Shown piece after piece: positions 1-64,000 of a DNA stretch of 64,000 bases. The DNA comes from Paludisphaera soli (lineage in GTDB: Bacteria > Planctomycetota > Planctomycetia > Isosphaerales > Isosphaeraceae). The stretch lies in assembly GCF_011064595.1 (NCBI RefSeq), contig NZ_JAALJI010000001.1:496001-560000 (forward strand), in the 5' to 3' direction. The first letter of the stretch is position 1, and every line of letters begins with the position of its first letter. The position numbers were made by a program, and so were the translations under genes. Under the pieces are notes generated by a model. The model had not been told where the DNA came from and made no database searches. It worked only from the letters and a program-made list of their open reading frames with translations.

Positions 1-255
1 ATCAACTACATCTACGGGTACGACGAGACCCAGGCCGTCGGCAAGGCCTACGGCGCCGTGAACACGCCGTCGTTCTTCGTCCTCGACAAGGATCGCACGA
101 TCCGCTACCTGGGCTCCTTCGACGACAACATGCAGGAAGCCAAGGCGACCAAGCACTACGTCAAGGACGCCGTCGACGCCCTGCTCGCCGGCAAGTCCCC
201 CGCGATCGAAGAGACCAAGCCCTTCGGCTGCGGCATCCAGTACACCAAGAAGTGA
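1..255 (+). CDS. Thioredoxin-fold / peroxiredoxin-like protein, C-terminal part (5' end outside window)
   Basis: The reading frame is open from base 1, so this is the tail of a longer gene. The visible 84 residues contain the typical end of a redoxin domain: TPSFFVLDKDRTIRYLGSFDD includes the cis-Pro loop (TPS) and the following beta strands, then a helix (KHYVKDAVDALLAG). The tail KPFGCGIQY carries one Cys. The active-site region is upstream of the window, so the catalytic Cys residues cannot be checked. A GTG at 58 could serve as a start but lies inside the fold, so it is very unlikely to be used. It is followed after 113 bases by another thioredoxin-fold gene, which suggests a small redox pair. 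AhpC/TSA and TlpA-like families are both possible. Confidence 0.75.
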   Translation: MNYIYGYDETQAVGKAYGAVNTPSFFVLDKDRTIRYLGSFDDNMQEAKATKHYVKDAVDALLAGKSPAIEETKPFGCGIQYTKK

Positions 256-368
256 GCCGAGGAGGCCCCTCGGCCTCGCCGCTCCTGAAACCCCCTCGGG
301 CCGCCGGACTCCTCGTCCGGCGGCTCGATTCGCTTACCCCCCCCGGCCACTCCGAGGAATCGAACACC

Positions 369-905
369 ATGTTCCGCAAGTCCGCCCTCGTCCTCGCGGC
401 CTGCCTGGCCGGTTCGCTCGCGGCCCCGGGGCGCGCCGACGATCCCAAGGCCGGCCCGATCGCGCTCCAGCAGCTCACCTGGGCCGAGTTCGAGAAGCAC
501 CTCGCCTCGACGGACGGAGCCAAGTACACCCTGGTTGACGCCTGGGCCACCACCTGCGCGCCCTGCAAGGAGAACTTCCCGCACCTCGTCGAGATGCACG
601 AGAAGTACGGCCCCAAGGGGCTCGCCGTCGTCTCGCTCTCGCTCGACGACGCCGAGGACTCCAAGGCGATCGCCGAGGCCGAGAAGTTCCTCAAGGAGAA
701 GCACGCGACCTTCACGAACGTCCTGCTGAAGGAAGAGTTCGGCGCGGGGTTCGACCGGCTGGACATCAGCGCGATCCCGGCCGTCTTCCTGTACGGCCCC
801 GACGGCAAGGAGGTGAAGCGGTTCACCATGGATGATCCCAACAACCAGTTCACCTACGACGAGGTCGAGAAGGAAGTCGCCGCGCGGCTGTCGGCCCCGA
901 AATGA
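369..905 (+). CDS. Secreted TlpA-like thiol-disulfide oxidoreductase
   Basis: The protein has 178 residues. An N-terminal signal peptide (FRKSALVLAACLAGSLAAPGRA) is followed by a thioredoxin domain with the redox motif WATTCAPCKENFP and a cis-Pro region (ISAIPAVFLYGPDG). TlpA-type proteins act outside the cytoplasmic membrane as disulfide reductants or in cytochrome c maturation. The ATG at 369 is chosen because GAGGAA lies 9 bases upstream and the signal peptide starts there; the frame is open further upstream but without a good start. The Cys in the signal peptide (LAAC) could also be read as a weak lipobox, so membrane anchoring is possible. The exact partner is unknown. Confidence 0.85.
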   Translation: MFRKSALVLAACLAGSLAAPGRADDPKAGPIALQQLTWAEFEKHLASTDGAKYTLVDAWATTCAPCKENFPHLVEMHEKYGPKGLAVVSLSLDDAEDSKAIAEAEKFLKEKHATFTNVLLKEEFGAGFDRLDISAIPAVFLYGPDGKEVKRFTMDDPNNQFTYDEVEKEVAARLSAPK

Positions 906-907
906 CC

Positions 908-937
908 TTGGGAAGCGGCGTCGGGATGTGATAAGAT
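908..937 (+). promoter_or_regulatory. Vegetative promoter for rpmE-prfA-prmC
   Basis: TTGGGA (908-913) and TAAGAT (932-937) are separated by 18 bases, placing transcription start near 944, about 60 bases before rpmE. The same -10 hexamer occurs at dabA and iscS in this window. This is read from sequence only. Confidence 0.6.
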
Positions 938-1006
938 GACGACTTCGGCCGGGGCCAGCGCGAGATTCCGCCCGGTCGCCACTCTCAATCGAGAAAACAG
1001 ACGGCG

Positions 1007-1261
1007 ATGAAAGACGGCATTCACCCCAATTACGTCGAGTCCACGGTCACCTGCGGCTGCGGCAACACCTTCCAGACCCGCAGCACCCGGCCGAAGATCT
1101 CGGTCGAAGTCTGCGCCAAGTGCCATCCGTTCTTCACCGGGTCGGTGAAGTTCGTCGACGCGGCCGGCCGGGTCGACAAGTTCAACAAGAAGTTCGGGGG
1201 CACCTACGGCAAGGCCAAGAAGGCCGCCGAGCCCGCCGCCGCCGAGCCCGCCAAGGCCTAG
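1007..1261 (+). CDS. rpmE: 50S ribosomal protein bL31
   Basis: This 84-residue protein is a large-subunit ribosomal protein. The start [20 protein letters not shown] and the motif [26 protein letters not shown] are diagnostic for bL31. Both Cys pairs (CxC near residue 17 and CxxC near 38) are present, so this is the zinc-binding form rather than the zinc-free paralogue. The C-terminus has an Ala/Glu/Lys-rich extension ([12 protein letters not shown]). It lies upstream of prfA and prmC, a conserved bacterial neighbourhood, and probably shares their transcript. Confidence 0.95.
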
Positions 1262-1392
1262 TCCTTCCGCGAGGATCTCACGAACCACGGCCCGCGTGGC
1301 GGATTCCCCGACCGCCACCGCCGGGCCGTTTCGCGTGACGGCGCATCGCGACGGTCGCCCTCGGTCCCCGGCCCCTGGCAGGTCATCCCCCC

Positions 1393-2460
1393 GTGTTCGA
1401 GAAGCTCCAGGCGGACTATCGACGCTTCCTCGAGATCGAGCAGGCCCTGCTCGACCCCGCCGTCGCGGCCGACTCCGCGAGGGTGACCGCCCTGTCGCGG
1501 GAGCGTGGCAAGATCGCCAAGGTGGCGACCCTCTACGGCCGCTATCTCGACCTCGGCCGCCAGATCGACGAGGCCGAAGGCCTGCTCGCCGGCGAGGCCG
1601 ACTCCGAGATGCGCGCCTATGCCGAGGGCGAGGTCGCCGGGCTCCGGGACCGCCGCGAGGTCGACGCCGAGTCGCTCCGCAACATGCTGTACGACCGCGA
1701 GTCCGGCACCGACCATGCGGCCCTCATCATGGAGATCCGCGCCGGCGCCGGCGGCGACGAGGCCGCGCTCTTCGCCCGCGACCTCTACGAGATGTACCGG
1801 CGCTTCGCCGAGTCGATGGGCTGGAAGATCGAGCTGCTCGACATGGAGGCCACCGAGCTGGCCGGCTTCCGCGAGGTCTCGTTCAGCGTCTCCGGCGAGG
1901 GGGCGTTCCGGCTCCTCCAGTTCGAGAGCGGCGGCCATCGCGTCCAGCGCGTGCCGCAGACCGAGACCCAGGGCCGCATCCACACGTCCGCCGCCACCGT
2001 CGCCGTCCTCCCCGAGCCCGAGGACGTCGAGATCGACGTCCGCAACGAGGACGTCCGCATCGACCTGATGTGCTCCGGCGGTCCCGGCGGCCAGCACCAG
2101 AACAAGACCGAGAGCGGCGTGAGGCTCACGCACATGCCCACCGGCATCGTCGTGAATTGTCGCGACGAGCGGAGCCAGCACAAGAACAAGTCGAAGGCGT
2201 TCCGCGTGCTCCGTTCGCGCATCTACGACCTGCTCCAGGAGCGGACGCGGTCCCAGCGGGACCAGGCCCGGCGCACGCTGATCGGCTCGGGTGATCGCTC
2301 GCAGCGGATCCGTACCTACAGCTTCCCGCAGAACCGCGTGACCGATCATCGGATCGGCCTGACGCTCTACAACCTCGACCAGGTGATCCAGGGCGACCTG
2401 GCGGGGCTGCTCAAGGCACTGGTCGACCACGACCGTCGCGAGCAGCTCGGCGACCTCTGA
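1393..2460 (+). CDS. prfA: Peptide chain release factor 1
   Basis: The 355-residue RF1 releases the nascent chain at UAA and UAG codons. The GGQ loop ([20 protein letters not shown]) that enters the peptidyl-transferase centre is present. The tripeptide anticodon region reads [14 protein letters not shown], a PxT motif, which marks RF1 rather than RF2 (SPF). The start is a GTG at 1393; no strong ribosome binding site is visible. Length matches the family. prmC, whose product methylates the GGQ glutamine, begins 29 bases downstream, so substrate and modifying enzyme are co-expressed. Confidence 0.96.
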
Positions 2461-2489
2461 ACGGCCCTCACGCCACGGAAAGAGGGGAC

Positions 2490-3419
2490 ATGCGGCCCGA
2501 CACCCGAGACCCCGCGCCGACCGACGACGCCGGGCCCGCGACGCCGGCCCCCAGGCCGGACGCCGAGTGGACCATCGGCCGGCTTATCGCCTGGACCGCC
2601 GACTACCTCAAGAAGCGAGGGGCCGAGAGCCCCCGCCTCGACGCCGAGGTCATGCTCGCCCACGTCCTCGATTTCGAGCGGGTGCAGCTCTACACGCATT
2701 ACGAGGACGTCGTGGAGGACGCCCCCCGCGCCGCCTACCGCGACCTGGTGAAACGCCGGGCCGACGGCGCGCCGGTGGCGTATCTCGTGGGTCGGAAGGA
2801 ATTCTTCTCGCTCAGGTTCGACGTCTCGCCGGCCGTCCTCATCCCCCGGCCCGAGACCGAGTACCTCGTGCTGGGTTTCGTGGAAGCCGCCAAGCGCCTC
2901 GAATCCCCGCGCGCCGCCGACGTCGGCACCGGCTCCGGCTGCCTGGCCGTCGCCTGCGCGAAGCAGCACGCGACGGCCTCCTTCGCGGCGATCGACGTGT
3001 CGCCCGACGCCCTGGCCGTGGCCCGCGGGAACGCCGAGCGGCACGGCGTGGCCGATCGGATCGAGTTCGTGCAAGGCGACCTGCTCGCCGCCGTCGCTGA
3101 TCGGCCGCCGTTCGACCTGATCGTTTCCAACCCACCCTACATCCCTTCCGGCGACCTGGCGGGGCTCGAGCCCAACGTCCGCGACTACGAGCCGTGGCTC
3201 GCCCTCGACGGCGGCGCCGACGGGCTGGAGCTGATCGAACGCCTCGCGGCCCAGGCGATCCCGCTCCTCAAGTCGGGCGGACGACTAATGATCGAGATCG
3301 GAGCCGGGCAGGACGAGGCCGCTCGCGCCATCCTCTCTCGTCACCCCGAATATCAAGTCCTGCCTACGGTTCGTGATTTGCAAGGCCACCCCCGAGTGGT
3401 CCACGCCGCCCGCGTCTAG
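2490..3419 (+). CDS. prmC: Release factor glutamine methyltransferase
   Basis: The 309-residue SAM-dependent N5-glutamine methyltransferase acts on the GGQ motif of RF1 and RF2. It shows an N-terminal helical substrate domain, the SAM-binding segment AADVGTGSGCLAVACA and the catalytic motif IVSNPPYIPSGDL. The ATG at 2490 is preceded by AAAGAGGGG, a good ribosome binding site. The first 25 residues are Pro/Ala rich and unlike most PrmC. It lies directly behind prfA, as in many bacteria. Confidence 0.95.
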   Translation: MRPDTRDPAPTDDAGPATPAPRPDAEWTIGRLIAWTADYLKKRGAESPRLDAEVMLAHVLDFERVQLYTHYEDVVEDAPRAAYRDLVKRRADGAPVAYLVGRKEFFSLRFDVSPAVLIPRPETEYLVLGFVEAAKRLESPRAADVGTGSGCLAVACAKQHATASFAAIDVSPDALAVARGNAERHGVADRIEFVQGDLLAAVADRPPFDLIVSNPPYIPSGDLAGLEPNVRDYEPWLALDGGADGLELIERLAAQAIPLLKSGGRLMIEIGAGQDEAARAILSRHPEYQVLPTVRDLQGHPRVVHAARV

Positions 3420-3563
3420 CGAGACGAGAGCCAGGCCGCGCCGATTGGTTGACGAATTTTTATCTGATTGTGCTCGAAGCGCCGTCGCTTTCCCGTTGAT
3501 GATGGTGCGGGGGCGCCGGGCCGTCCGGCCGAATCGAATCGACGAGCACATGGAGCCTTCTGG

Positions 3564-4457
3564 ATGATCGATTACACGTTCCGTTACGATCCTTCGCAGA
3601 AAGAGCCCGCCGCCCAACCCGCGACAGGGGAGGAGGCCCGGCAGACCTTGATGGCCGGCAACCGCGCCTTCGCCGAATGGATGAAGTCCTGCCGCGAGGC
3701 CGGGGCCGGGGCCGAACCCCAGCAGTTCATCACCAACGCCAGCGGCCTGCGGTCGATCCTAACTTCCGAGGCCCATGAGTTCCCGACCCAGAAGCCGTTC
3801 GCCGTCGTGGTGGGCTGCTCCGACGCGAGGGTGCCGACCGAGATGCTCTTCGGCCAGGGCTTCAACGACCTGTTCGTGGTCCGCAACGCGGGCAACGTCC
3901 TGGGCGAGGTGGCGATGGGGAGCATCGACTTCACGCTGCTGGCGCTCCGCGAGAGCGTCCGCGTGATCGTCTCGCTCGGCCACACGAATTGCGGCGCGGT
4001 GAAGGGGGCGGTCAAGGCCTATCTGAATCCGGGCTCGTTCTGGTCCACGGACTACTCGCCGGAGTTGCGGTCGATCTTCCAGGAGATCTTCGTGGCGGTC
4101 CGCGAGTCGGACAACATGCTCCGCGAGGTCTGGGGCCCGAACGCCTCCACGATGCCCGGCTACGAAGACGCGCTGATCGAGTCGGCCGTCTGCCTGAACG
4201 CCGCCCACACGGCGCTGGCGATCCAGCAGGAGGTCGAGGAGAGCGGGCATAAGGGGATCGAGGTGCTGTACGGGGTCTATGACGTGCGGGTCCATCAGGT
4301 CTGCATGCCGACTCTCCCTTACGAGCAGTCGAGCGAGGATCACGTCAATCTCGCCCACGCGCCCCGAGGTCCCGAGGAGCTGGCGGCGGTGGCGAGGGAG
4401 ATCGCCACTCACTTGAAGCCGAAGGCCGTGGCCGTCGGCGCCGACGGCAAGCCTTGA
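3564..4457 (+). CDS. Beta-class carbonic anhydrase
   Basis: The 297-residue cytoplasmic zinc enzyme interconverts CO2 and bicarbonate. The zinc ligands are visible: Cys85 in VVVGCSDARVPTE (with the Asp87/Arg89 dyad), and His140 and Cys143 in LGHTNCGAV. The ATG at 3564 has GGAG 8 bases upstream; upstream TTG codons in the open frame are rejected. The 3' end overlaps by 49 bp, tail to tail, the last gene of the dab operon. This is suggestive because DabA is itself a carbonic-anhydrase-like subunit of a carbon pump. The 3420-3563 gap contains an AT-rich stretch with TTGACG at 3449 that may be its promoter, but no matching -10 is clear. Confidence 0.93.
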   Translation: MIDYTFRYDPSQKEPAAQPATGEEARQTLMAGNRAFAEWMKSCREAGAGAEPQQFITNASGLRSILTSEAHEFPTQKPFAVVVGCSDARVPTEMLFGQGFNDLFVVRNAGNVLGEVAMGSIDFTLLALRESVRVIVSLGHTNCGAVKGAVKAYLNPGSFWSTDYSPELRSIFQEIFVAVRESDNMLREVWGPNASTMPGYEDALIESAVCLNAAHTALAIQQEVEESGHKGIEVLYGVYDVRVHQVCMPTLPYEQSSEDHVNLAHAPRGPEELAAVAREIATHLKPKAVAVGADGKP

Positions 4458-5923
4458 GTTCGATCGCCTCCGCCATCGGCCGCGCGGCGGATCGCCGCCG
4501 AGCGGCCCATGGGCTCGCGCGCATCGGCACGCTCGCCGCTGCCGGATCGCGTCTCCAGGAGCCGCAGCGCGGCGTGGTAGCGGCCCTCCACGCCCCACTG
4601 CGGCCACAGGCCCCCGCCAAAGATCAGGAGCGACGTGACGACCACGGCGATCCGTTCCGGCCGTCGGATCCTCAGGTCGATCGACGACGAGTCCGACCTC
4701 CCGGCGAAGATCTGGAAATACACCCGGATCACCGCCAGGCCGTTGAGTGCGGTCATGATCACGACCAGCGCGCCGACGACCGGCATCGTCTCCATCGCGG
4801 CCTCGACGATCATCTCGATGCTGATGAAACCGGCCGTGCCGGGGAAACCGACGCTCGCCAGCCCCGTCAGCAGGAACAGCCCGGCCAGGGTCGGAATCTG
4901 TTGGTACAGGCCCAGGAACTCCGCCAGCGAGATCCTCCCCACCCTCGCCTCGACGCATCGCAGCACCAGGCCGAAGCCGGTCAGGGAGAGCGAGACCGAC
5001 AGCCAGAGGCTCAAGGACCCCGTCAGCCCGATCGGCGTGGCGGTCTCGATCCCCACCAGCACCAGCGACGAGTGGCTGAGGAAGAGGTAGCAGAAGAACC
5101 GCCGCGCGTCGCGCTGGACAAGGGCCATGCCGGCGGCGTAGATCGCGGTCGCGAGCGACAGGACCGAGATCATCCGCAGGTCCCACGTCGGCGCGACCGG
5201 CACGACCAGGCGAGCGACGCCGAAGGCGGCCGTCATCGGCGTGACGAACAGCAAGGCGGTTCCGAAGGTCGCACGCTCGAACAGGTCGGTCATCCAGCAG
5301 TGGAACGGGGCCGCCCCGCCGCGGATGAGCATCGCAAGCGTGAGCAGCAGGATCGCCCACACCGGCTGATCCCCGGGCCCCGAGCCGCGTTCGACGCCCA
5401 GCTCGCCCAGGACGAGGAAGGCGATGAACATCCCCATGTGGATCAGGTAGACCCGGCACGGCAGCCGATTCGAAGCCAGCTCCAGGTAGCGCGGCGCCAC
5501 CGAAAGGGCCATCATGGACGCCACGCCCCACGACGTCGAAGCGGCGAAGAGGGCTAGGAGGATCGACTCGGAGGCCAGGGTGCGGGGCAGCGAGAACTCG
5601 CGGAACTTCGTCCGGAGCGTCCCCAGGATCGTAAGCAGATAGAGCAGAGCGCCCAGGGGCATGAGCGGCGCGTTCAGCTCGTCGACCGCCAGCGGCGGGG
5701 CGCCCAGGCCGAGCGCCGAGAAAGGCCAGGGACCTGATGCGTCTCGCCCGCCCAGGAGCTTGAAGTCGACCCAGGCGGCCATCGTCAAGGCCAGGCTCAG
5801 CCCACCGATCGCCAGGGCGTGACCCCGGGCGACCTCGGGATCGCGGCGGAACTTCACCCAGATCGAGCCCAGCGCCGGTGCCAGGATCGCCATTTCCAGC
5901 CAGGGGAGTCGGATCGTGTTCAT
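4409..5923 (-). CDS. NuoM/Mrp-like proton-channel membrane subunit, third gene of dab operon
   Basis: The 504-residue polytopic membrane protein belongs to the NADH dehydrogenase/Mrp antiporter subunit family (PF00361-type core). The channel region is recognisable in [17 protein letters not shown] and in [17 protein letters not shown]. At the position where NuoM-like proteins have a key Lys before the PFH motif, Arg is seen here. The start ATG overlaps the stop of dabB as ATGA, so translation is coupled. DabA normally pairs with a single DabB; here a second antiporter-like subunit follows. The role is inferred: an additional proton or cation path in the bicarbonate/CO2 pump. The soluble C-terminal tail lies antisense to the end of the carbonic anhydrase gene. 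Confidence 0.82.
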
Positions 5924-7338
5924 GAGAGGGCCTCGCCGTCCGGGGACGACTGGGGGACGGCGGCGTGGCGGCGGGGTCGGTCGTGGTCGTGGTCGTGATG
6001 AGGACGGCGGCCTCCGGAGAGGAAATCCGTCCAGCGCCGCTCCATGCCGTCGCACCAGCGGAACGCGCGCACGAACGGCCGTACGAGGAAGCGGTCGAGG
6101 GCCTCGTCGAGCCGGCCTCGCTCCAGGCCGAAGCGGTAGAGCCGCCTCCGAAGCTCGGCGGGGAATCGACGTTCGGCGATGCCCGCGACATGCGGGATCG
6201 GCCCGCCCAGGGCGTTCTCCAGCACTCGATAGTCCTGGAGCAGCGAGGGCGATCTGAGGAACTGGAGCGTCCGCTGGCAGGCGTGGCCGATGATGTGGAC
6301 CAGAGCCAGGTAGCGGAACCCCAGGCCGATCTCGGCCGTGATCACGCCGACCTGCGTGAGCGACGCATAGGCCAACGCCGTCTTCACATCGGTCTGGACG
6401 CGACCCACCACCACCCCGAACACGGCCGTCGCCGCGCCGATCGCGACGACGCACGCACAGAGCGGAGGCGACGCCTTCAGGATCGGGTCGACGCGGAGCA
6501 GCAAGTAGGCGCCCAGGTGGACCGACAGCGCCCCGTAGAAGACCGCGCTGGAGGGCGTCGGGCCTTCCATCGCCCGCGGCAACCACCCCGAGAACGGAAC
6601 CAGGGCCGACTTCCCCGCCGCCGCCAGCAGCAGCAGCAGGCCGATCCCCAGGGCCGGCCCCGGAGCGATCGTCGGTCGCGAGGCCGGCCAGGGGCCCGAG
6701 CCGGTCAGCGTCGCGAAGTCTCCCGCTCCCGAAAGGTGGTGGAGCGTGAGGGCGGCGATCAGGAACGCGGCGTCGGAGAACCGATAGACCGTCCAGATCC
6801 GCTGGGCGTTGAACACCGGCGCGGCGCGCTCGTGGAAGAAGGCGACCAGCAGCGCCGAGGCCAAACCGACCAGCTCCCAGCCGAGGAACAGGGTCTCGAT
6901 CGTCCCCGCCAGCGACGCCACCACCATCCCCAGCAGGAACACGGCGAAGTAGAGGAAGAACCGCCGGTAGCCCGGCTCGCGGTGGAGGTAGCGGTCGGCG
7001 AACGCCCCGGTGACGCCCACCAGCACGAAGGTCAGGGCGGCGAACGGCACGGAGAGGCGGTCGAACAGGAACTTCAGGCGGAAGTGGAACCCCTCGGCCG
7101 GGAGCGCCACCCAATCGCCGATCTCCACCGGGACCTCGCGATCGCCCGTCCAGAGCATCGCCAGGAGCATGCCGACGACCGAAAAGAGGCCGTAGGAGAC
7201 GCACGCGGCCGTCCACCGCGCCATCGCCTTCTCGCCGAGCCTCCGGGTGAAGAAGGTCGAGAGCCCGAAGACCGCCAGCAAGAGCGCGGGGGCGGCGACG
7301 GCCCCGAGCCCGAAGAATCGCGCGACCCACTCGTTCAC
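5920..7338 (-). CDS. dabB: DabB-type proton-conducting membrane subunit (NuoL-like)
   Basis: The 472-residue protein resembles NuoL/NdhF. It has [15 protein letters not shown], the Lys-containing channel motif [20 protein letters not shown] followed by GPTPSSAV, and [15 protein letters not shown]. DabB subunits couple ion flow to carbon hydration by DabA. The GTG start overlaps the dabA stop (GTGA), and its own stop overlaps the next start (ATGA), so the three genes form a tightly coupled operon. The cytoplasmic C-terminal tail carries [13 protein letters not shown], a His/Asp cluster that might bind metal. An Nqo/Mrp subunit unrelated to Dab would be the alternative without the dabA neighbour. 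Confidence 0.87.
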
Positions 7339-10300
7339 GATCGAGACTCCTGGTCGGGCGTGATCCCGGCCGGCGAGGCGGTCGGAGCCGGGACGATCGA
7401 CGCGAAGCCCAGGTGGTCGCGCCAGCCCCGATACCAATCGAGCGAGGAGGCGGCCCGCGGGAGGTCCGGGACGGGCCCGTCGTGTCGCTCGAATCCGTCG
7501 CCGCGATGGACGTAGACCACGGGGCCGTCCGGGTCCAGCGCGGCGACGCGCACCCAGCCGTTGCGGACCATCCGCGTCATCGAAGCGTCGGCCTCCAGAA
7601 CCCGGGCCAGCCGCTCGGTCGTCGCTTCCACGACGATCAGGATCCGCATCGGCTCGTGAAGCTCGACCATCTGCCAGGGGAGGCCCGGCCGCAGGTCGCT
7701 CGACGGGCCGTCCATCACGCCGAGCAGCGACGTGATGTTGTGAGGCAGCTTCGACCCGCAGCCGTAGCCGCCGGGATCGACCCGCGAGAAGTAGTATTCC
7801 AGGTTGATCCCGCCGCACACGGGGAAGACGGCACGGAGAAGCCCGGCGAGGATCGTCCCGGCCTCGTCGTCCCCCGAGGGGTCGTACGAGGTCAGGAACG
7901 CGCGACGATCCAGGAACAGCCCCCGGGTTCGCTCGCGACGGCCGACGATGCACAGCGCGTTGGTCGCGTGGCCCAGCTCGGGCCTCGTCTGCGAGAGGTC
8001 CCCCGCCCTCCCCTCGACGTGCCGGACCGCCTCGTCGCACGACTGCGACAGCGGGGCCGATTCGAACCGCCGGCAACGCTCGTGGGCGTTGCGTCGGCGC
8101 GCGGCGTCGAGTGCGGCCGAGGCCTCCTCGAAACGCTCCTCGTGCGAGGCGGGGAGTCGGTCCAGCTCGTACCAGGCGATCGAGTCGTCGCAGGTGTTGT
8201 GGAAGGCGCCGACGAAGTGAACCGCGTCGGGGATCGCCGCCCCGCGAGCGGCCAGCGCCGTTCGGACGCGCGGGTCGTTGGCCATCTGCGCGAAGGCGCG
8301 GGCGTTGGGGCCGCCGCGCGCCCCGCCGCAGGCCCCGCAATCGTACGCCGCCGCCTGCGGGTTGTTCAGGCTCGACGAGCCGTGGCCCAGGATCACGACC
8401 AGCGGCGCGAAACGCTCCGCCGCGGTCAGGCCGATCGCCCGCAGGCCGCCGAGGACCACGACGGCCATCTCGGGCACGCTGTAGCCGAGCCGGCCGTTCT
8501 CGGGACCGGGGTCCGGCGCGATCCGCTCCAGTCTGAGCTGGGTCAGTTGGGGCGTGACGATCCGATCCCAGAGCCCGCGGGCCCGGGCCGTGTCGCGCGG
8601 GAGGAGCACCCTCGCCAGCAGGGGGAGCGTGGCGACGGAGCCCAGAAGCCCCGTCAACACGCCGCCGACGAACGTGCGCGACCCTACATGGACGCGATGC
8701 GCCAGCCGCCCCAGGCCGCGCCGCAGCGCCTGCTGGAATCGGCTCGCCCCGGTCAGCGAGCGGATCGGCTCCTCGCGGACGTAGATCCGCGGCTTCGCGT
8801 TCACCGGACAGAGCGGCCGGAACTGGGCCTCGGCCACGCCGCGGTAATACATCGCCACGCCGAAGAAGCCGGCCATGCCGAAGGTCTCACAGCGCGGTTC
8901 CACCTCCTCCAGGTGCCGCCGGAACGACTCCTCGCGTTCGTCGATGCAGCAGACGACCTGGAACCGCGCCGGGCCCGCGTCCGCCCCCGATGCGGTGCCG
9001 GCGACGGTCGCGGCCCGTCGCGTCGGATGGTGCGCCAGCAGCGCACGGATGGCCTGGACCTCGTACCGTCGCTCGTAGGCGAGCTGATAGACCCGGCGTC
9101 TACCGACGCCGTCGAACGATTCGATCTCGGTGACGAGCCGAGCCCACTCGTCCTTCGAGAGCCTCGCCAATTCCACGGGGCCCCAGCCCCGGACCTGGGC
9201 GAGTTGGAAGACGAGATAGGCCCGTTGGTCCACGCTCGATCGCGGGGCGTGTGGGCGTTGCTGGCCCAGCAGCCGCCGCAGATCGGGCAGAGGCGCGTCG
9301 AAGCCGAGGAAGCCCGAACTTGTCCACCTCAGGGCCAGCCGCTCCAGGACGAGTCGGATCGCCAGGAACTCGACGAGCGTCCCCGGCGGGGCCGGGCGAG
9401 CGGCCCACTCAGCGTTCGTCTCCATCTGGCGGACGATCCCCGCCCAGCCCCGGAGCGCCAGCAGCGTGCGTTGGAGATAGCCGGGCGCCTCGGATGCCGG
9501 GACGTTCAGCAGGTGGAGCGACTCGGCGATCGACGCCAGCGGCGTGAGCCCGTCCGCCTGGATCCGCCTGGCCTCCGCCGGCAGCGGGGCCAGCCACTCG
9601 GCGATCGGGCGGGCGTCGCGATGGATGTCGAGGAACGATCGGTAATAGCCGCCGTCGCGCCCCGGCAACTCCCAGGCGGCGAAACCCTGATCCAGGAACG
9701 CCGACGTGAAGCGGATCGCCACCTCATTGACGAGGAGGTCGAGGTCCACGCCCGAGGCCGCCAACAAGAGGTCGCGATGGCGGACGGGGGCGGGGTCGGC
9801 GGCCGATTTCCGCTTCACTCCGTGGGTGCCGTTGTGGCAGATCCGCCAGAGCAGCGTGAGCGTGAATGCCTCCCACGTCGCGGGCGACCACTGCTCGACT
9901 CGGGACGCCCGGAACTCGCGGGAGGCCATCAGCGCGTCCACCACGTCGCGGCCGGCCTTGCCGATCGACTCGCGGCCGCCCGCATACTCCCGCATGATCC
10001 AGCGCCGCGTCTGGTCGACGAGCCGCAGGCGGATCTCGGGCGAGGTCTCGTCCCGGAATCGGTGCAGGGCATCGGTCTCGGCGATCACCCAGTGAAGCTC
10101 GGCGTCGCTCCCCAATCGCAGGGGGTGTTCGAGCATCGCCATCCGCAGGTGGTAGCGGGTGCCCATGAAGCCGATCAGGCGATCGGCCTCGTCGCCCAGG
10201 TCTTCCAGGAGCGCCCAGCTCAGGTCTTCCGGGAGGATGCGGCCCCGGGACAGGGCGTCGCGGAACGTCTCCTCGCCGAGGTAGGGCTCGCAGCCGAACA

Positions 10301-10502
10301 TCGAGGCCGCCTCGACCACGGCCCGATCGAACGGAAGATCCTCGAAGGCGTGGAGCGTGTTGTGGTGGACGAAGACCGTGATCGGGCCCTGCGACGGCAG
10401 GAGGTGCGCGGCGTGCTCGATCCAGCTGTTCAACGCTTCGAGGTCCGGCCCCGCGCCGGCTCGCGGTCGTCCTTCAACCGCCTCGACGTCGGGAAGGTTC
10501 AC
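7335..10502 (-). CDS. dabA: DabA, zinc carbonic-anhydrase-like subunit of an inorganic carbon pump (DUF2309)
   Basis: The 1055-residue protein belongs to DUF2309/UPF0753. The DabA zinc site is complete: Cys519 and Asp521 in [11 protein letters not shown], His707 in ILGHGSSS, and Cys722 in DCGACGG. The Cys-x-Asp and His-x14-Cys spacings equal those described for the Halothiobacillus protein. In that system DabA with DabB drives uptake of CO2 as bicarbonate, using the membrane ion gradient. This protein is longer than many homologues (about 800 residues). The start is a GTG without a strong ribosome binding site. The predicted promoter is about 235 bases upstream, leaving a long leader with a 17-bp palindrome 18 bases before the start. 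No RuBisCO or carboxysome gene is in the window, so the pump probably serves anaplerotic carboxylation. Confidence 0.92.
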
Positions 10503-10519
10503 GGGAGTTCGACCCCCGG

Positions 10520-10536
10520 GACGCGTTCAACGCGTC
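10520..10536. promoter_or_regulatory. Perfect 8-1-8 palindrome in the dabA leader
   Basis: GACGCGTT-C-AACGCGTC lies 18 bases upstream of the dabA GTG. It may be an operator or an mRNA hairpin close to the ribosome entry site; the regulator is unknown. Confidence 0.55.
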
Positions 10537-10737
10537 GAATCGGCCAGCAAGCGAATCCCGATGACATGGCGTGAAGCCTCCCGACGCGCGGGGAGGATGC
10601 CGGAGCCCGCCCCACATCGGACGGCTCGAGCGTCGCGACCGTTGCGGGCTGGGGCCCGGTCGGGTCGTCGGGTGCCGTCGAGATCGTCTCGGAGGGAGAG
10701 GAGACGACCCGCGTCGACGCGGCATCTTGATGAAATA

Positions 10738-10765
10738 ATCTTAGTCTTTGCGGGAGGCGAGTCAA
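10738..10765 (-). promoter_or_regulatory. Vegetative promoter for the dab operon
   Basis: Read on the minus strand: TTGACT (10765-10760), 16-base spacer, TAAGAT (10743-10738). This is the only AT-rich patch in the gap and gives a leader of about 230 bases. Confidence 0.65.
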
Positions 10766-10781
10766 TCCGGGAGGCGCGTGA

Positions 10782-10815
10782 GCCGCGGTCGAGGCCCTCC
10801 GGCCTCGACCGCGGC
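10782..10815 (-). terminator. Strong hairpin behind the DUF4198-Kelch gene
   Basis: A perfect 15-bp stem (10782-10796 with 10801-10815) closes a 4-base loop CTCC, 30 bases after the stop codon at 10845. No U-run follows, so it may act as a barrier or need a factor. Confidence 0.6.
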
Positions 10816-10844
10816 CCGATGCGAGCGTCCTCGGTAACGGCCGA

Positions 10845-12497
10845 TCAGCGGCTGGTCGAGACGGTCGCCGCGGGCCCCACGGTCACGACCGGGACGGCCT
10901 CGATGACCGGCGTCTGCGCCGCGCCTCGGGCGTTGCCGCCGACGGCCAGGATCGTGTCGCCCAGCCCGGGAAGCAGGCGATGGGTCAGCCGGGGGAGCGC
11001 CCAGGACCCGACGGCTTCCCACGTGCCGCCGTCGCCCAGGCGGAAGATCCGGCCGGAGGCTCCGCTGTAATGAATCCGGCCGGCGATCTCGAAGGCCGAT
11101 GTCCCGAAGCCCTCGGTACGCCCGCCGGACGGCAGCTCAGGGCCCGTCGACCACGCCCCGGTGGCGGGATCGTAGACGTCGACCCGGCGGTCGACCGACA
11201 TGGCGCCGCCGACCAATCCGCCCAGGACGTAGAGCTTGCCGTCGTGGCCGGCCGCCGACAGGGCGCGCCGGCGAAACGGCTGCGGGATGGACTTCCAGCC
11301 GGCTGCGGGCCGATCCAAGTCGAACGCGGCTACGTCTTCCAGGAACGCGTTCTCCGCGTCCGCCCCCTTCATGTTCCAACCTCCAACTGCGTAGATCGTG
11401 CGGCCGATCACCACCGCGTCGTGAGTCGAGCGCGGCGAGGGAAGCGGCGCGAGGGGCGTCCAGGTCTTGGTCTCGGGGTCGAACTTCGCGAAGTCGGCGA
11501 CCGAGTGGAGGTCGTGCTCCTCGCCGGGCTGATTCTTCGCGACCATCCCTCCCACCCGATACAGAAACCGGCCGTCCGTCACCAGGGCCAGGCCCTGGAG
11601 GTCCTGCTCCATCGGCAGCTCTTCCCAGGTCTTGCCGTCCTTGAGGTGGAGGCGGCGAAAGTTCCGAGCGGTGGTGTTCACGTCGTAGCTATGGGTCTTC
11701 CCGACGTGGCCGCCGTAGATGTAGAGCCACTTGCCCACCACCGCGCCGCCGAAGCTGTTGACGGCCGGGTCGGGGATGTTGGCGAGGGTCGTCGCTTCGA
11801 GCGGGGTCTTGCCCCCCAGGAGCGCGGCGGCGGGGGTGAAGGTCAGCGTGGCGTAGTAGCGGGTCTCGGTGTACGACTTGCCCTCCAGCTCGCCGCCGGT
11901 CGGGTCGACGTGGTTCGCCCACACGGCGGTCCGGCCGTCGGCCAATCCGTCGACGACCGCCCTGCCCCGGGCATCGGTCGTGACCTCGTCCGTGGCCTCG
12001 GACGAATAGACCTTCACGCGGGCGTTGGCGGCCGGCTCGCCGTTGAACAGGACTTCCAGGACCGGCGCGGAGTCGGTCGCGACCAGGCGGACCCGGAGCT
12101 TCTCGCCGGCCTCCTTGACCTTCTCGCCCACGACTTCGGTCTGGGCCCTGGCGGTGTAGTAGAGACGATAGGATGCGCTCCCCTTGGCCATCACGCCCAG
12201 GTCGCGCTCGGCGTCGACCAGGACGGGAGGCTTGCCGGCCCAGGTCGCCTTTCGGGTCGCCTCGGTCGTCTCCGAGGGGACCGTCTGGCCGTCGACGGAC
12301 AGGCGAAGTTCCTTGACGTACTTCACGAACTTCGGATCCGGCTCCGGGGCCTCGTTGAAGAACGCCTGGATGACGGTCGTCCCGGGCTTCGCACCCGACT
12401 CGGCCTTGAGCCAGATGAAGTGGGCCCGGGCGGCCTGGGGGGCGACGGCCGCCAGGACGGCGGCGGCGAGGAAGATGCGTAGGCGTGGGGAACTCAT
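10845..12497 (-). CDS. Exported DUF4198-like plus Kelch beta-propeller protein
   Basis: The 550-residue protein has a signal peptide (RIFLAAAVLAAVAPQAARA) and a DUF4198-like domain to about residue 235 (AHFIWLKAESG at its start, ANHVDPTGGELEGKSY at its end). Several Kelch repeats follow (GGAVVGKWLYIYGGHVG, VVIGRTIYAVGGWN, AGHDGKLYVLGGLVGG). DUF4198 is linked in other bacteria to transition-metal uptake, and Kelch propellers bind proteins or sugars. A cell-surface or periplasmic metal-related role is inferred, not shown. It is last in a minus-strand unit with a DUF1559 protein and a small lipoprotein, whose promoter carries a Fur-like palindrome. Fusion of these two domains is unusual. Confidence 0.8.
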   Translation of the reverse strand: MSSPRLRIFLAAAVLAAVAPQAARAHFIWLKAESGAKPGTTVIQAFFNEAPEPDPKFVKYVKELRLSVDGQTVPSETTEATRKATWAGKPPVLVDAERDLGVMAKGSASYRLYYTARAQTEVVGEKVKEAGEKLRVRLVATDSAPVLEVLFNGEPAANARVKVYSSEATDEVTTDARGRAVVDGLADGRTAVWANHVDPTGGELEGKSYTETRYYATLTFTPAAALLGGKTPLEATTLANIPDPAVNSFGGAVVGKWLYIYGGHVGKTHSYDVNTTARNFRRLHLKDGKTWEELPMEQDLQGLALVTDGRFLYRVGGMVAKNQPGEEHDLHSVADFAKFDPETKTWTPLAPLPSPRSTHDAVVIGRTIYAVGGWNMKGADAENAFLEDVAAFDLDRPAAGWKSIPQPFRRRALSAAGHDGKLYVLGGLVGGAMSVDRRVDVYDPATGAWSTGPELPSGGRTEGFGTSAFEIAGRIHYSGASGRIFRLGDGGTWEAVGSWALPRLTHRLLPGLGDTILAVGGNARGAAQTPVIEAVPVVTVGPAATVSTSR

Positions 12498-12582
12498 CGG
12501 TCTGGGCTCGCTGAGGAATTCGGTGGGGTCGTTCGTGGTCGTATCAGAGTCGGGATCCGAGGGGCCGGCGCGGCGACGCGGC

Positions 12583-12810
12583 TCAGCCGTCCTCGGGGAG
12601 TTTCAGGTTCTTCTTCCGCGAGAGGGCCTTGGCTTCCATCTGCTTGCGGAGCGCCCGCTCGGCCTCGTCCTCGGCGCGGGCCTTGCGGCCCTCGTCCGAG
12701 TCGATCGCGACGACCGGGCTGGCCGGCGGCGAGGTCGCGTCGCATCCCGTCGCCCCGACGAGGACGACGCAGGCCAGCCACGGCCTGGGACGCTTCAGGA
12801 ACATCAACAT
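12583..12810 (-). CDS. Small lipoprotein of the DUF1559 unit
   Basis: The 75-residue protein begins with a basic N-terminus and a short hydrophobic segment ending in a lipobox-like VGATGC, so it is probably lipidated and exported. The rest is charged (ERALRKQMEAKALSRKKN) and probably helical. No family was recognised. It lies 40 bases downstream of the DUF1559 gene and upstream of the DUF4198-Kelch gene. Small lipoproteins in this position are common in planctomycete DUF1559 loci. An AAGGAGAG ribosome binding site lies just before the start. Confidence 0.75.
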   Translation of the reverse strand: MLMFLKRPRPWLACVVLVGATGCDATSPPASPVVAIDSDEGRKARAEDEAERALRKQMEAKALSRKKNLKLPEDG

Positions 12811-12850
12811 TCGCTCTCCTTGGAGGAAGGACCGCCGGAACGGGGCCGGT

Positions 12851-13930
12851 TCACATCGCGTCGGACGAGACGACCTCGCCGCCGCCCATCGTGGAGAGGG
12901 CCTGGTAGACGGTCGGCGAGATCGAGTCCTTGACGTTGCGGACCGTGCCGTCGCCGAACAGGAAGTTGGTCGTCCCGGGGTGGGCCGAGCGAAAATTCGG
13001 CAGCCGCTGGGCGGAGGTCGGGAAGGGGAACCCTGGGGCGGGCTCGGCCGCGTCGGTGTAGGACTCGCCGCCGCAGTCGTTCACCGCGTAGGCGTTGCCC
13101 ACCGAGTCGACGGTTCGGGCGACCAGGCCGCCGATGATCCGCGCGGGAGCGCCGCCGACGGTCCAGGTGCGGGACCGGCCATAGGCCATGAACATCAGGT
13201 TGTCGTAATAAACCGGGCCCGCCGAGCTGTACGCGGCCAGCGGCAGGCAGACGCGGTTGGTCGTCCCGGAGGCGTAGAACCTGTTCCGCTGATTGCCCCC
13301 GGCGGCCTCGCCCATCAGGAAGGTGTTGCTCGTCCCGTCCTGGATCTCGGCCAGCCGGGTCGCCGTGTCGATGCCGAACGGGCCCATCCGGCTCGTCTCG
13401 CCATAGCCCTTGACGACGTAGCGGTTGGCCCCGCCGTTGAAGAGGTAATCCGTCACCGCCGCCTTCGGGACCGACCAGCCGTTGCTCGCCGTGGTTCCGA
13501 CCTCGCCCGTGGCCCGGTTGCTCGGGCACAGGAACATGCCGAGCTGCAAGGCGTACCCCGTGCTGTTCCCCCACTCCGACCAGCCCTGATAGCTCGTCCC
13601 GCCCGAGTACTGCCCCAGGCTGAAATTGAACAGGTTGTAGCCGTTCGTCTGCTCGATGTACGGCAGCAGGAAGCTGTACCCCGTGTAGTTCATGTAGACC
13701 CGCATGATCCCGCCCTGGGCGGCCGGGGGGAGCGCGTTGTTCGAGTCCAGGTAGTTGTGGATGGCCAGGCCGAGTTGCTTCATGTTGTTCGTGCACTGGA
13801 TTCGACGGGCCGCCTCGCGGGCGCCCTGAACGGCCGGCAGCAAGAGGGCGATCAACACGGCGATGATCGCGATCACCACCAGCAGCTCGATCAGCGTGAA
13901 ACCTCTGCTGCGCCGGGAACTTTTCGTCAT
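12851..13930 (-). CDS. DUF1559 protein with prepilin-type N-terminus
   Basis: The 359-residue protein starts with a type IV prepilin-like signal: basic residues, then [20 protein letters not shown]. Cleavage before Phe and N-methylation by a prepilin peptidase are expected. The following [20 protein letters not shown] is the planctomycete DUF1559 hallmark, and the end ([17 protein letters not shown]) is the H-x9-DG-like terminal motif. These proteins are massively expanded in planctomycetes; their function is largely unknown (pseudopilin or surface structures). It is first in a unit with a lipoprotein and a Kelch protein. GGAG lies 8 bases before the start, and the predicted promoter is about 230 bases upstream. 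Confidence 0.93.
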
Positions 13931-14135
13931 CGAGGGGCTCCGTTGCCTGGTGTCGAGTCGGGAAGCGATGTCGAACGCGATGTCTCAAACCTCAAGGGCG
14001 AGCCGCCGGGGAGTGGTCCCACGCCTTCCGACTTCCCGAAAGGCGACCCCCCGGCGTGCCCGCGCCCCACTCGTGGTGGGGAACGACCTCCCGATCGACT
14101 CGCAATGTCGAGCCTGACCGGGCTTGTCGTGCGAT

Positions 14136-14150
14136 TGAGATTCAATCTCA
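14136..14150. promoter_or_regulatory. Fur-like 7-1-7 palindrome (operator)
   Basis: TGAGATT-C-AATCTCA is a perfect inverted repeat with one central base, the 7-1-7 geometry of Fur-family boxes; 5 of 7 half-site positions match TGATAAT. It lies 7 bases downstream of the -10 box, over the predicted transcription start, a classical repressor position. The regulator (Fur, Zur, Mur or other) is inferred. Confidence 0.55.
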
Positions 14151-14157
14151 GCGCCAA

Positions 14158-14186
14158 AATCTAGCGGGGCAGCGATTGCGTGTCAA
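14158..14186 (-). promoter_or_regulatory. Strong promoter for DUF1559-lipoprotein-Kelch unit
   Basis: Minus strand: TTGACA (14186-14181), exactly 17 bases, TAGATT (14163-14158). It is the best -35 match found in the window. Confidence 0.75.
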
Positions 14187-14330
14187 GCATCCCGGCTCTA
14201 GAATTCCGTGAGGTACCTGGCTTGGGCCATGAAGGGCCGAGGCGATCGCGAATGGCGGGGATGGAAAACGTGCGCGTACCGGGGGCGCGGTCGGCTGGAG
14301 CGGACTGTAGGGACCGTCGGGCGGGCTCGA

Positions 14331-15236
14331 TCAGCGCAGGGGGCGCTTGGGAGGGATGGCTCGCAGGTGGTCGGCGAGGGTCGCCAGCGAGGGCCAGCGG
14401 TCGCTCTTCCTGACGGCGACGAGCTTCAGGAGCACGTCCCGCACCTCGTCGGACAGCTTGGCCTTGATCGCCTGGGGATCGCTCGGGGGGGTGGCGAACC
14501 GCTGGAGGAGGGCGTTGGGGGAAGCTGGGGCGTCGTAGGGGAGCTTGCCGGTGAGGAGGGAGAAGGCGACGACGCCAAAGCCGAAGACGTCGATCTGCTC
14601 GTCGATCGGCTCGCGGCGCAGGAGTTCGGGGGCCATGTAGGCGAGGCAGCCGGTACGGTTCCCCGGCTTCCGGAACGCGGGGGTGTTCGGCACGGCCAGC
14701 CCGAAGTCGATCACCTTGGCCTGACGGTCGCGATCGCGGAGGACCAGGAAATTCCGCGGGTTGACGTCATGGTGGATGAAGCCGGCTTGGTGGACCGCGT
14801 TCAGGCCCTCGGCCGCCTGGGCGAGCCATTCCAGCTTCTCGGCGGTCCGCGCCAGGCGGCCGTCGCGGATCTGCTCGAAGCTGATCCCGTTGAGATATTC
14901 CATGACGAGGTACTGCTCGCCCCGCGAGGTCGTCCCATGCTCCAGGGTGCGGACGACGTGGGGGTGGCGGATCTGGACCGCGATCGCGCCCTCGGCGGGG
15001 CGATCCTCGTGCCGGGAGGCGCGAGCCTGCGCGGCGTCGTTCTTCTCCTGATCCAGGATCTTCAGGCAGACCGTCTTGCCGGTCTCCGTGTCGAGCGCCT
15101 TGTAGACGTGCGACATGCTCCCCTGCGAGGAGACGTCCGACTGGATCAGGAACCGCTTCTGGACGTTGACCCCGGTGCGACGGCTGCCCCCCTGGGGAGG
15201 GGCCGGGGCGAACATGCCTTTGAGCTTGCCGATCAT
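14331..15236 (-). CDS. Small cytoplasmic Ser/Thr protein kinase with altered catalytic loop
   Basis: The 301-residue Hanks-type kinase consists of the kinase domain with no transmembrane segment or sensor domain. The ATP-anchoring Lys is Lys59 (TVCLKIL) and the Mg motif is VIDFGLA, followed by AYMAPELL. The catalytic loop reads HHDVNPRN (residues 155-162) rather than HRDLKPEN: the Arg and the Lys are replaced, but the catalytic Asp157 remains. The glycine-rich loop is weak (SDVSSQGSMSHVY). Activity is therefore likely but not certain. AGGAGG precedes the start. No substrate is suggested by the neighbours. Confidence 0.88.
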   Translation of the reverse strand: MIGKLKGMFAPAPPQGGSRRTGVNVQKRFLIQSDVSSQGSMSHVYKALDTETGKTVCLKILDQEKNDAAQARASRHEDRPAEGAIAVQIRHPHVVRTLEHGTTSRGEQYLVMEYLNGISFEQIRDGRLARTAEKLEWLAQAAEGLNAVHQAGFIHHDVNPRNFLVLRDRDRQAKVIDFGLAVPNTPAFRKPGNRTGCLAYMAPELLRREPIDEQIDVFGFGVVAFSLLTGKLPYDAPASPNALLQRFATPPSDPQAIKAKLSDEVRDVLLKLVAVRKSDRWPSLATLADHLRAIPPKRPLR

Positions 15237-15622
15237 GTCGCCGCGCCTCCTGTTCGGTGCCGGAAGGTGCCGGGCTTTCCCGGAGCCCTCGTCGGGGGTG
15301 CTCGCGATGCGGCCGCGTTCAGGTCGCCTCGGCCCTCGCCGGCCGCGCCTTCCCGCAGAGGTCGACTTCGGCGACCTTTGTCCGCAATGCGAACCATCCC
15401 CAATTCATCCCTACGACCGATTCTCCTGGTTGTGACCGAGAGCGAAGCCGGCCCGGGATCCGAAGCTCGGGTGACGATCCCATCATAATGAAGCCGAGGT
15501 CCCTTAAATCGTTCGTGCTTCGTGGATTGGTCGAAGATTTCGAATGTTGTGAAAAGAGAAAAGGAAGAGGGTTCGGTCCCCTCCTCCTTTCGCGATGAGT
15601 CGCCCGCTCGCGTCGCAACCGG
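15237..15622. other. Gap between kinase and membrane-protein genes
   Basis: This 386-base gap has no credible gene. It holds the terminator-like hairpin behind the membrane-protein gene, and an AT-rich stretch (15482-15545) that may contain the kinase promoter. The best -10 is TATGAT on the minus strand at 15487-15482; the -35 is poor. Confidence 0.5.
15561..15590 (-). terminator. Terminator-like hairpin after the membrane-protein gene
   Basis: On the minus strand a purine-rich arm (GGAGGAGGG) pairs with CCCTCTTCC through one G-U, followed by the U-rich run CUUUUCUCUUUUC. It lies 33 bases after the stop codon. Confidence 0.55.
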
Positions 15623-17356
15623 CTATTCTGGGGCGGGCACCCGGGAGACGAGGCGACCCGAAGGGGTCAGGAGCACGCCCTCGGTCCGGGCCAGGATGCG
15701 GCGGCTCCCGAACGGGTTGGGCGGTTCGAAGGCGGCCACCTTGGTGAGCCGGGGGGCGCTCGGCGGCCAGTTGTCGAACTCGGATTCGAGCAGCAGGACG
15801 TGCTTGCTCTCGGCGGTCTCCGGGAAGGCGAGGTGCTGGGGGCTGTGGATCAGGCGGATCGGCCGCCCGACGGCCCAGGCCAGGTCCTCGGGCCATTCGT
15901 GGAGGGTGTGGATGGTCCAGTGCGGCAAGGTCCACTGGCCGATCGCCCGGCCCCAGGGGCCCTGGCCGTATCGATAGCTCCACTCGGGCGTGTAGAAGCC
16001 CCAGTGCAGCCACTTCAGGCAGGCGGTCAGGACGAGCATCGCCACGACCGAGCGGCGGGCGCTCCAGGTTTCCACGGCTCGCCAGACCAGGGCCGCGACG
16101 GCCAGGGTCCCGACCGCGAGCACCACGCCGACGGGTCGGTAGTAGGTGAAGACGATCGTCAGCACGAACGTCGCGTACAGCGAGACGAAAACCCAAGCCG
16201 CGGTCAGGGCGATGACGATCGCGAAGAACGCCCGACGCGCGGGGGTAGAAAGCCGGCCGTTCCAGGCGGCTTCCAACCCGGCGGCGGCGGCCACGAGCAG
16301 CCCGGCCAGCGCCGGCAAGGCGGCGGCCGACGTCAGGCCCGGGACGACCGTCCCGCCGATCAAGACCGCGACGGCGATCCGGAGCCAGTCCAGCTCGATC
16401 GTGGAGCCCTCCTGCTTGAGATCGCGTCGCAGCGCCCCGCCGGCCAGCAGCAAGCCGAACGGCGAGAGCGGCAGGCCCAGCAGGAACACGCCGATCGGGA
16501 CGGCCCAGGCCGGCTTCTGGGTGAGCGGGGAGGCCAGCGCGGCGGCGAACGCGCCGAACGACGTCGGCAGGGTCCAGGCCAGGCGTTGGGTGACCGGCCA
16601 CACCAAGGCCGCAGCGGCGGCCTCGACCGAGGCGACCTGGACCGTCCAGGCGAGCCAGGCGACGGCCGTGAGCGCCGGCGGGACGACCAACTTCAGCGAG
16701 AAGTCCGCGTCGCGACGGCCCAAGACGATGATCGCCAGGGCGAGGACCACCAGCGGCGGCCAACCCCCTGCCAGGAACGCGACCGACGCCCAGACGCCCG
16801 CGATCCAATCCGACCTGCGACCGACGAGCCGGTCGAGCGCGGCGATGGTCGCCATCCCGGTCAGGAAATCGACCCCGGAGCTGGCGGCGTGGCTCATCAA
16901 GGCCCCGGAACCGAACCAGGCGAACCCGAACAGGAGCGCCGCGGTCGTCTTGCCGGCCGCGATGAGCCGACGCGCGACCAGCCAGCCGGCGACCAGGCCG
17001 GCGACGGCCGAGGGCCAGAGCACCGCCCCGTTCTCCGTCTTCCCCGGCTCGCCGAGCAGGTAGACCAGGCGGGAGACCGCCGCGCGGAGCGGCCAGACGT
17101 CGGGCTTCCACTGGCCGTAGACCTGCCCCAGCGGGCCGAAGCCCGAGCTGGCGGCCAGTCCGGTGCGGGCGTCGGCCCCCGTCAGGTCGGAATCCGCCCC
17201 GCCGACGAGCACGTAGACGAGCCCGAGCACCACGAGCGCCGGGCCGCACCAGGCGCGGGCCTCGGGGATCTTCAGGACGACCTTCCCCTCGTCGGCGCGG
17301 AAGCGGCGGAGGGCTTCGGGGCGCGGGGTCTGGGTCTTCATGCCGTCAACGCTCAT
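15623..17356 (-). CDS. Multi-pass membrane protein, possible ArnT/GT39-like glycosyltransferase
   Basis: The 577-residue protein has about ten hydrophobic segments, for example ARAWCGPALVVLGLVYVLVG and WIAGVWASVAFLAGGWPPLV. It ends in a soluble domain of about 130 residues (from PEWSYRYGQGPW). The first loop contains SDLTGADARTG, loosely like the Asp-containing loop of GT-C enzymes, but no family can be assigned firmly. The ATG at 17356 is chosen because GAGGAGG lies 6 bases upstream; it overlaps the end of the phosphatase gene by 11 bases, so the two are probably co-translated. A second ATG at 17341 is possible. Membrane lipid or glycan modification is a guess. Confidence 0.7.
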   Translation of the reverse strand: MSVDGMKTQTPRPEALRRFRADEGKVVLKIPEARAWCGPALVVLGLVYVLVGGADSDLTGADARTGLAASSGFGPLGQVYGQWKPDVWPLRAAVSRLVYLLGEPGKTENGAVLWPSAVAGLVAGWLVARRLIAAGKTTAALLFGFAWFGSGALMSHAASSGVDFLTGMATIAALDRLVGRRSDWIAGVWASVAFLAGGWPPLVVLALAIIVLGRRDADFSLKLVVPPALTAVAWLAWTVQVASVEAAAAALVWPVTQRLAWTLPTSFGAFAAALASPLTQKPAWAVPIGVFLLGLPLSPFGLLLAGGALRRDLKQEGSTIELDWLRIAVAVLIGGTVVPGLTSAAALPALAGLLVAAAAGLEAAWNGRLSTPARRAFFAIVIALTAAWVFVSLYATFVLTIVFTYYRPVGVVLAVGTLAVAALVWRAVETWSARRSVVAMLVLTACLKWLHWGFYTPEWSYRYGQGPWGRAIGQWTLPHWTIHTLHEWPEDLAWAVGRPIRLIHSPQHLAFPETAESKHVLLLESEFDNWPPSAPRLTKVAAFEPPNPFGSRRILARTEGVLLTPSGRLVSRVPAPE

Positions 17357-17960
17357 CGGCGGCCTCCTCGGCGATCGGCTCTTCGGGGAGGTTCCGCTCG
17401 TCGATGGTGATGGGGTGGTGGAGGTCCGAATCCGGCTTGTTGCGAGCCATCGCGAAGATGTAGCCCGGGATCCAGCCCTCGCGGTAGGTCTGGCGTCGGG
17501 CCTCGGCCGACACGTCGTCGATGGTCCAGCCGTCGCGTTCGAAGCGATACATGGCGACGGCCGACCCGGTGCGGCAGGTCCCCCGGGCGCAGTGGACGAG
17601 GACCGGCCGACGGTCGGGAGCGTCGATGACCTCCAGGACCTTGCGGAACTGCTCCTCGCGGCCGAAACCGTCGCCGGGCATCGGCAGGTTCACGAAGCCG
17701 ACGTGGAGCTTCTTGGTCAGCTCCCGCTCCTCGGCCGCCTCGCCGCCGGGGAGCTGGAAGTTGACGACCGTCTTGATCCCGTAGCGCCGCACCGCCTCCG
17801 TGAGCTGGTCGCTCGTGAGCTGGCCGCTCCGGTAGAGGACGCCGGGCTTCACGACGTCCCAGTGGTCCCATCGCAGGCGATTCTGGCGGTCGAGCACGGC
17901 CATCCATGCGGCGGCGACGGCGCTCGCCGCGAGGATCGCGCCGAGGAGGATTCTGCGCAT
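17346..17960 (-). CDS. Membrane-anchored dual-specificity/tyrosine phosphatase-like protein
   Basis: The 204-residue protein starts with a single hydrophobic segment (RRILLGAILAASAVAAAWMAVL), a membrane anchor or signal. The phosphatase domain has the CX5R signature HCARGTCRTGSAV and an upstream loop LPMPGDGFG that could hold the general acid. GVLYRSGQLTSDQL and YGIKTVVNFQLPG are typical of the DSP family acting on phosphoproteins or phospholipids. The ATG at 17960 is chosen because it begins the anchor; the frame is open further upstream without support. It overlaps the following membrane-protein gene. Confidence 0.82.
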   Translation of the reverse strand: MRRILLGAILAASAVAAAWMAVLDRQNRLRWDHWDVVKPGVLYRSGQLTSDQLTEAVRRYGIKTVVNFQLPGGEAAEERELTKKLHVGFVNLPMPGDGFGREEQFRKVLEVIDAPDRRPVLVHCARGTCRTGSAVAMYRFERDGWTIDDVSAEARRQTYREGWIPGYIFAMARNKPDSDLHHPITIDERNLPEEPIAEEAADER

Positions 17961-18140
17961 TCGGCCCCATCCTGTCTGAAGAGTCGAACCGTTCCGGGTT
18001 CCTGATCGCTCGGACGCCGAGGGCGCGGGTGGGGACGCAGGGGAGCAAGCCGATCCGAGGCGGTCGGGCATGGTAGGCGAGGAGGCCGGAACGGTCAATG
18101 CGAACCGCGGGCGCCGCGCGGCGGGCCGTCGCCGGACGAC

Positions 18141-18169
18141 TTGCCCCCCCGGCGGCCCGGACATACGAT
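18141..18169 (+). promoter_or_regulatory. Promoter of the DsbD-like gene
   Basis: TTGCCC (18141-18146), 17-base spacer, TACGAT (18164-18169). Transcription would start near 18176, leaving about 15 bases that still contain AGGAG (18181-18185) before the ATG. Confidence 0.6.
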
Positions 18170-18190
18170 AAGGCTGACTAAGGAGTTCAG

Positions 18191-21034
18191 ATGTGCGCGG
18201 CCAATCGCCGCGACCGTGTCCACTCAGGGGCCCCCCCGATGCCGCTACTCCCCCTCGCCGGGTCGCCCGTCGGCCGCCGCGCGCCGGGCCTGGCCCGCGC
18301 CTTCGCGCTCGGCCTGCTGCTGACCTCGCTCGCGACCCCGTCCGCGACGGCCGACGCTCCGAAGCCCGCCCAGAAGGACAGCAGCCCCCGGGCGAAGCCC
18401 AAGGACGTCGAGGTGACGGCCGCGATCGAGCCGGCCGAGGCCGCTCCCGGCGACGTGGTCCAGCTTCGGGTCCGGGCCAAGCTCAAGCCCGGGTGGCACA
18501 TCTACACCTACGCCGCCGCCCAGCGCGACGAGGGGCCCCGCCACACCCTCTTCGATCCGTTCGACCTCGGCGGTCTGGAGAAGGCCGGTGACTGGTCGGC
18601 CTCGAAGGAGCCCGAGGCCAAGGCCGAGCCCGCCTTCGAGAACAAGACCTTCGAGTTCTTCGAGGACGAGGTCGTCTGGAGCCTTCCGCTCAAGGTCCCC
18701 GCCGACGCCGCCCCCGGCGCGAGGGCGGTCAGGGTCCAGGCGAGCTACCAGATCTGCAACGCCCAGAGCTGCAGCTTCCCCGGCCGATGGACCCTCCCCG
18801 AGGCGACCCTCACCGTGACCGGCGGCCAGGCCGCCGCCGCCCCCGAGCCGGTCGCAAAGCCCGAAGCCCCGCCGGCCGCCGTCGAGGTCGCCCTCAAGCC
18901 GGCCGCCGCCCCCAAGAAGAAGGACTCGCCCGAGCGGATGCGTCCCAAGGGGGTGACGATCACCCCCTCCGTCGAGCCGGCAGAGGTCCGTCCCGGCGGC
19001 TCGGTGAAGTACCAGGTGACCGTGAAGATGGACCCGGGCCTGCACATCTACGAGGTCGCCAAGCCCGGCGCGGGCGACAACGGCCCGATCTGGACCGCGT
19101 TCGACCTGTTCGAGACCGGATCGCTCGAAGCCGGGAAGACCTGGAAGGCCTCGCAGGAGCCGAACGTCAAGCCCGAGCCGGCGTTCGGCCCCGGCGTGAT
19201 CGTCGAGTCGTTCGAGGACGAGGTGACCTGGTCCGTCGACCTGAAAGTCCCCGCCGACGCCAAGGCCGGCGACCACCCCGTCCGCTCGCAGATCCTCTAC
19301 CAGATCTGCAACGAGAACGCCTGCTTCCCGCCGACCTACCAGACGCTCGACGAGGTCGTCGTGAAGGTGGCCCAGGGTCCGGCCGTCGCCATGACCGAGA
19401 CGACCTTGACCACCCCGGCGGCGCCGTCGGCCGACGCCTCGACGGCGGCCGTCGCTCCGGCCGCCGCCTCCCCCTCGGTCACCGAAACCGCGCCTGCCGA
19501 GCCCGCCGCCGGCGCGGCACCCATCAGCGAGATCGCGCGCACGGCGCAGCAGGGGCTCGTCCCCTTCCTGATCGCGTCCGCCTTCGGCGGCCTGTTCGCG
19601 CTCGTGATGCCCTGCGTCTGGCCGATGATCCCGATCACGGTGAACTTCTTCATCAAGCAGGGGAAGGACGGCAAGGCGAAGACGACGGGTTTGGCCTTCG
19701 CCTACTGCGCGGCGATCATCGGCATCTTCACGCTGGTGGGCGTCTTCTTCTCGTTCTTCTTCTCGGCCGCTTTCCTCCAGAACCTGGCCAATAACCCGTG
19801 GCTGAACCTGGTCGTCGCCGCCCTCTTCCTGGCGTTCGGCCTCAGCCTGCTCGGCCTGTTCGAGGTCAGCCTTCCGAGCTTCCTCCTGAACGCCTCGTCC
19901 AAGGGGGAGGGCCGCGGCGGCCTCCTGGGCGTGATCTTCATGGCGCTGACGCTCACGATCACGTCGTTCACCTGCACCTTCCCGGTCGTGGGCGGGCTGC
20001 TGGTCATGGCCGCCGGGGGCGACTTCTTCTATCCGATCGTCGGGCTCGCCACCTTCGCGTCCGTGATCGCGCTGCCGTTCTTCCTGCTGGCCCTGGCCCC
20101 CGGACTGATGGCCAAGATGCCCCGGAGCGGCGACTGGATGAACTCGGTCAAGGTCGTCGGCGGCCTGGTGGAGATCGGCGCGGCGCTCAAGTTCCTCAAC
20201 ACGGCGGAACTCGGCTACGTCACACCCGAGAACGCCTGGTTCGACGCCCAGCTCGTCCTCACCGCCTGGATCGTGCTTTCGGCGGTCTGCGGCATCTACC
20301 TGCTGGGCCTCTTCCGCACCGACCACGACTATGACGAGGTGAAGGTCGGCCCCGGCCGCATCGTCTTCGGCTGCCTCTTCCTGGGCCTGGCGCTCTACAT
20401 GGCCCCCGCCCTGTTCGGCCGCCCGCCGCAAGGGCTGATCTGGGATCGCATGATCGTCGGCATCCTGCCGCCCGACTCGAACGAGCTGGTCGCCGAGGTC
20501 CGCGTGGCCGGCGGGGCGACCGACGAGGAGGTCAAGGCCACCTCGACGGACCCCGAGAAGGCCCAGCGCGAGCAGAAGAACTTCCACGGCGTGCTCTGGG
20601 GCATGAGCCTCGACCAGGCCAAGGAGGAAGCCTCCGCGAAGAACCTGCCGGTCCTCATCGACTTCACCGGCGTCAACTGCGCGAACTGCCGGCTGATGGA
20701 GCGAAACGTCCTGCCCAAGGCGGACGTGACGAGGCTGCTCAAGGAGTTCGTCGCGGTCCAGCTCTACACGGATCGGGTGCCGATCGCCTCGCTCACGGCC
20801 GAGCAGCGCGAGGAGCTGGCGATGGCCAACCAGGAACGCCAGCTCGACCTGGCGGCCGAGCAGACGAATCCGTTCTACGTGATCCTCTCGCCAGACGGGA
20901 AGGTCGTCGCCTCGCTCGGCGGCTACAACGAGCCGGCCGTGTTCCAGGACTTTCTCGCCAGGGGCCTGGAGAAGGCCCGGACGGCGGCCGCCCAGGCCGC
21001 TCCGGCCTCGGTCGCTCAGACCGCCGGTCGGTAG
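18191..21034 (+). CDS. DsbD-family thiol-disulfide interchange protein with two N-terminal alpha domains
   Basis: The 947-residue membrane protein carries electrons from cytoplasmic thioredoxin to periplasmic thiol proteins. Order: signal peptide (to about residue 54); alpha domain 1 (about 65-210, Cys pair in YQICNAQSCSFP); alpha domain 2 (about 255-400, YQICNENACFPP); membrane domain (about 455-745) with redox Cys475 (MPCVWPM) and Cys595 (SFTCTFPVVG); C-terminal thioredoxin domain with Cys830 and Cys833 (GVNCANCRLM). E. coli DsbD has one alpha domain, so this one is duplicated. AGGAG lies 5 bases before the ATG. Its 3' end overlaps the next gene, on the other strand, by 19 bases. Confidence 0.92.
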   Translation: MCAANRRDRVHSGAPPMPLLPLAGSPVGRRAPGLARAFALGLLLTSLATPSATADAPKPAQKDSSPRAKPKDVEVTAAIEPAEAAPGDVVQLRVRAKLKPGWHIYTYAAAQRDEGPRHTLFDPFDLGGLEKAGDWSASKEPEAKAEPAFENKTFEFFEDEVVWSLPLKVPADAAPGARAVRVQASYQICNAQSCSFPGRWTLPEATLTVTGGQAAAAPEPVAKPEAPPAAVEVALKPAAAPKKKDSPERMRPKGVTITPSVEPAEVRPGGSVKYQVTVKMDPGLHIYEVAKPGAGDNGPIWTAFDLFETGSLEAGKTWKASQEPNVKPEPAFGPGVIVESFEDEVTWSVDLKVPADAKAGDHPVRSQILYQICNENACFPPTYQTLDEVVVKVAQGPAVAMTETTLTTPAAPSADASTAAVAPAAASPSVTETAPAEPAAGAAPISEIARTAQQGLVPFLIASAFGGLFALVMPCVWPMIPITVNFFIKQGKDGKAKTTGLAFAYCAAIIGIFTLVGVFFSFFFSAAFLQNLANNPWLNLVVAALFLAFGLSLLGLFEVSLPSFLLNASSKGEGRGGLLGVIFMALTLTITSFTCTFPVVGGLLVMAAGGDFFYPIVGLATFASVIALPFFLLALAPGLMAKMPRSGDWMNSVKVVGGLVEIGAALKFLNTAELGYVTPENAWFDAQLVLTAWIVLSAVCGIYLLGLFRTDHDYDEVKVGPGRIVFGCLFLGLALYMAPALFGRPPQGLIWDRMIVGILPPDSNELVAEVRVAGGATDEEVKATSTDPEKAQREQKNFHGVLWGMSLDQAKEEASAKNLPVLIDFTGVNCANCRLMERNVLPKADVTRLLKEFVAVQLYTDRVPIASLTAEQREELAMANQERQLDLAAEQTNPFYVILSPDGKVVASLGGYNEPAVFQDFLARGLEKARTAAAQAAPASVAQTAGR

Positions 21035-22038
21035 AGTCGCTCCAGGCCGAGGCCGAGCCGACTGCGCTCGACCTCGGTCGGGTCGTTCACGGGGTTCTCG
21101 GGCGTGCGGCCGGCGAGGACGTCCAGCACGCCGCGCGCGACGAACGTCGCCATGTTCCGCAGCCCTTCCTCGGTCTGCGCGGCGCTGTGGGGGGTGAGCA
21201 TCACGTCGCGCCGGCCGATCAGGGGGTGGTCGGCCGGCGGCGGCTCGACGTCGAACACGTCGGCGCCGTAGCCCCAGAGCAGGCGGGCGTCGAGAGCGTC
21301 GGCGACGGCCTCCTCATCGACGACCGGCCCCCGGCTCGTGTTGATGAGGATGCAGCCCTCGCGGATGTGCGCCAGCGCGGAGCGGTTCATCAGCCTCCGG
21401 GTGCTCGCGTCGAGCGGCACGTGGAGGCTCACGTAGTCGGACGCCCGCAACAGCTCCTCCAGCCCCACGCGCACCGCCCCCGCGCGGAGCTCGACCTCCT
21501 CGGGCGCCTGGACGATGTCGTGGTAGATCACCCGCATCCCGAAGCCCAGGCGTGCGATCTCGCCGAGCCGTCGCCCGATCCGGCCGAAGCCGACGATGCC
21601 GAGCGTCCGGCCGAGGATCTCGCGGCCGCGCATCGTCGTGCGGACGGCGTAGTTCCCCGCCTCCAACTCGCGCATCATCGTCGGGAAGTGCTTGGAGAGG
21701 CCGATCATCATCGCGACGACGTGCTCGCAGACGTCCTGCGTGTTGGCGCCCGGCGTGTAGACCACCTGGATCCCGCGCGCGGTGGCGGCGGGGACGTCGA
21801 TGTGGTCGAAGCCGACCCCGTGCCGGCCGACGACCTTCAATCTCGTCGCGAGCGCCAGCAGCGCCGCGTCGATCGCGCCGGCGGTGCGGGTGATCAGGCC
21901 GTCGGCCTGGCGAATCCCGGCCTCGACGGCCGCGCGGTCTTTGGGGTCGACCCGGCGGACCTCGGCGACTTCTTCGAGCAGCCGCATGCCGTACTGATCC
22001 ATATCCGTCAACATGAGAACGAGCGGCCGGTCGGACAT
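21016..22038 (-). CDS. D-isomer 2-hydroxyacid dehydrogenase (SerA-like, without ACT domain)
   Basis: The 340-residue NAD-dependent dehydrogenase has the nucleotide-binding motif GIVGFGRIGRRLGE. Catalytic residues are Arg in INTSRGPVVDE, Glu in DVFDVEPPP and His in LTPHSAAQT. The substrate could be phosphoglycerate, glyoxylate or another 2-keto acid; the absence of a C-terminal regulatory domain argues against a classical SerA. The ATG at 22038 is chosen because it begins the fold (MSDRPLVLMLTDMDQYG); the frame is open upstream. It is convergent with the DsbD-like gene (19-bp overlap) and divergent from the ArnT-like gene. Confidence 0.9.
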   Translation of the reverse strand: MSDRPLVLMLTDMDQYGMRLLEEVAEVRRVDPKDRAAVEAGIRQADGLITRTAGAIDAALLALATRLKVVGRHGVGFDHIDVPAATARGIQVVYTPGANTQDVCEHVVAMMIGLSKHFPTMMRELEAGNYAVRTTMRGREILGRTLGIVGFGRIGRRLGEIARLGFGMRVIYHDIVQAPEEVELRAGAVRVGLEELLRASDYVSLHVPLDASTRRLMNRSALAHIREGCILINTSRGPVVDEEAVADALDARLLWGYGADVFDVEPPPADHPLIGRRDVMLTPHSAAQTEEGLRNMATFVARGVLDVLAGRTPENPVNDPTEVERSRLGLGLERLYRPAV

Positions 22039-22174
22039 GGTCGTCACCAGGCAGGGGGTTCGGGAAGCCAGGACGTCGGGGAAGGGTCGCTGACGCCCGG
22101 AGGGGGAGCGAGTATCATGGCGTGGACCCCGGACGTCGGGCCCGGGTTCGGGTGATCCTAGATTAAGCCCCCCC

Positions 22175-23383
22175 ATGAGTCGTGACAACCGGTGGACGCC
22201 CGCCCTGCTCGCCTCGCTGGTGCTCCTGGCGGCGGTCGTCGCACGGCTTGCGGTCGTCGCCGCCGCCGGGGCCCGGTTCGAGGACCCGGACAACTACCTC
22301 CCCCTGGCCCGGTCGCTGGCGGACGGCGAGGGGCTGACCCAGCGAGGCCGGGCGACGGCGTACAGGCCGCCGCTGTATCCCCTGGTGCTCGCCCCGCTGG
22401 TCGCCGCCTCGGGCGATCGGCCGGCGATCGGCCTGACGATCCTCCACCTGGCCCTGGGGGCGGGGACCGCCGGCTGCACGATGCTCGCCGCGAGAAGGCT
22501 CGGCGCCTCGCCGCTGCGGGCGATGATCGCCGGCCTGATCGTGGCGCTCGACCCGGTCCTGGTCTGGCAGGCTCGCTCCGTGATGACCGAGACGCTGACG
22601 GCGTTCCTGCTCGCCGCGGCGCTGGCGAGGGCCGCGTCCGACGACCGCTGGGCCTCCCCCGGCTGCGGCCTGCTGCTGGGCCTGGCCTCGCTCTGCCGGC
22701 CGAGCATCCTGCCCGGCGCGGGGCTGGCCGCCCTGGCCGCGGCGCTCGTCTCGCCGGGGACGCGGCGCGAGCGGACGATGCGCGGCCTGGGCCTGGGCCT
22801 CGCCCTCGCGGTCGTCCTGACGCCGTGGGCGGTCCGCAATCGGCTCGCCCTCGGCGAGTTCGTCTGGACGACCACGCACGGCGGCTACACGCTGGCCCTG
22901 GCGAACAACGAGGTCTACTACCGCGAGGTCCTCGACGGCCCGCCCGGCACGGTCTGGACGGGGCCGGAACAACAGCTCTGGTGGGAGGCCGTCAATCGTC
23001 GCACGGCCGGGATGCCCGAGCCGGCCGCGGATCGGCTCCTCCGGGACGAGGTCGTCGCGCTGGCCCGTCGCGATCCCTGGACCTTCGCCCGCGCCTGCCT
23101 CGCCAGGGTGGCGACGTTCTGGAGCCCGACGCCCGCGGCGGGAGTCTACGGCGGCCGCGCGAGGGCCTTGACGCTGGCCTGGACGGCCCCGCTCTGGCTC
23201 GCTTTCGGCCTGGGGCTGGCCGCCCGGACGTTCCGACGCTGGCCGGGGATCGTCGCCCCTTGCCTGATCCTCGGCCTGACGGCCGTGCACGCGTTCTACT
23301 GGACCGACCTGCGAATGCGCGCCCCCATCACCCCGGCCATCGCCCTGATCGCGGCCTTCGCCTCGCGACCCTGGCGGCGATGA
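22175..23383 (+). CDS. ArnT/GT39-family-like membrane glycosyltransferase
   Basis: The 402-residue polytopic protein has the hallmark first periplasmic loop of GT-C enzymes: FEDPDNYLPLARSLADGEGL, then YRPPLYPLVLAP. The acidic pair in EDPDNY is the expected catalytic or metal site. Such enzymes move a sugar from a polyprenyl phosphate donor to lipid or protein on the outer face of the membrane. The convergent neighbour encodes a polyprenyl-phosphate-type GT2 fused to a GtrA flippase-like domain, a plausible donor supplier. No ribosome binding site precedes the ATG. A -10-like TAGATT (22159-22164) ends 10 bases upstream, so the message may be leaderless. Confidence 0.82.
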   Translation: MSRDNRWTPALLASLVLLAAVVARLAVVAAAGARFEDPDNYLPLARSLADGEGLTQRGRATAYRPPLYPLVLAPLVAASGDRPAIGLTILHLALGAGTAGCTMLAARRLGASPLRAMIAGLIVALDPVLVWQARSVMTETLTAFLLAAALARAASDDRWASPGCGLLLGLASLCRPSILPGAGLAALAAALVSPGTRRERTMRGLGLGLALAVVLTPWAVRNRLALGEFVWTTTHGGYTLALANNEVYYREVLDGPPGTVWTGPEQQLWWEAVNRRTAGMPEPAADRLLRDEVVALARRDPWTFARACLARVATFWSPTPAAGVYGGRARALTLAWTAPLWLAFGLGLAARTFRRWPGIVAPCLILGLTAVHAFYWTDLRMRAPITPAIALIAAFASRPWRR

Positions 23384-23414
23384 GGCCGGCGGGGGACCTC
23401 CGGCTCGATCCCGA

Positions 23415-24578
23415 TCAGACCAGCGCGGTCTCCTGATCGGACGCGTCCGAGGTCGACTCTTCCGGAGGCCTGGCGGGGATTCCGGGGCGGCGGCGGAAGA
23501 CGACCCAGCGCGACATCGAGAAGCTGATGGCCGTCGCTACAACGATCCCCACCACGGCCGCGGCGAGGCGGTGGCTCGCGAAGAACGCGATCCGGCTCGG
23601 CAGCCAGAGCCTCAGCGTCAGGCTCACCACGATCCCCAACGCGTTCCCGAGGGCGTAGGTGAAATACTGCCGGGGGATCGAGCCCGACCGCATGTCATTG
23701 AACGTGAGGCGGCGGTTGAGCAGGAAGTTCCAGGTGAGCGCGGCCCAGATCGAGAGCGAGCCGGAGATGAACAGCGGCCAGGCGAACCCCTGCGACGGGT
23801 CGTGCGGGGCCCCGAATCCGGCCATCGCGAACAGCCACTGGAAGATGGCGTAGAGCGACAGGTCGACGAACATGCCGGAGGCGCCGACCAGGCAGAACTG
23901 GACCAGCCGCGAGAGCGTGCCGAAGCGATGGTCGAGCACCCGCTTGAGCTGCCGGAGGTCGTCCAGGCCGATCGCGTCCAGCCGTCGCTGGTCGTTGCGG
24001 CCGGTGTTCACCGGCACGTCCAGCAGGCTCCCCGAGCACCAGGTCAGCACGTCCAGGAGGATGCGGGAGCCGGAGACGTGTCGGTTCTCCATCACCAGCG
24101 ATCGGACCGCGGATCGGTGGAGGGCGGCGAGCCCCGAGAGCCCGTCCGAGGTGCCCAGGGCCATCCGGCCCAGGATCCTCAGCGTCCGCCCCCGCACGCC
24201 CCCCCGGCTCAGCAGGCCGCGGGTGGATCGTGGCACGCCCACCACGACGTCGGCCTCGCCCGATCGGATCGGCTCCAGGACGTCGAGCACGGCCTCGGCG
24301 CCGTACTCGCGGGTCGGGTCGAGGATAACCAGGACGTCCCCGGTCGCGGCGATCAGCCCGCGCCGCAGCAGGCTGACGTGCGTGGCGGCCTCGTCGACGA
24401 CCTGGACGAGCGGGTGCAGGCCCAGCACCGCATGCTCACCGGGCGCGGCTCCCGCCCAGACGACCTCGACGCCGTCGATCCCCGGCTGCTCGAGCAGCAG
24501 GCGCTGGTACGTCGCCAGCTCGCCGTTGCGGAACGGCTCGTCGCGGGTCCCGGGGACGATAAGGCTGATTCGGCTCAT
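23415..24578 (-). CDS. GT2 glycosyltransferase fused to GtrA-like membrane domain
   Basis: The 387-residue protein has two parts. Residues 1-about 210 form a GT-A fold resembling dolichyl/polyprenyl-phosphate mannosyl- or glucosyltransferases (MSRISLIVPGTRDE, GDVLVILDPTREYGAE, ADVVVGVPRSTRG). From about residue 215 there are four hydrophobic segments of GtrA type (RLVQFCLVGASGMFVDLSLY, LTWNFLLNRRLTF). The fusion probably makes a polyprenyl-phosphate sugar and flips it across the membrane. The usual DxD is partly degenerate (LDPTREYG), so donor binding should be verified. It lies 37 bases behind mnmA on the same strand and converges on the ArnT-like gene. Confidence 0.87.
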   Translation of the reverse strand: MSRISLIVPGTRDEPFRNGELATYQRLLLEQPGIDGVEVVWAGAAPGEHAVLGLHPLVQVVDEAATHVSLLRRGLIAATGDVLVILDPTREYGAEAVLDVLEPIRSGEADVVVGVPRSTRGLLSRGGVRGRTLRILGRMALGTSDGLSGLAALHRSAVRSLVMENRHVSGSRILLDVLTWCSGSLLDVPVNTGRNDQRRLDAIGLDDLRQLKRVLDHRFGTLSRLVQFCLVGASGMFVDLSLYAIFQWLFAMAGFGAPHDPSQGFAWPLFISGSLSIWAALTWNFLLNRRLTFNDMRSGSIPRQYFTYALGNALGIVVSLTLRLWLPSRIAFFASHRLAAAVVGIVVATAISFSMSRWVVFRRRPGIPARPPEESTSDASDQETALV

Positions 24579-24615
24579 GCGGAGCGTGCATCCTTCGACG
24601 CGAGGCGAGAGGCGG

Positions 24616-25695
24616 TCAGTCGGCGACGGCGCGATCGATCCAGCCCCCGCCCAACACGAGGTCGTCCTGGTAGAGCGTGACGACCTGCCCGGGGGCGACG
24701 GCGGGCTGCGGGACTTCGAAACGGACCCGGACCCGGCCCTCCCCCAGCGGCTCGACCGTCGCGGGAACGGCCCGGTGTCGCGCCCGGATCTGGGCCAGGC
24801 AGGGCGCGGGACCTTCGGGCTCGGGACCTTGCCAGTTGAACCGGGAGGCTTCGAGCCCCGTGCGGGCGAGCGCCTCGCGCCGGCCCACGGTGACCGTCTT
24901 GGTCGCCGGCTCGATCTGGACGACGTAGCGGGGCTCGCCGAAGGCGACGCCCAGGCCCCGGCGCTGGCCGATCGTGAATTTCTCGAATCCGGAATGCTCG
25001 CCCAGCACGGCGCCGTGCTCGTCGACGAGGGTCCCGGCCGTCTCCCGGTCGGGCCGGCGATCGCGCACGAACCCCAGGTAGTCGTCGTCGGGGACGAAGC
25101 AGATCTCCTGGCTCTCGGGCTTGTCGTGGACCGGGAGCCGGTGCTCCTTCGCCAGGGCGCGGACGTCGGCCTTGGCCATCGCGCCGATCGGGAACTTGAT
25201 CCGCTCCAGCAGCTCGGGGGCGAGGCCGGAGAGGACGTAGGACTGGTCCTTGTCGAGGTCGCGGCCGCGGCCGACGCGGGGGGAGCCGTCGGGGGCCCGG
25301 TCGATCCGAGCGTAGTGGCCGGTGGCGACGTAGTCGGCCCCGACCTGCTTGCCGTACTCCCAGAGCCGGCCGAACTTGAGCCAGATGTTGCACATCACGC
25401 AGGGGTTGGGGGTCCTCCCCGCCAGGTACTCGTCGGCGAAGTAGTCCTGGATCCGGCCGAAATCCTCCTCGAAGTCGAGGACGTAGAACGGCACGTCCAG
25501 TCGGTCGGCGACGCGACGGGCGTCGAGCGCGTCGGCCACGCTGCAGCAGGTCTTGGCGCGACGCTCCTCCGACTCGCCGTGCGAGCCGGTGCGCATGAAG
25601 AGGCCCACGACGTCGTAACCGTCGGCCTTCAGCAATTGGGCGGCGACGGAGCTGTCGACTCCTCCGCTCATGGCCAGGACGACGCGCTCGGGCAT
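24616..25695 (-). CDS. mnmA: tRNA-specific 2-thiouridylase
   Basis: The 359-residue MnmA puts sulfur on U34 of Lys, Glu and Gln tRNAs using ATP and a persulfide relay. The PP-loop AMSGGVDSSVAAQLL is present. The catalytic Cys lies in TPNPCVMCNIWLKF and the second Cys in SQEICFVPDDDY. Length is normal. The sulfur source may be the cysteine desulfurase encoded at 33 kb. The gene ends the ffh-rpsP-trmD-rplS cluster, which makes it part of a translation/tRNA-modification unit. Confidence 0.96.
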   Translation of the reverse strand: MPERVVLAMSGGVDSSVAAQLLKADGYDVVGLFMRTGSHGESEERRAKTCCSVADALDARRVADRLDVPFYVLDFEEDFGRIQDYFADEYLAGRTPNPCVMCNIWLKFGRLWEYGKQVGADYVATGHYARIDRAPDGSPRVGRGRDLDKDQSYVLSGLAPELLERIKFPIGAMAKADVRALAKEHRLPVHDKPESQEICFVPDDDYLGFVRDRRPDRETAGTLVDEHGAVLGEHSGFEKFTIGQRRGLGVAFGEPRYVVQIEPATKTVTVGRREALARTGLEASRFNWQGPEPEGPAPCLAQIRARHRAVPATVEPLGEGRVRVRFEVPQPAVAPGQVVTLYQDDLVLGGGWIDRAVAD

Positions 25696-25770
25696 CGCGG
25701 CGTGGGTCTCCGATTCGAGGGGGATCGCCGCGGCCGCCCGGGGTGGGACGGCCGCGGCGCGGGGGTCAGG

Positions 25771-26238
25771 TCACTTGCCGGCTTCGGCCTTCGCGGCGGC
25801 CTTGGCGTCGGCCTTGGCGGCCTTGGCGGCCACCTTGGCGGCCTTGCGCTCGGCCTTGGCGGCCTTGGCGTCGGCCAGCGCGGCACCGGTGTTGAAGCGC
25901 TCCTTGAGGCGGACGGCCTTGCCCGAGCGCTCGCGGAGGAAGTAGAGCTTGGCCCGGCGGACCTTGCCCGACCGCTTGACGACGATGTCGGCGATCCGGG
26001 GCGAGTGGATCGGGAACTTCCGCTCCACGCCCTCGCCCTGGACGATCCGGCGGACGACGAACATCTCGCGGGTGCCGCCGCCGGAGCGGGCGATCACCAC
26101 GCCGTTGAAGATCTGGATGCGCTCCTTGTCGCCTTCCAGGATGCGGACGTGGACGTCCACCGTGTCGCCGATCTCGAACTTGGGCAGCTTCTCTTTCATG
26201 CTGCCCTGCTCGACCGCGGTGAGGAATCGATTCTGCAT
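25771..26238 (-). CDS. rplS: 50S ribosomal protein bL19 with Ala/Lys-rich tail
   Basis: The 155-residue protein has the conserved bL19 core to about residue 115 (FEIGDTVDVHVRILEGDKER, IFNGVVIARSGGGTREMF, FPIHSPRIADIVVKRSGKVR, AKLYFLRERSGKAVRLKE). About 35 residues then consist almost only of Ala, Lys, Glu and Asp. The usual length is about 115. The tail is low complexity and likely helical; it may contact rRNA. It is read from the shared ffh/rpsP/trmD transcript. The start ATG matches MQNRFLTAVEQ; no ambiguity. Confidence 0.96.
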   Translation of the reverse strand: MQNRFLTAVEQGSMKEKLPKFEIGDTVDVHVRILEGDKERIQIFNGVVIARSGGGTREMFVVRRIVQGEGVERKFPIHSPRIADIVVKRSGKVRRAKLYFLRERSGKAVRLKERFNTGAALADAKAAKAERKAAKVAAKAAKADAKAAAKAEAGK

Positions 26239-26335
26239 GACTGTGACCTTTCGAGCGGCCCATCCGGCGGGCCGGCGTGCGACGTGCTTTCTTCGTTGTG
26301 GGTGTTTCGCGATCGTCTCGGCTCGGGGGCGTCGG

Positions 26336-27004
26336 TCAGCGACGGTGCTCGCGACGCCAGCGGGCGATGGCCGAGTGGTCTCCGCTCAGCAGGACTTCCG
26401 GGACGGCCAGCCCGCGGAACTCGCGGGGGCGGGTGTAGTGGGGGTATTCCAGTCCGCCGTCGGGCCCGAAGGATTCGTCGACGGCGCTCTCGGCGTCGCC
26501 GAGGACCCCGGGGACCAGGCGGACGACCGCGTCGATCACGATCATCGCGGCCGGCTCGCCGCCCGAGAGGACGAAGTCCCCGACGGACAGCAGCTCGGGC
26601 TCGAGGACCTCGATGATCCGCTCGTCGAACCCCTCGTACCTCCCGCATACCAGCGTCAGACGCCCGGTTCCGGCCAGCTCGGCGGCCCGGGACTGGTCGA
26701 ACCTCCTCCCCTGGGGGGAGAGGACGATCAGCTCGCCCGGCGGCTCGGCGGCGGCCCGGACGGCCTCGACCGCGGCGACCACGGGGGGGGCCATCAGCAC
26801 CATCCCGGGGCCTCCCCCGAACGGCCGGTCGTCCACCTGCTTGTGCCTTCCCTCGGCCCAGTCGCGGATGTCCCACAACCGGATCTCGACGAGATCCTTG
26901 GCGAGCGCCCGGCCGACGATGCTCTCGCGCAGGAATCCCTCGAACAGGCCGGGGAAGAGCGTGAGGACGTCGATCCGGAGCGGCGGAGGCGAGGCGGGTG
27001 GCAT
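26336..27004 (-). CDS. trmD: tRNA (guanine-37-N1) methyltransferase
   Basis: The 222-residue SPOUT enzyme methylates G37 of tRNAs to prevent frameshifting. The start LRIDVLTLFPGLFEGF, the loop DDRPFGGGPGMVLMAPPV, the knot motif VCGRYEGFDERI and the SAM-knot DFVLSGGEPAAM are all TrmD signatures. The ATG at 27004 is chosen because it begins the fold; the open frame upstream overlaps rpsP. Usual length is about 240, so the C-terminal helical domain is slightly short. rimM, usually between rpsP and trmD, is missing here: only 20 bases separate the two genes. Confidence 0.95.
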   Translation of the reverse strand: MPPASPPPLRIDVLTLFPGLFEGFLRESIVGRALAKDLVEIRLWDIRDWAEGRHKQVDDRPFGGGPGMVLMAPPVVAAVEAVRAAAEPPGELIVLSPQGRRFDQSRAAELAGTGRLTLVCGRYEGFDERIIEVLEPELLSVGDFVLSGGEPAAMIVIDAVVRLVPGVLGDAESAVDESFGPDGGLEYPHYTRPREFRGLAVPEVLLSGDHSAIARWRREHRR

Positions 27005-27024
27005 GGTCCGGCCCGTTTCGGGGG

Positions 27025-27360
27025 TCAGGAGGCGGAGGCTTGCGGGGCGGCCTCGGCGGCCGGCTCGGGCGTCACGACGGGCTTGGGCTGGGCCCACGGC
27101 TCGCCCGGGGCCGGCTTCACCACCTTGTGCCGGCGGAGGATCGCCGCGACCTTGTCCGAGGGCTGCGCGCCGACGCTCAGCCAGTAGCGGATGCGGTCGG
27201 CGTTCAGGACCGTCTGGGTCTCGGGGTTCCGCGACATCGGGTCGTAGTGGCCCAGCTCCTCGATCGAGCGGCCGTCGCGCGGGCTGCGGGCGTCCATGGC
27301 GCAGATCCGGAAGAACGGCCTGTGCCTGCGTCCCATCGACTTCATGCGGATACGAACCAC
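27025..27360 (-). CDS. rpsP: 30S ribosomal protein bS16
   Basis: The 111-residue protein starts with MVRIRMKSMGRRHRPFFRI, the bS16 signature, from a GTG at 27360; GAGAGGAG lies 7 bases upstream, confirming this start. The core ends near residue 85, followed by a Pro/Ala-rich tail (PAPGEPWAQPKPVVTPEPAA). It is second in the ffh operon. The 195-base spacer upstream contains a GC-rich stem (CCCCGCC 27402-27408 with GGCGGGG 27425-27431) that could affect expression. Confidence 0.96.
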   Translation of the reverse strand: MVRIRMKSMGRRHRPFFRICAMDARSPRDGRSIEELGHYDPMSRNPETQTVLNADRIRYWLSVGAQPSDKVAAILRRHKVVKPAPGEPWAQPKPVVTPEPAAEAAPQASAS

Positions 27361-27533
27361 TCGCGGTCTCCTCTCGAAAATCCAAAGGTCGCCCGAACGG
27401 GCCCCGCCGGAACGGCCGGCGAGGGGCGGGGTCGGGTGATGCAGGGTCCTGCGGGATGTGCCCCGGGGGTCGCCGTGCTCGAAGTCGGCAAGGGCGGGCC
27501 GGGGCGGGTTGCTTCCTCGTGTGCGGGGGGGGC

Positions 27534-27564
27534 GGGGCCTTCGGGCCGTTTCGGCTCAGGCCCC
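27534..27564 (-). terminator. Hairpin at the ffh stop codon (possible attenuator)
   Basis: GGGGCCT (27534-27540) pairs with AGGCCCC (27558-27564), with an inner GGCC/GGCT helix; the arm includes the ffh stop codon. No U-run follows, so partial termination or mRNA protection before rpsP is more likely than full stop. Confidence 0.35.
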
Positions 27565-29040
27565 GGGTTGGTCGCGCTGCTCGCGACGCTTCTTGCGGTC
27601 TTCCTTCTCGCGTTGCTTGCGGAGCTTCTCGCGCTCCTTGGGGGAGAGCCGCTTGCCGGTGCCGACCTTGGGGGTCATCAGCTTGGCCATCGGGTTGCTG
27701 GCCGCGGCCCGACCCAGGCCTGTCATGGCCTTGATCTTGTCGAGCATGCTCATCTGCGACATCTGCTTGACGAACGAGGCCATCGCGTCGAACTGCTTGA
27801 CCAGCCCGGAGACGTCCGACGGCTCGACGCCGGCCCCGGCGGCGATCCGGCGGCGGCGGCCGATGTCGATCAGGTCGGGCCGGCTCCGCTCGCGGGGGGT
27901 CATGCTGTCGATGATGCCCTGGATCCGGCGGATCTCGGAGTCGGCGTCGATGTTCCCCAGGCTCTCGGTCATCTGGCCCATGCCGGGGAACATCCCCATC
28001 ACGTCCTGGACCGAGCCCATCTTCTTGATCTGGATGATCTGCTTGCGGAAGTCCTCAAGGTCGAACTTCCCCTTCGCCATCTTCTCTTGCTGGATCCGGG
28101 CTTCCTCGGCGTCGACCGTGGCCTGCGCGGCCTCGACGAGGCCGACGATGTCGCCCATGCCCAGCATCTGGCCGACGAGCCGCTCCGGGTCGAAGGGCTC
28201 GAGCTTGTCGAGCTTCTCCCCCTTGCCGACGAACTTGACGGGGACGCCGGTCACCTTGCGGACCGAGAGCGCGGCGCCGCCGCGGGCGTCGCCGTCGAGC
28301 TTGGTGAGGATGACGCCGTCCAGCTCCAGGGCCTTGTTGAACGCGGCGGCCGACGCGACGGCGTCCTGGCCGGTCATCGCGTCGCAAACGAAGTAGACGT
28401 GGTGGGGCCGGACCTTCTTCTCGATCTGGACCAGCTCCGCCATCAGCTCGTCGTCGACGTGGAGCCGGCCGGCGGTGTCCAGGATGATCGTGTCGCAGCC
28501 CTTGCGGTTGGCCTCGATCACGGCGTTCTGGCAGAGCTTGACCGGGTCGACCCCGACCTCGGAGAAGACGGGGACGCCCACCTGCTCGCCCACGACCTTG
28601 AGCTGCTCGACGGCCGCCGGCCGCTGGAGGTCGGCCGCGACGAGCATCGGCCGCCGTTCCTGCGAGAGCAGGAGTCGCGCCAGCTTGCCCGAGGTGGTCG
28701 TCTTGCCCGACCCCTGGAGGCCGCAGAGCATGATGACGGTCGGCCCGGTCTTCTCGAACCGGATCGTCGGGTCGGACGGGCCCATCGTCGCGATCATCTC
28801 GTCGTGGACGATCTTGACGAGCTGCTGCTCGGGCCGGACCTTCTTGATGACCTCGGCGCCGACCGCCTGCTCCTGGATGCGCGCCATGAAGTCCTGGACG
28901 ACGTTGAAATTCACGTCGGCTTCCAGCAGGGCCGTGCGCACCTCGCGCAGGCCTTCCTTCATGTTGGCCTCGGTCAAGACGCCGCTGACGCGGAACCGCT
29001 TGAAGGCAGAGGAGAGGCGCTTTTGCAGGTCGTCGAACAT
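27556..29040 (-). CDS. ffh: Signal recognition particle protein Ffh
   Basis: The 494-residue SRP54 GTPase targets membrane proteins to the Sec machinery together with SRP RNA and FtsY. The N domain (MFDDLQKRLSSAFKRF) is followed by the G domain with P-loop GLQGSGKTTTSGKLA, DTAGRLHVDDELM and TKLDGDARGGAAL. The methionine-rich M domain includes MGSVQDVMGMFPGMGQM and ends in a basic KKRREQR tail. A clear promoter lies 40 bases upstream. It is first in the ffh-rpsP-trmD-rplS-mnmA unit. The SRP RNA gene was not found in the window. Confidence 0.97.
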   Translation of the reverse strand: MFDDLQKRLSSAFKRFRVSGVLTEANMKEGLREVRTALLEADVNFNVVQDFMARIQEQAVGAEVIKKVRPEQQLVKIVHDEMIATMGPSDPTIRFEKTGPTVIMLCGLQGSGKTTTSGKLARLLLSQERRPMLVAADLQRPAAVEQLKVVGEQVGVPVFSEVGVDPVKLCQNAVIEANRKGCDTIILDTAGRLHVDDELMAELVQIEKKVRPHHVYFVCDAMTGQDAVASAAAFNKALELDGVILTKLDGDARGGAALSVRKVTGVPVKFVGKGEKLDKLEPFDPERLVGQMLGMGDIVGLVEAAQATVDAEEARIQQEKMAKGKFDLEDFRKQIIQIKKMGSVQDVMGMFPGMGQMTESLGNIDADSEIRRIQGIIDSMTPRERSRPDLIDIGRRRRIAAGAGVEPSDVSGLVKQFDAMASFVKQMSQMSMLDKIKAMTGLGRAAASNPMAKLMTPKVGTGKRLSPKEREKLRKQREKEDRKKRREQRDQPGA

Positions 29041-29081
29041 GACTCGTCGGGTCCACGGGCGGAGGAGGTCGCGAATCGACC

Positions 29082-29110
29082 ACTATACCGCCTCGAAGTC
29101 CGCCTGGCAA
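29082..29110 (-). promoter_or_regulatory. Promoter of the ffh operon
   Basis: Minus strand: TTGCCA (29110-29105), 17-base spacer, TATAGT (29087-29082). Predicted start is about 35 bases before the ffh ATG. Confidence 0.75.
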
Positions 29111-29407
29111 CGCGTTTTCGACCCTCCGACCGGTCTCCCGGTGCGATCCTCAGCATCTCCGGATTTTCCCCTCCCCGACTTCGGTTCCGGTACATCGTCC
29201 AGGTAAGGGCTGTTGCGCGCGGGATCGGGCGACGCGGCCGACCGGGACACGCGACTTATGGGGGAAAAGCGCCGAACGAAGCCAATCCCGCCGGTGCGCA
29301 AACGGTTTCACGTAATACGGTTAAGGCGGATCATGGGCTCGCGAACGAACCCAATCGGAGCCGATTCCGTGGGCCCGACCGGATTGTCGGGGGCTCTGGG
29401 AGGAGGC
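29111..29407. other. Gene-free stretch between ffh promoter and the GH10-like gene
   Basis: Apart from the promoter at one end and two small hairpins at the other, nothing recognisable is present; reading frames here are short and lack starts with ribosome binding sites. Confidence 0.5.
29353..29391 (-). terminator. Two tandem stems behind the GH10-like gene
   Basis: CCCGAC/GTCGGG (29374-29391, loop 6) and AATCGG/CCGATT (29353-29366, loop 2) follow the stop at 29408 within 60 bases. They are plausible transcription-end structures without U-runs. Confidence 0.4.
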
Positions 29408-30898
29408 TCACGTCAGGAGGTCGTCTCGGAGCGTGCGGAGCCGGGCCGCGGCCGGCTTGGGCGAGCCGTCGAGACGATGGAGCCCGCCATGGGGGTAGAG
29501 GTGGGGCGTTGCATCCGAGGGCTGGAGCCAGTTTACGGCCCGCACGAAGGGCTTGGCGATCGCCAGCGAGGCCCAACGCGCGGCCCAGTCGGCCTGCGAG
29601 GCCTCGGTCGGCGGCTCGGGCCATTGCCAGGTCTCGACCTTGACGTTGGGGTCGGCCTGCGGGTCCGGGGCGGCGGACGAAGGCGCGACGAGCGTGACGT
29701 TCAGCGGGACGTTCAGCAGCGAATACAGGTCGAGGAGTCGCGAGAAATCGAACAGGTCGCGGGCGTCGCCGCCGGGGTTCGAGTAGCCCGGGGCGATCTC
29801 CAGGCCGATGCTCGAAATCCCCACGTCGGAGCGGATCAGGTAGTCGCACAGGTGGAGCGGGCCGAGCTGGAACCGGCTCGTGCTCATCCATTCCATCCAG
29901 GGACGGTCGACGTCCAGGCAGAGTTGGGCCGCGGGGTCGGCCTGGCGGGCGACCTGCAGCGCACGGGCGGTGATGCGGATCTGGTCTTCCTCGCCGAGCC
30001 CGAGGACTTCGTGGCCGGCCGGCCGGCCGGCCACGTGCCAGACCCCCACCTTGCCCTTGTAGCGGGTCACGACCTGGCGGACGTAATCGGCGACGAAGCT
30101 GCTGATCGTGTCGACGTCGCCGTCCCAGAGCCAGATCCAGTCCGGGAAGGTCCCGGCGCGGAATTCGATCAGCGGGCCGGCCTCGACGTTCAGGCGGTGC
30201 TTGCGACACCAGGCGACCTGGGCGTCGAGCAGGTCCCAGCGATACTTCCCCTCGGAAGGGGCCGTCTCGCGCCAGGAGGCCGCGGCCTGGCCCGTGTTCA
30301 GCCCGGCGATGAGCTTCGACGGCCCGCCCGCCTTATCGGGGTCGCCGGGCAGGACGCAGCCCAGGCCGGTCGCCAGCCGGCCGGAGACCGCCAGCCGGTT
30401 CTGGAGCACTTGGGCGGTGTAGGTCTCGGTCAGCAGGTCGCCGGCCCGGCTCGACGCCTCCAGGCTCTCCTGGGCCGCCGCGGAGCAGGCGACGGGGTCG
30501 TCGGCGGCGAGCGCCGCGCGGACGAAAGCGCGACGCGAGGTCCGCAGCAGGTCGCCGAGCGACGAGTCGGTGCGGAGGCCGAGTTGGGTCCAGTCGGCCG
30601 CCTGATTGCGGACGTCGTTCAGCCGACCTCGGGCCAGTTCCAGGGCGAGGACGTAGGGGCCGGGACGTTCGCCCAGGGTCGCGGTGCCGACGACGGGCGA
30701 GCCGAAACCCGCGATCGGCCAGGGGGTGAACAGTCGGCCGCTCTCGCTGGAGTCGCTCGTGCAGGTCATCAGGCCGTTGCGGAAGTCCAGGCTCAGTCGC
30801 CCCGGGGTCCGATCGAGGCCCGTCGTGTACACGCGACGCTGGCTCGCCAGTCGACCGGCCGCCTCATTCGAGGGGAGCTTGAACTTGAGAACCCCCAT
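29408..30898 (-). CDS. GH10-xylanase-like protein lacking both catalytic glutamates
   Basis: The 496-residue protein has an N-terminal beta domain of about 120 residues, then a GH10-like TIM barrel (YRWDLLDAQVAWCRKHRLNV, YKGKVGVWHVAGRPAG) ending in the typical HLYPHGGLHRLDGSPKPA. In GH10 the acid/base Glu lies in WDVVNE; here the same place reads WHVAGR (about residue 290). The nucleophile strand ITELD reads VTLVAPS (about residue 400). Both catalytic Glu residues are absent, so a xylanase activity is unlikely; sugar binding or another chemistry may apply. No signal peptide is visible. The ATG at 30898 is chosen over upstream starts because it begins MGVLKFKLPSNE. Confidence 0.72.
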   Translation of the reverse strand: MGVLKFKLPSNEAAGRLASQRRVYTTGLDRTPGRLSLDFRNGLMTCTSDSSESGRLFTPWPIAGFGSPVVGTATLGERPGPYVLALELARGRLNDVRNQAADWTQLGLRTDSSLGDLLRTSRRAFVRAALAADDPVACSAAAQESLEASSRAGDLLTETYTAQVLQNRLAVSGRLATGLGCVLPGDPDKAGGPSKLIAGLNTGQAAASWRETAPSEGKYRWDLLDAQVAWCRKHRLNVEAGPLIEFRAGTFPDWIWLWDGDVDTISSFVADYVRQVVTRYKGKVGVWHVAGRPAGHEVLGLGEEDQIRITARALQVARQADPAAQLCLDVDRPWMEWMSTSRFQLGPLHLCDYLIRSDVGISSIGLEIAPGYSNPGGDARDLFDFSRLLDLYSLLNVPLNVTLVAPSSAAPDPQADPNVKVETWQWPEPPTEASQADWAARWASLAIAKPFVRAVNWLQPSDATPHLYPHGGLHRLDGSPKPAAARLRTLRDDLLT

Positions 30899-31255
30899 GC
30901 CTTGCGTCCACCCGAGACCTGAGGTCTGCGTTCCTGGGGCCGATCGCGGGAAAGGTCGAAGGCGACCGGGCTCGCACCGCCTCGGGCGTCCCACCTCACG
31001 ATTACGAAGATATCCGAGCGTCCAGATCTTGAACAGACGGCGACGGCCCCAAGGTTGTTGCGATCGCCGTACCGAAGAGTCTCATTCTTCTTCTGATCTC
31101 GAAGATCGTTATCCTGGTCCACTAAGCGTCGACGATTCCAGGCCGGAGACTTGAATTCGCCCGGCCGACGCCCCCCTCTCCACGCCGAGAGAGACGGCAC
31201 GCACCGGCCGGGGCGCCCCCGGGCCGCGCCGCCCGCCCTGTCACGAGCTCCCGCC
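30899..31255. other. Divergent intergenic region
   Basis: This 357-base region lies between divergent genes. It contains an AT-richer zone (31005-31110) and a small palindrome GATCT-CGA-AGATC (31095-31107). Promoters probably lie here but no convincing -35/-10 pair was found; no gene is seen. Confidence 0.4.
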
Positions 31256-32239
31256 ATGCCCTCCGTCCTGATCTGTCAGCCCATGCTCCGCGGCCGGGCC
31301 GGCCGATTCCGCGACATCCTGATCGAGGCCGGCCTCGACCCCGTCGATGCCGAGGGAGGCAACGCCTTGACCGCCGACGAACTCCGTCGGGCCCTCCCTC
31401 GCGTCGAGGCCATGATCGTCGGGGTGGAACGGCTGACCGCCGACGTCCTGGACCACGCCCCGCGGCTCCGCGTCGCGGCGAGGACGGGCGTCGGCCACGA
31501 TGGGATCGACCTCGCCGCCGCGCGCGAACGCGGGGTCGTGGTCACGATCACGCCGGGGGTGAACCACGAGAGCGTCGCCGAGCACGTTTTCGCCCTGCTG
31601 CTCGCCCTGACGCGCGACCTCGAGCGGAACAGCCGCGTGCTCCACGCCGGCGGCTGGGAGCGCCGTGAGGGCGTCCCGATCCGAGGACGCACGCTGGGGA
31701 TGTATGGATCGGGGCGGATCGCCCGCGCGGTTGCGGTACGCGCGCGGGCCTTCGGGATGCGGGTCGCGGCCCACGACCTCGCGCCGCCGAACGAGTTCGA
31801 CGTCCGCCACGAGATCGCTCGGGTGACGCCGGAGCAGCTGCTGGCCGTCTCGGACGTGGTCAGCTTGCACGTCCCGCTGACCGACGCGACCCGGGGGCTG
31901 GTCGACGCCGGATTTCTGGCCGCGATGAAGCCGGGGGCGTACCTGATCAACACCGCTCGGGGCGGACTCGTGGTCGACGCCGACCTCCGTGCGGCCCTGG
32001 ATTCGGGGCGCCTCGCCGGGGCCGGGGTGGATGTCTTCCAGCAGGAACCGCCGGGACCGAGCTGTCCGCTGCTGGGCGCCCCGAACCTGATCCTGACGCC
32101 GCACGTCGGCGGCGTCGACGCCCTGGCGATCGAGGAGATGGCCGAGACGGCCGCCCGATGCATCGTCGACCTCTACCAGGGCCGATGGCCGGCCCGATGC
32201 GTCGTGGACGGATCGCTCCGAGAAGGCTGGAGCTGGTGA
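31256..32239 (+). CDS. D-isomer 2-hydroxyacid dehydrogenase
   Basis: The 327-residue NAD(P)-dependent dehydrogenase has catalytic Arg in INTARGGLVVD, Glu in DVFQQEPPG and His in LTPHVGGVD. The dinucleotide motif is GMYGSGRIARAVA, with Ala in place of the third Gly. It shares family with the 21-kb dehydrogenase but not close sequence. Candidate substrates are phosphoglycerate, hydroxypyruvate or similar acids. The ATG at 31256 begins the domain (MPSVLICQPML); an upstream extension is Pro/Arg-rich and probably untranslated. Confidence 0.88.
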   Translation: MPSVLICQPMLRGRAGRFRDILIEAGLDPVDAEGGNALTADELRRALPRVEAMIVGVERLTADVLDHAPRLRVAARTGVGHDGIDLAAARERGVVVTITPGVNHESVAEHVFALLLALTRDLERNSRVLHAGGWERREGVPIRGRTLGMYGSGRIARAVAVRARAFGMRVAAHDLAPPNEFDVRHEIARVTPEQLLAVSDVVSLHVPLTDATRGLVDAGFLAAMKPGAYLINTARGGLVVDADLRAALDSGRLAGAGVDVFQQEPPGPSCPLLGAPNLILTPHVGGVDALAIEEMAETAARCIVDLYQGRWPARCVVDGSLREGWSW

Positions 32240-32247
32240 TCGCAGCT

Positions 32248-32302
32248 CGGGCCGGACGAAGGCCCGGAAATGACGCGAGCGGGCCCGAGGCCCGCCCGCG
32301 TC
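32248..32302. terminator. Tandem hairpins between convergent genes
   Basis: CGGGCC/GGCCCG (32248-32266, loop 7) is followed by a 13-bp stem with one mismatch (32272-32284 with 32290-32302, loop 5). They sit between the ends of the dehydrogenase and the Fe-S carrier gene and could stop transcription from both sides. Confidence 0.6.
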
Positions 32303-32338
32303 GCCGCTCCGATTCATGATCCGACCGTTCCGCTCCGA

Positions 32339-32668
32339 TCAGACCTGGAACGAGGAGCCGCAGCCGCAGCTCTTGACTACGTTGGGGTTGTTGAAGACGA
32401 ACCCGCGCTTCTCCAGGCCGTCGTAGAAGTCGAGGACGGTGCCGTCGAGGTAGGGGTCGAACTTCTTGTCGATCGCGAGCTTGACGCCGAAGTAATCGGC
32501 GACGCGGTCGCGCTCGCTCGTGTCGGTGTCGAAGTTCAGGCTGTAGGAAAAGCCGCTGCAGCCGCCGCCCTGGACGCCGATGCGGAGCACGGTCCCCTCG
32601 GGAAGGCTCTGGTCGGTGATGATCTTCTTGACTTCGTCGGCCGCCTTCTCGGTCAGCGTCACGCCCAT
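32339..32668 (-). CDS. A-type iron-sulfur carrier (IscA/ErpA/HesB family)
   Basis: The 109-residue protein has the three conserved cysteines: one in [16 protein letters not shown] and two in SCGCGSSF at the C-terminus. A-type carriers hold or pass Fe-S clusters to apo-enzymes, such as NadA encoded further on in this window. The ATG at 32668 ([13 protein letters not shown]) has GGAGAT just upstream; the longer open frame lacks support. It follows the cysteine desulfurase by 99 bases on the same strand, giving a minimal cluster-assembly pair without a scaffold gene nearby. Confidence 0.93.
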
Positions 32669-32767
32669 CGCACGATCTCCTTTAATCTTTCGACTCGCCC
32701 GGAACGTCTGGGAAACCACTCGGAAGCGGCATGGTTCCGCATGGGGAATCATACCACGAAGTCAACT

Positions 32768-33973
32768 TCAATGTTGTTCGCCGAACTCGCGAGGCGTCGA
32801 AGCCGACCACGCGGCGCTGTGTACCCGAAGCTCGGCCACGGCCCTCGCCACCGCCTCGACGGCGAAATCGATCTCGTCGGCGGTGTTGAACCGACCGACG
32901 CCGAACCGGAGGCTGGCCCGCGCCGAATCGTCGTCGCGGCCCATAGCCCGCAGGACGTGGCTGGGCTCGGGCTCGGCCGAGGTGCAGGCCGCGCCCGAGC
33001 TGACGGCCACGTCGCGCATCGCCAGCATGAGGGCCTCTCCGTCAACGTAGGCGAAGCTGAGGTTGAGGTTTCCGTCGAGCCGTGCGGCCGGATGGCCGTT
33101 GAGCGTCACGTCCTTCACACGCTCGCGGATCCCCGCCTCCAGGCGATCGCGGAGCCCCCGGATCCGAGGCAGATCGGTTTCCCTCTCGCGAATCGCCAAC
33201 TCCAGTGCGACGCCGAGCCCCACGATCAAGGGGACGGCCGGCGTGCCGCTCCTCAGCCCACGCTCATGGCCGCCGCCGTCGAACAACGGCCGGAGCCGCA
33301 CCTGGGGATCGCGGCGACGGACGTACAGAACGCCGACGCCCTTGGGTCCGTAGAGTTTATGGCCCGAGAGGCTCAGCAGGTCGATGTGGTCCGCCCGAAC
33401 GTCGAGGTCGAGCTTCCCCACCGCCTGGGTGGCGTCGGTGTGGAAGAGGACGCCGCGGTCGTGACAAAGTGAGCCGATCTCCCGGATCGGGTTGATCGTC
33501 CCCACCTCGTTGTTGGCCGCGATGACCGAGACGAGTACGGTTTCGGGGCGTAGGGCCTCGCGGACGGCCTCGACGTCCACGCGTCCGAACTCGTCGCAAG
33601 GGACGAGCGTGAGCTTCCAGCGCTCCTCGCGCTCCAGCCTCTGGACCACGTCCAGGACCGACTTGTGCTCGACGGTCGTCGCGACCAGGTGGTCGCCGCG
33701 ACGCCGGAGCGCCGGCAGGGCCCCCTTGATCGCCAGGTTGTTGGACTCGGTCGCGCCTGAGGTGAAGACGATCTCGCGCGACTCGGCCCCCAGGGCCGTC
33801 GCGACCTGCTCCCGGGCCCGATCCAGGGCCTCGGCGGCGTCCCAGCCGAATCGGTGGGAGACGCTCGCCGCATTGCCGTAAATCTCGGTGAGATAAGGCA
33901 TCATGGCCTCGACCACCCGGGGGTCGGGCTTGGTGGTCGAGTGGTTGTCGAGATAGACGGCCGGCCTGGACAC
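32768..33973 (-). CDS. iscS: Cysteine desulfurase (IscS/NifS type)
   Basis: The 401-residue PLP enzyme releases sulfur from cysteine as a persulfide. It shows [26 protein letters not shown], the PLP Lys in [13 protein letters not shown] and the catalytic Cys loop [17 protein letters not shown], which is the class I (IscS/NifS) form. Sulfur could go to the downstream A-type carrier or to MnmA. The start is a GTG. A good promoter lies 55-80 bases upstream. No IscU scaffold or IscR-like regulator is in the window, so the name iscS is by similarity. Confidence 0.93.
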
Positions 33974-34025
33974 GGGAGGGGACCTCGCCCGACGAGGATT
34001 TTTCGCACCTTATTCTGCACAATTT

Positions 34026-34054
34026 ATCTTACCGGGCGTGTGGGCCGGGATCAA
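34026..34054 (-). promoter_or_regulatory. Promoter of the cysteine desulfurase gene
   Basis: Minus strand: TTGATC (34054-34049), 17-base spacer, TAAGAT (34031-34026), within an AT-rich island. Confidence 0.65.
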
Positions 34055-34163
34055 GCGAGCCTGACTCGCGGGCCGCCGTCACGTTCGGAGTCGCTTCCGG
34101 CGAGGATTCCGGGTTGCGGCGATTTCGGGTCCGGGGTAGAACGCCGGGCGCCACGTAGCGCGA

Positions 34164-34188
34164 GGCGGCCGGCGGGGAGTCGGCCGCC
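34164..34188 (+). other. Leader hairpin before the methyltransferase
   Basis: GGCGGCCG (34164-34171) pairs with CGGCCGCC (34181-34188), 15 bases before the ATG at 34204. It could limit initiation there and favour the GTG at 34249. Confidence 0.4.
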
Positions 34189-34203
34189 CGGCGCCCATCA
34201 GGG

Positions 34204-34965
34204 ATGACGAACAACTCGCACACGAGCCGGGCACGGCGGGAGGCCGAGGTGGCGTACGACAAGAAGCAGGCGACGGAGGAGTTCGGCCGCTGGAGCGAGA
34301 GCTATGATCGCAGCGTGCTGCAGTGGCTCCTCTTCGGCCCCTCGCATCGCGCCTTGATCCGCCGGATCGGGGCGGTCGCCGAGGGCCGGCCGATCTCGAT
34401 CCTGGACGTGGGATGCGGCACGGGGGTCTTCGCCTCGCGGGTCCGCACGGCTTTGCCCGAGTCGCGGGTGGTCGGGGTCGACCTCGTCTCCGGCATGCTG
34501 ACGCAGGGGGCTCATCGCTGGCGGGCGTTGTCGGAAGCGGTCCACCCCGTGCAGGGGGACAGCGAGAGGCTCCCCTTCGCGTCCGGGTCGTTCGACTTCG
34601 TCACCTGCGCCAACAGCTTCCACCACTACCCGAATCAGGAGGGGGCGGCGGCCGAGATGCACCGCGTCCTCAAGCCCGGGGGCCGGTTGCTCCTCATCGA
34701 CGGCTACCGGGACGCCCCCTGGGGCTGGTTCATCTACGACGTCTGCGTGACGTACCGCGAGGGGAACGTCCACCACGCCTCCGCGAGGCGGTTCCGCGAG
34801 ATCCTCGACCGGGCGGGCTTCCAGGCCGTCGCCCAGAGCGTCCATCGCGGCCCGGCCCCGTTCATCCTGAACGAGGCGATCGCGGCCGAGCCCACCCCGC
34901 TGTACCCGGCCCCGCACTTCAACCTCCGGGTGCCGTCCGCGATCGCGCGGGAGGCCGAAGTCTGA
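34204..34965 (+). CDS. Class I SAM-dependent methyltransferase (UbiE-like)
   Basis: The 253-residue protein has SAM motif I ISILDVGCGTGVFASRV, motif II around FDFVTCANSFHHYPN and post-motif VLKPGGRLLLIDGY. This resembles UbiE/MenG and other small-molecule or lipid methyltransferases; the substrate cannot be told. Two starts are possible: ATG 34204 (poorly spaced AGGG) and GTG 34249 (GGGAGG 5 bases upstream), which would remove 15 residues. It precedes the pfa-ole cluster by about 125 bases but is separated from it by a strong hairpin, so it may not be part of it. Confidence 0.85.
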   Translation: MTNNSHTSRARREAEVAYDKKQATEEFGRWSESYDRSVLQWLLFGPSHRALIRRIGAVAEGRPISILDVGCGTGVFASRVRTALPESRVVGVDLVSGMLTQGAHRWRALSEAVHPVQGDSERLPFASGSFDFVTCANSFHHYPNQEGAAAEMHRVLKPGGRLLLIDGYRDAPWGWFIYDVCVTYREGNVHHASARRFREILDRAGFQAVAQSVHRGPAPFILNEAIAAEPTPLYPAPHFNLRVPSAIAREAEV

Positions 34966-35016
34966 GCGACGTCGAGACCTCCGCTTTGCCGGCCAGATCG
35001 GTTTAAGACGCCATGT

Positions 35017-35046
35017 GGGCCCGTCGAGGCGAGATTCGACGGGCCC
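35017..35046 (+). terminator. 11-bp hairpin between methyltransferase and pfaD
   Basis: GGGCCCGTCGA (35017-35027) pairs perfectly with TCGACGGGCCC (35036-35046) around an 8-base loop, 52 bases after the methyltransferase stop. There is no U-run; TATAGG just after it (35054) could be part of the pfa promoter. Confidence 0.55.
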
Positions 35047-35089
35047 GCGGTCGTATAGGGAGACGTCCCACCAGCCATCAAGGCGGCGA

Positions 35090-36850
35090 ATGTCCCCTGT
35101 CGTCGCGTCCCGCGCGGTGGTATATCTGCTCGTTTCCTTGATGATGCGGACGTGCCCAGACGACGGCCCGCGAGGAACGCCGCCCCATCCGGACGCGGGC
35201 CCTCGCGACGGCCCCCGGCCGGCGTTCGGCCCGGCCGACGTGGCGTCGCATCGCGGAAGGCGGAGCAGGATCGTGCAGCGCGTCGAGACAGTTCGCGAGG
35301 CTTGGGAGGAGGCGCTCGGCCGGGTCGGCCGGGGCCTGCACGTCGCGATCGAGGACGACGGGTCCCCCCGGATCGTCGAGGCTCCGGGGCGCGACTCAAA
35401 CGACCGCGCCGCGTTCGTCCCCCCCTTTCCGATCGACCGCCTCGGCGACGCCTCGTTCCGCGCGGCCCACGGCGTCCGCTACGCCTGCATCGCCGGCGCG
35501 ATGGCCAACGGGATCGCCTCGGTCGAACTCGTCGAGGCGATGGGCCGGGCCGGCATGCTCGGGATTTTCGGGGCCGCCGGGCTTGGCCTGGACGCCGTCG
35601 AAAAGGCCGTCGACCGAATCCAGGGCTCTTTGGGGGATAAAGCCCCATACGGCTTCAACTTGATCCACAGCCCGCACGAGCCGGCGATCGAGTCGGCTGT
35701 GGTGGACCTCTACCTTCGAAGGAAAGTCCGGCTGGTGGAGGCTTCCGCCTTCTTGAGCCTGACGCCGACGGTGGTCCGCTATCGCGTCTCGGGGATCCAC
35801 CGCGACGAGCGGGGCCGCGTGGTCGCCCCGAATCGGCTCATCGCCAAGGCTTCCCGCGTCGAGGTCGCCCAGCGCTTCCTGGCCCCGCCGCCCGAGAAGA
35901 TCCTGCGGGCGCTCGTGGAGCAGGGTGCGATCGACGCCGACCAGGCCGCGATGGCCGAGACCATCCCGATGGCCGAGGACCTCACGGCCGAGGCCGATTC
36001 CGGCGGCCACACCGACAACCAACCCCTGGTCGTCCTCCTGCCGACGTTCCTGGCCCTCCGCGATCGACTCGCCGCGCAGCACGGCTACGATCGGCCCCTG
36101 CGGGTCGGCGCCGCGGGGGGGATCTCGACCCCCTGGGCCGCGGCGGGGGCCCTGGCGATGGGCGCGGGATACCTGGTGACCGGGTCGGTCAATCAGGCCT
36201 GCGTCGAGGCCGGCACGTCCGACGTCGTCAGAACGATGCTCGCCCAGGCCCAGCAGGCCGACATCGCGATGGCGCCCGCCGCCGACATGTTCGAGATGGG
36301 GGTCAAGGTGCAGGTCCTCAAGCGAGGGACCATGTTCGCCATGCGGGCCGCCAAGCTCTACGAGTACTATCGGGCTTACGACCGGCTGGAGTCGATCCCC
36401 GACGCCGACCGGGCGACGCTGGAGAAGACCATCTTCCGCACCCCCCTGCCCGATGTCTGGGAGCAGACCCGGGCGTTCTTCGCCCGCCGCGACCCTACCC
36501 AGATCGCCAAGGCCGAGGCCGACGCCAAGTACAAAATGGCCCTGGTCTTCCGCTGGTATCTGGGCCAGTCGTCGCACTGGGCCAACGTCGGCGAGCCCTC
36601 GCGAGTGGTCGACTACCAGATCTGGTGCGGGCCGGCCATGGCGGCCTTCAACGACTGGACGCGGGGCACGTTCCTGGAGAAGCCCGAGAATCGCCGCGCG
36701 GCAGACGTCGCCTTGAACATCCTCCACAACGCGGCCGTCCTGCTGCGGGCCCGGACGGCGGCCATGCAAGGCGTCGTCCCCCCCGACGGTTCCCCCCGAT
36801 TGGCCCCCCGGCCGCGTGATGAGATTGAGAAGATGGGATCGGATCTTTAA
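35090..36850 (+). CDS. pfaD: PfaD, flavin enoyl reductase of a PUFA-synthase-like complex
   Basis: The product is up to 586 residues. PfaD is a trans-acting FMN enoyl reductase of the 2-nitropropane-dioxygenase fold that reduces chains held on PfaA. Clear matches are RYACIAGAMANGIASVELVE, MLGIFGAAGL, YGFNLIHSPHEPAIE, VEASAFLSLTPTVVRYR, EADSGGHTDNQPLVVLLP and GAGYLVTGSVNQACVEAGTS. The C-terminal part (YKMALVFRWYLGQSSHWAN) is also typical. The start is uncertain: ATG 35090, ATG 35141/35144 and GTG 35273 (GGAG upstream) are in frame; the last gives about 525 residues, near the usual size. It is first of the seven-gene pfa-ole run. Confidence 0.92.
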   Translation: MSPVVASRAVVYLLVSLMMRTCPDDGPRGTPPHPDAGPRDGPRPAFGPADVASHRGRRSRIVQRVETVREAWEEALGRVGRGLHVAIEDDGSPRIVEAPGRDSNDRAAFVPPFPIDRLGDASFRAAHGVRYACIAGAMANGIASVELVEAMGRAGMLGIFGAAGLGLDAVEKAVDRIQGSLGDKAPYGFNLIHSPHEPAIESAVVDLYLRRKVRLVEASAFLSLTPTVVRYRVSGIHRDERGRVVAPNRLIAKASRVEVAQRFLAPPPEKILRALVEQGAIDADQAAMAETIPMAEDLTAEADSGGHTDNQPLVVLLPTFLALRDRLAAQHGYDRPLRVGAAGGISTPWAAAGALAMGAGYLVTGSVNQACVEAGTSDVVRTMLAQAQQADIAMAPAADMFEMGVKVQVLKRGTMFAMRAAKLYEYYRAYDRLESIPDADRATLEKTIFRTPLPDVWEQTRAFFARRDPTQIAKAEADAKYKMALVFRWYLGQSSHWANVGEPSRVVDYQIWCGPAMAAFNDWTRGTFLEKPENRRAADVALNILHNAAVLLRARTAAMQGVVPPDGSPRLAPRPRDEIEKMGSDL

Positions 36851-36938
36851 CATGGTGGGTCGACCTCGCCCCCACTGAAGCGCCCGGACGACCGAGACCT
36901 CCCACCCGGCCCGCATCGACGCTCGAAAGGGAAGTGAC

Positions 36939-39900
36939 TTGAATCAGGCCGATCCCCCGCCTCCCGTCCCGGTGGCCATCATCGGGATGGGTTGCCTGTT
37001 CCCGATGGCGGAAGACCTGGAGCGCTTCTGGTCCAACATCCGCGACCGCCTGGACGCCATCGTCGACGTCCCGGAGACCCACTGGCGTCCCGAGGACTAC
37101 TTCGACGCCGACCCCAAGGCGGCCGACCGCACCTACGCGCATCGGGGCGGCTTCCTCTCGCCGGTCGACTTCCCGCTGCTGGATTTCGGCGTGGCGCCGA
37201 ACGCCGTGGAGGCGACCGACACGACCCAGCTCCTGGGGCTCCTCGTGGCTCGGAAGGCGCTCGAGGACGCCGGTTACGGCGCGGGGGGCCGCGAGCTGGC
37301 CCGCGATCGCGCCAGCGTCATCCTGGGCGTGACCGGGACGCTGGAGTTGGTCATCCCCCTGGGCGCGCGGCTCGGACACCCGATCTGGCGACGCGCGCTG
37401 GCCGAGGCGGGGGTCGAATCCGGCACGGCCGAGGACGTCGTCCGGCGGATCGCCGACTCCTACGTCGGCTGGCAGGAGGCCTCGTTCCCCGGCCTTCTGG
37501 GGAACGTCGCGGCCGGGCGGATCGCCAACAGGCTGGACCTCGGCGGCTCGAACTGCGTGGTGGACGCCGCCTGCGCCAGCTCGCTCGGCGCGGTGAACCT
37601 GGCGCTGCACGAGCTGGCCTCGGGCCGCTGCGACGTCGCCCTGTCCGGCGGGCTCGACACCTTCAACGACATCTTCATGTACATGTGCTTCAGCAAGACC
37701 CCGGCGCTCTCGCCGACGGGCGACGCGAAGCCCTTCGCCGCCGACGGCGACGGCACGATCCTGGGCGAAGGGCTGGGGATGCTGGTGCTGAAGCGGCTGG
37801 CCGACGCTGAGCGCGACGGCGACCGGATCTACGCCGTGATCCGATCCATGGGCTCGTCCAGCGACGGCGGCGGCCAGGCGATCTACGCCCCCAAGGCGGC
37901 CGGGCAGGTCAAGGCGCTGCGGCGGGCCTACGAGCAGGCCGGGATCGCGCCGGAGACCATCGGCCTGATCGAGGCCCACGGCACGGGGACCCGCGTCGGC
38001 GACGGCATCGAGGTCCAGGCGCTGGAGGAGGTCTTCCGGGGCGCGGGGGCGGCGGCCCGGTCGTGCGCCCTGGGCTCGGTGAAGTCCCAGATCGGCCACA
38101 CCAAGGCGGCGGCGGGCGCGGCGGGGCTCGTGAAGGCGGCCCTGGCGTTGCACCATAAGGTCCTGCCGCCGACCATCAAGGTCGAGCGGCCGATCGACCT
38201 CCTGGAGGCCGAGGACTCGCCGTTCTACGTCAACACCGACAGCCGACCCTGGGTGGGCGCCGCCAGCTCCCCTCGACGCGCGGCCGTGAGCGCCTTCGGT
38301 TTCGGCGGCAGCAATTTCCACTGCGTGTTGGAGGAGGCCCGGCCCGATCGCCCGGCCGTCGATTGGGGCGGCGACGTGCAGCTCCTCGCCTACTCCGCCG
38401 ACGACGCCGCGAGCCTGGGCGAAGCCCTCCCAGGCTGGAACCACGGGACGTCCTGGGCCGACGTCCGTTCCGAAGGCGCGCGCAGCCGCTCGGCGTTCCG
38501 CGTCGACCGCCCGCTTCGGCTCCTGGTCGTGGCGCGTCGCGGAGAGACGCCCCCGGCCGCCCTGATCGCCGAGGCCAGGGAACGCCTCGCCGGCGCGTCC
38601 GCCCGCCCCTCGAAGCGCGTCCTCGTGGGTCGCGGCGAACCCGCCGGGAAGCTGGCCTTCCTCTTCCCCGGGCAGGGATCGCAGTACGTCGGGATGGGTC
38701 GCGACCTGGCCTGCCGGTTCCCCCGGATGCTCGCCGCGCTCGAGTCGGCCGACCGCGAGACCGCCTCGCGGCTGGGCGATCGCCTCAGCGGCCGGATCTA
38801 TCCTCCACCGAGCTTCTCCGACGAGGCCCGGCGACGCGACGACGAGGCCCTTCGCGACACCCGGGTCGCCCAGCCGGCCATCGGGGCGATCTCGCTGGGC
38901 CTGCTCGGCATCCTGGAAGACTTCGGGGTGAAGGCCGACATGACCGCCGGCCACAGCTTCGGCGAGCTGTCCGCGCTCCACGCCTCGGGGCGGATCGACG
39001 CCCCGACGATGCTGCGGCTCGCCGCCGAACGCGGGACGCTGATGGGCCGCCGCGACGGCCGCGACGCCGGCGCGATGCTGGCCGCCTTCGCGGCTGCCGA
39101 CCAGCTCGACGCGATCCTCCGCGAGCACGCGCTCGACGTCGTGATCGCCAACAAGAACTCCCCGCTCCAGTGCGTGCTCTCCGGCCCCGAGGCCGAGATC
39201 GAGCGGGCCGAGGAGGTGCTCCGCGCGGCCCGGATCGGCGCCAAGCGGCTCCCGGTGTCGGCCGCCTTCCACAGCCGCTTCGTCTCCGAAGCGAGCCGGC
39301 CGTTCCGCGAGGCCCTCGCGGGCGAGACGTTCGCGGAGCCGGCCTCGCCCACCTTCGCCAACTCGACCGGCGAACCGTACCCGGCCGCGCCCGACGGGGC
39401 CCGCGACCTCCTCGCGGGACAGCTCGCCCGGCCCGTCGAGTTCGTCGCGATGATCGAGGCGATGCATCGCGACGGGGCGAGGGTTTTCCTCGAGGTCGGG
39501 CCGGATGCCAGGCTCAGCTCGCTCGTCGCCTCGATCCTGACCGGCAAGGAGCACGTCGCCGCGGCCGTCGACTCGCCCCGCGACGAGGCGAACGGCCTCG
39601 TGGGCCTGGCCACGGCGCTCGCGACCGTCGCCGCTTCCGGTCGTCCCGTCGACCTCGCCCGGTGGGACGAAGGATTCGCCCCTTCGGCTCCGGCCGGTAA
39701 GCGCGCCGGCCTCACCGTGCTGGTCTGCGGCGCCCACCCGGCTCCCCGACGCAAGCCGGAGCCCGCCCGGACCGAATCAAAGCCCGCCCCCCGCCCCGAG
39801 CCGGTCGCGACGGCGACTCCGAGGCCCGTCGACCGCACGTCGCCGAGGAACGCGCCGCCCGCGGAGCCGCCGGCGGCCCGGAAAACCCCGCCACGCCCCA

Positions 39901-42900
39901 CCTTCGAGCGCCCCATGAACGCCCCCGACCGTCTCCCCGCCGCCTCGACGAACGGCAACGGCAACGGACACGCCCACGATCTGGCCCCGACGTTCGCCGT
40001 CGAGCCCCGGCGTCCGGATCGACACTCGGCCCCCTCTCCCGGCGTCGACTCGGCGCTCCAGCAGACCCAGGATCACCTGGTCGCTCTCCAGCAACTGGCC
40101 CAGCAGACGGCTCGCCTGCATCAGCAGTTCCTGGAAGGCCAGGAAACCGCCCAGCGGACCTTCCAGACGCTGCTGGAGCAGCAGCTCCGCCTGGCCGCCG
40201 GCGCGCCGGCGTCGGTGGCCGCCTCGGTCGCCCCGCCTCGCGCCGTCGAGGCCGCGGCCCCGGCCCCCCCTCCAGCCCCGGTCGTCGCGCCCAGGAGCGC
40301 CGTCGCACCCCGTCCCGAACCTCCGAAGGTCGAGGCCGTCCGGCCTGCGCCCCGGGCCTTCGCGCCCGCCCCCGCCCCGCTCCCAGCCGCCCCCGAACGG
40401 GCGACGGTGGACGCCTCGCCGGTGTCGGGGGTTCTGCTGGCGGTGGTGTCGGAGAAGACGGGGTATCCGGCGGAGATGCTGGAGCTGGACATGCGGCTGG
40501 ACGCCGACCTGGGGATCGACTCGATCAAGCGGGTCGAGATCCTGTCGGCGCTGCAGGACCGGCTGCCGGAGGCCCCGGCGATCGGGCCCGACCAGCTGGG
40601 CTCGATCCACTCGCTCCGCGACATCGTCGCCTTCCTCGGCGCGGGGCCCGCCGCCCCGGCACCGGCACCGGCCGTCGTCCCGGCTTCGGCCGGGCCTGAC
40701 GTGTCGGGGGTTCTGCTGGCGGTGGTGTCGGAGAAGACGGGGTATCCGGCGGAGATGCTGGAGCTGGACATGCGGCTGGACGCCGACCTGGGGATCGACT
40801 CGATCAAGCGGGTCGAGATCCTGTCGGCGCTGCAGGACCGGCTGCCGGAGGCCCCGGCGATCGGGCCCGACCAGCTGGGCTCGATCCACTCGCTCCGCGA
40901 CATCGTCGCCTTCCTCGGCGCGGGGGCCGCCGCCCCGGCACCGGCCCCGGCCGCAACTCCGGCCGTCGACCTGCCCGCGAAAGTCGCGCCCGCGCAGGTC
41001 CGCCTCGAACGGTTGACGCCGCGGCCTCGCGCCCTGCCCGAGCCGGACCGCCGCGAGACCCTCGCCTTCGCGCCGGGGGCGGAGGTCTGGATCACGGACG
41101 AAGGCTCGGCCCTGACGCCGGCGATCCAGGCCGCGCTCGACGAGCGCGGATTCCAGACGCGGGTCGTCGAGGCCGACGAGGCGGGCGCGGGCCTTCCCTC
41201 CGGTGCGCCGGACGCCTTGATCGTCGCGGCGCCGCTTGCGGGCCTGGACTCGACCGCTTTGAAGCGGGCGTTCCGACTAATCCGGGCCGTCGGTCCTCGG
41301 CTGCGGGGACGCACGCCCTCCGCCTTGCTGACCGTATCGCGGCTCGACGGGCGATTCGGGCTCGACGGGCTCGACCCGGCGATCGACCCGGTCGCCGGCG
41401 GCCTCGCGGGCCTCGCGAAGACCGCCGCCCACGAGTGGCCCGAGGTGAGCTGCAAGGCCCTGGATCTGGCGGGCGATCTTGCGGACGTCGATCTCGCCGC
41501 GGCGCGGCTCGTCGACGAATTGACGCGGCGCGGCCCGGTCGAGGTCGGGATTTCGGCGTCCGGGGTCGTGGAGCTGGCGCTCGAGCGGGCCGAATGGACG
41601 TCGGGGAACCACCGCCGCCGGCCGGTCCTGGATCGCGGCGATCTGGTCGTGATCACCGGCGGGGCGCGGGGCATCGCCGCCGAGGCGGCCGTCGCCCTGG
41701 CTCGCTCCTATCGGCCGACGCTCCTGCTCCTCGGCCGGACCGCGGCCCCGAACGGGCCCGAGCCCTCCTGGCTCTCCGGGGCGGCCGACGAGGCGGCCGT
41801 ACGAGCGGCGATCCTCCGGAACGCCCACGAACCGACGACTCCGCAGAAGGTCAACGAACAGGCCCGCGAGGTGCTCGCGCGTCGCGAGATCGAGGAGACC
41901 CTGAGGAGGGTCCGCGACGCCGGCGGGGAGGCGATCTACGAGGCGGTCGACGTCCGCGATCGCGCGGCGGTCCGGCGAGCGATCGATCGCGTCGCCGAAG
42001 TCCACGGGCCGGTGCGGGGCCTCTTCCACGCCGCCGGCGTCCTGGCCGATCGCCGCATCGAGGACCAGACCGACGCCCAGTTCGACCTGGTCTACGACAC
42101 CAAGATCGAGGGCCTGGCCGCCGTCTTCGAAGCGATCGATCCGGCGGGGCTTCGGACCCTCGTCCTCTTCTCATCCTCCACGGCGCGCTTCGGCCGCCTG
42201 GGCCAGGTGGCATATGCGGCGGCCAACGAGGTGCTCAACAAGTGGGCCCAGGTCCAGGCGAGACGACTGCCGGACTGCCGGGTCGTCGCGTTCAACTGGG
42301 GCCCCTGGGAAGGGGGCATGGTCACCCCTTCGCTCCGCGGGGTCTTCGAAAGCGAGGGCGTGGGCCTGATCCCCATGGCCGAGGGGGCCGAACTCGTCGC
42401 CCGCGAGATCCAGGAGTCGCGCGAGAACCCCGTCGAGGTCGTGGTCCTGGCCGACCCGCCCCGGGGCGCGTCGGGGCCGTCGCCCTCCTCGCCGGCCGAG
42501 GCTCGCGATGAGGACCTGGTGCAGGCCGACGGATTCGACGCCGACCTGCGCCCGGCCTTCGAGAGGCTCGTCGACGTCCAGGCGTTCCCGGTCCTCCGAT
42601 CCCACGTGATCGACGGCCACGCGGTCCTGCCGATGTCTCTGATCATGGAATGGCTCTGCGAGGCCGCCGTGCACCGGCACCCGGGCCTGGTCGTCGAAGG
42701 GCTGGACGACCTCCGGCTGTTCAAGGGGGTCGTGCTCCGCGACCATCATCCCGCGCCGGTGTCGCTGCGGGCGGGGAAGGGAGAGCGTCGCGGCGGATCG
42801 CTGGTCGTCCCGGTGGAGATGCGCGGGTCGCTCGGCCAGGGACGCGAGATCGTCCATGCCCGGGCCCTCGTCTCGCTGGTCGACCACCACTCCGAGGGGA

Positions 42901-43421
42901 TGCCGGCCCTGAACAAGCCTACGCGAACCGATCTGGACGCCGATCGCGAGGGCATCTACGAACAGATCCTCTTCCACGGCCCGGCGATGCAGGCGGTCGA
43001 GAGGTTGGAGGGCTGCGACGACCGAATGATCGCCGCCTGGGTCTCCACGGCGCCTTCGCCGGCTAAGTGGGTCGCGAAGCCCCTCCGTCGCGAGTGGCTC
43101 ACCGACCCGCTGGCCGTCGACGCGGCGTTCCAGCTGATGATCCTCTGGAGCCGCTGGACGCGGGAGGCCAATTCGCTGCCGACCGCGGTCGGCTCGTATC
43201 GCCAGTTCCGCCGCCGATTCCCCACCGATGGGGTTCGCGTCGTCCTGGCCGTGCATCAGGCGAGCGACCATCGCGCGACGGCGGACGTGGAGTTCCTCGA
43301 CGCCGACGGCGGGCTGGTCGCCCGGATCGAAGGCTACGAGTGCGTCATCGACCCCGCCCTGAACCAGGCCTTCCGGCGCAATCGGCTGCCGCATCCCCGG
43401 GCGGCCGCGAACCCGCGATGA
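36939..43421 (+). CDS. pfaA: PfaA-like megasynthase: KS-AT-ACP-ACP-KR-DH
   Basis: The 2160-residue iterative PKS/FAS extends acyl chains from malonyl units. Domains: KS (about 8-460; Cys212 in DAACASS, EAHGTGTRVGD, GSVKSQIGHTKAA); malonyl AT (about 565-890; Ser673 in GHSFGE, SAAFHS); Pro/Ala linker with a Gln-rich helix (about 1035-1088); two ACPs (LGIDSIKRVEIL; Ser1195 and Ser1288) identical in protein and DNA; KR (about 1360-1840; VVITGGARGIAAE, SSST, QVAYAAANE); PKS-type DH (His1889 in HVIDGHAVLP). Start is TTG 36939 behind AAAGGGAAG. Its stop overlaps the next start as ATGA. Marine PfaA usually has 5-9 ACPs, so two is low. A phosphopantetheinyl transferase must come from elsewhere. Confidence 0.94.
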   Translation: MNQADPPPPVPVAIIGMGCLFPMAEDLERFWSNIRDRLDAIVDVPETHWRPEDYFDADPKAADRTYAHRGGFLSPVDFPLLDFGVAPNAVEATDTTQLLGLLVARKALEDAGYGAGGRELARDRASVILGVTGTLELVIPLGARLGHPIWRRALAEAGVESGTAEDVVRRIADSYVGWQEASFPGLLGNVAAGRIANRLDLGGSNCVVDAACASSLGAVNLALHELASGRCDVALSGGLDTFNDIFMYMCFSKTPALSPTGDAKPFAADGDGTILGEGLGMLVLKRLADAERDGDRIYAVIRSMGSSSDGGGQAIYAPKAAGQVKALRRAYEQAGIAPETIGLIEAHGTGTRVGDGIEVQALEEVFRGAGAAARSCALGSVKSQIGHTKAAAGAAGLVKAALALHHKVLPPTIKVERPIDLLEAEDSPFYVNTDSRPWVGAASSPRRAAVSAFGFGGSNFHCVLEEARPDRPAVDWGGDVQLLAYSADDAASLGEALPGWNHGTSWADVRSEGARSRSAFRVDRPLRLLVVARRGETPPAALIAEARERLAGASARPSKRVLVGRGEPAGKLAFLFPGQGSQYVGMGRDLACRFPRMLAALESADRETASRLGDRLSGRIYPPPSFSDEARRRDDEALRDTRVAQPAIGAISLGLLGILEDFGVKADMTAGHSFGELSALHASGRIDAPTMLRLAAERGTLMGRRDGRDAGAMLAAFAAADQLDAILREHALDVVIANKNSPLQCVLSGPEAEIERAEEVLRAARIGAKRLPVSAAFHSRFVSEASRPFREALAGETFAEPASPTFANSTGEPYPAAPDGARDLLAGQLARPVEFVAMIEAMHRDGARVFLEVGPDARLSSLVASILTGKEHVAAAVDSPRDEANGLVGLATALATVAASGRPVDLARWDEGFAPSAPAGKRAGLTVLVCGAHPAPRRKPEPARTESKPAPRPEPVATATPRPVDRTSPRNAPPAEPPAARKTPPRPTFERPMNAPDRLPAASTNGNGNGHAHDLAPTFAVEPRRPDRHSAPSPGVDSALQQTQDHLVALQQLAQQTARLHQQFLEGQETAQRTFQTLLEQQLRLAAGAPASVAASVAPPRAVEAAAPAPPPAPVVAPRSAVAPRPEPPKVEAVRPAPRAFAPAPAPLPAAPERATVDASPVSGVLLAVVSEKTGYPAEMLELDMRLDADLGIDSIKRVEILSALQDRLPEAPAIGPDQLGSIHSLRDIVAFLGAGPAAPAPAPAVVPASAGPDVSGVLLAVVSEKTGYPAEMLELDMRLDADLGIDSIKRVEILSALQDRLPEAPAIGPDQLGSIHSLRDIVAFLGAGAAAPAPAPAATPAVDLPAKVAPAQVRLERLTPRPRALPEPDRRETLAFAPGAEVWITDEGSALTPAIQAALDERGFQTRVVEADEAGAGLPSGAPDALIVAAPLAGLDSTALKRAFRLIRAVGPRLRGRTPSALLTVSRLDGRFGLDGLDPAIDPVAGGLAGLAKTAAHEWPEVSCKALDLAGDLADVDLAAARLVDELTRRGPVEVGISASGVVELALERAEWTSGNHRRRPVLDRGDLVVITGGARGIAAEAAVALARSYRPTLLLLGRTAAPNGPEPSWLSGAADEAAVRAAILRNAHEPTTPQKVNEQAREVLARREIEETLRRVRDAGGEAIYEAVDVRDRAAVRRAIDRVAEVHGPVRGLFHAAGVLADRRIEDQTDAQFDLVYDTKIEGLAAVFEAIDPAGLRTLVLFSSSTARFGRLGQVAYAAANEVLNKWAQVQARRLPDCRVVAFNWGPWEGGMVTPSLRGVFESEGVGLIPMAEGAELVAREIQESRENPVEVVVLADPPRGASGPSPSSPAEARDEDLVQADGFDADLRPAFERLVDVQAFPVLRSHVIDGHAVLPMSLIMEWLCEAAVHRHPGLVVEGLDDLRLFKGVVLRDHHPAPVSLRAGKGERRGGSLVVPVEMRGSLGQGREIVHARALVSLVDHHSEGMPALNKPTRTDLDADREGIYEQILFHGPAMQAVERLEGCDDRMIAAWVSTAPSPAKWVAKPLRREWLTDPLAVDAAFQLMILWSRWTREANSLPTAVGSYRQFRRRFPTDGVRVVLAVHQASDHRATADVEFLDADGGLVARIEGYECVIDPALNQAFRRNRLPHPRAAANPR
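40422..40646 (+). repeat. ACP direct repeat, copy 1 (225 bp)
   Basis: Identical base for base to 40701-40925 (offset 279). It encodes the whole ACP core from VSGVLLAVVSEKTGYP to IVAFLGAG. Codons are biased to G-ending forms (gtg, ctg, gcg, ggg), unlike the C-ending style of the flanking gene. Confidence 0.95.
40701..40925 (+). repeat. ACP direct repeat, copy 2 (225 bp)
   Basis: Perfect copy of 40422-40646. Flanking linkers are similar Pro/Ala-rich sequence but no longer identical, so identity stops at the domain borders. Confidence 0.95.
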
Positions 43422-46400
43422 CCATGCGACCAGGAACCGGCATGTCGATCGCGATCGTGGGCCTCGACGCGGCGTTCCCGGGGGCCCGCGATCCGGACGC
43501 CTTCTGGCGGCTCGTCTCCGAGGGCCGCGACGCCTCGTCCGAGGTCCCCGCCGGCCGTTGGCTGCTCGACGCCGACCGGGCGTTCGACCCGTCCGTCGGC
43601 CGGCCCGACCGCGTCTACACCACGCGCGGCGGATTCCTGGACGACGAAGCGCTCGAGGTCGATTGCACGGGCCTCGCCGTCGACCCGGCCCTGGTCGCAC
43701 GGCTCGACCCGACGTTCCGGCTGGCGTTACGCACCGCGACCCGGGCCTGGCGATCGGCGAGGACCGAAGGGCTCGACCGCTCGCGGGTCGGCGTCGTCTT
43801 CGGCCATCTCGTCCTCCCGACCGAGACCACCTCGGCCATGACCCGCGCGACGATCGGCCGGCGGATCGAGGAGTCGCTCGGCGTCGAGCCGTCGGGACCG
43901 GCCGATTTCGAGCCCCGCAACGCGTTCCCCGCCGGGGCCCCGGCGCGGCTCGTGGCCGACGCGCTGGGGCTGGGCGGGGTCGCCTACACGCTGGACGCGG
44001 CCTGCGCGTCGTCGCTCTACGCGCTCAAGCTGGCCTGCGACGAACTGACGTCGGGCCGGGCCGACGCGATGCTCGCCGGCGGCGTCTCGCGCCCCGACGC
44101 CCTGTACACCCAGATGGGCTTCTCCCAGCTTCGCGCGCTCTCGCCTCGGGGCCGATCGGCTCCGTTCGACGCCGAGGGGGACGGCCTGATCGTCGGCGAA
44201 GGGGCCGGCCTGTTCGTGCTCAAGCGTCTCGAAGACGCGATACGCCAGGGGGACGCGATCCTCGGAGTGATCCGCGGGGTCGGCGTCTCGAACGACATCG
44301 CCGGCGACCTGCTCGCCCCCAGCAGCGAGGGCCAGATCCGGGCGATGCGCGCGGCCTATGACCAGGCCGTCTGGTCGCCCGACGACGTCGACCTGATCGA
44401 ATGCCACGCGACCGGCACTCCCGTCGGCGACGCCGTCGAGTTCGAGAGCCTGCGCACCCTCTGGGCCGAGCTGCCCGACGCCCCCGAGGCGGGCCGTTGC
44501 GTCCTCGGCTCGGTCAAGTCGAACGTGGGGCACACGCTGACGGCCGCCGGCGCGGCCGGGTTGCTCAAGGTGATCCTGGCGTTCCGAAATCGCACCAAGC
44601 CCCCCACCGCCAACCACCGCGCGGCCTCGCCCCGGGTCGTCCTGGAGGGGAGCCCGTTCCGCATCCTCCCGACGGCCGAGCCCTGGCCCGAGCCCGATTC
44701 CGGCCGCCCCCGACGCGCGGCGGTCAGCGGTTTCGGCTTCGGCGGGATCAACGCCCACGCCCTGATCGAGGAATGGGTAGGCGCGGGGGCCGGGACGATC
44801 GAGCCTGCCTCCGGGTCGGCCTCGGCCGTCCCGATCGCCGTGGTGGGCCTCGCGGCCCGCCATGGCCGGGAGCCCGGAGGAGATGCGTTCCAGCACCGCG
44901 TCCTGGGCCGCGTCCCGGCTTCCGAAGAAGACGACGGCGCGATCGACGCCCTGCGCCTCCGGCTGGGCCGTTTCCGCATCCCGCCGCTCGAACTGGAAGA
45001 CATGCTACTCCAGCAGTCGGTCCTGCTGCAGGTCGCGGCCGACGCGATCGCCGACGCCGGCGGGCCGCCCGAACCGGGCCTCCGATCCGGGGTGATCGTC
45101 GGTCTGGGCCTCGACCCGAACACGACCAACTTTCATCTCCGCTGGTGGCTCGCGTCGCGGGCGCCCGCGTGGAACGTCGAACAGGGCTGGGGACTGTCCG
45201 AGACCGAGCTGTCAGCCTGGATCGCTGACGCGTGCGACGCGGTCCAGCCGGCGCTCACGGCCAACCGGACGATGGGCTCGCTCGGCGGCCTGGTCGCCAG
45301 CCGGGTCGCGCGGGAGTTCCGATTCGGCGGCCCCAGCTTCAGCATCTCCAGCGACGAGGGATCGGGCCTCGACGCCCTGCGCGTGGCCGCCGACTGGCTC
45401 GCCCGAGGGGAACTGGACTCGGCCGTCGTCGGCGCCGTGGATCTCGCGGCCGATCCCCGCACGACCCTAGCCGCCCGCAGGCTCGCCATCGAGGCCGGCC
45501 TGGGAGAGGACCTCGCAACCGGCGAGTGCGCCGTCGCGTTGGTGCTCAAACGTCACGCCGACGCCCTCCGCGACGGCGATCGGGTCCTCGCCGTGCTGGG
45601 CGAGCCGGCCGGCTCGCACGGTCCGGCGCTGACGATCGACGTCCCGCGCGCGGCCCTGGGATGGACCGGGGCGGCCGAAGGGCTGGCCGCGGTCGCCTCG
45701 GCCGTCCTGGCGATCGATCGGGGGATCGCCCCCCCGACCGGGCGATGGTCGGACGTCGAGGGCGAAGTCGGGTCGTCGGGCCCGCGCTCGTGGGTCCGCG
45801 ACCGCGAGGACGGGCCTCGCGTCGTGTGGGTCCGCTCGCGGGGGCTCGACGAGGCGCGGCGGACGGCCGTCTTGTGGGGCGAGGGGGCCGGGGCCGAGGA
45901 GAGTGTCCGCCCGCTCGGCCCCGCTCGGCTGGCGCTCTTCCCGGTGTTCGGCGGCGACGACGCGGAGCGACGGGCGAGGCTCGGAGATCTGGCCGGATGG
46001 CTCCGCTCGCGCGGCGACCGGCCGGTGGAGGCCCTGGCCTCGGGCTGGTGGCGGGAGTTACGCGAGAAGGGAGCGAACGGGCGCGGCCTCGCCCTGATCG
46101 CCGCCGACGCAGCCTCCCTGGCTCGCGCGGTCGCCGAGGTGCGGGACGACCTGGACCGGGGCCGTTCGATCGCTCGGCCGCGAGGCGGCGGCGTCGAAGT
46201 GATCGAGCCCGCAGCAAGTTGGGACGAGCCTCCTCGGGTGGCGTTCACCTACCCGGGCCTCGGCGCGGCCTACCCGGGGATGGGGGCCGAGCTGTCGGCG
46301 ACCTGGCCGGAACTGGTCCACGAACTGGAGGACCGCTTCGCGACGGTCCGCGAGCAGATCGTCCCCGAGGTCTGGTGGGACGGCCCCCAGAGCGTCCGTT

Positions 46401-49400
46401 GCGAGGACCACCGGCCGCCCATCCTGGGGCAGATCTCGGCCGGAGCCCTGATGACCGCGCTCTTCCTCAAGCTCGGGGTGCGGCCGAGTGCGGCGGTCGG
46501 CTACAGCCTGGGCGAGTCGGCGGCGCTCGTCGCGCTCGGCGCCTGGGCCGACCGCGATGCCATGACCCGGAGGCTCCGAGAATCGCCCCTGTTCTCGACC
46601 GAACTGGCCGGCCCCTGCCTCGCCGCGCGTCGCGTCTGGGACTTGTCGGACGAGGAGTCCGTCGACTGGGTCGCCGCGATCGTCCCGCGCTCCCGAGAGC
46701 AGGTGGAACAGGCGATCGGCGACGAAGAGCGCGTTTACGTCCTGATCCGCAACGCCGAGGACGAGGTGGTGGTCGGCGGCCGGGGCGACGCCGTGCGACG
46801 GGTCGTCGAATCCCTCCGCTGCCCGTTCCTGCCGCTGCCGACGGTCAGCACGGTCCACTGTCCGATCGGTCTCGACGTGGAGCCGGCCTACCGGGCCCTC
46901 CACGAGCTGAAGACCTCGCCCGTCCCGGACGTGACCTTCTACAGCGGCGTTTGGGGGAGCGGCTACCACCCCGATCACGGCACGGCCACCGCCGCGATCA
47001 CGGCCCAGGCCTCGCGGATGATCGATTACCCGAAAGTCGTCGAGAAGGCGTATGAGCACGGCGTCCGCGTCTTCCTGGAGATGGGCCCCGGCGCGGGCTG
47101 CACGCGGCTCGTCGGCCGAATCCTCGCCGACCGGCCGCACCTGGCCGTTTCCGCCGACGAGGCCGAAGGCGACGCCCTGCGCTCCGTCCTGCGGGCCCTG
47201 GGCTCGCTGATCGCTGCCGGCGTCCCCGTCGACCTGGATTTCCTCTACGGCCGCGAGCCGGAGCCGGCCGTCCGGGCGGCGGGAGACAAGGCGCGTGAGA
47301 TCGTCATCGAGCGCCGGGTCCCGCCGATCCGATACCCCGAGCCTCCGGCCCCCGCGCGGCGCCCCGAGCCCCGACGCGACCCCATTCCCGAACGCACCGC
47401 CCCCATACCCCCCCCGCAGCCGCTCCCCGCCGCGAGGCTCGCACCCGTCATGGCCCAACCGACCTTCGCGCCCCCGAGCCTCTCCCCGCTCGCACGCAGC
47501 TTTCTGGAGACCCAGCAGGCGTCGGCCGACGCGCACGGGGTCTTCCTGCGACTCTCGAACTCCTACGCCGAGGCGATGGCCCGGCAGGTGGCCGTCACGC
47601 TCGACGCGATCGGCGAAGGCGGCGGGCCCGTGGGCCTGGCGCTTGAAGCCTCCGAGCCGCCCCGAGTCGAGGAGGCCGCCCCGCCGCCGGCTCGACGGCG
47701 GCCCGACGTGGCCCTCGACCGCGACGAGTGCCTGGAGTACGCGGTCGGCTCCATCGGGGCGGTGCTCGGCCCGCGCTACGCCGAGGCCGATTCCTATCCG
47801 ACGCGCGTCCGCCTGCCGGATGAGCCCTTGATGCTCGTCGACAGGATCCTGACCATCGAGGGGACGCCGTTCACGCTCGGCAGCGGCCGGGTCGTGACCG
47901 AGCACGACGTCCTGCACGACGGCTGGTACCTCGACGGCGGGCGGATCGCCCCGTGCATCGCGATCGAGTCGGGACAGGCCGACCTGTTCCTCTCGGGCTG
48001 GATGGGGATCGACCTCATCACCAAGGGCCTGGCGGTCTACCGCCTGCTCGACGCGACGGTGACGTTCCATTCGGAGCTGCCCGCGCCGGGAGAGGTCATC
48101 AACTACGACATCAAGATCACCAGCTTCTTCCGACAGGGGGAGACCCATCTCTTCCGGTTCGAGTTCGAGGGGACCGTCGACGGCCGGCCGTTGCTGACGA
48201 TGCGCGACGGCTGCGCCGGCTTCTTCTCGGCGGAGGAGTTGGCCGCGGGCAAGGGGATCGTCCCCCGGCCTCTCGACGCGAAGCCCCGCCCCGGCGTCCG
48301 TCCCGACGACTGGCGCGAGCTGGCCCCGCCGGCGTCCTGCACGCTCGATCGCGCCCAGGTCGACGCGCTTCGCGCGGGCGACCTCGGCTCGGCGTTCGGC
48401 CCGCCTTTCGACCGGCTCGACCTCCCTCGGCCGCTGCCGCTGCCGGGAGGGCGGATGACCCTCGTGCATCGTGTCGAGACGCTGGAACCTAAGGGGGGCC
48501 GATTCGGCCTCGGCCTGATCCGCGCCGAGGCCGACGTCCGCCCCGACGATTGGTTCATGGTCTGCCACTTCGTGGACGACCGCGTGATGCCCGGGACGCT
48601 GATGTACGAATGCTGCCTGCACACGCTCCGCATCTTCCTGACCCGGCTGGGCTGGGTCGGCGACGCCGACCGCGTCCGCTTCGAGCCGAAGACGGGCGTC
48701 GCCAACCGGCTGCGATGCCGGGGCCAGGTGACGGAATCGACGCGGGTCGTGACCTACGAGGTGACGATCAAGGAGCTGGGCTACGACCCCGAACCGTTCG
48801 CGATCGCCGACGCCCTGATGTACGCCGACGGCAGGCCGATCGTCGAGTTCACCGACATGGGCCTCCGACTCGCGGGGACCGATCGCCGCGAGCTCGAAGC
48901 GCTCTGGGAGCAGGCCCGACCCGCGGGCGACGCGGGCCTCGTCTACGACGCGGCGCAGATCCACGCGTTCGTGGACGGCCCCCCCTCGGCCTGCTTCGGC
49001 GACCGCTACCGGCCTTTCGACGAGGATCGGTTCATCGCCCGGCTGCCGCGCCCGCCCTACCAGTTCCTCGACCGGGCTACCATCGTCCGGGGGACGCCCT
49101 GGGAGCAGCAGGAAGGGACGACGGGCGAGTTCGAGTACCTCGTGCCGCCCGACGCCTGGTACTTCGAGGCCGATCGCCAGCCCCACATGCCGTACGCCGT
49201 GCTGGCCGAGGCCGCCCTGCAGCCCTGCGGGTTCCTCTCGGCCTTCATGGGCTCCGCCCTCCTGAGCGACGAGCCGCTGAAGTACCGGAACCTCGGCGGC
49301 AAGGCCCGGCAGCATCGGGTCATCGACCGAAACACCGGCATGCTGCGCACCACGGCGCGCGTCACGAAGATCAGCCACTCGGGCGGGATGATCATCCAGC

Positions 49401-50017
49401 ACTTCGACGTCGTCATGCGCGATCGCGATGGCGTCGTCTTCGAGTGCGAGACCTACTTCGGCTTCTTCCGCCTCGAGGCGCTGGCCAACCAGGTGGGGGT
49501 CCGCGAGGCGAAGACCTACGCCCCGTCGGCCGAGGAGGCCGCCGTCTTCGAGCCGTTCCCGACGCCCGACCGGGCGCCCTTCCCCGATCGTCGCTGGTGG
49601 ATGGTGGACCGGATCACGGCGCTGACGACGGCCGGAGGGCCGCACGGGCTGGGCTTCGTGGCCGGGGAGACGGACGTGGATCCGTCGGCCTGGTTCTTCG
49701 AGGCCCATTTCCTGGACGATCCGGTATGGCCCGGTTCATTGGGCTTGGAATCGCTCCTGCAACTCCTTAAAGTCTTTGCAGAGGCGCGCTGGGCTGTCGA
49801 CGCGCGCGTCGCGTTCGACTCGCCGGGCCTCGGCGCGGAGCACGGCTGGACCTACCGGGGCCAGATCACGCCCGCCAGCCGCCTCGTGACGACCCAGGCG
49901 TGGATCACCGGCGTCGACGACGCGCGCCGCCGGGTGACGGCCGACGGACTCCTCTCCGTCGACGGCAAGGTCATCTATCAGATGACCGGCTACACCCTCG
50001 ACGCGCGCCCCGAGTGA
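43418..50017 (+). CDS. pfaC: PfaC-like megasynthase: KS-CLF-AT-four hotdog dehydratase
   Basis: The product has 2199 residues. Domains: KS (about 9-450; Cys196 in LDAACASSL, CHATGTPVGD, GSVKSNVGHTLTAAG); chain-length factor (about 470-830) whose active-site Cys is lost (FSISSDEGSGLD); AT (about 945-1260; Ser1030 in GYSLGES); linker with FLETQQASADAHGVFLR; then four FabA-like hotdogs. Hotdogs 2 (HFVDDRVMPGTL, His1717) and 4 (HFLDDPVWPGSL, His2097) have catalytic motifs; 1 and 3 are degenerate, as in known PfaC dehydratase tetradomains. KS-CLF-AT-DH order resembles myxobacterial Pfa3, but the terminal acyltransferase (AGPAT) of that protein is absent. Start ATG 43418 overlaps the pfaA stop; ATG 43442 with AGGAA upstream is an alternative. 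The stop overlaps a GTG of oleA. Confidence 0.93.
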   Translation: MTMRPGTGMSIAIVGLDAAFPGARDPDAFWRLVSEGRDASSEVPAGRWLLDADRAFDPSVGRPDRVYTTRGGFLDDEALEVDCTGLAVDPALVARLDPTFRLALRTATRAWRSARTEGLDRSRVGVVFGHLVLPTETTSAMTRATIGRRIEESLGVEPSGPADFEPRNAFPAGAPARLVADALGLGGVAYTLDAACASSLYALKLACDELTSGRADAMLAGGVSRPDALYTQMGFSQLRALSPRGRSAPFDAEGDGLIVGEGAGLFVLKRLEDAIRQGDAILGVIRGVGVSNDIAGDLLAPSSEGQIRAMRAAYDQAVWSPDDVDLIECHATGTPVGDAVEFESLRTLWAELPDAPEAGRCVLGSVKSNVGHTLTAAGAAGLLKVILAFRNRTKPPTANHRAASPRVVLEGSPFRILPTAEPWPEPDSGRPRRAAVSGFGFGGINAHALIEEWVGAGAGTIEPASGSASAVPIAVVGLAARHGREPGGDAFQHRVLGRVPASEEDDGAIDALRLRLGRFRIPPLELEDMLLQQSVLLQVAADAIADAGGPPEPGLRSGVIVGLGLDPNTTNFHLRWWLASRAPAWNVEQGWGLSETELSAWIADACDAVQPALTANRTMGSLGGLVASRVAREFRFGGPSFSISSDEGSGLDALRVAADWLARGELDSAVVGAVDLAADPRTTLAARRLAIEAGLGEDLATGECAVALVLKRHADALRDGDRVLAVLGEPAGSHGPALTIDVPRAALGWTGAAEGLAAVASAVLAIDRGIAPPTGRWSDVEGEVGSSGPRSWVRDREDGPRVVWVRSRGLDEARRTAVLWGEGAGAEESVRPLGPARLALFPVFGGDDAERRARLGDLAGWLRSRGDRPVEALASGWWRELREKGANGRGLALIAADAASLARAVAEVRDDLDRGRSIARPRGGGVEVIEPAASWDEPPRVAFTYPGLGAAYPGMGAELSATWPELVHELEDRFATVREQIVPEVWWDGPQSVRCEDHRPPILGQISAGALMTALFLKLGVRPSAAVGYSLGESAALVALGAWADRDAMTRRLRESPLFSTELAGPCLAARRVWDLSDEESVDWVAAIVPRSREQVEQAIGDEERVYVLIRNAEDEVVVGGRGDAVRRVVESLRCPFLPLPTVSTVHCPIGLDVEPAYRALHELKTSPVPDVTFYSGVWGSGYHPDHGTATAAITAQASRMIDYPKVVEKAYEHGVRVFLEMGPGAGCTRLVGRILADRPHLAVSADEAEGDALRSVLRALGSLIAAGVPVDLDFLYGREPEPAVRAAGDKAREIVIERRVPPIRYPEPPAPARRPEPRRDPIPERTAPIPPPQPLPAARLAPVMAQPTFAPPSLSPLARSFLETQQASADAHGVFLRLSNSYAEAMARQVAVTLDAIGEGGGPVGLALEASEPPRVEEAAPPPARRRPDVALDRDECLEYAVGSIGAVLGPRYAEADSYPTRVRLPDEPLMLVDRILTIEGTPFTLGSGRVVTEHDVLHDGWYLDGGRIAPCIAIESGQADLFLSGWMGIDLITKGLAVYRLLDATVTFHSELPAPGEVINYDIKITSFFRQGETHLFRFEFEGTVDGRPLLTMRDGCAGFFSAEELAAGKGIVPRPLDAKPRPGVRPDDWRELAPPASCTLDRAQVDALRAGDLGSAFGPPFDRLDLPRPLPLPGGRMTLVHRVETLEPKGGRFGLGLIRAEADVRPDDWFMVCHFVDDRVMPGTLMYECCLHTLRIFLTRLGWVGDADRVRFEPKTGVANRLRCRGQVTESTRVVTYEVTIKELGYDPEPFAIADALMYADGRPIVEFTDMGLRLAGTDRRELEALWEQARPAGDAGLVYDAAQIHAFVDGPPSACFGDRYRPFDEDRFIARLPRPPYQFLDRATIVRGTPWEQQEGTTGEFEYLVPPDAWYFEADRQPHMPYAVLAEAALQPCGFLSAFMGSALLSDEPLKYRNLGGKARQHRVIDRNTGMLRTTARVTKISHSGGMIIQHFDVVMRDRDGVVFECETYFGFFRLEALANQVGVREAKTYAPSAEEAAVFEPFPTPDRAPFPDRRWWMVDRITALTTAGGPHGLGFVAGETDVDPSAWFFEAHFLDDPVWPGSLGLESLLQLLKVFAEARWAVDARVAFDSPGLGAEHGWTYRGQITPASRLVTTQAWITGVDDARRRVTADGLLSVDGKVIYQMTGYTLDARPE

Positions 50018-50052
50018 TCGACCCCCCTTCCAGCCCGGCGGTGACGGCCCTG

Positions 50053-51114
50053 ATGGCATCGATGAAGTATCAGAACGTCTATGTGGAGGCCTTGGGCTAC
50101 GAGGTCGCCCCGGTGGTCGTCTCGTCGGCGGAGCTGGAGGAGCGGCTCGCGCCGGTCTACGACAAGCTCCACTTGGAGGTCGGCCAGCTCGAGGCCCTCA
50201 CCGGCATCGTCGAGCGTCGCTGGTGGGAGGAGGGCCACCGCGTCTCCGACGGCGCAATCGTCGCGGCCGAGCGGGCGCTGGAGGCCGCCGACCTGCCCGC
50301 CGATCAGGTCGAGGCCGTGGTCTACGGCGGCGTCTGCCGCGAGAACTACGAGCCGGCGACCGCCTGCCGCGTCGCCGCGAAGCTGGCCGTCGCGCCGGGG
50401 GCGGTCGTCCACGACCTGAGCAACGCCTGCCTCGGCGTGATCGACGGGATGATCGACGTGGCCAACCGGATCGAGCTGGGCCAGATCCGCGCCGGGCTCG
50501 TCGTGGCCTGCGAGACGGCCCGCGAGATCAACGAGGTGATGATCGGCCGGATGCTTGAGAATCCGACGATGGATTACTTCAAGGAAGCCCTGGCGACGCT
50601 CACCGGCGGGTCGGGCGCCGTGGCGGTGCTCCTGACCCACGGCTCGGTCTCGCGCTCGAAGCGGCGGCGGCTCGTGGGCGGGTCGGTCCTGGCCGCCCCC
50701 GAATTTTACGACCTCTGCCGCTGGGGCGTCGAGGAGGCCGGCTCGGCCGCGCCGGGCCTGCTCCGGGCGTTCACCTCGACCGATTCGGCGGCCGTCCTCA
50801 AGCACGGCGTCGAGTTGGGCGTGAAGACCTGGCGCGCGTTCCTCAAGAGCGTGGGGTGGGTTGAGGAGAAGGTGGACCGCATCATCAGCCATCAAGTCGG
50901 CGGGTCGCACCGCGAGCTGATCCTGAAGGCGATCGGGATGCCGCTGGACCGGGACTTCTCGACCTTCGCCTACCTCGGGAACATGGGCACCGTCTCGCTC
51001 CCCCTGACGGCCGCGATCGCCGAAGACCGCCAGGTCCTCCGCCCCGGCGACAGGACGGCGTTCCTGGGGATCGGCAGCGGGCTGAACTGCCTCATGCTGG
51101 GTCTGGAATGGTGA
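50053..51114 (+). CDS. oleA: OleA, head-to-head acyl condensing thiolase-fold enzyme
   Basis: The product has 353 residues. OleA joins two activated acyl chains by a non-decarboxylative Claisen condensation to a 2-alkyl-3-keto acid. The nucleophile Cys126 lies in DLSNACLGVIDG, the base Glu100 in CRENYEPATACRV, and His280 in ISHQVGGSHRE; the end GIGSGLNCLMLGLEW matches OleA. The start is ambiguous: GTG 50014 overlaps the pfaC stop (GTGA), and ATGs at 50053 and 50062 are in frame; MKYQNVYVEALGY aligns with the start of Xanthomonas OleA. Lying directly behind PfaC, it is the probable off-loading step for polyenoyl chains. Confidence 0.93.
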   Translation: MASMKYQNVYVEALGYEVAPVVVSSAELEERLAPVYDKLHLEVGQLEALTGIVERRWWEEGHRVSDGAIVAAERALEAADLPADQVEAVVYGGVCRENYEPATACRVAAKLAVAPGAVVHDLSNACLGVIDGMIDVANRIELGQIRAGLVVACETAREINEVMIGRMLENPTMDYFKEALATLTGGSGAVAVLLTHGSVSRSKRRRLVGGSVLAAPEFYDLCRWGVEEAGSAAPGLLRAFTSTDSAAVLKHGVELGVKTWRAFLKSVGWVEEKVDRIISHQVGGSHRELILKAIGMPLDRDFSTFAYLGNMGTVSLPLTAAIAEDRQVLRPGDRTAFLGIGSGLNCLMLGLEW

Positions 51115-52070
51115 CCGGGATGACCACCGCCTCGATCCGCAGGGGAAGTCCCGAGCTGTCCGCATTCCTCGCCGCCCACCCGGGCCGCGACTGGGAGCGC
51201 GACGGCCTCCGCCAGCACTATCTCGACGAGGGGGACGGGCCCCCGGTCGTCATGGTCCACGGCAACCCGACGTGGTCGTTCTACTACCGCCGCCTGGTCG
51301 AGGCGCTCGTCCCGACTCATCGGGCGATCGTCCCCGACCACATCGGCTGCGGGCTCTCCGACAAGCCCGACGACGAGCGCTACCGCTACACGCTGGAGAG
51401 CCGCGTCGACGACCTGGAGCGGCTGCTGGATCACCTGGGCGTTCGCGAGAACATCTCCCTTGTGCTCCACGACTGGGGGGGCATGATCGGGACCGCCTAC
51501 GCCGCGAGGCACCCCGAGCGGATCGCGAAGATGGTCGTGATGAACACGGCCGGCTTCCATATGCCGCGCGACAAGACGTTCCCCTGGGCCCTCCATCTCT
51601 GCCGATCGCCCCTGGGCGCGCCTGCGGTCCGGGGCCTGAACGCATTCGTCAGGGGCACGGCCTGGATCGGCTGCAAGAACGAGCGGATGCCGCGCCCCCT
51701 CCGCGACGCCTACGCCGCCCCCTACGACGGCTGGGCCAACCGCATCGCCATCCATCGATTCGTCCAGGACATCCCCCTCCGTCCCGGCGATCGGGCTTAC
51801 GACCTCGTCACGTGGGTCGAGGATCGACTCCCGCTCCTGGCCCACGTCCCGAAGTTCGTCGGCTGGGGCATGAAGGACTTCGTCTTCGACGAGCCGTTCC
51901 TGCAAGAATGGGAGCGGCGGTTCCCCGACGCCGAGGTCCACCGCTTCCCGAACGCCGGGCACTACGTCCTGGAGGACGAGGCCGACGCGCTGATCCCGAT
52001 GATCCGGCGCTTCCTCGACGCACCCGCCCCGAAGCCGACCGAGAGACCAGCCGATGGACGCGAGAGTTGA
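51108..52070 (+). CDS. oleB: OleB, beta-lactone decarboxylase (alpha/beta hydrolase)
   Basis: The 320-residue haloalkane-dehalogenase-like hydrolase converts the beta-lactone made by OleC into a cis-olefin and CO2. The nucleophile Asp122 is in LVLHDWGGMIG, the oxyanion segment is VMVHGNPTWSFYYR, and the His is His285 in PNAGHYVLEDE. GFHMPRDKTFPWALHLCRSP is typical OleB. ATG 51108 overlaps oleA by 7 bases and the gene overlaps oleC by 17, so translation is coupled. A true dehalogenase is the alternative, made unlikely by the ole context. Confidence 0.93.
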   Translation: MVTGMTTASIRRGSPELSAFLAAHPGRDWERDGLRQHYLDEGDGPPVVMVHGNPTWSFYYRRLVEALVPTHRAIVPDHIGCGLSDKPDDERYRYTLESRVDDLERLLDHLGVRENISLVLHDWGGMIGTAYAARHPERIAKMVVMNTAGFHMPRDKTFPWALHLCRSPLGAPAVRGLNAFVRGTAWIGCKNERMPRPLRDAYAAPYDGWANRIAIHRFVQDIPLRPGDRAYDLVTWVEDRLPLLAHVPKFVGWGMKDFVFDEPFLQEWERRFPDAEVHRFPNAGHYVLEDEADALIPMIRRFLDAPAPKPTERPADGRES

Positions 52071-53766
52071 GACGGAATCCGAGGCGGCCCCGCCCAACAT
52101 CGCATCCCACCTGCACACCCTCGCGGCCCTCCAGCCCCACCGCGCGGCGGTCGTCGTCCCCCAGGGCCGCGGCGACGCGGGCCGGATGCGCTACGCGCAT
52201 TTCACGTTCGCCCAGCTCGACCGCGACAGCGACGCCGTCGCCGCCGGGCTGATCGCCGACGGCGAGTCGCGGGGGACCCGCGCGGCCGTCATGGTCCCCC
52301 CCGGCCTGGATTTCTTCTCGCTCGTGTTCGGGCTGTTCAAGGCCGGCGTCGTCCCGGTTTTGATCGACCCCGGGATGGGGCTCAAGAGCCTGGGCCGCTG
52401 CATGGACGAGGCCGAGCCGGAGCTGTTCATCGGGATCGCCAAGGCCCTGGCCGCGCGTCGGGTGCTGGGCTGGGGGAAGCGGACGGTGCGCCGGACCCTG
52501 CTCGCGGGGCGGGGCGGACGCCTGCCGGGGTTCGCCGCGCGTTCCCTCGACGCCCTGCGCGTCAAGGGCCTCCGGGCGATCGCCGACGGCCGCGCGCCGT
52601 GGCCGGTGATGCGAGGCGTCGGCCCGGCCGAGCCGGCGGCCGTGCTGTTCACCAGCGGCAGCACCGGGCCGCCCAAAGGGGCGGTCTACACGCACCCGAT
52701 CTTCGAGGCCCAGGTCGCCTGCTTCCGCGACCTCTACGGCATCGAGCCCGGCGAGATCGACCTCTGCACGTTCCCCCTGTTCGCCCTCTTCGCCCCCGCG
52801 CTCGGCATGACCTCGGTCGTCCCCCGGATGGACCCGACCCGGCCGGCGAAGGTCGATCCCGAGAGCTTGTTCGAAGCGATCGACGACTTCGGACCCACGA
52901 ACCTCTTCGGCTCGCCGGCCCTGCTCAAGCGGGTCGGGCCGGCGGGCGTGGCGAAGGGGATGAAGCTGCCGACGCTGCGGCGGGTCGTCACGGCCGGCGC
53001 GCCGTCTTCTCCCCGCGTGCTGGAGACGTTCGCCCAGTTGCTTGAATCCCCCACGCAGATCTTCACGCCCTACGGCGCGACCGAGTCCCTGCCCGTCGCC
53101 TCCATCGGAAGTGACGAGATCCTGGGCGAGACCCGCCGCGCGACGGAGGAGGGCCGGGGCGTCTGCGTCGGCCTCCCCCGCGGCGTCGCGGTCCGGATCG
53201 TCCGCATCAGCGACGAACCGATCGCGACCTGGAGCGACGACCTGGAACTCCCCAGGGGCTCGATCGGCGAGGTCGTCGTCTCCGGCCCGGTCGTGACCCG
53301 CGAATACTTCGGCCGGCCCGAGGCCACGGCCCTGGCCAAGATCGCCGACCCGGCCCGAGGCACGTTCCACCACCGCATGGGGGACGTCGGCTACCTCGAC
53401 GAATCCGGCCGGATCTGGTTCTGCGGCCGCAAGTCGCATCGCGTCGTCCTGGCCGACGAGACCCTCTTCACGATCTGCTGCGAGGGGGTCTTCAACGCCC
53501 ACCCCGACGTCGCCCGCACGGCGCTCGTCGGGGTCGACGGCCCCTCGGGGAAGGTCCCGGTCCTCTGCGTCGAGCCGGCGCGAAAGCTCGGCCGCCGCGA
53601 TCGGGCCCGGGTGCGCGACGAGTTGCTGGCCCTCGCGGCGAAGTACGACCACACCCGGAAGATCCGCACGATCCTGTTCCATCCGTCGTTCCCGGTCGAC
53701 ATCCGTCACAACTCGAAGATCTTCCGCGAGAAGCTGGCGGCATGGGCCGCGGGGAATGCGTCATGA
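52054..53766 (+). CDS. oleC: OleC, beta-lactone synthetase (AMP-ligase fold)
   Basis: The 570-residue ANL-superfamily enzyme activates a 2-alkyl-3-hydroxy acid with ATP and closes it to a beta-lactone. The ATP motif LFTSGSTGPPKGAVYTH, the segment PYGATESLPVASIGS, the hinge region GRIWFCGRKSHRV and the C-terminal HNSKIFREKLAAW with the catalytic Lys are visible. SLPVASI after the ATE motif is characteristic of OleC. It overlaps oleB by 17 bases and oleD by 4 (ATGA). Length matches the family. Acyl-CoA synthetase would be the alternative. Confidence 0.93.
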   Translation: MDARVETESEAAPPNIASHLHTLAALQPHRAAVVVPQGRGDAGRMRYAHFTFAQLDRDSDAVAAGLIADGESRGTRAAVMVPPGLDFFSLVFGLFKAGVVPVLIDPGMGLKSLGRCMDEAEPELFIGIAKALAARRVLGWGKRTVRRTLLAGRGGRLPGFAARSLDALRVKGLRAIADGRAPWPVMRGVGPAEPAAVLFTSGSTGPPKGAVYTHPIFEAQVACFRDLYGIEPGEIDLCTFPLFALFAPALGMTSVVPRMDPTRPAKVDPESLFEAIDDFGPTNLFGSPALLKRVGPAGVAKGMKLPTLRRVVTAGAPSSPRVLETFAQLLESPTQIFTPYGATESLPVASIGSDEILGETRRATEEGRGVCVGLPRGVAVRIVRISDEPIATWSDDLELPRGSIGEVVVSGPVVTREYFGRPEATALAKIADPARGTFHHRMGDVGYLDESGRIWFCGRKSHRVVLADETLFTICCEGVFNAHPDVARTALVGVDGPSGKVPVLCVEPARKLGRRDRARVRDELLALAAKYDHTRKIRTILFHPSFPVDIRHNSKIFREKLAAWAAGNAS

Positions 53767-54782
53767 CTCTCGATCCCTCTCGACCGGTCCTGGTGACCGG
53801 CGGCGGCGGCTTCCTGGGCTCCGCCGTCGTGGCGATGCTCCGGGATCGCGGCCAGGCCGTCCGCACCCTCAACCGCCGCTGCTACGAGAAGCTCGACGCG
53901 CTCGGGGTCGATCAGGTGCAGGGAGACGTGGCCGAGGCCGATGTCGTCGACCGCGCCGTCGAGGGCTGCGACGCCGTCTTCCACGTCGCCGCCAAGGCGG
54001 GGCTGTGGGGCCCGAAGCACGAGTATCGCCGGTCGAACGTGGTCGGGACCCAGAACGTGGTCGCGGCCTGTCGTCGGTTCGGCGTCCGCAAGCTGATCCA
54101 CACCAGCTCGCCCAGCGTCGTCTTCCACGGCACCGATTTGGAAGGGGTCGACGAGTCGGTCCCCTACCCCGATCATTACGAAGCCGCCTACCCCGAGACC
54201 AAGGCGATCGCCGAGAAGCTCGTCCTGAAGTCGAACGACGCCGGGTTGGCGACCGTCGTGCTCCGCCCCCACCTGATCTGGGGGCCGGGCGACAACAACA
54301 TCCTGCCCCGGATCTACGCCCGCGCCCGGGCCAACCGCCTCTTCCGCATAGGCCGCCGGAATCCGCTCATCGACCTGACCTACATCGATAACGCGGCCGC
54401 CGCGCATCTGCTGGCCGGCGACCGGCTCGACGTGGGATCGGCGATCGCCGGCAAGGTCTACTTCATCGCCCAGGGGCAGCCGGTCCCGCTCTGGGACATG
54501 GTCGACCGTTTCCTGGAGATCGCCCACCTGCCCCACGTGCGTCGGACCGTCCCGCGCGGCCTGGCGATCGCCCTGGGGAGGACCCTGGAGGCCTTCTACC
54601 GGACGTTCCGCTTGCCCGGCGAGCCGAGGATGACTCGGTTCCTGGCCCATGAGCTTTCCACCGCCCACTGGTATAACCTCGACGCCGCCCGTCGCGACCT
54701 GGGCTACGCGCCCCACGTCGGCATCGAGGAAGGCCTGCGCCGCCTGGCGGCTTCCCTGGAAGCCCCCCCGCCCGCGTCTTGA
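53763..54782 (+). CDS. oleD: OleD, NADPH-dependent 2-alkyl-3-ketoalkanoate reductase
   Basis: The 339-residue short-chain dehydrogenase (extended SDR) reduces the OleA product to the 3-hydroxy acid used by OleC. Motifs: VLVTGGGGFLGSAVVAML for NADP, FHVAAKAGLWGPKHEY, HTSSPSVVFHGTDLEGVDES, and catalytic Tyr143/Lys147 in YPETKAIAEKL. Start ATG 53763 overlaps the oleC stop as ATGA; an in-frame ATG at 53742 is less likely. It completes the ole set and ends the overlapping run; the next gene begins 78 bases later with its own ribosome binding site. Confidence 0.94.
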   Translation: MTLDPSRPVLVTGGGGFLGSAVVAMLRDRGQAVRTLNRRCYEKLDALGVDQVQGDVAEADVVDRAVEGCDAVFHVAAKAGLWGPKHEYRRSNVVGTQNVVAACRRFGVRKLIHTSSPSVVFHGTDLEGVDESVPYPDHYEAAYPETKAIAEKLVLKSNDAGLATVVLRPHLIWGPGDNNILPRIYARARANRLFRIGRRNPLIDLTYIDNAAAAHLLAGDRLDVGSAIAGKVYFIAQGQPVPLWDMVDRFLEIAHLPHVRRTVPRGLAIALGRTLEAFYRTFRLPGEPRMTRFLAHELSTAHWYNLDAARRDLGYAPHVGIEEGLRRLAASLEAPPPAS

Positions 54783-54860
54783 CGCGCGGCCCGGCCCCCG
54801 CCATTGTTGGTTGAACCCGAAGCGGCCGAGGCCGAACCACCACGACGAAGGGACCACGCC

Positions 54861-56090
54861 ATGGGCCCGGCCGTCTACGCGATCGCCACGATGGACACCA
54901 AGGGGCTCGAATTGCTCCACGTCGCCGACCGCCTCCGCGCGGCGGGCGTCGTCGTCCGCACCGTGGACGTGGGGACGCTGGGCGACCCGCAGGCGCCGGC
55001 CGACGTATCGCTCCGCGAGATCGCCGGCACCCGCTCCGAATCGGAGGGGTCCGCGACCCGGACCCGGGGCGAGGCGATCTCGGCCGCCTCGAAGGCGCTC
55101 ACGAGCTTCCTGGCGACGGAGCACGCGAGCGGGCGGGTCGCCGGGGTGATCGGGATCGGCGGGAGCGGGGGCACGGCGCTCATCACGCCGGCGATGCGGG
55201 CCCTGCCGATCGGACTCCCCAAGCTCATGGTCTCCACGGTCGCGAGCGGCGACGTCTCGGCCTACGTCGGCAGCAGCGACCTCTGCTTGATGTATCCGGT
55301 CGTTGACGTGGCGGGCCTCAACGTGGTCTCTCGCACGATCCTCGCCAACGCCGCGCACGCCATGGCGGGCATGGTTCGCGACGCGCAGCCGGCCCGGTCC
55401 GACCGCCCCGCGCTCGGGATGACGATGTTCGGCCTGACCACCCCCTGCGTGACCGCCGCCCGCGAGCGGCTCGAAGCCCTCGGCTACGACGCCCTCGCCT
55501 TCCACGCCACCGGGGCCGGCGGCCGGGCGATGGAGCATCTGGTCGCCTCCGGCCTGATTCGGGGCGTGCTCGACGTCACCACGACGGAGGTCGCCGACCA
55601 CCTGATGGGGGGGATCTTCCCCTGCACCGAGGACCGATTCGAGGCCCAGATCGCGGCGGGCGTCCCCTGCGTGCTGAGCCTCGGGGCGCTCGACATGGTG
55701 AACTTCGGCGGGCTTGCGACCGTCCCCGAACGCTATCGCGGCCGCCTGCTCCACAGCCACAACGATCAGATCACCCTGATGCGGACGACCCCCGACGAGA
55801 ACCGCCGCATGGGCGCCTGGATCGGAGCGAAGCTCAACCGCTGGCGGACGCCGGTCGCGCTCCTGATCCCGGAAGGCGGCCTCTCGGGCCTCGACGCCCC
55901 CGGCGAGGCGTTCCACGACCCGGAAGCCGACGCGTCGCTCTTCGACGCGATCGAGTCGGCCGTCGAGCCGAGTCCGGATCGGACGATCCGCCGCCTGCCG
56001 CTGCACATCAACGACCCGGAATTCGCGCGGGCGCTGGTCGAGGCGTTCGTCGAGGCGTCGGGCCGGATTCGAGGACGATCGGAGGCATGA
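54861..56090 (+). CDS. Tm-1-like ATP-binding domain protein (UPF0261)
   Basis: The 409-residue protein matches the UPF0261/Tm-1-like family: [59 protein letters not shown] and [19 protein letters not shown]. Plant Tm-1 is an ATP-binding protein that inhibits tobamovirus replication; the bacterial role is unknown. AAGGGA lies 7 bases before the ATG. It overlaps the next gene by ATGA. This pair (Tm-1-like plus PEP-hydrolase-like barrel) recurs in many bacteria. Being 78 bases behind oleD, it may be read from the same transcript. Confidence 0.88.
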
Positions 56091-56950
56091 GGATGGCCGA
56101 GTCGAGGGCGACGATCCTGGAGCGGTTTCGCAAGAAGGTGGCCGACGGCCGGCCGATCGTCGGCGGGGGGGCCGGGACGGGCCTGAGCGCCAAGTGCGAG
56201 GAGGCCGGCGGGATCGACCTGATCGTGATCTACAACTCCGGCCGGTTCCGGATGGCCGGGAGGGGGTCGCTGGCGGGCCTCATGCCCTACGGCAACGCCA
56301 ACGCGATCGTGAAGGAGATGGCGCACGAGGTCCTGACCGCCGTCACGCGCACGCCGGTCGTCGCGGGCGTCTGCGGCAGCGACCCGTTCCTGCTCCTCGA
56401 CCATTTCCTCGGCGAGCTGAAAGCCCTGGGGTTCGCCGGCGTCCAGAACTTCCCGACCGTCGGCCTGATCGACGGCGTGTTCCGGGCCAACCTCGAAGAG
56501 ACCGGCATGGGCTTCGACCTGGAGATCGAGTGCATCCGCCGCGCCCATGAGATGGACCTGCTCACGACCCCCTACGCCTTCGACCCCGATCAGGCCCGCA
56601 GGCTGACCGAGGCCGGCGCCGACGTGATCGTGGCCCACATGGGGCTGACGACCAAGGGGACCATCGGGGCGCGGACCGCCCGCTCGCTCGACGACTGCGT
56701 GGGCGAGGTCGGCGCGATCGTCGCCGCTGCGCGCGCCGTCCGCCCGGACGTCTTCGTCCTCTGCCACGGCGGGCCGATCGCCATGCCGGACGACGCCCGC
56801 TACGTCCTCGAACGCGTGCCGGGGCTCGACGGCTTCTACGGGGCCAGCTCGATGGAGCGGCTACCCGCCGAGGAAGCCATCGCGCGGCAGACCCGCGACT
56901 TCATGAACCTCCGGCTCTATCAGGCTGCGGAAGACGAGGATCTCGCGTGA
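56087..56950 (+). CDS. Phosphoenolpyruvate hydrolase-like TIM-barrel protein
   Basis: The 287-residue protein is a TIM barrel of the PEP-hydrolase-like family (PF09370-type): [61 protein letters not shown] and [10 protein letters not shown]. The reaction in bacteria is not established; homologues are annotated as hydrolases of PEP or C-C bonds, or as signalling proteins. The ATG overlaps the Tm-1-like stop (ATGA), so the two are translated together. It ends 4 bases from the convergent kinase gene, with no room for a terminator. Confidence 0.87.
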
Positions 56951-56954
56951 GCCG

Positions 56955-58067
56955 TCAGGTCGCCGCCGTCTCGGCCCCGGCCGCGGAGTCGAGCGGGAGG
57001 AGGACCGAGAAGCAGGCCCCGCCGTCGGCGTTGTTGGTCGCGGCGAGCCGCCCTCCCAGGTCGCGGACGATCTCGGAGGCCAGGTACAGGCCGTAGCCGC
57101 TCCCCCCTTCGCGGGTGGTGAAGAAGGGCTCGAAGATCCGCCGCAGGTAGGTGTCTGGCACGCCGGGGCCGTCATCGACCACGTCGAGCTTGACCCAGTC
57201 GCGGCCGTCCTCGCGGATGGAGTCCGTCTTCACGACGACCCGGCCGTCGCGCCCGGAGGCGGTGATCGCCTGGTAAGCGTTGGTCAGCAGGTCGAACAGC
57301 ACCTGCATCAGCCGGCCGGCGTCGCCGTTCACCTGGAAGGAGTCGGAGCAGTCGGCCTTCACGATCACCCGGCGCGGGTAGGGGGGGAGGCCGCGCACGA
57401 ACAGGTCGACCGTCTCGGTGAGCAAGGACGGGACGTCGATCGGCTGCATCTGCACCGGACCCCGTCGCACGGCCCCCATGAGGTGCTCCAGCCGGAGCTG
57501 GAGCAGGCTGGAGCCCCGGAGGATCGAGTCGACCCACTGGGCGTCGTCGGGCCGGTCCAACAGGCTCAGTCGCAGCAGCTCGGCGCTGCCCCGGATGACC
57601 GAAAGCGGCCCGCGGATCTCGTGGACGATCCCGGCGAGCAGGCGGCCGACCTGGACGAGCTGTCGATCCAGCATCGCCAGCCCGGCCATCTTGTGGTACT
57701 GGATCAGGCGGCGGACGCGCGCCAGGATCAGCTCGGGGGCGGAGTCGTAGAGCACGTAATCGTCGGCCCCGGCGTCCAGGCCGGCGAGCACGGCCGAATC
57801 GGCCTGGGCGGAGCTCATGATGAGGACCGGAGTTCCGGCGATCGCCCCTTCGCCCCGGATCGCTCGACAGAGGGCGATCTCCTCGGACTCGGCGAGGTTG
57901 CGGCCCAACACGATGAGGTGCGGACGGATGCGGAGCGCCTCATCGACGGCGTCGGCCGTCCGGGGGGCCTGGTGGACCGTGTAGCCCCCGTTCTCGAGGG
58001 TGGCGCAGAGACGCCCTCGTTCGGGTTCGACGGGGTCGACGACCAGGATTGTCGCCTCGGGCTCCAC
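56955..58067 (-). CDS. Hybrid sensor: degenerate receiver domain plus histidine kinase
   Basis: The product has 370 residues and is cytoplasmic. Residues 1-about 125 have a receiver fold (ILVVDPVEPERG at the start, VLIMSSAQADS), but the phosphoacceptor Asp is Gly55 (LIVLGRNLAE) and the conserved Lys is missing (DYVLYDSAPE), so it probably cannot be phosphorylated. A HisKA helix with His149 (IVHEIRGPLSVIRGSAELL) and an ATPase domain follow (N box LLTNAYQAI, VVDDGPGVPD, FFTTREGGSGYGLYLA); both look intact. A GTG at 58067 is chosen because GAAGGGA lies 8 bases upstream. No partner response regulator is encoded nearby. It is divergent from nadA. Confidence 0.88.
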   Translation of the reverse strand: MEPEATILVVDPVEPERGRLCATLENGGYTVHQAPRTADAVDEALRIRPHLIVLGRNLAESEEIALCRAIRGEGAIAGTPVLIMSSAQADSAVLAGLDAGADDYVLYDSAPELILARVRRLIQYHKMAGLAMLDRQLVQVGRLLAGIVHEIRGPLSVIRGSAELLRLSLLDRPDDAQWVDSILRGSSLLQLRLEHLMGAVRRGPVQMQPIDVPSLLTETVDLFVRGLPPYPRRVIVKADCSDSFQVNGDAGRLMQVLFDLLTNAYQAITASGRDGRVVVKTDSIREDGRDWVKLDVVDDGPGVPDTYLRRIFEPFFTTREGGSGYGLYLASEIVRDLGGRLAATNNADGGACFSVLLPLDSAAGAETAAT

Positions 58068-58214
58068 GGTCGTTGTCCCTTCGCGGCGAACGCCGACGGT
58101 CCTCGACGATCCCCGCCCCCCCGATCCGGGCCGTCGCGATCGCACGCTTGTGACACCGCCCGATCGGCGTCGCCCGAGGACCGGTCGCGACGCTTCTATT
58201 TTTCGATAGTCGGA

Positions 58215-58220
58215 TATAAT
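58215..58220 (+). promoter_or_regulatory. Consensus -10 box upstream of nadA
   Basis: A perfect TATAAT lies in an AT-rich island (58197-58221) about 120 bases before the nadA ATG. No good -35 is found at 16-18 bases, so an activator or an extended element may be used. Confidence 0.5.
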
Positions 58221-58339
58221 ACCCGGGGCGGTCAATGCCGAGGCCCGAAATTGGACGGGGCGTCCGGCCCTCCCGAGGATCACGAACCCGGCCCGAGCGT
58301 CAGGCTCCGGCCCCTCTCCAGGAGATTCCCCAAGCCGCC

Positions 58340-59452
58340 ATGAGCGCCACCACGCCCCTCCTCGACGCCGCGAGCCTCCCCTTCGAGGACTACCGCCACG
58401 CCCCCGACGCCGAACTCGATGCGCGCATCGAGGAGGTCCGTCGCCGGCTCGGGGACGAGCTGCTGATCCTCGGCCATCACTACCAGCAGGACGAGGTGAT
58501 CCGCCACGCGGACCTGCGCGGCGACAGCCTCAAGCTGAGCCAGCTCGCGGCCGAGAGCCGCGACTGCCGGGCCATCGTCTTCTGCGGCGTCCACTTCATG
58601 GCCGAGACCGCGGACATCCTCTCGCGGGACGACGTCACGGTCCACCTGCCCGACATGACCGCCGGCTGCAGCATGGCCGACATGGCCGACCTGGACTCCG
58701 TGGAGGCCGCCTGGTCCGACCTCGCCGAGCTGATCGACGTCGAGGACGTCACGCCGGTCACGTACATCAACTCGACGGCCGAATTGAAGGCGTTCTGCGG
58801 CCGCCACGGCGGCATCGTCTGCACCAGCTCGAACGCGCGCAAGGTACTCGACTGGGCCTTCGCCAACCGCCGCCGGGCCCTCTTCTTCCCCGACCAGCAC
58901 CTGGGGCGGAACACGGCCCGCGCGATGGGCGTCCCCCTGGAGCAGATGCCCGTGTGGGACCCCCGCCGCGAACTGGGCGGGAACTCTCCCCAGGCCATCG
59001 AGGACAGCCGAGTCATCCTCTGGCGCGGCCACTGCTCGGTCCACCAGATGTTCAAGCCGGCGCACGTCGCCCAGTTCCGCAAGCAGCACCCGGGCATCCA
59101 GATCCTCGTGCATCCGGAGTGCTCGATGGAGGTGGTGGAGGCCGCCGACCTCGTCGGCTCCACCGAGTACATCCTCAAAACGATCGCCGAGGCCCCGGCC
59201 GGATCCTCGTGGGCGGTCGGGACGGAGCTGCACCTGGTCAACCGGCTAGCCGCCGAGCACCCCGACAAGGCGGTGCATTTCCTCTCGCCCATGGTCTGCA
59301 TGTGCTCGACCATGTACCGCATCGACCTGCCCCACCTGGCGTGGTGCCTGGACAACCTGACGCGGGGCACGCCGGTCAATCGGGTGCAGGTCCCCGAGGA
59401 CGTGAAGCGTTGGGCACGGACTTCGCTCCAGAGGATGCTCGACCTGGGATGA
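58340..59452 (+). CDS. nadA: Quinolinate synthase A
   Basis: The 370-residue [4Fe-4S] enzyme condenses iminoaspartate with dihydroxyacetone phosphate in NAD synthesis. Signatures: LGHHYQQDEVIRHADLRGDS, cluster Cys candidates in IVFCGVHFMAETADI, LVHPECSMEVVEAAD and SPMVCMCSTMYRI. The ATG at 58340 begins the protein; a longer frame upstream crosses the promoter. No nadB or nadC is adjacent. Cluster supply may come from the desulfurase and A-type carrier genes in this window. Confidence 0.95.
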   Translation: MSATTPLLDAASLPFEDYRHAPDAELDARIEEVRRRLGDELLILGHHYQQDEVIRHADLRGDSLKLSQLAAESRDCRAIVFCGVHFMAETADILSRDDVTVHLPDMTAGCSMADMADLDSVEAAWSDLAELIDVEDVTPVTYINSTAELKAFCGRHGGIVCTSSNARKVLDWAFANRRRALFFPDQHLGRNTARAMGVPLEQMPVWDPRRELGGNSPQAIEDSRVILWRGHCSVHQMFKPAHVAQFRKQHPGIQILVHPECSMEVVEAADLVGSTEYILKTIAEAPAGSSWAVGTELHLVNRLAAEHPDKAVHFLSPMVCMCSTMYRIDLPHLAWCLDNLTRGTPVNRVQVPEDVKRWARTSLQRMLDLG

Positions 59453-59624
59453 CCACACCCGCCGGAGGTTCCGCGCGACTCGTCCTCGTTTCGCGCGGTC
59501 CGCCGGGGACGCCCGGTTGCATGCCGCCGAGCGGCCGGCTAAGTAAGAGAGAAGTCGAAACGGACGGGGTGGCGCCGCGCGGTCGTCGGCGGATCCAACA
59601 TCGTAAGAGAGCGAGTCGCGAACC

Positions 59625-61889
59625 ATGGCCCTGATGACACGGCAGCATTCGACGGTCTCCCAGGCGGACCTGGACCTAATCACCCAGGCCGGCCACTGGA
59701 ACCCCTTCCTGGTCATCGGCCCCCATCCCCTCGTCGCGGCCGACGGCTCCCAGGCCTGGACGATCCGCGCGTTCCTGCCGGAGGCCCGCAAGGCCGGCGT
59801 CGTCGACCTCTCGCGCGGCGAGCCCGGCAAGCTCTTTCCGATGGAGAAGACCCACGCCGACGGCTTCTTCGAGGTCGTCTTCCCCGACCGTTCCGGCCCC
59901 TTCCCGTATCGCCTCCGCATCGAGAACCACGAGGGTCATTCCTGGGAGTCCGTCGACCCCTACGCCTTCGAGCCGATCCTCACCGACTTCGACCTGCACC
60001 TTCTCGGCGAGGGCACGCACCTCCACAACTATGAGAAGATGGGTGCCCACCTCATCACTCACCAGGGGTTCCGGGGCGTCCTGTTCGCGGTCTGGGCTCC
60101 GAACGCCCAGCGCGTGAGCGTCGTCGGCAACTTCAACCACTGGGACGGGCGTCGTCACCTGATGCGGAGCCGGGGCGCCACCGGCATCTGGGAGTTGTTC
60201 ATCCCCGACCTCTGCGAGGGAGAGGTCTACAAGTTCGAGATCAAGAGCCGCAACCACGGCTACACGGTCCAGAAGGCCGACCCGTACGGCCTGGCCTCCG
60301 AAATGCGGCCCAAGACGGCCTCGGTCGTCTGGGACATCGACCGCTTCTCCTGGGGCGACAAGGAGTGGATGGCCCGTCGCGCCGAACGCCAGGCGCTCGA
60401 CAAGCCGATGTCCTTCTACGAGGTCCACCTCGGCTCCTGGAAGCGCTCCCGGGAGAAGGAGAACGGCTTCCTCAGCTACCGCGAGCTGGCCGAGCAGCTG
60501 GTCGAGTACCTGGATAAGACCCACTTCACGCACGTCGAGCTGCTGCCGATCACGGAGCATCCGTTCGACGGCAGCTGGGGATACCAGCCGATCGGCTACT
60601 TCGCCCCCACGGCGCGGCACGGCACGCCGGACGACTTCGCGCACTTCGTCGACCATCTGCACCAGCACGGCTACGGCGTGATCCTCGACTGGGTGCCCGC
60701 CCACTTCCCGACCGACCTCCACGGCCTGGGCTACTTCGACGGCACCCACCTGTACGAGCACGCCGACCCCCGCCTCGGCGAGCATCGCGACTGGGGAACC
60801 AAGATCTTCAACTACGGGCGGCCCGAGGTCCGCAACTACCTCCTCGGCAACGCCCTCTTCTGGCTGGACCGCTACCACATCGACGGCCTCCGCGTCGACG
60901 CCGTGGCCTCCATGCTGTACCTCGACTACTCCCGCAACCCCGGCGAGTGGGTCCCGAACATCTTCGGCGGCAACGAGAACCTCGAGGCCATCGACTTTCT
61001 CAAGACCCTCAACGAGATCTGCCACCGCGAGCATCCCGGCATCCTGACCATGGCCGAGGAGTCCACGAGCTGGTCCGGCGTCTCGCGGCCGACCTACCTG
61101 GGCGGCCTGGGCTTCAGCCTCAAGTGGAACATGGGATGGATGAACGACACCCTTCGCTACATGGCGAAGGACCCCGTCCATCGCAAGTACGAGCACGGCG
61201 CGCTTACGTTCAGCATGATCTACGCCTTCACCGAGAACTTCATCCTTCCGCTCTCGCACGACGAGGTCGTCCACGGCAAGAAGTCGCTCCTCGACAAGAT
61301 GCCCGGCGACCTCTGGCAGAAGTTCGCCAACCTTCGCCTGCTCTACGGCTACATGTACGGCCACCCGGGCAAGAAGCTGCTCTTCATGGGCGACGAGATC
61401 GCCCAGTGGCGCGAGTGGGACCACGACGAGAGCATCGACTGGCACCTCCTGCAGTGGAAGGACCACCAGGGGGTGTCGCAGCTCGTCACGGACCTTAACT
61501 CCCTGTACAAGAACGAGCCGGCTCTCCACCAGATCGACTTCGACTGGCTGGGCTACGAGTGGCTCGAGCTGCACGACTGGGAGAACAGCGTGATCGCCTT
61601 CCTCCGTCGCGGCAAGGACGCGGAGGAGTCGATCGTGGTCGTCTGCAACTTCACCCCGGTCGTCCGCTACGACTACCGCGTGGGCGTCCCCACGGGCGGA
61701 TTCTATCGCGAACTGCTGAACACCGATTCCGAGGTCTACGGCGGTTCGAACGTCGGCAACCACGGCGGCGCGTGGGCCGTCCGCGAGCCTCACGCGGGCC
61801 GGCCGTTCCACATCTCGCTCAAGGTCCCGCCGCTCGGCGTCCTCTTCCTCAGGTCGCCGAAGTCCACGCCGGCGCAGTCGGGCGAGTGA
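59625..61889 (+). CDS. glgB: 1,4-alpha-glucan branching enzyme
   Basis: The 754-residue GH13 enzyme forms alpha-1,6 branches in glycogen. It has an N-terminal beta domain (to about 115), a CBM48 domain ([20 protein letters not shown]), and the catalytic barrel with the nucleophile Asp in [19 protein letters not shown], the acid Glu in [11 protein letters not shown], and [15 protein letters not shown]. The all-beta C-domain ends at [12 protein letters not shown]. Length is typical of GlgB with the full N1 domain. No other glycogen gene is adjacent. It is followed by a bidirectional hairpin. Confidence 0.96.
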
Positions 61890-61906
61890 ACTTACCCGAT
61901 CCCTCC

Positions 61907-61946
61907 GACGGACCTCCCCCCGCCCGAGTGCGCGGTGAGGTCCGTC
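61907..61946. terminator. Bidirectional terminator hairpin between glgB and mutS2
   Basis: GACGGACCTC (61907-61916) pairs perfectly with GAGGTCCGTC (61937-61946); the loop can fold further by CCGC/GCGG. It fills the 60-base gap between convergent genes. Confidence 0.65.
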
Positions 61947-61949
61947 CGC

Positions 61950-64000
61950 TCAGCCCTCGAAATCCTCGAGCCGGGGCCCCTTGATCCGCGCGGGCTTGCC
62001 GAGCCCGGCCGGGCCCGAGGCGTCCTGCGGCAGCAGCTCGTCGACGGCGACGTCCCAGGTCATGTGGCCGATCGCGACGGTGGCGCTGCGCTTGCGCGCG
62101 TCGATCTTGACGATCCGGCCCGGGCGGTCGTAGCCCATTCGGGGGACGACGACCTTGTCGCCGGGCTTCAGCCGGGCCCGGGCCTCGGCGAGGTCCTCCT
62201 CGCGGCGGCCTTCGAGCTGGAGCGACTGGAGCCGCTCGGCCAGGGCGTCGCGCGTCCGCTCGGCCTCGGCCTGGGCGGCGATGGCGTCCTGCCGGGCCGC
62301 CTCCGCTTCGCGCTTCATCCGGGCGATCAGGTCCCATTCCGGGACCGTCGAGCCCTGCGCCTGGTCCAGATAACGCTCGGCCCGGGCGACGAGGTGCTCC
62401 GGCATGCTCAGCCGCCGCGCGATCTTCAGGGCGTTCGACTGCCCCACGTCGCCGATGTGGACGTGGTACCGGGGCCGGAGCGTCTCCACGTCGAACTCGA
62501 CCGCCGCGTTCTCGGCGCGAGGGTTGGACAGCGCGTAGGTCTTCAGGTCGCCGATATGCGTCGTGACCATCGCCAGCCCGCCGATCGAGTCCAGCTCGTC
62601 CAGTAGGGCCCTCCCGAGCGCCGCGCCCTCGGCCGGGTCGGTGCCCGCCCCCATCTCGTCCAGGAGCACCAGGGACCGCTCCGTGGCCTTGCCGAGGATC
62701 TCGGAGATCCGCCGGACGTGCGAGGAGAACGTCGAGAGCGATTGCTCCAAACTCTGCTCGTCGCCGATGTCCGCGAGCACCTCGTCGAAGATCGGCAACT
62801 GCGTCCCCTCGGCGACCGGGACGTGCAGTCCCATCTGGGCCATCACCGCCAGCAGTCCGACCGTCTTCAGGGCGACGGTCTTTCCCCCCGTGTTCGGGCC
62901 CGTGATGACCAGGATCTGAAACCGCAGCCCGAGATGGACGTCGATCGGGACGACCTCGGTCTCGCGCGGGGTCTCGGGGAGGGGGGGCGGCGTCGGGGTT
63001 TCGGGGGTCCCCGCGTCGGGCTCTGGAGAGACCGGCGCGGGGGTAGGCTCGGCCAGCAGCAGGGCCGGGTCGCGACGCAGGATCGCTTCGAGCAGCGGGT
63101 GCCTCGCCCGCCTGAGGACGAGCCGGCGTTCCTCGTTCATCTCGGGAGCCCGCATCTGGTAGTCGATGCTGAGGCGGGCTTTCGCGTAGATGAGGTCCAG
63201 CTCCGCCATGACGGCCAGCGTGCGGAGCAAGGGGTCGGCGACGAGGCCGACCTGCGCGCTGAGCCATCTCAGGATGCGACGGATCTCCTTCGTCTCGCGG
63301 GCGCGGAGGTAGGAGAGCTGCGCGGACTTTTCGGCGATCGCGGTCGGCTCGATGTAGACCGTCTCGTTGCTGGCGCTGCTGCGCTGCACCGAGCCGGGGA
63401 TCTCCCCGCGATGCTCCTTGGCCACGGGGAGGACGTAGTGATGGCCGACCATCGTGAAATTCGAGTAGCGCAGGGCCCGCTTGATCTCGGGAGAGCGGAG
63501 CATCGAGCGGAGCTTCTCCTGGATCCGCTCCTCGACCTGTTGCATCTCCTGGCGGATCGCCGAGAGCCTTCGGCTCGCGGTGTCGAGCACCTTGGCGCGG
63601 TTGTCGAGGCAGCCCTCGATGGCGCTCGTCGCGGCCGAGAACTCGCCGACGTCGGCCCGCATGCCGCCGAGCCGGGGGAAGTTGTCCCCCATGCGTTCGA
63701 GCCAGGCGGCCAGCCCGACGATCGCGCGCAGCGTCTCCGCGACCTCGGCCAGTTCCTCGGCCTCGAGCATCGCGCCGACCTGGGCCCGGCGCACGAGCGG
63801 CCGGATGTCGTGGAGGCCGCCGAGCGGGGGGCGGAGGCCGGAGCGGATCGCCTCGACCATCTCGGTGGCGACGGCCTGGCGGGCGTGGATCTCGCGGACG
63901 TCGCCGGAGGGCTCCAGGCCCCTCGCCGCCTCCTTGCCGAGCGAGCAGGCCGCTCGCGCGGCGACCAGCGCGCGGATCTTGGAGACGCCTAGCAGCTCGA
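61950..64000 (-). CDS. mutS2: MutS2 family ATPase lacking the Smr domain (5' end outside window)
   Basis: At least 682 residues; the frame continues past base 64000. The N-terminal clamp/lever region and long helices (AIRQEMQQVEERIQEKLRSM) precede the ATPase: Walker A ITGPNTGGKTVALK, Walker B LVLLDEMGAGTDPAEGAALG, and THIGDLKTYA. MutS2 acts on branched DNA or on collided ribosomes rather than mismatches. A Pro-rich insert (about PTPAPVSPEPDAGTPETPTP) lies just before the ATPase. After a KOW-like segment (PGDKVVVPRMGYDRPGRIV) the protein ends in LEDFEG, with no C-terminal Smr nuclease domain. Confidence 0.9.
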   Translation of the reverse strand, partial: ELLGVSKIRALVAARAACSLGKEAARGLEPSGDVREIHARQAVATEMVEAIRSGLRPPLGGLHDIRPLVRRAQVGAMLEAEELAEVAETLRAIVGLAAWLERMGDNFPRLGGMRADVGEFSAATSAIEGCLDNRAKVLDTASRRLSAIRQEMQQVEERIQEKLRSMLRSPEIKRALRYSNFTMVGHHYVLPVAKEHRGEIPGSVQRSSASNETVYIEPTAIAEKSAQLSYLRARETKEIRRILRWLSAQVGLVADPLLRTLAVMAELDLIYAKARLSIDYQMRAPEMNEERRLVLRRARHPLLEAILRRDPALLLAEPTPAPVSPEPDAGTPETPTPPPLPETPRETEVVPIDVHLGLRFQILVITGPNTGGKTVALKTVGLLAVMAQMGLHVPVAEGTQLPIFDEVLADIGDEQSLEQSLSTFSSHVRRISEILGKATERSLVLLDEMGAGTDPAEGAALGRALLDELDSIGGLAMVTTHIGDLKTYALSNPRAENAAVEFDVETLRPRYHVHIGDVGQSNALKIARRLSMPEHLVARAERYLDQAQGSTVPEWDLIARMKREAEAARQDAIAAQAEAERTRDALAERLQSLQLEGRREEDLAEARARLKPGDKVVVPRMGYDRPGRIVKIDARKRSATVAIGHMTWDVAVDELLPQDASGPAGLGKPARIKGPRLEDFEG

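Follow-up and report, generated by a model that had tools for sequence, protein, structure and literature searches.

The locus analysed here, in a 64-kb window (the whole stretch of DNA under study) from the Isosphaeraceae planctomycete Paludisphaera soli, brings a polyunsaturated fatty acid (PUFA) synthase and an olefin pathway together, and raises the question of whether the two serve a single product. We conclude, with a probability of roughly 0.85, that it is a Type I pfa-ole cluster encoding a dedicated polyene-hydrocarbon line, whose product is probably C31:9-like. This type of cluster is already known; what is added here is an OleA lineage that tracks Pfa and the recognition of the published Type J cluster as a split pathway.

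Architecture of the unit

The open reading frames of the window place pfaD, pfaA, pfaC, oleA, oleB, oleC and oleD in this order on the + strand. An 88-bp gap, read from the sequence, separates pfaD from pfaA, and the later junctions are overlaps: ATGA at pfaA/pfaC (43418-43421), GTGA at pfaC/oleA (50014-50017), 7 bp at oleA/oleB (51108-51114), 17 bp at oleB/oleC (52054-52070) and ATGA at oleC/oleD (53763-53766). The frames and junction sequences thus bear out the order and overlaps listed in an earlier note on this DNA. Its phrase “fused into one unit” fits adjacent and overlapping genes, not one polypeptide.

The enoyl reductase PfaD (35273..36850, +; likely GTG start) scores 646 bits against TIGR02814 (cut-off 449). 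The gene had earlier been drawn from ATG 35090, which is probably not its start: with five genomes of the genus aligned, 35047-35265 shows indels whose lengths are not divisible by three, and in-frame similarity sets in only at GTG 35273, behind GGCGGAGCAGG; this GTG is probably the true start. PfaA (36939..43421, +; TTG start) has the Pfam domains KS-MAT-ACP-ACP-KR-DH, with the motifs GHSFGE in the MAT, LGIDSI in each of the two ACPs, TGGARGIA in the KR and HVIDGHAVLP in the DH. The gene called pfaC (43418..50017, +) specifies a single protein of 2199 residues, which Pfam, motifs and alignment resolve as KS-CLF-AT-DH-DH: two KS-type stretches, of which the CLF has no cysteine, an AT with GYSLGE and two FabA-type DH domains with CHFVDD and AHFLDD. 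The KS motif DAACASS occurs in both PfaA and PfaC. The PfaC domains are indeed there, but the protein also includes the AT that belongs to pfaB, which makes it a pfaBC fusion.

OleA (50014..51114, +), the head-to-head condensing thiolase, scores 461 bits against NF006720 (cut-off 285). Its Cys139, Glu113, His293 and Asn323, numbered from GTG 50014 and presumably catalytic, align with the Xanthomonas campestris residues (PDB 3row). OleB (51108..52070, +) is assigned as the beta-lactone decarboxylase by position and homology; the top hit among its NCBIfam matches listed is a haloalkane dehalogenase model, at 150 bits against a cut-off of 241, and these matches include no olefin-specific OleB model. 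OleC (52054..53766, +), the beta-lactone synthetase, has NF006754 as its best match (696 bits, cut-off 478) and reaches 623-625 bits against both olefin beta-lactone synthetase models (Xan/Shew; NF045785 and NF045786), where the cut-offs are 850 and 900; a PDB search with it at 1e-40 gave no match. OleD (53763..54782, +), the 2-alkyl-3-oxoalkanoate reductase, matches Pfam 3Beta_HSD and scores 425 bits against NF042422, below the cut-off of 580. These curated equivalog models are narrow, so that the sub-threshold scores of OleC and OleD do not exclude either assignment. OleB has HDWGG, OleC TSGSTG and OleD YPETK. We take the motifs listed for the Pfa and Ole proteins to be the catalytic motifs of their families, and on this footing all four Ole proteins have their catalytic residues, and the earlier statement that all key residues are present holds. 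No hot-dog or type II thioesterase turned up when pfaD, pfaA, pfaC, oleA, oleD and the pair of genes downstream of oleD were scanned with Pfam; for oleB and oleC the scan was by NCBIfam alone, with at most 25 matches listed.

One member of the pfaEABCD set, the phosphopantetheinyl transferase (PPTase) pfaE, is absent from the unit. The only ACPS-family matches in the genome lie at C1:276364 and C35:69379, and the lone Sfp-like PPTase candidate is 219 kb before the window.

Upstream of pfaD, the leader holds an 11-bp inverted repeat (35017..35046, +), kept in 4/5 genus sequences with a weak sign of covariation. It also holds a GCGC.GTGGTATATCTGCTCG-like element (35112..35132, +), which is similar in 5/5 genus sequences and possibly the promoter of the unit, though missed by our promoter scan. 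That scan, which excluded 37000-49500, found a promoter-like + strand match at 36825-36853, in the pfaD/pfaA gap just before pfaA, raising the possibility that pfaA could have a separate transcript. No Rfam family reached its gathering score in the window, none appeared in 34900-35400 at E up to 1, and the window has no tRNA.

Conservation of the gene order

Comparing the order across Planctomycetota, a check named beforehand, we found all seven genes in order in 26/44 fetched planctomycete loci with 20 kb of sequence; 23 are complete, and three end within oleC or oleD but have complete named copies (L115, L161, L189). L115 comes from Singulisphaera acidiphila DSM 18658, a cultured species of the Isosphaeraceae. 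The fetched loci comprise 31 of the 58 over-cut-off rows besides G000 and G377 in a first PfaD search and 29 of the 30 over-cut-off rows, all but G000, in a second; 16 of these 60 are shorter than 20 kb and fall outside the 44. Among the named loci, which are the best 80 of at least 573 relatives, the seven genes are in order in 33 of the 49 with room, from six phyla: 31 were found by script, and L130 and L138 were missed by it because of their short PfaC. Ten of these 49 repeat fetched loci and all ten are complete, so that with copies removed the count is 23/39, again within the best 80 of at least 573. Eleven named loci in all were taken as copies, nine whose OleA matches that of a fetched locus exactly over the last 250 residues, plus L131 and L138, whose contigs are each as long as that of a fetched locus. 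We reject an assembly artefact as the source of the arrangement, because relatives have the same order and overlaps. A scan of viral contigs with PfaC gave no confirmed relative.

PfaD exceeds its cut-off in 53 of 392 sampled genomes of the phylum, and 48 of these 53 also have OleA; in this sample, the two share a contig in 27 genomes, lying within 25 kb of each other in 23 and on the same strand in 22. Counting against a dedicated line, pfaC lacks an oleA directly behind it in 10 of the 72 named loci with room (best 80 of at least 573) and in six fetched loci (L078, L082, L095, L098, L101, L114). In 5/7 examined genomes with a dispersed pathway, pfaC and oleA stand side by side. These figures bear on the best-placed alternative, that Pfa mainly makes PUFA, free or in phospholipids, which the AT of PfaC releases, with Ole skimming off a part as in EPA-producing Shewanella. 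The AT of PfaC is what such a release would need, and S. pealeana is described as making both EPA and a polyene hydrocarbon (PMC6463001). The near-constant pairing of PfaD with OleA in the phylum and the retained pfaC-oleA adjacency speak against it, as do bacteria, strict anaerobes included, that according to the available part of a Mar Drugs review make C31:9 but no long-chain PUFA (PMC4882568). We consider this alternative unlikely, if still to be reckoned with.

A dedicated line might also extend beyond oleD. Behind it lie a UPF0261 gene (54861..56090, +; Pfam), whose frame is open from TTG 54804, and a PEP-hydrolase-like gene (56087..56950, +; Pfam) paired with it. Only 21 bp separate the oleD stop from the earliest start available to the next frame, no terminator-like site was found there, and the pair follows oleD in all four genus relatives for which this region was fetched; in L224, L225, L130 and L138 it is located downstream of ole. 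But no such pair was found behind ole in five further members of the family fetched over this region (L221, L222, L223, L226, L228), and the pair was seen in just 2/80 named loci, themselves the best 80 of at least 573 relatives and many too short to tell. A role for the pair in the pathway is thus improbable, and we treat the UPF0261 gene as a neighbour whose place in the unit is unproven.

An OleA lineage that follows Pfa

The OleA proteins of Pfa-bearing genomes form a lineage of their own, co-inherited with Pfa. A fully supported branch (SH-aLRT 100) divides the OleA tree, with 68/69 sequences from Pfa-bearing genomes on one side, including that of the window, and 32/32 from Pfa-less planctomycetes on the other, together with X. 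campestris OleA. Both of our OleA trees are quick trees with SH-aLRT support only; the first held all 82 linked rows, every one on the Pfa side, and the second 43 of them. The Pfa-less set is drawn from the 98 genomes that have OleA but no PfaD over the cut-off and contains 32 of them; G141, G277 and G302 were treated separately. G141, which has no PfaD match in the genome sample, has a Pfa-side OleA, beside which PfaC and PfaA were then found; G277 and G302 have other-side OleA and match PfaC at the KS and AT level only. The one exception, G005, has Pfa yet an other-side OleA. As to PfaD genomes with OleA on another contig, G253, whose OleA is partial, was excluded, and neither G061 nor G081 is in a tree. 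Distances between PfaC and between OleA proteins are strongly correlated (Mantel r 0.888, n 83, against a largest r of 0.224 in 2000 permutations), in a set that includes locus copies.

A further alternative, that OleA condenses ordinary type II fatty-acid chains while pfa makes an unrelated lipid and the adjacency reflects shared regulation only, draws on X. campestris OleA, which is reported to use type II synthase chains (PMC6463001), and on the point that adjacency by itself is no proof of a metabolic link. It is very hard to reconcile with the position of the window OleA across the branch from that enzyme and the Pfa-less planctomycete proteins, and with families f2 and f50, within which OleA goes with Pfa and not with taxonomy. 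A type II fatty-acid olefin cluster is accordingly rejected on the OleA lineage.

The claim of a dedicated Pfa-to-Ole line hence stands on the order conserved across phyla and on the separate OleA lineage, though not as a novelty. In this line, PfaD, PfaA and PfaBC, with activities assigned by homology, would assemble a polyunsaturated acyl chain attached to the two ACPs of PfaA, after activation of the synthase by an unlinked PPTase. OleA would draw a pair of these chains, most probably directly from the ACPs, and condense them head to head; OleD would reduce the product, OleC would then close a beta-lactone, and decarboxylation of this lactone by OleB would yield a very long internal polyene hydrocarbon. 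We infer that the unit is co-transcribed and that the ACP hand-over operates in Paludisphaera soli. Sequence does not reveal chain length or the number of double bonds; the exact product, likewise inferred, is most likely C31:9 (hentriacontanonaene) or a close relative. Species descriptions in the Isosphaeraceae mention C31:9 hydrocarbon. Our search for literature on C31:9 or other hydrocarbons from planctomycetes, the Isosphaeraceae included, or on the chemistry of this organism, yielded nothing usable: in their accessible portions, an Isosphaeraceae description only counts polyketide clusters (PMC12402505) and an OleA paper does not mention planctomycetes (PMC7064751).

The odds seem about even that the Pfa-partnered OleA is specialised for polyene chains on Pfa ACPs, and that pfaC and oleA are a pair for hand-over, as a rule kept together where the rest of the pathway has dispersed. 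If so, the position of an OleA in the tree would by itself tell polyene from ordinary olefin, and the “partial” clusters of Type J would be split yet complete pathways to a polyene hydrocarbon. With the cluster so widely spread (six phyla among the named loci, the best 80 of at least 573 relatives) and OleA so cleanly divided, it becomes possible to test what decides whether a Pfa synthase supplies membrane PUFA or hydrocarbon; the pfaC-oleA pair and a few lineage-specific residues of the window OleA (Gln58, Gly106, Ile172 and Gly198) are concrete targets.

Comparison with known systems

The closest parallel is Geobacter bemidjiensis, a C31:9 producer, for which the Mar Drugs 2016 article gives a tandem pfaD-A-B-C-oleA-B-C-D-pfaE (PMC4882568); a claim that the joining of pfa and ole is unusual is not supported, the arrangement being already in print. 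The order pfaD-A-(B)C-oleABCD is common to both, whereas the phyla differ and pfaE closes the Geobacter cluster where the window has the UPF0261 gene. Many fetched Geobacteraceae loci have the same seven genes in order (best 80 of at least 573 relatives, G. bemidjiensis not among the 80). Geobacteraceae PfaC are also among the best named matches to the window PfaC in that set, and these and other Desulfuromonadales PfaC are 44-52% identical to it over the best segment. In the available text of Shulse and Allen 2011, Type I comprises Geobacter and one planctomycete, Gemmata, the pfaBC fusion is its mark, and a link to Ole is proposed (PMC3098273). The window agrees with this type in its pfaBC fusion and in having pfaD in the same cluster as a pfaA with KS-MAT-ACPn-KR.

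Shewanella and Photobacterium have the same enzymes, and it is there that Allemann 2019 proposed ACP-to-OleA transfer on in vivo evidence, OleA and Pfa in E. coli giving a 31:8 ketone (PMC6463001). Their pfaB is described as a separate gene (PMC4882568), in contrast to the fusion in the window. P. profundum SS9 is reported to have pfaT between adjacent pfa and ole operons and no detectable hydrocarbon (PMC6463001), so that possession of the genes is no guarantee of the product; the scans described above showed no pfaT-like thioesterase. The pfa and ole loci of Shewanella lie apart. X. campestris OleA shares full-length similarity and the four catalytic residues with the window OleA, despite standing opposite it in the tree.

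Finally, the Type J cluster of Planctomyces limnophilus, published as apparently partial, has only pfaD followed by pfaA, as in the window. In the putative genome of this species, contig coordinates place pfaC directly before oleA, 3.7 Mb from pfaD-pfaA, and oleB and oleC elsewhere, whereas the window holds all seven together. This two-gene cluster is a split pathway, and the correction concerns a sequenced, cultured planctomycete.

The gene unit and the start of pfaD

The open reading frames place pfaD (from no later than 35273 to 36850), pfaA (36939-43421), pfaC (43418-50017), oleA (50014-51114), oleB (51108-52070), oleC (52054-53766) and oleD (53763-54782) on the + strand of the window, in the order described by the earlier note and with catalytic motifs intact, as it had also claimed. 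The junctions that it listed are real, with the 7 bp at oleA/oleB and the 17 bp at oleB/oleC being overlaps. PfaA has the architecture KS-MAT-ACP-ACP-KR-DH, and its two ACPs are ordinary, since the PfaA-assigned ORFs of relatives (>1900 aa) contain 1 to 5 ACP motifs, with 2 or 3 in 40 of 47. The next protein is not a plain PfaC: it reads KS-CLF-AT-DH-DH, and the AT of pfaB therefore sits within it.

A promoter scan of the pfaD region up to 37000 and of the stretch from 49500 to 57200 gave one + strand match (36825-36853), immediately 5' of pfaA; in the second stretch it returned neither a + strand promoter match nor a terminator-like site. This is compatible with one transcript or several, and we infer that the unit is read as a single one. 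A gene pair coding for UPF0261 and PEP-hydrolase-like proteins (54804-56950) lies immediately behind oleD; it recurs there in all four genus relatives examined and downstream of the ole genes in two further family members. No pfaE occurs within the seven-gene unit. ACPS-family matches were found at two places in the whole genome: a 254-aa frame, in our reading Sfp-like, on contig C1 (~275938-276702), lying ~219 kb ahead of the window and 255 kb ahead of pfaD, and a 141-aa frame on contig C35 that we read as AcpS-like. PfaD and OleA each have one match in the genome (OleA at E up to 1e-60).

A leader of ~300 bp separates the stop of the upstream methyltransferase gene (34204-34965) from pfaD. 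The earlier note's start at 35090 is probably wrong because, in an alignment of five genomes of the genus (the window and G418-G421), the indels in 35047-35265 are not multiples of three and in-frame similarity begins at the GTG at 35273, which is preceded by GGCGGAGCAGG. The aligned leaders share a CCAGATCGGTTT..CCATG-like block and a conserved GTGGTATATCTGCTCG-like element; the stretch 34983-35132 combines a conserved block, an inverted repeat and a conserved TGGTATAT-like element. Compared with Rfam, the leader gave no match. The 11-bp inverted repeat (35017-35046) is kept in four of the five sequences, with 87.3% of cells paired and both sides changed in 4 of 11 pairs, a count reached by 3 of 500 shuffles. 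Covariation in this repeat is nevertheless weak, because sliding by three columns also yields four two-sided changes, yet with only 41.8% paired, and because G418 disrupts part of the stem.

Conserved order and dispersed pathways

PfaD exceeds the cut-off in 29 of 45 Isosphaeraceae genomes and in 53 of 392 across the phylum sample, where OleA is present in 146, including 48 of the 53 with PfaD. The two genes share a contig in 27 genomes (≤25 kb apart in 23, 22 of these on the same strand, and farther in 4) and are on separate contigs in 21, all drafts. The comparison of pfa-ole order across Planctomycetota that the earlier note had proposed shows the order to be conserved: 44 of the 60 loci retrieved around pfaD span 20 kb, and 23 of these carry the complete ordered seven-gene set, while 3 more end within oleC or oleD and are complete in their copies from records with organism titles.

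The loci from such titled records, collected with a PfaC profile, are the best 80 of at least 573 relatives. Among these 80, oleA lies directly behind pfaC in 62 of the 72 with ≥1.2 kb there, and 49 have room for all seven genes. A script found the ordered seven in 31 of the 49, or 33 once L130 and L138, missed because their PfaC is short, are added; ten of the 49 duplicate fetched loci, and without them 23 of 39 are complete. The PfaC frames of L130 and L138 (= L063 and L067) have just 1753 and 1836 aa, yet their seven genes are ordered. By record titles and taxonomy, the complete loci among these best 80 belong to Planctomycetota, Thermodesulfobacteriota, Elusimicrobiota, Gemmatimonadota, Pseudomonadota and Myxococcota. 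Some titles of metagenome-assembled genomes seem mislabelled: the record of L182 bears the name Klebsiella pneumoniae, and that of L147 reads Bacillota, its OleA being the one found in planctomycete G213.

Variant arrangements also occur. In L114 (genome G352), pfaD-pfaA-pfaC is followed by oleB-oleA running the opposite way, and oleC is at another genomic location; in L274 (G107, contig C1 near 9476049), oleA, oleB and oleC lie just upstream, not downstream, of pfaD, and the OleA is of the Pfa-associated kind discussed below. In seven genomes examined the pathway is dispersed, and pfaC adjoins oleA in five of them (split loci L275, L276, L277, L278 and L279, with the pair away from pfaD or pfaD-pfaA), the exceptions being G005 and G081. 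In G321 (taken as P. limnophilus), G283 and G373, pfaC immediately precedes oleA; contig coordinates put this pair 3.6-3.8 Mb away from pfaD-pfaA, or, should the contigs be circular, 1.6-3.5 Mb in the other direction; oleC and oleB are at other places, the oleB of G373 just 37 kb off. Different contigs hold pfaC-oleABCD and pfaD in G216 (pfaA was not located) and pfaC-oleA-oleB and pfaD-pfaA in G130. In G081 (L099), oleA is ~20 kb from pfaD, no pfaA or pfaC occurs within 18 kb after pfaD, and a PfaC-like match is on another contig. In excerpts of Shulse & Allen (PMC3098273), the P. limnophilus cluster consists of just pfaD and pfaA and is described as apparently partial. Since the pfaC-oleA pair, oleB and oleC are found elsewhere in G321, the P. 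limnophilus pathway is split, not partial.

An OleA lineage tracking Pfa

In a first OleA tree (n=102), a single branch (SH-aLRT 100, length 1.03) separates, without exception, the 15 sequences of planctomycetes lacking a PfaD match from the 87 of Pfa-bearing loci or genomes. A second tree (n=105) comprised the window, 43 linked rows, 25 unlinked rows (PfaD genomes whose OleA stands outside a pfaD-A-C-oleA block), 32 Pfa-less genomes (17 absent from the first tree), three doubtful genomes and X. campestris. The same division appears (SH-aLRT 100, length 0.96): the window, 43/43 linked and 24/25 unlinked rows on the Pfa side, and 32/32 Pfa-less genomes with X. campestris on the other. G005 (L245) is the sole tested Pfa-bearing genome with an OleA on the non-Pfa side; there oleA and the pfa genes occupy separate contigs, and the 4.7 kb behind the pfa genes contain no ole gene. 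Of the three doubtful ones, G141 gave no PfaD match but has a Pfa-side OleA with PfaC and PfaA adjoining oleA, and G277 and G302, with just KS- and AT-level PfaC matches, fall on the other side. The split is not simply taxonomy, because families f2 and f50 each hold both kinds. Ten alignment columns separate the sides; Gln58, Gly106, Ile172 and Gly198 (window OleA numbering) are present in 68/68 Pfa-side rows and 0/33 others. PfaC and OleA distances correlate (r 0.888), as expected for genes co-inherited, vertically or as a block.

Relation to known clusters

The individual reaction steps are assigned from the known Pfa and Ole families. In P. soli the chain would pass from the ACP to OleA, and the product is probably C31:9. 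A literature search, mainly of titles and the beginnings of abstracts and with few subscription journals, found no description of this unit in Isosphaeraceae, of the OleA lineage split or of the P. limnophilus correction. In the sections consulted, PMC6463001 presents the Pfa-Ole link as mediated by OleA, argued to take chains off the Pfa ACPs, and PMC3098273 includes Gemmata among its Type I clusters, proposed to feed olefin synthesis. The portion consulted of PMC4882568 gives a tandem pfaD-A-B-C-oleA-B-C-D-pfaE cluster and a C31:9 product for G. bemidjiensis. That cluster ends with pfaE, whereas the P. soli unit is without it; the latter is a well-conserved example of an already known cluster type.
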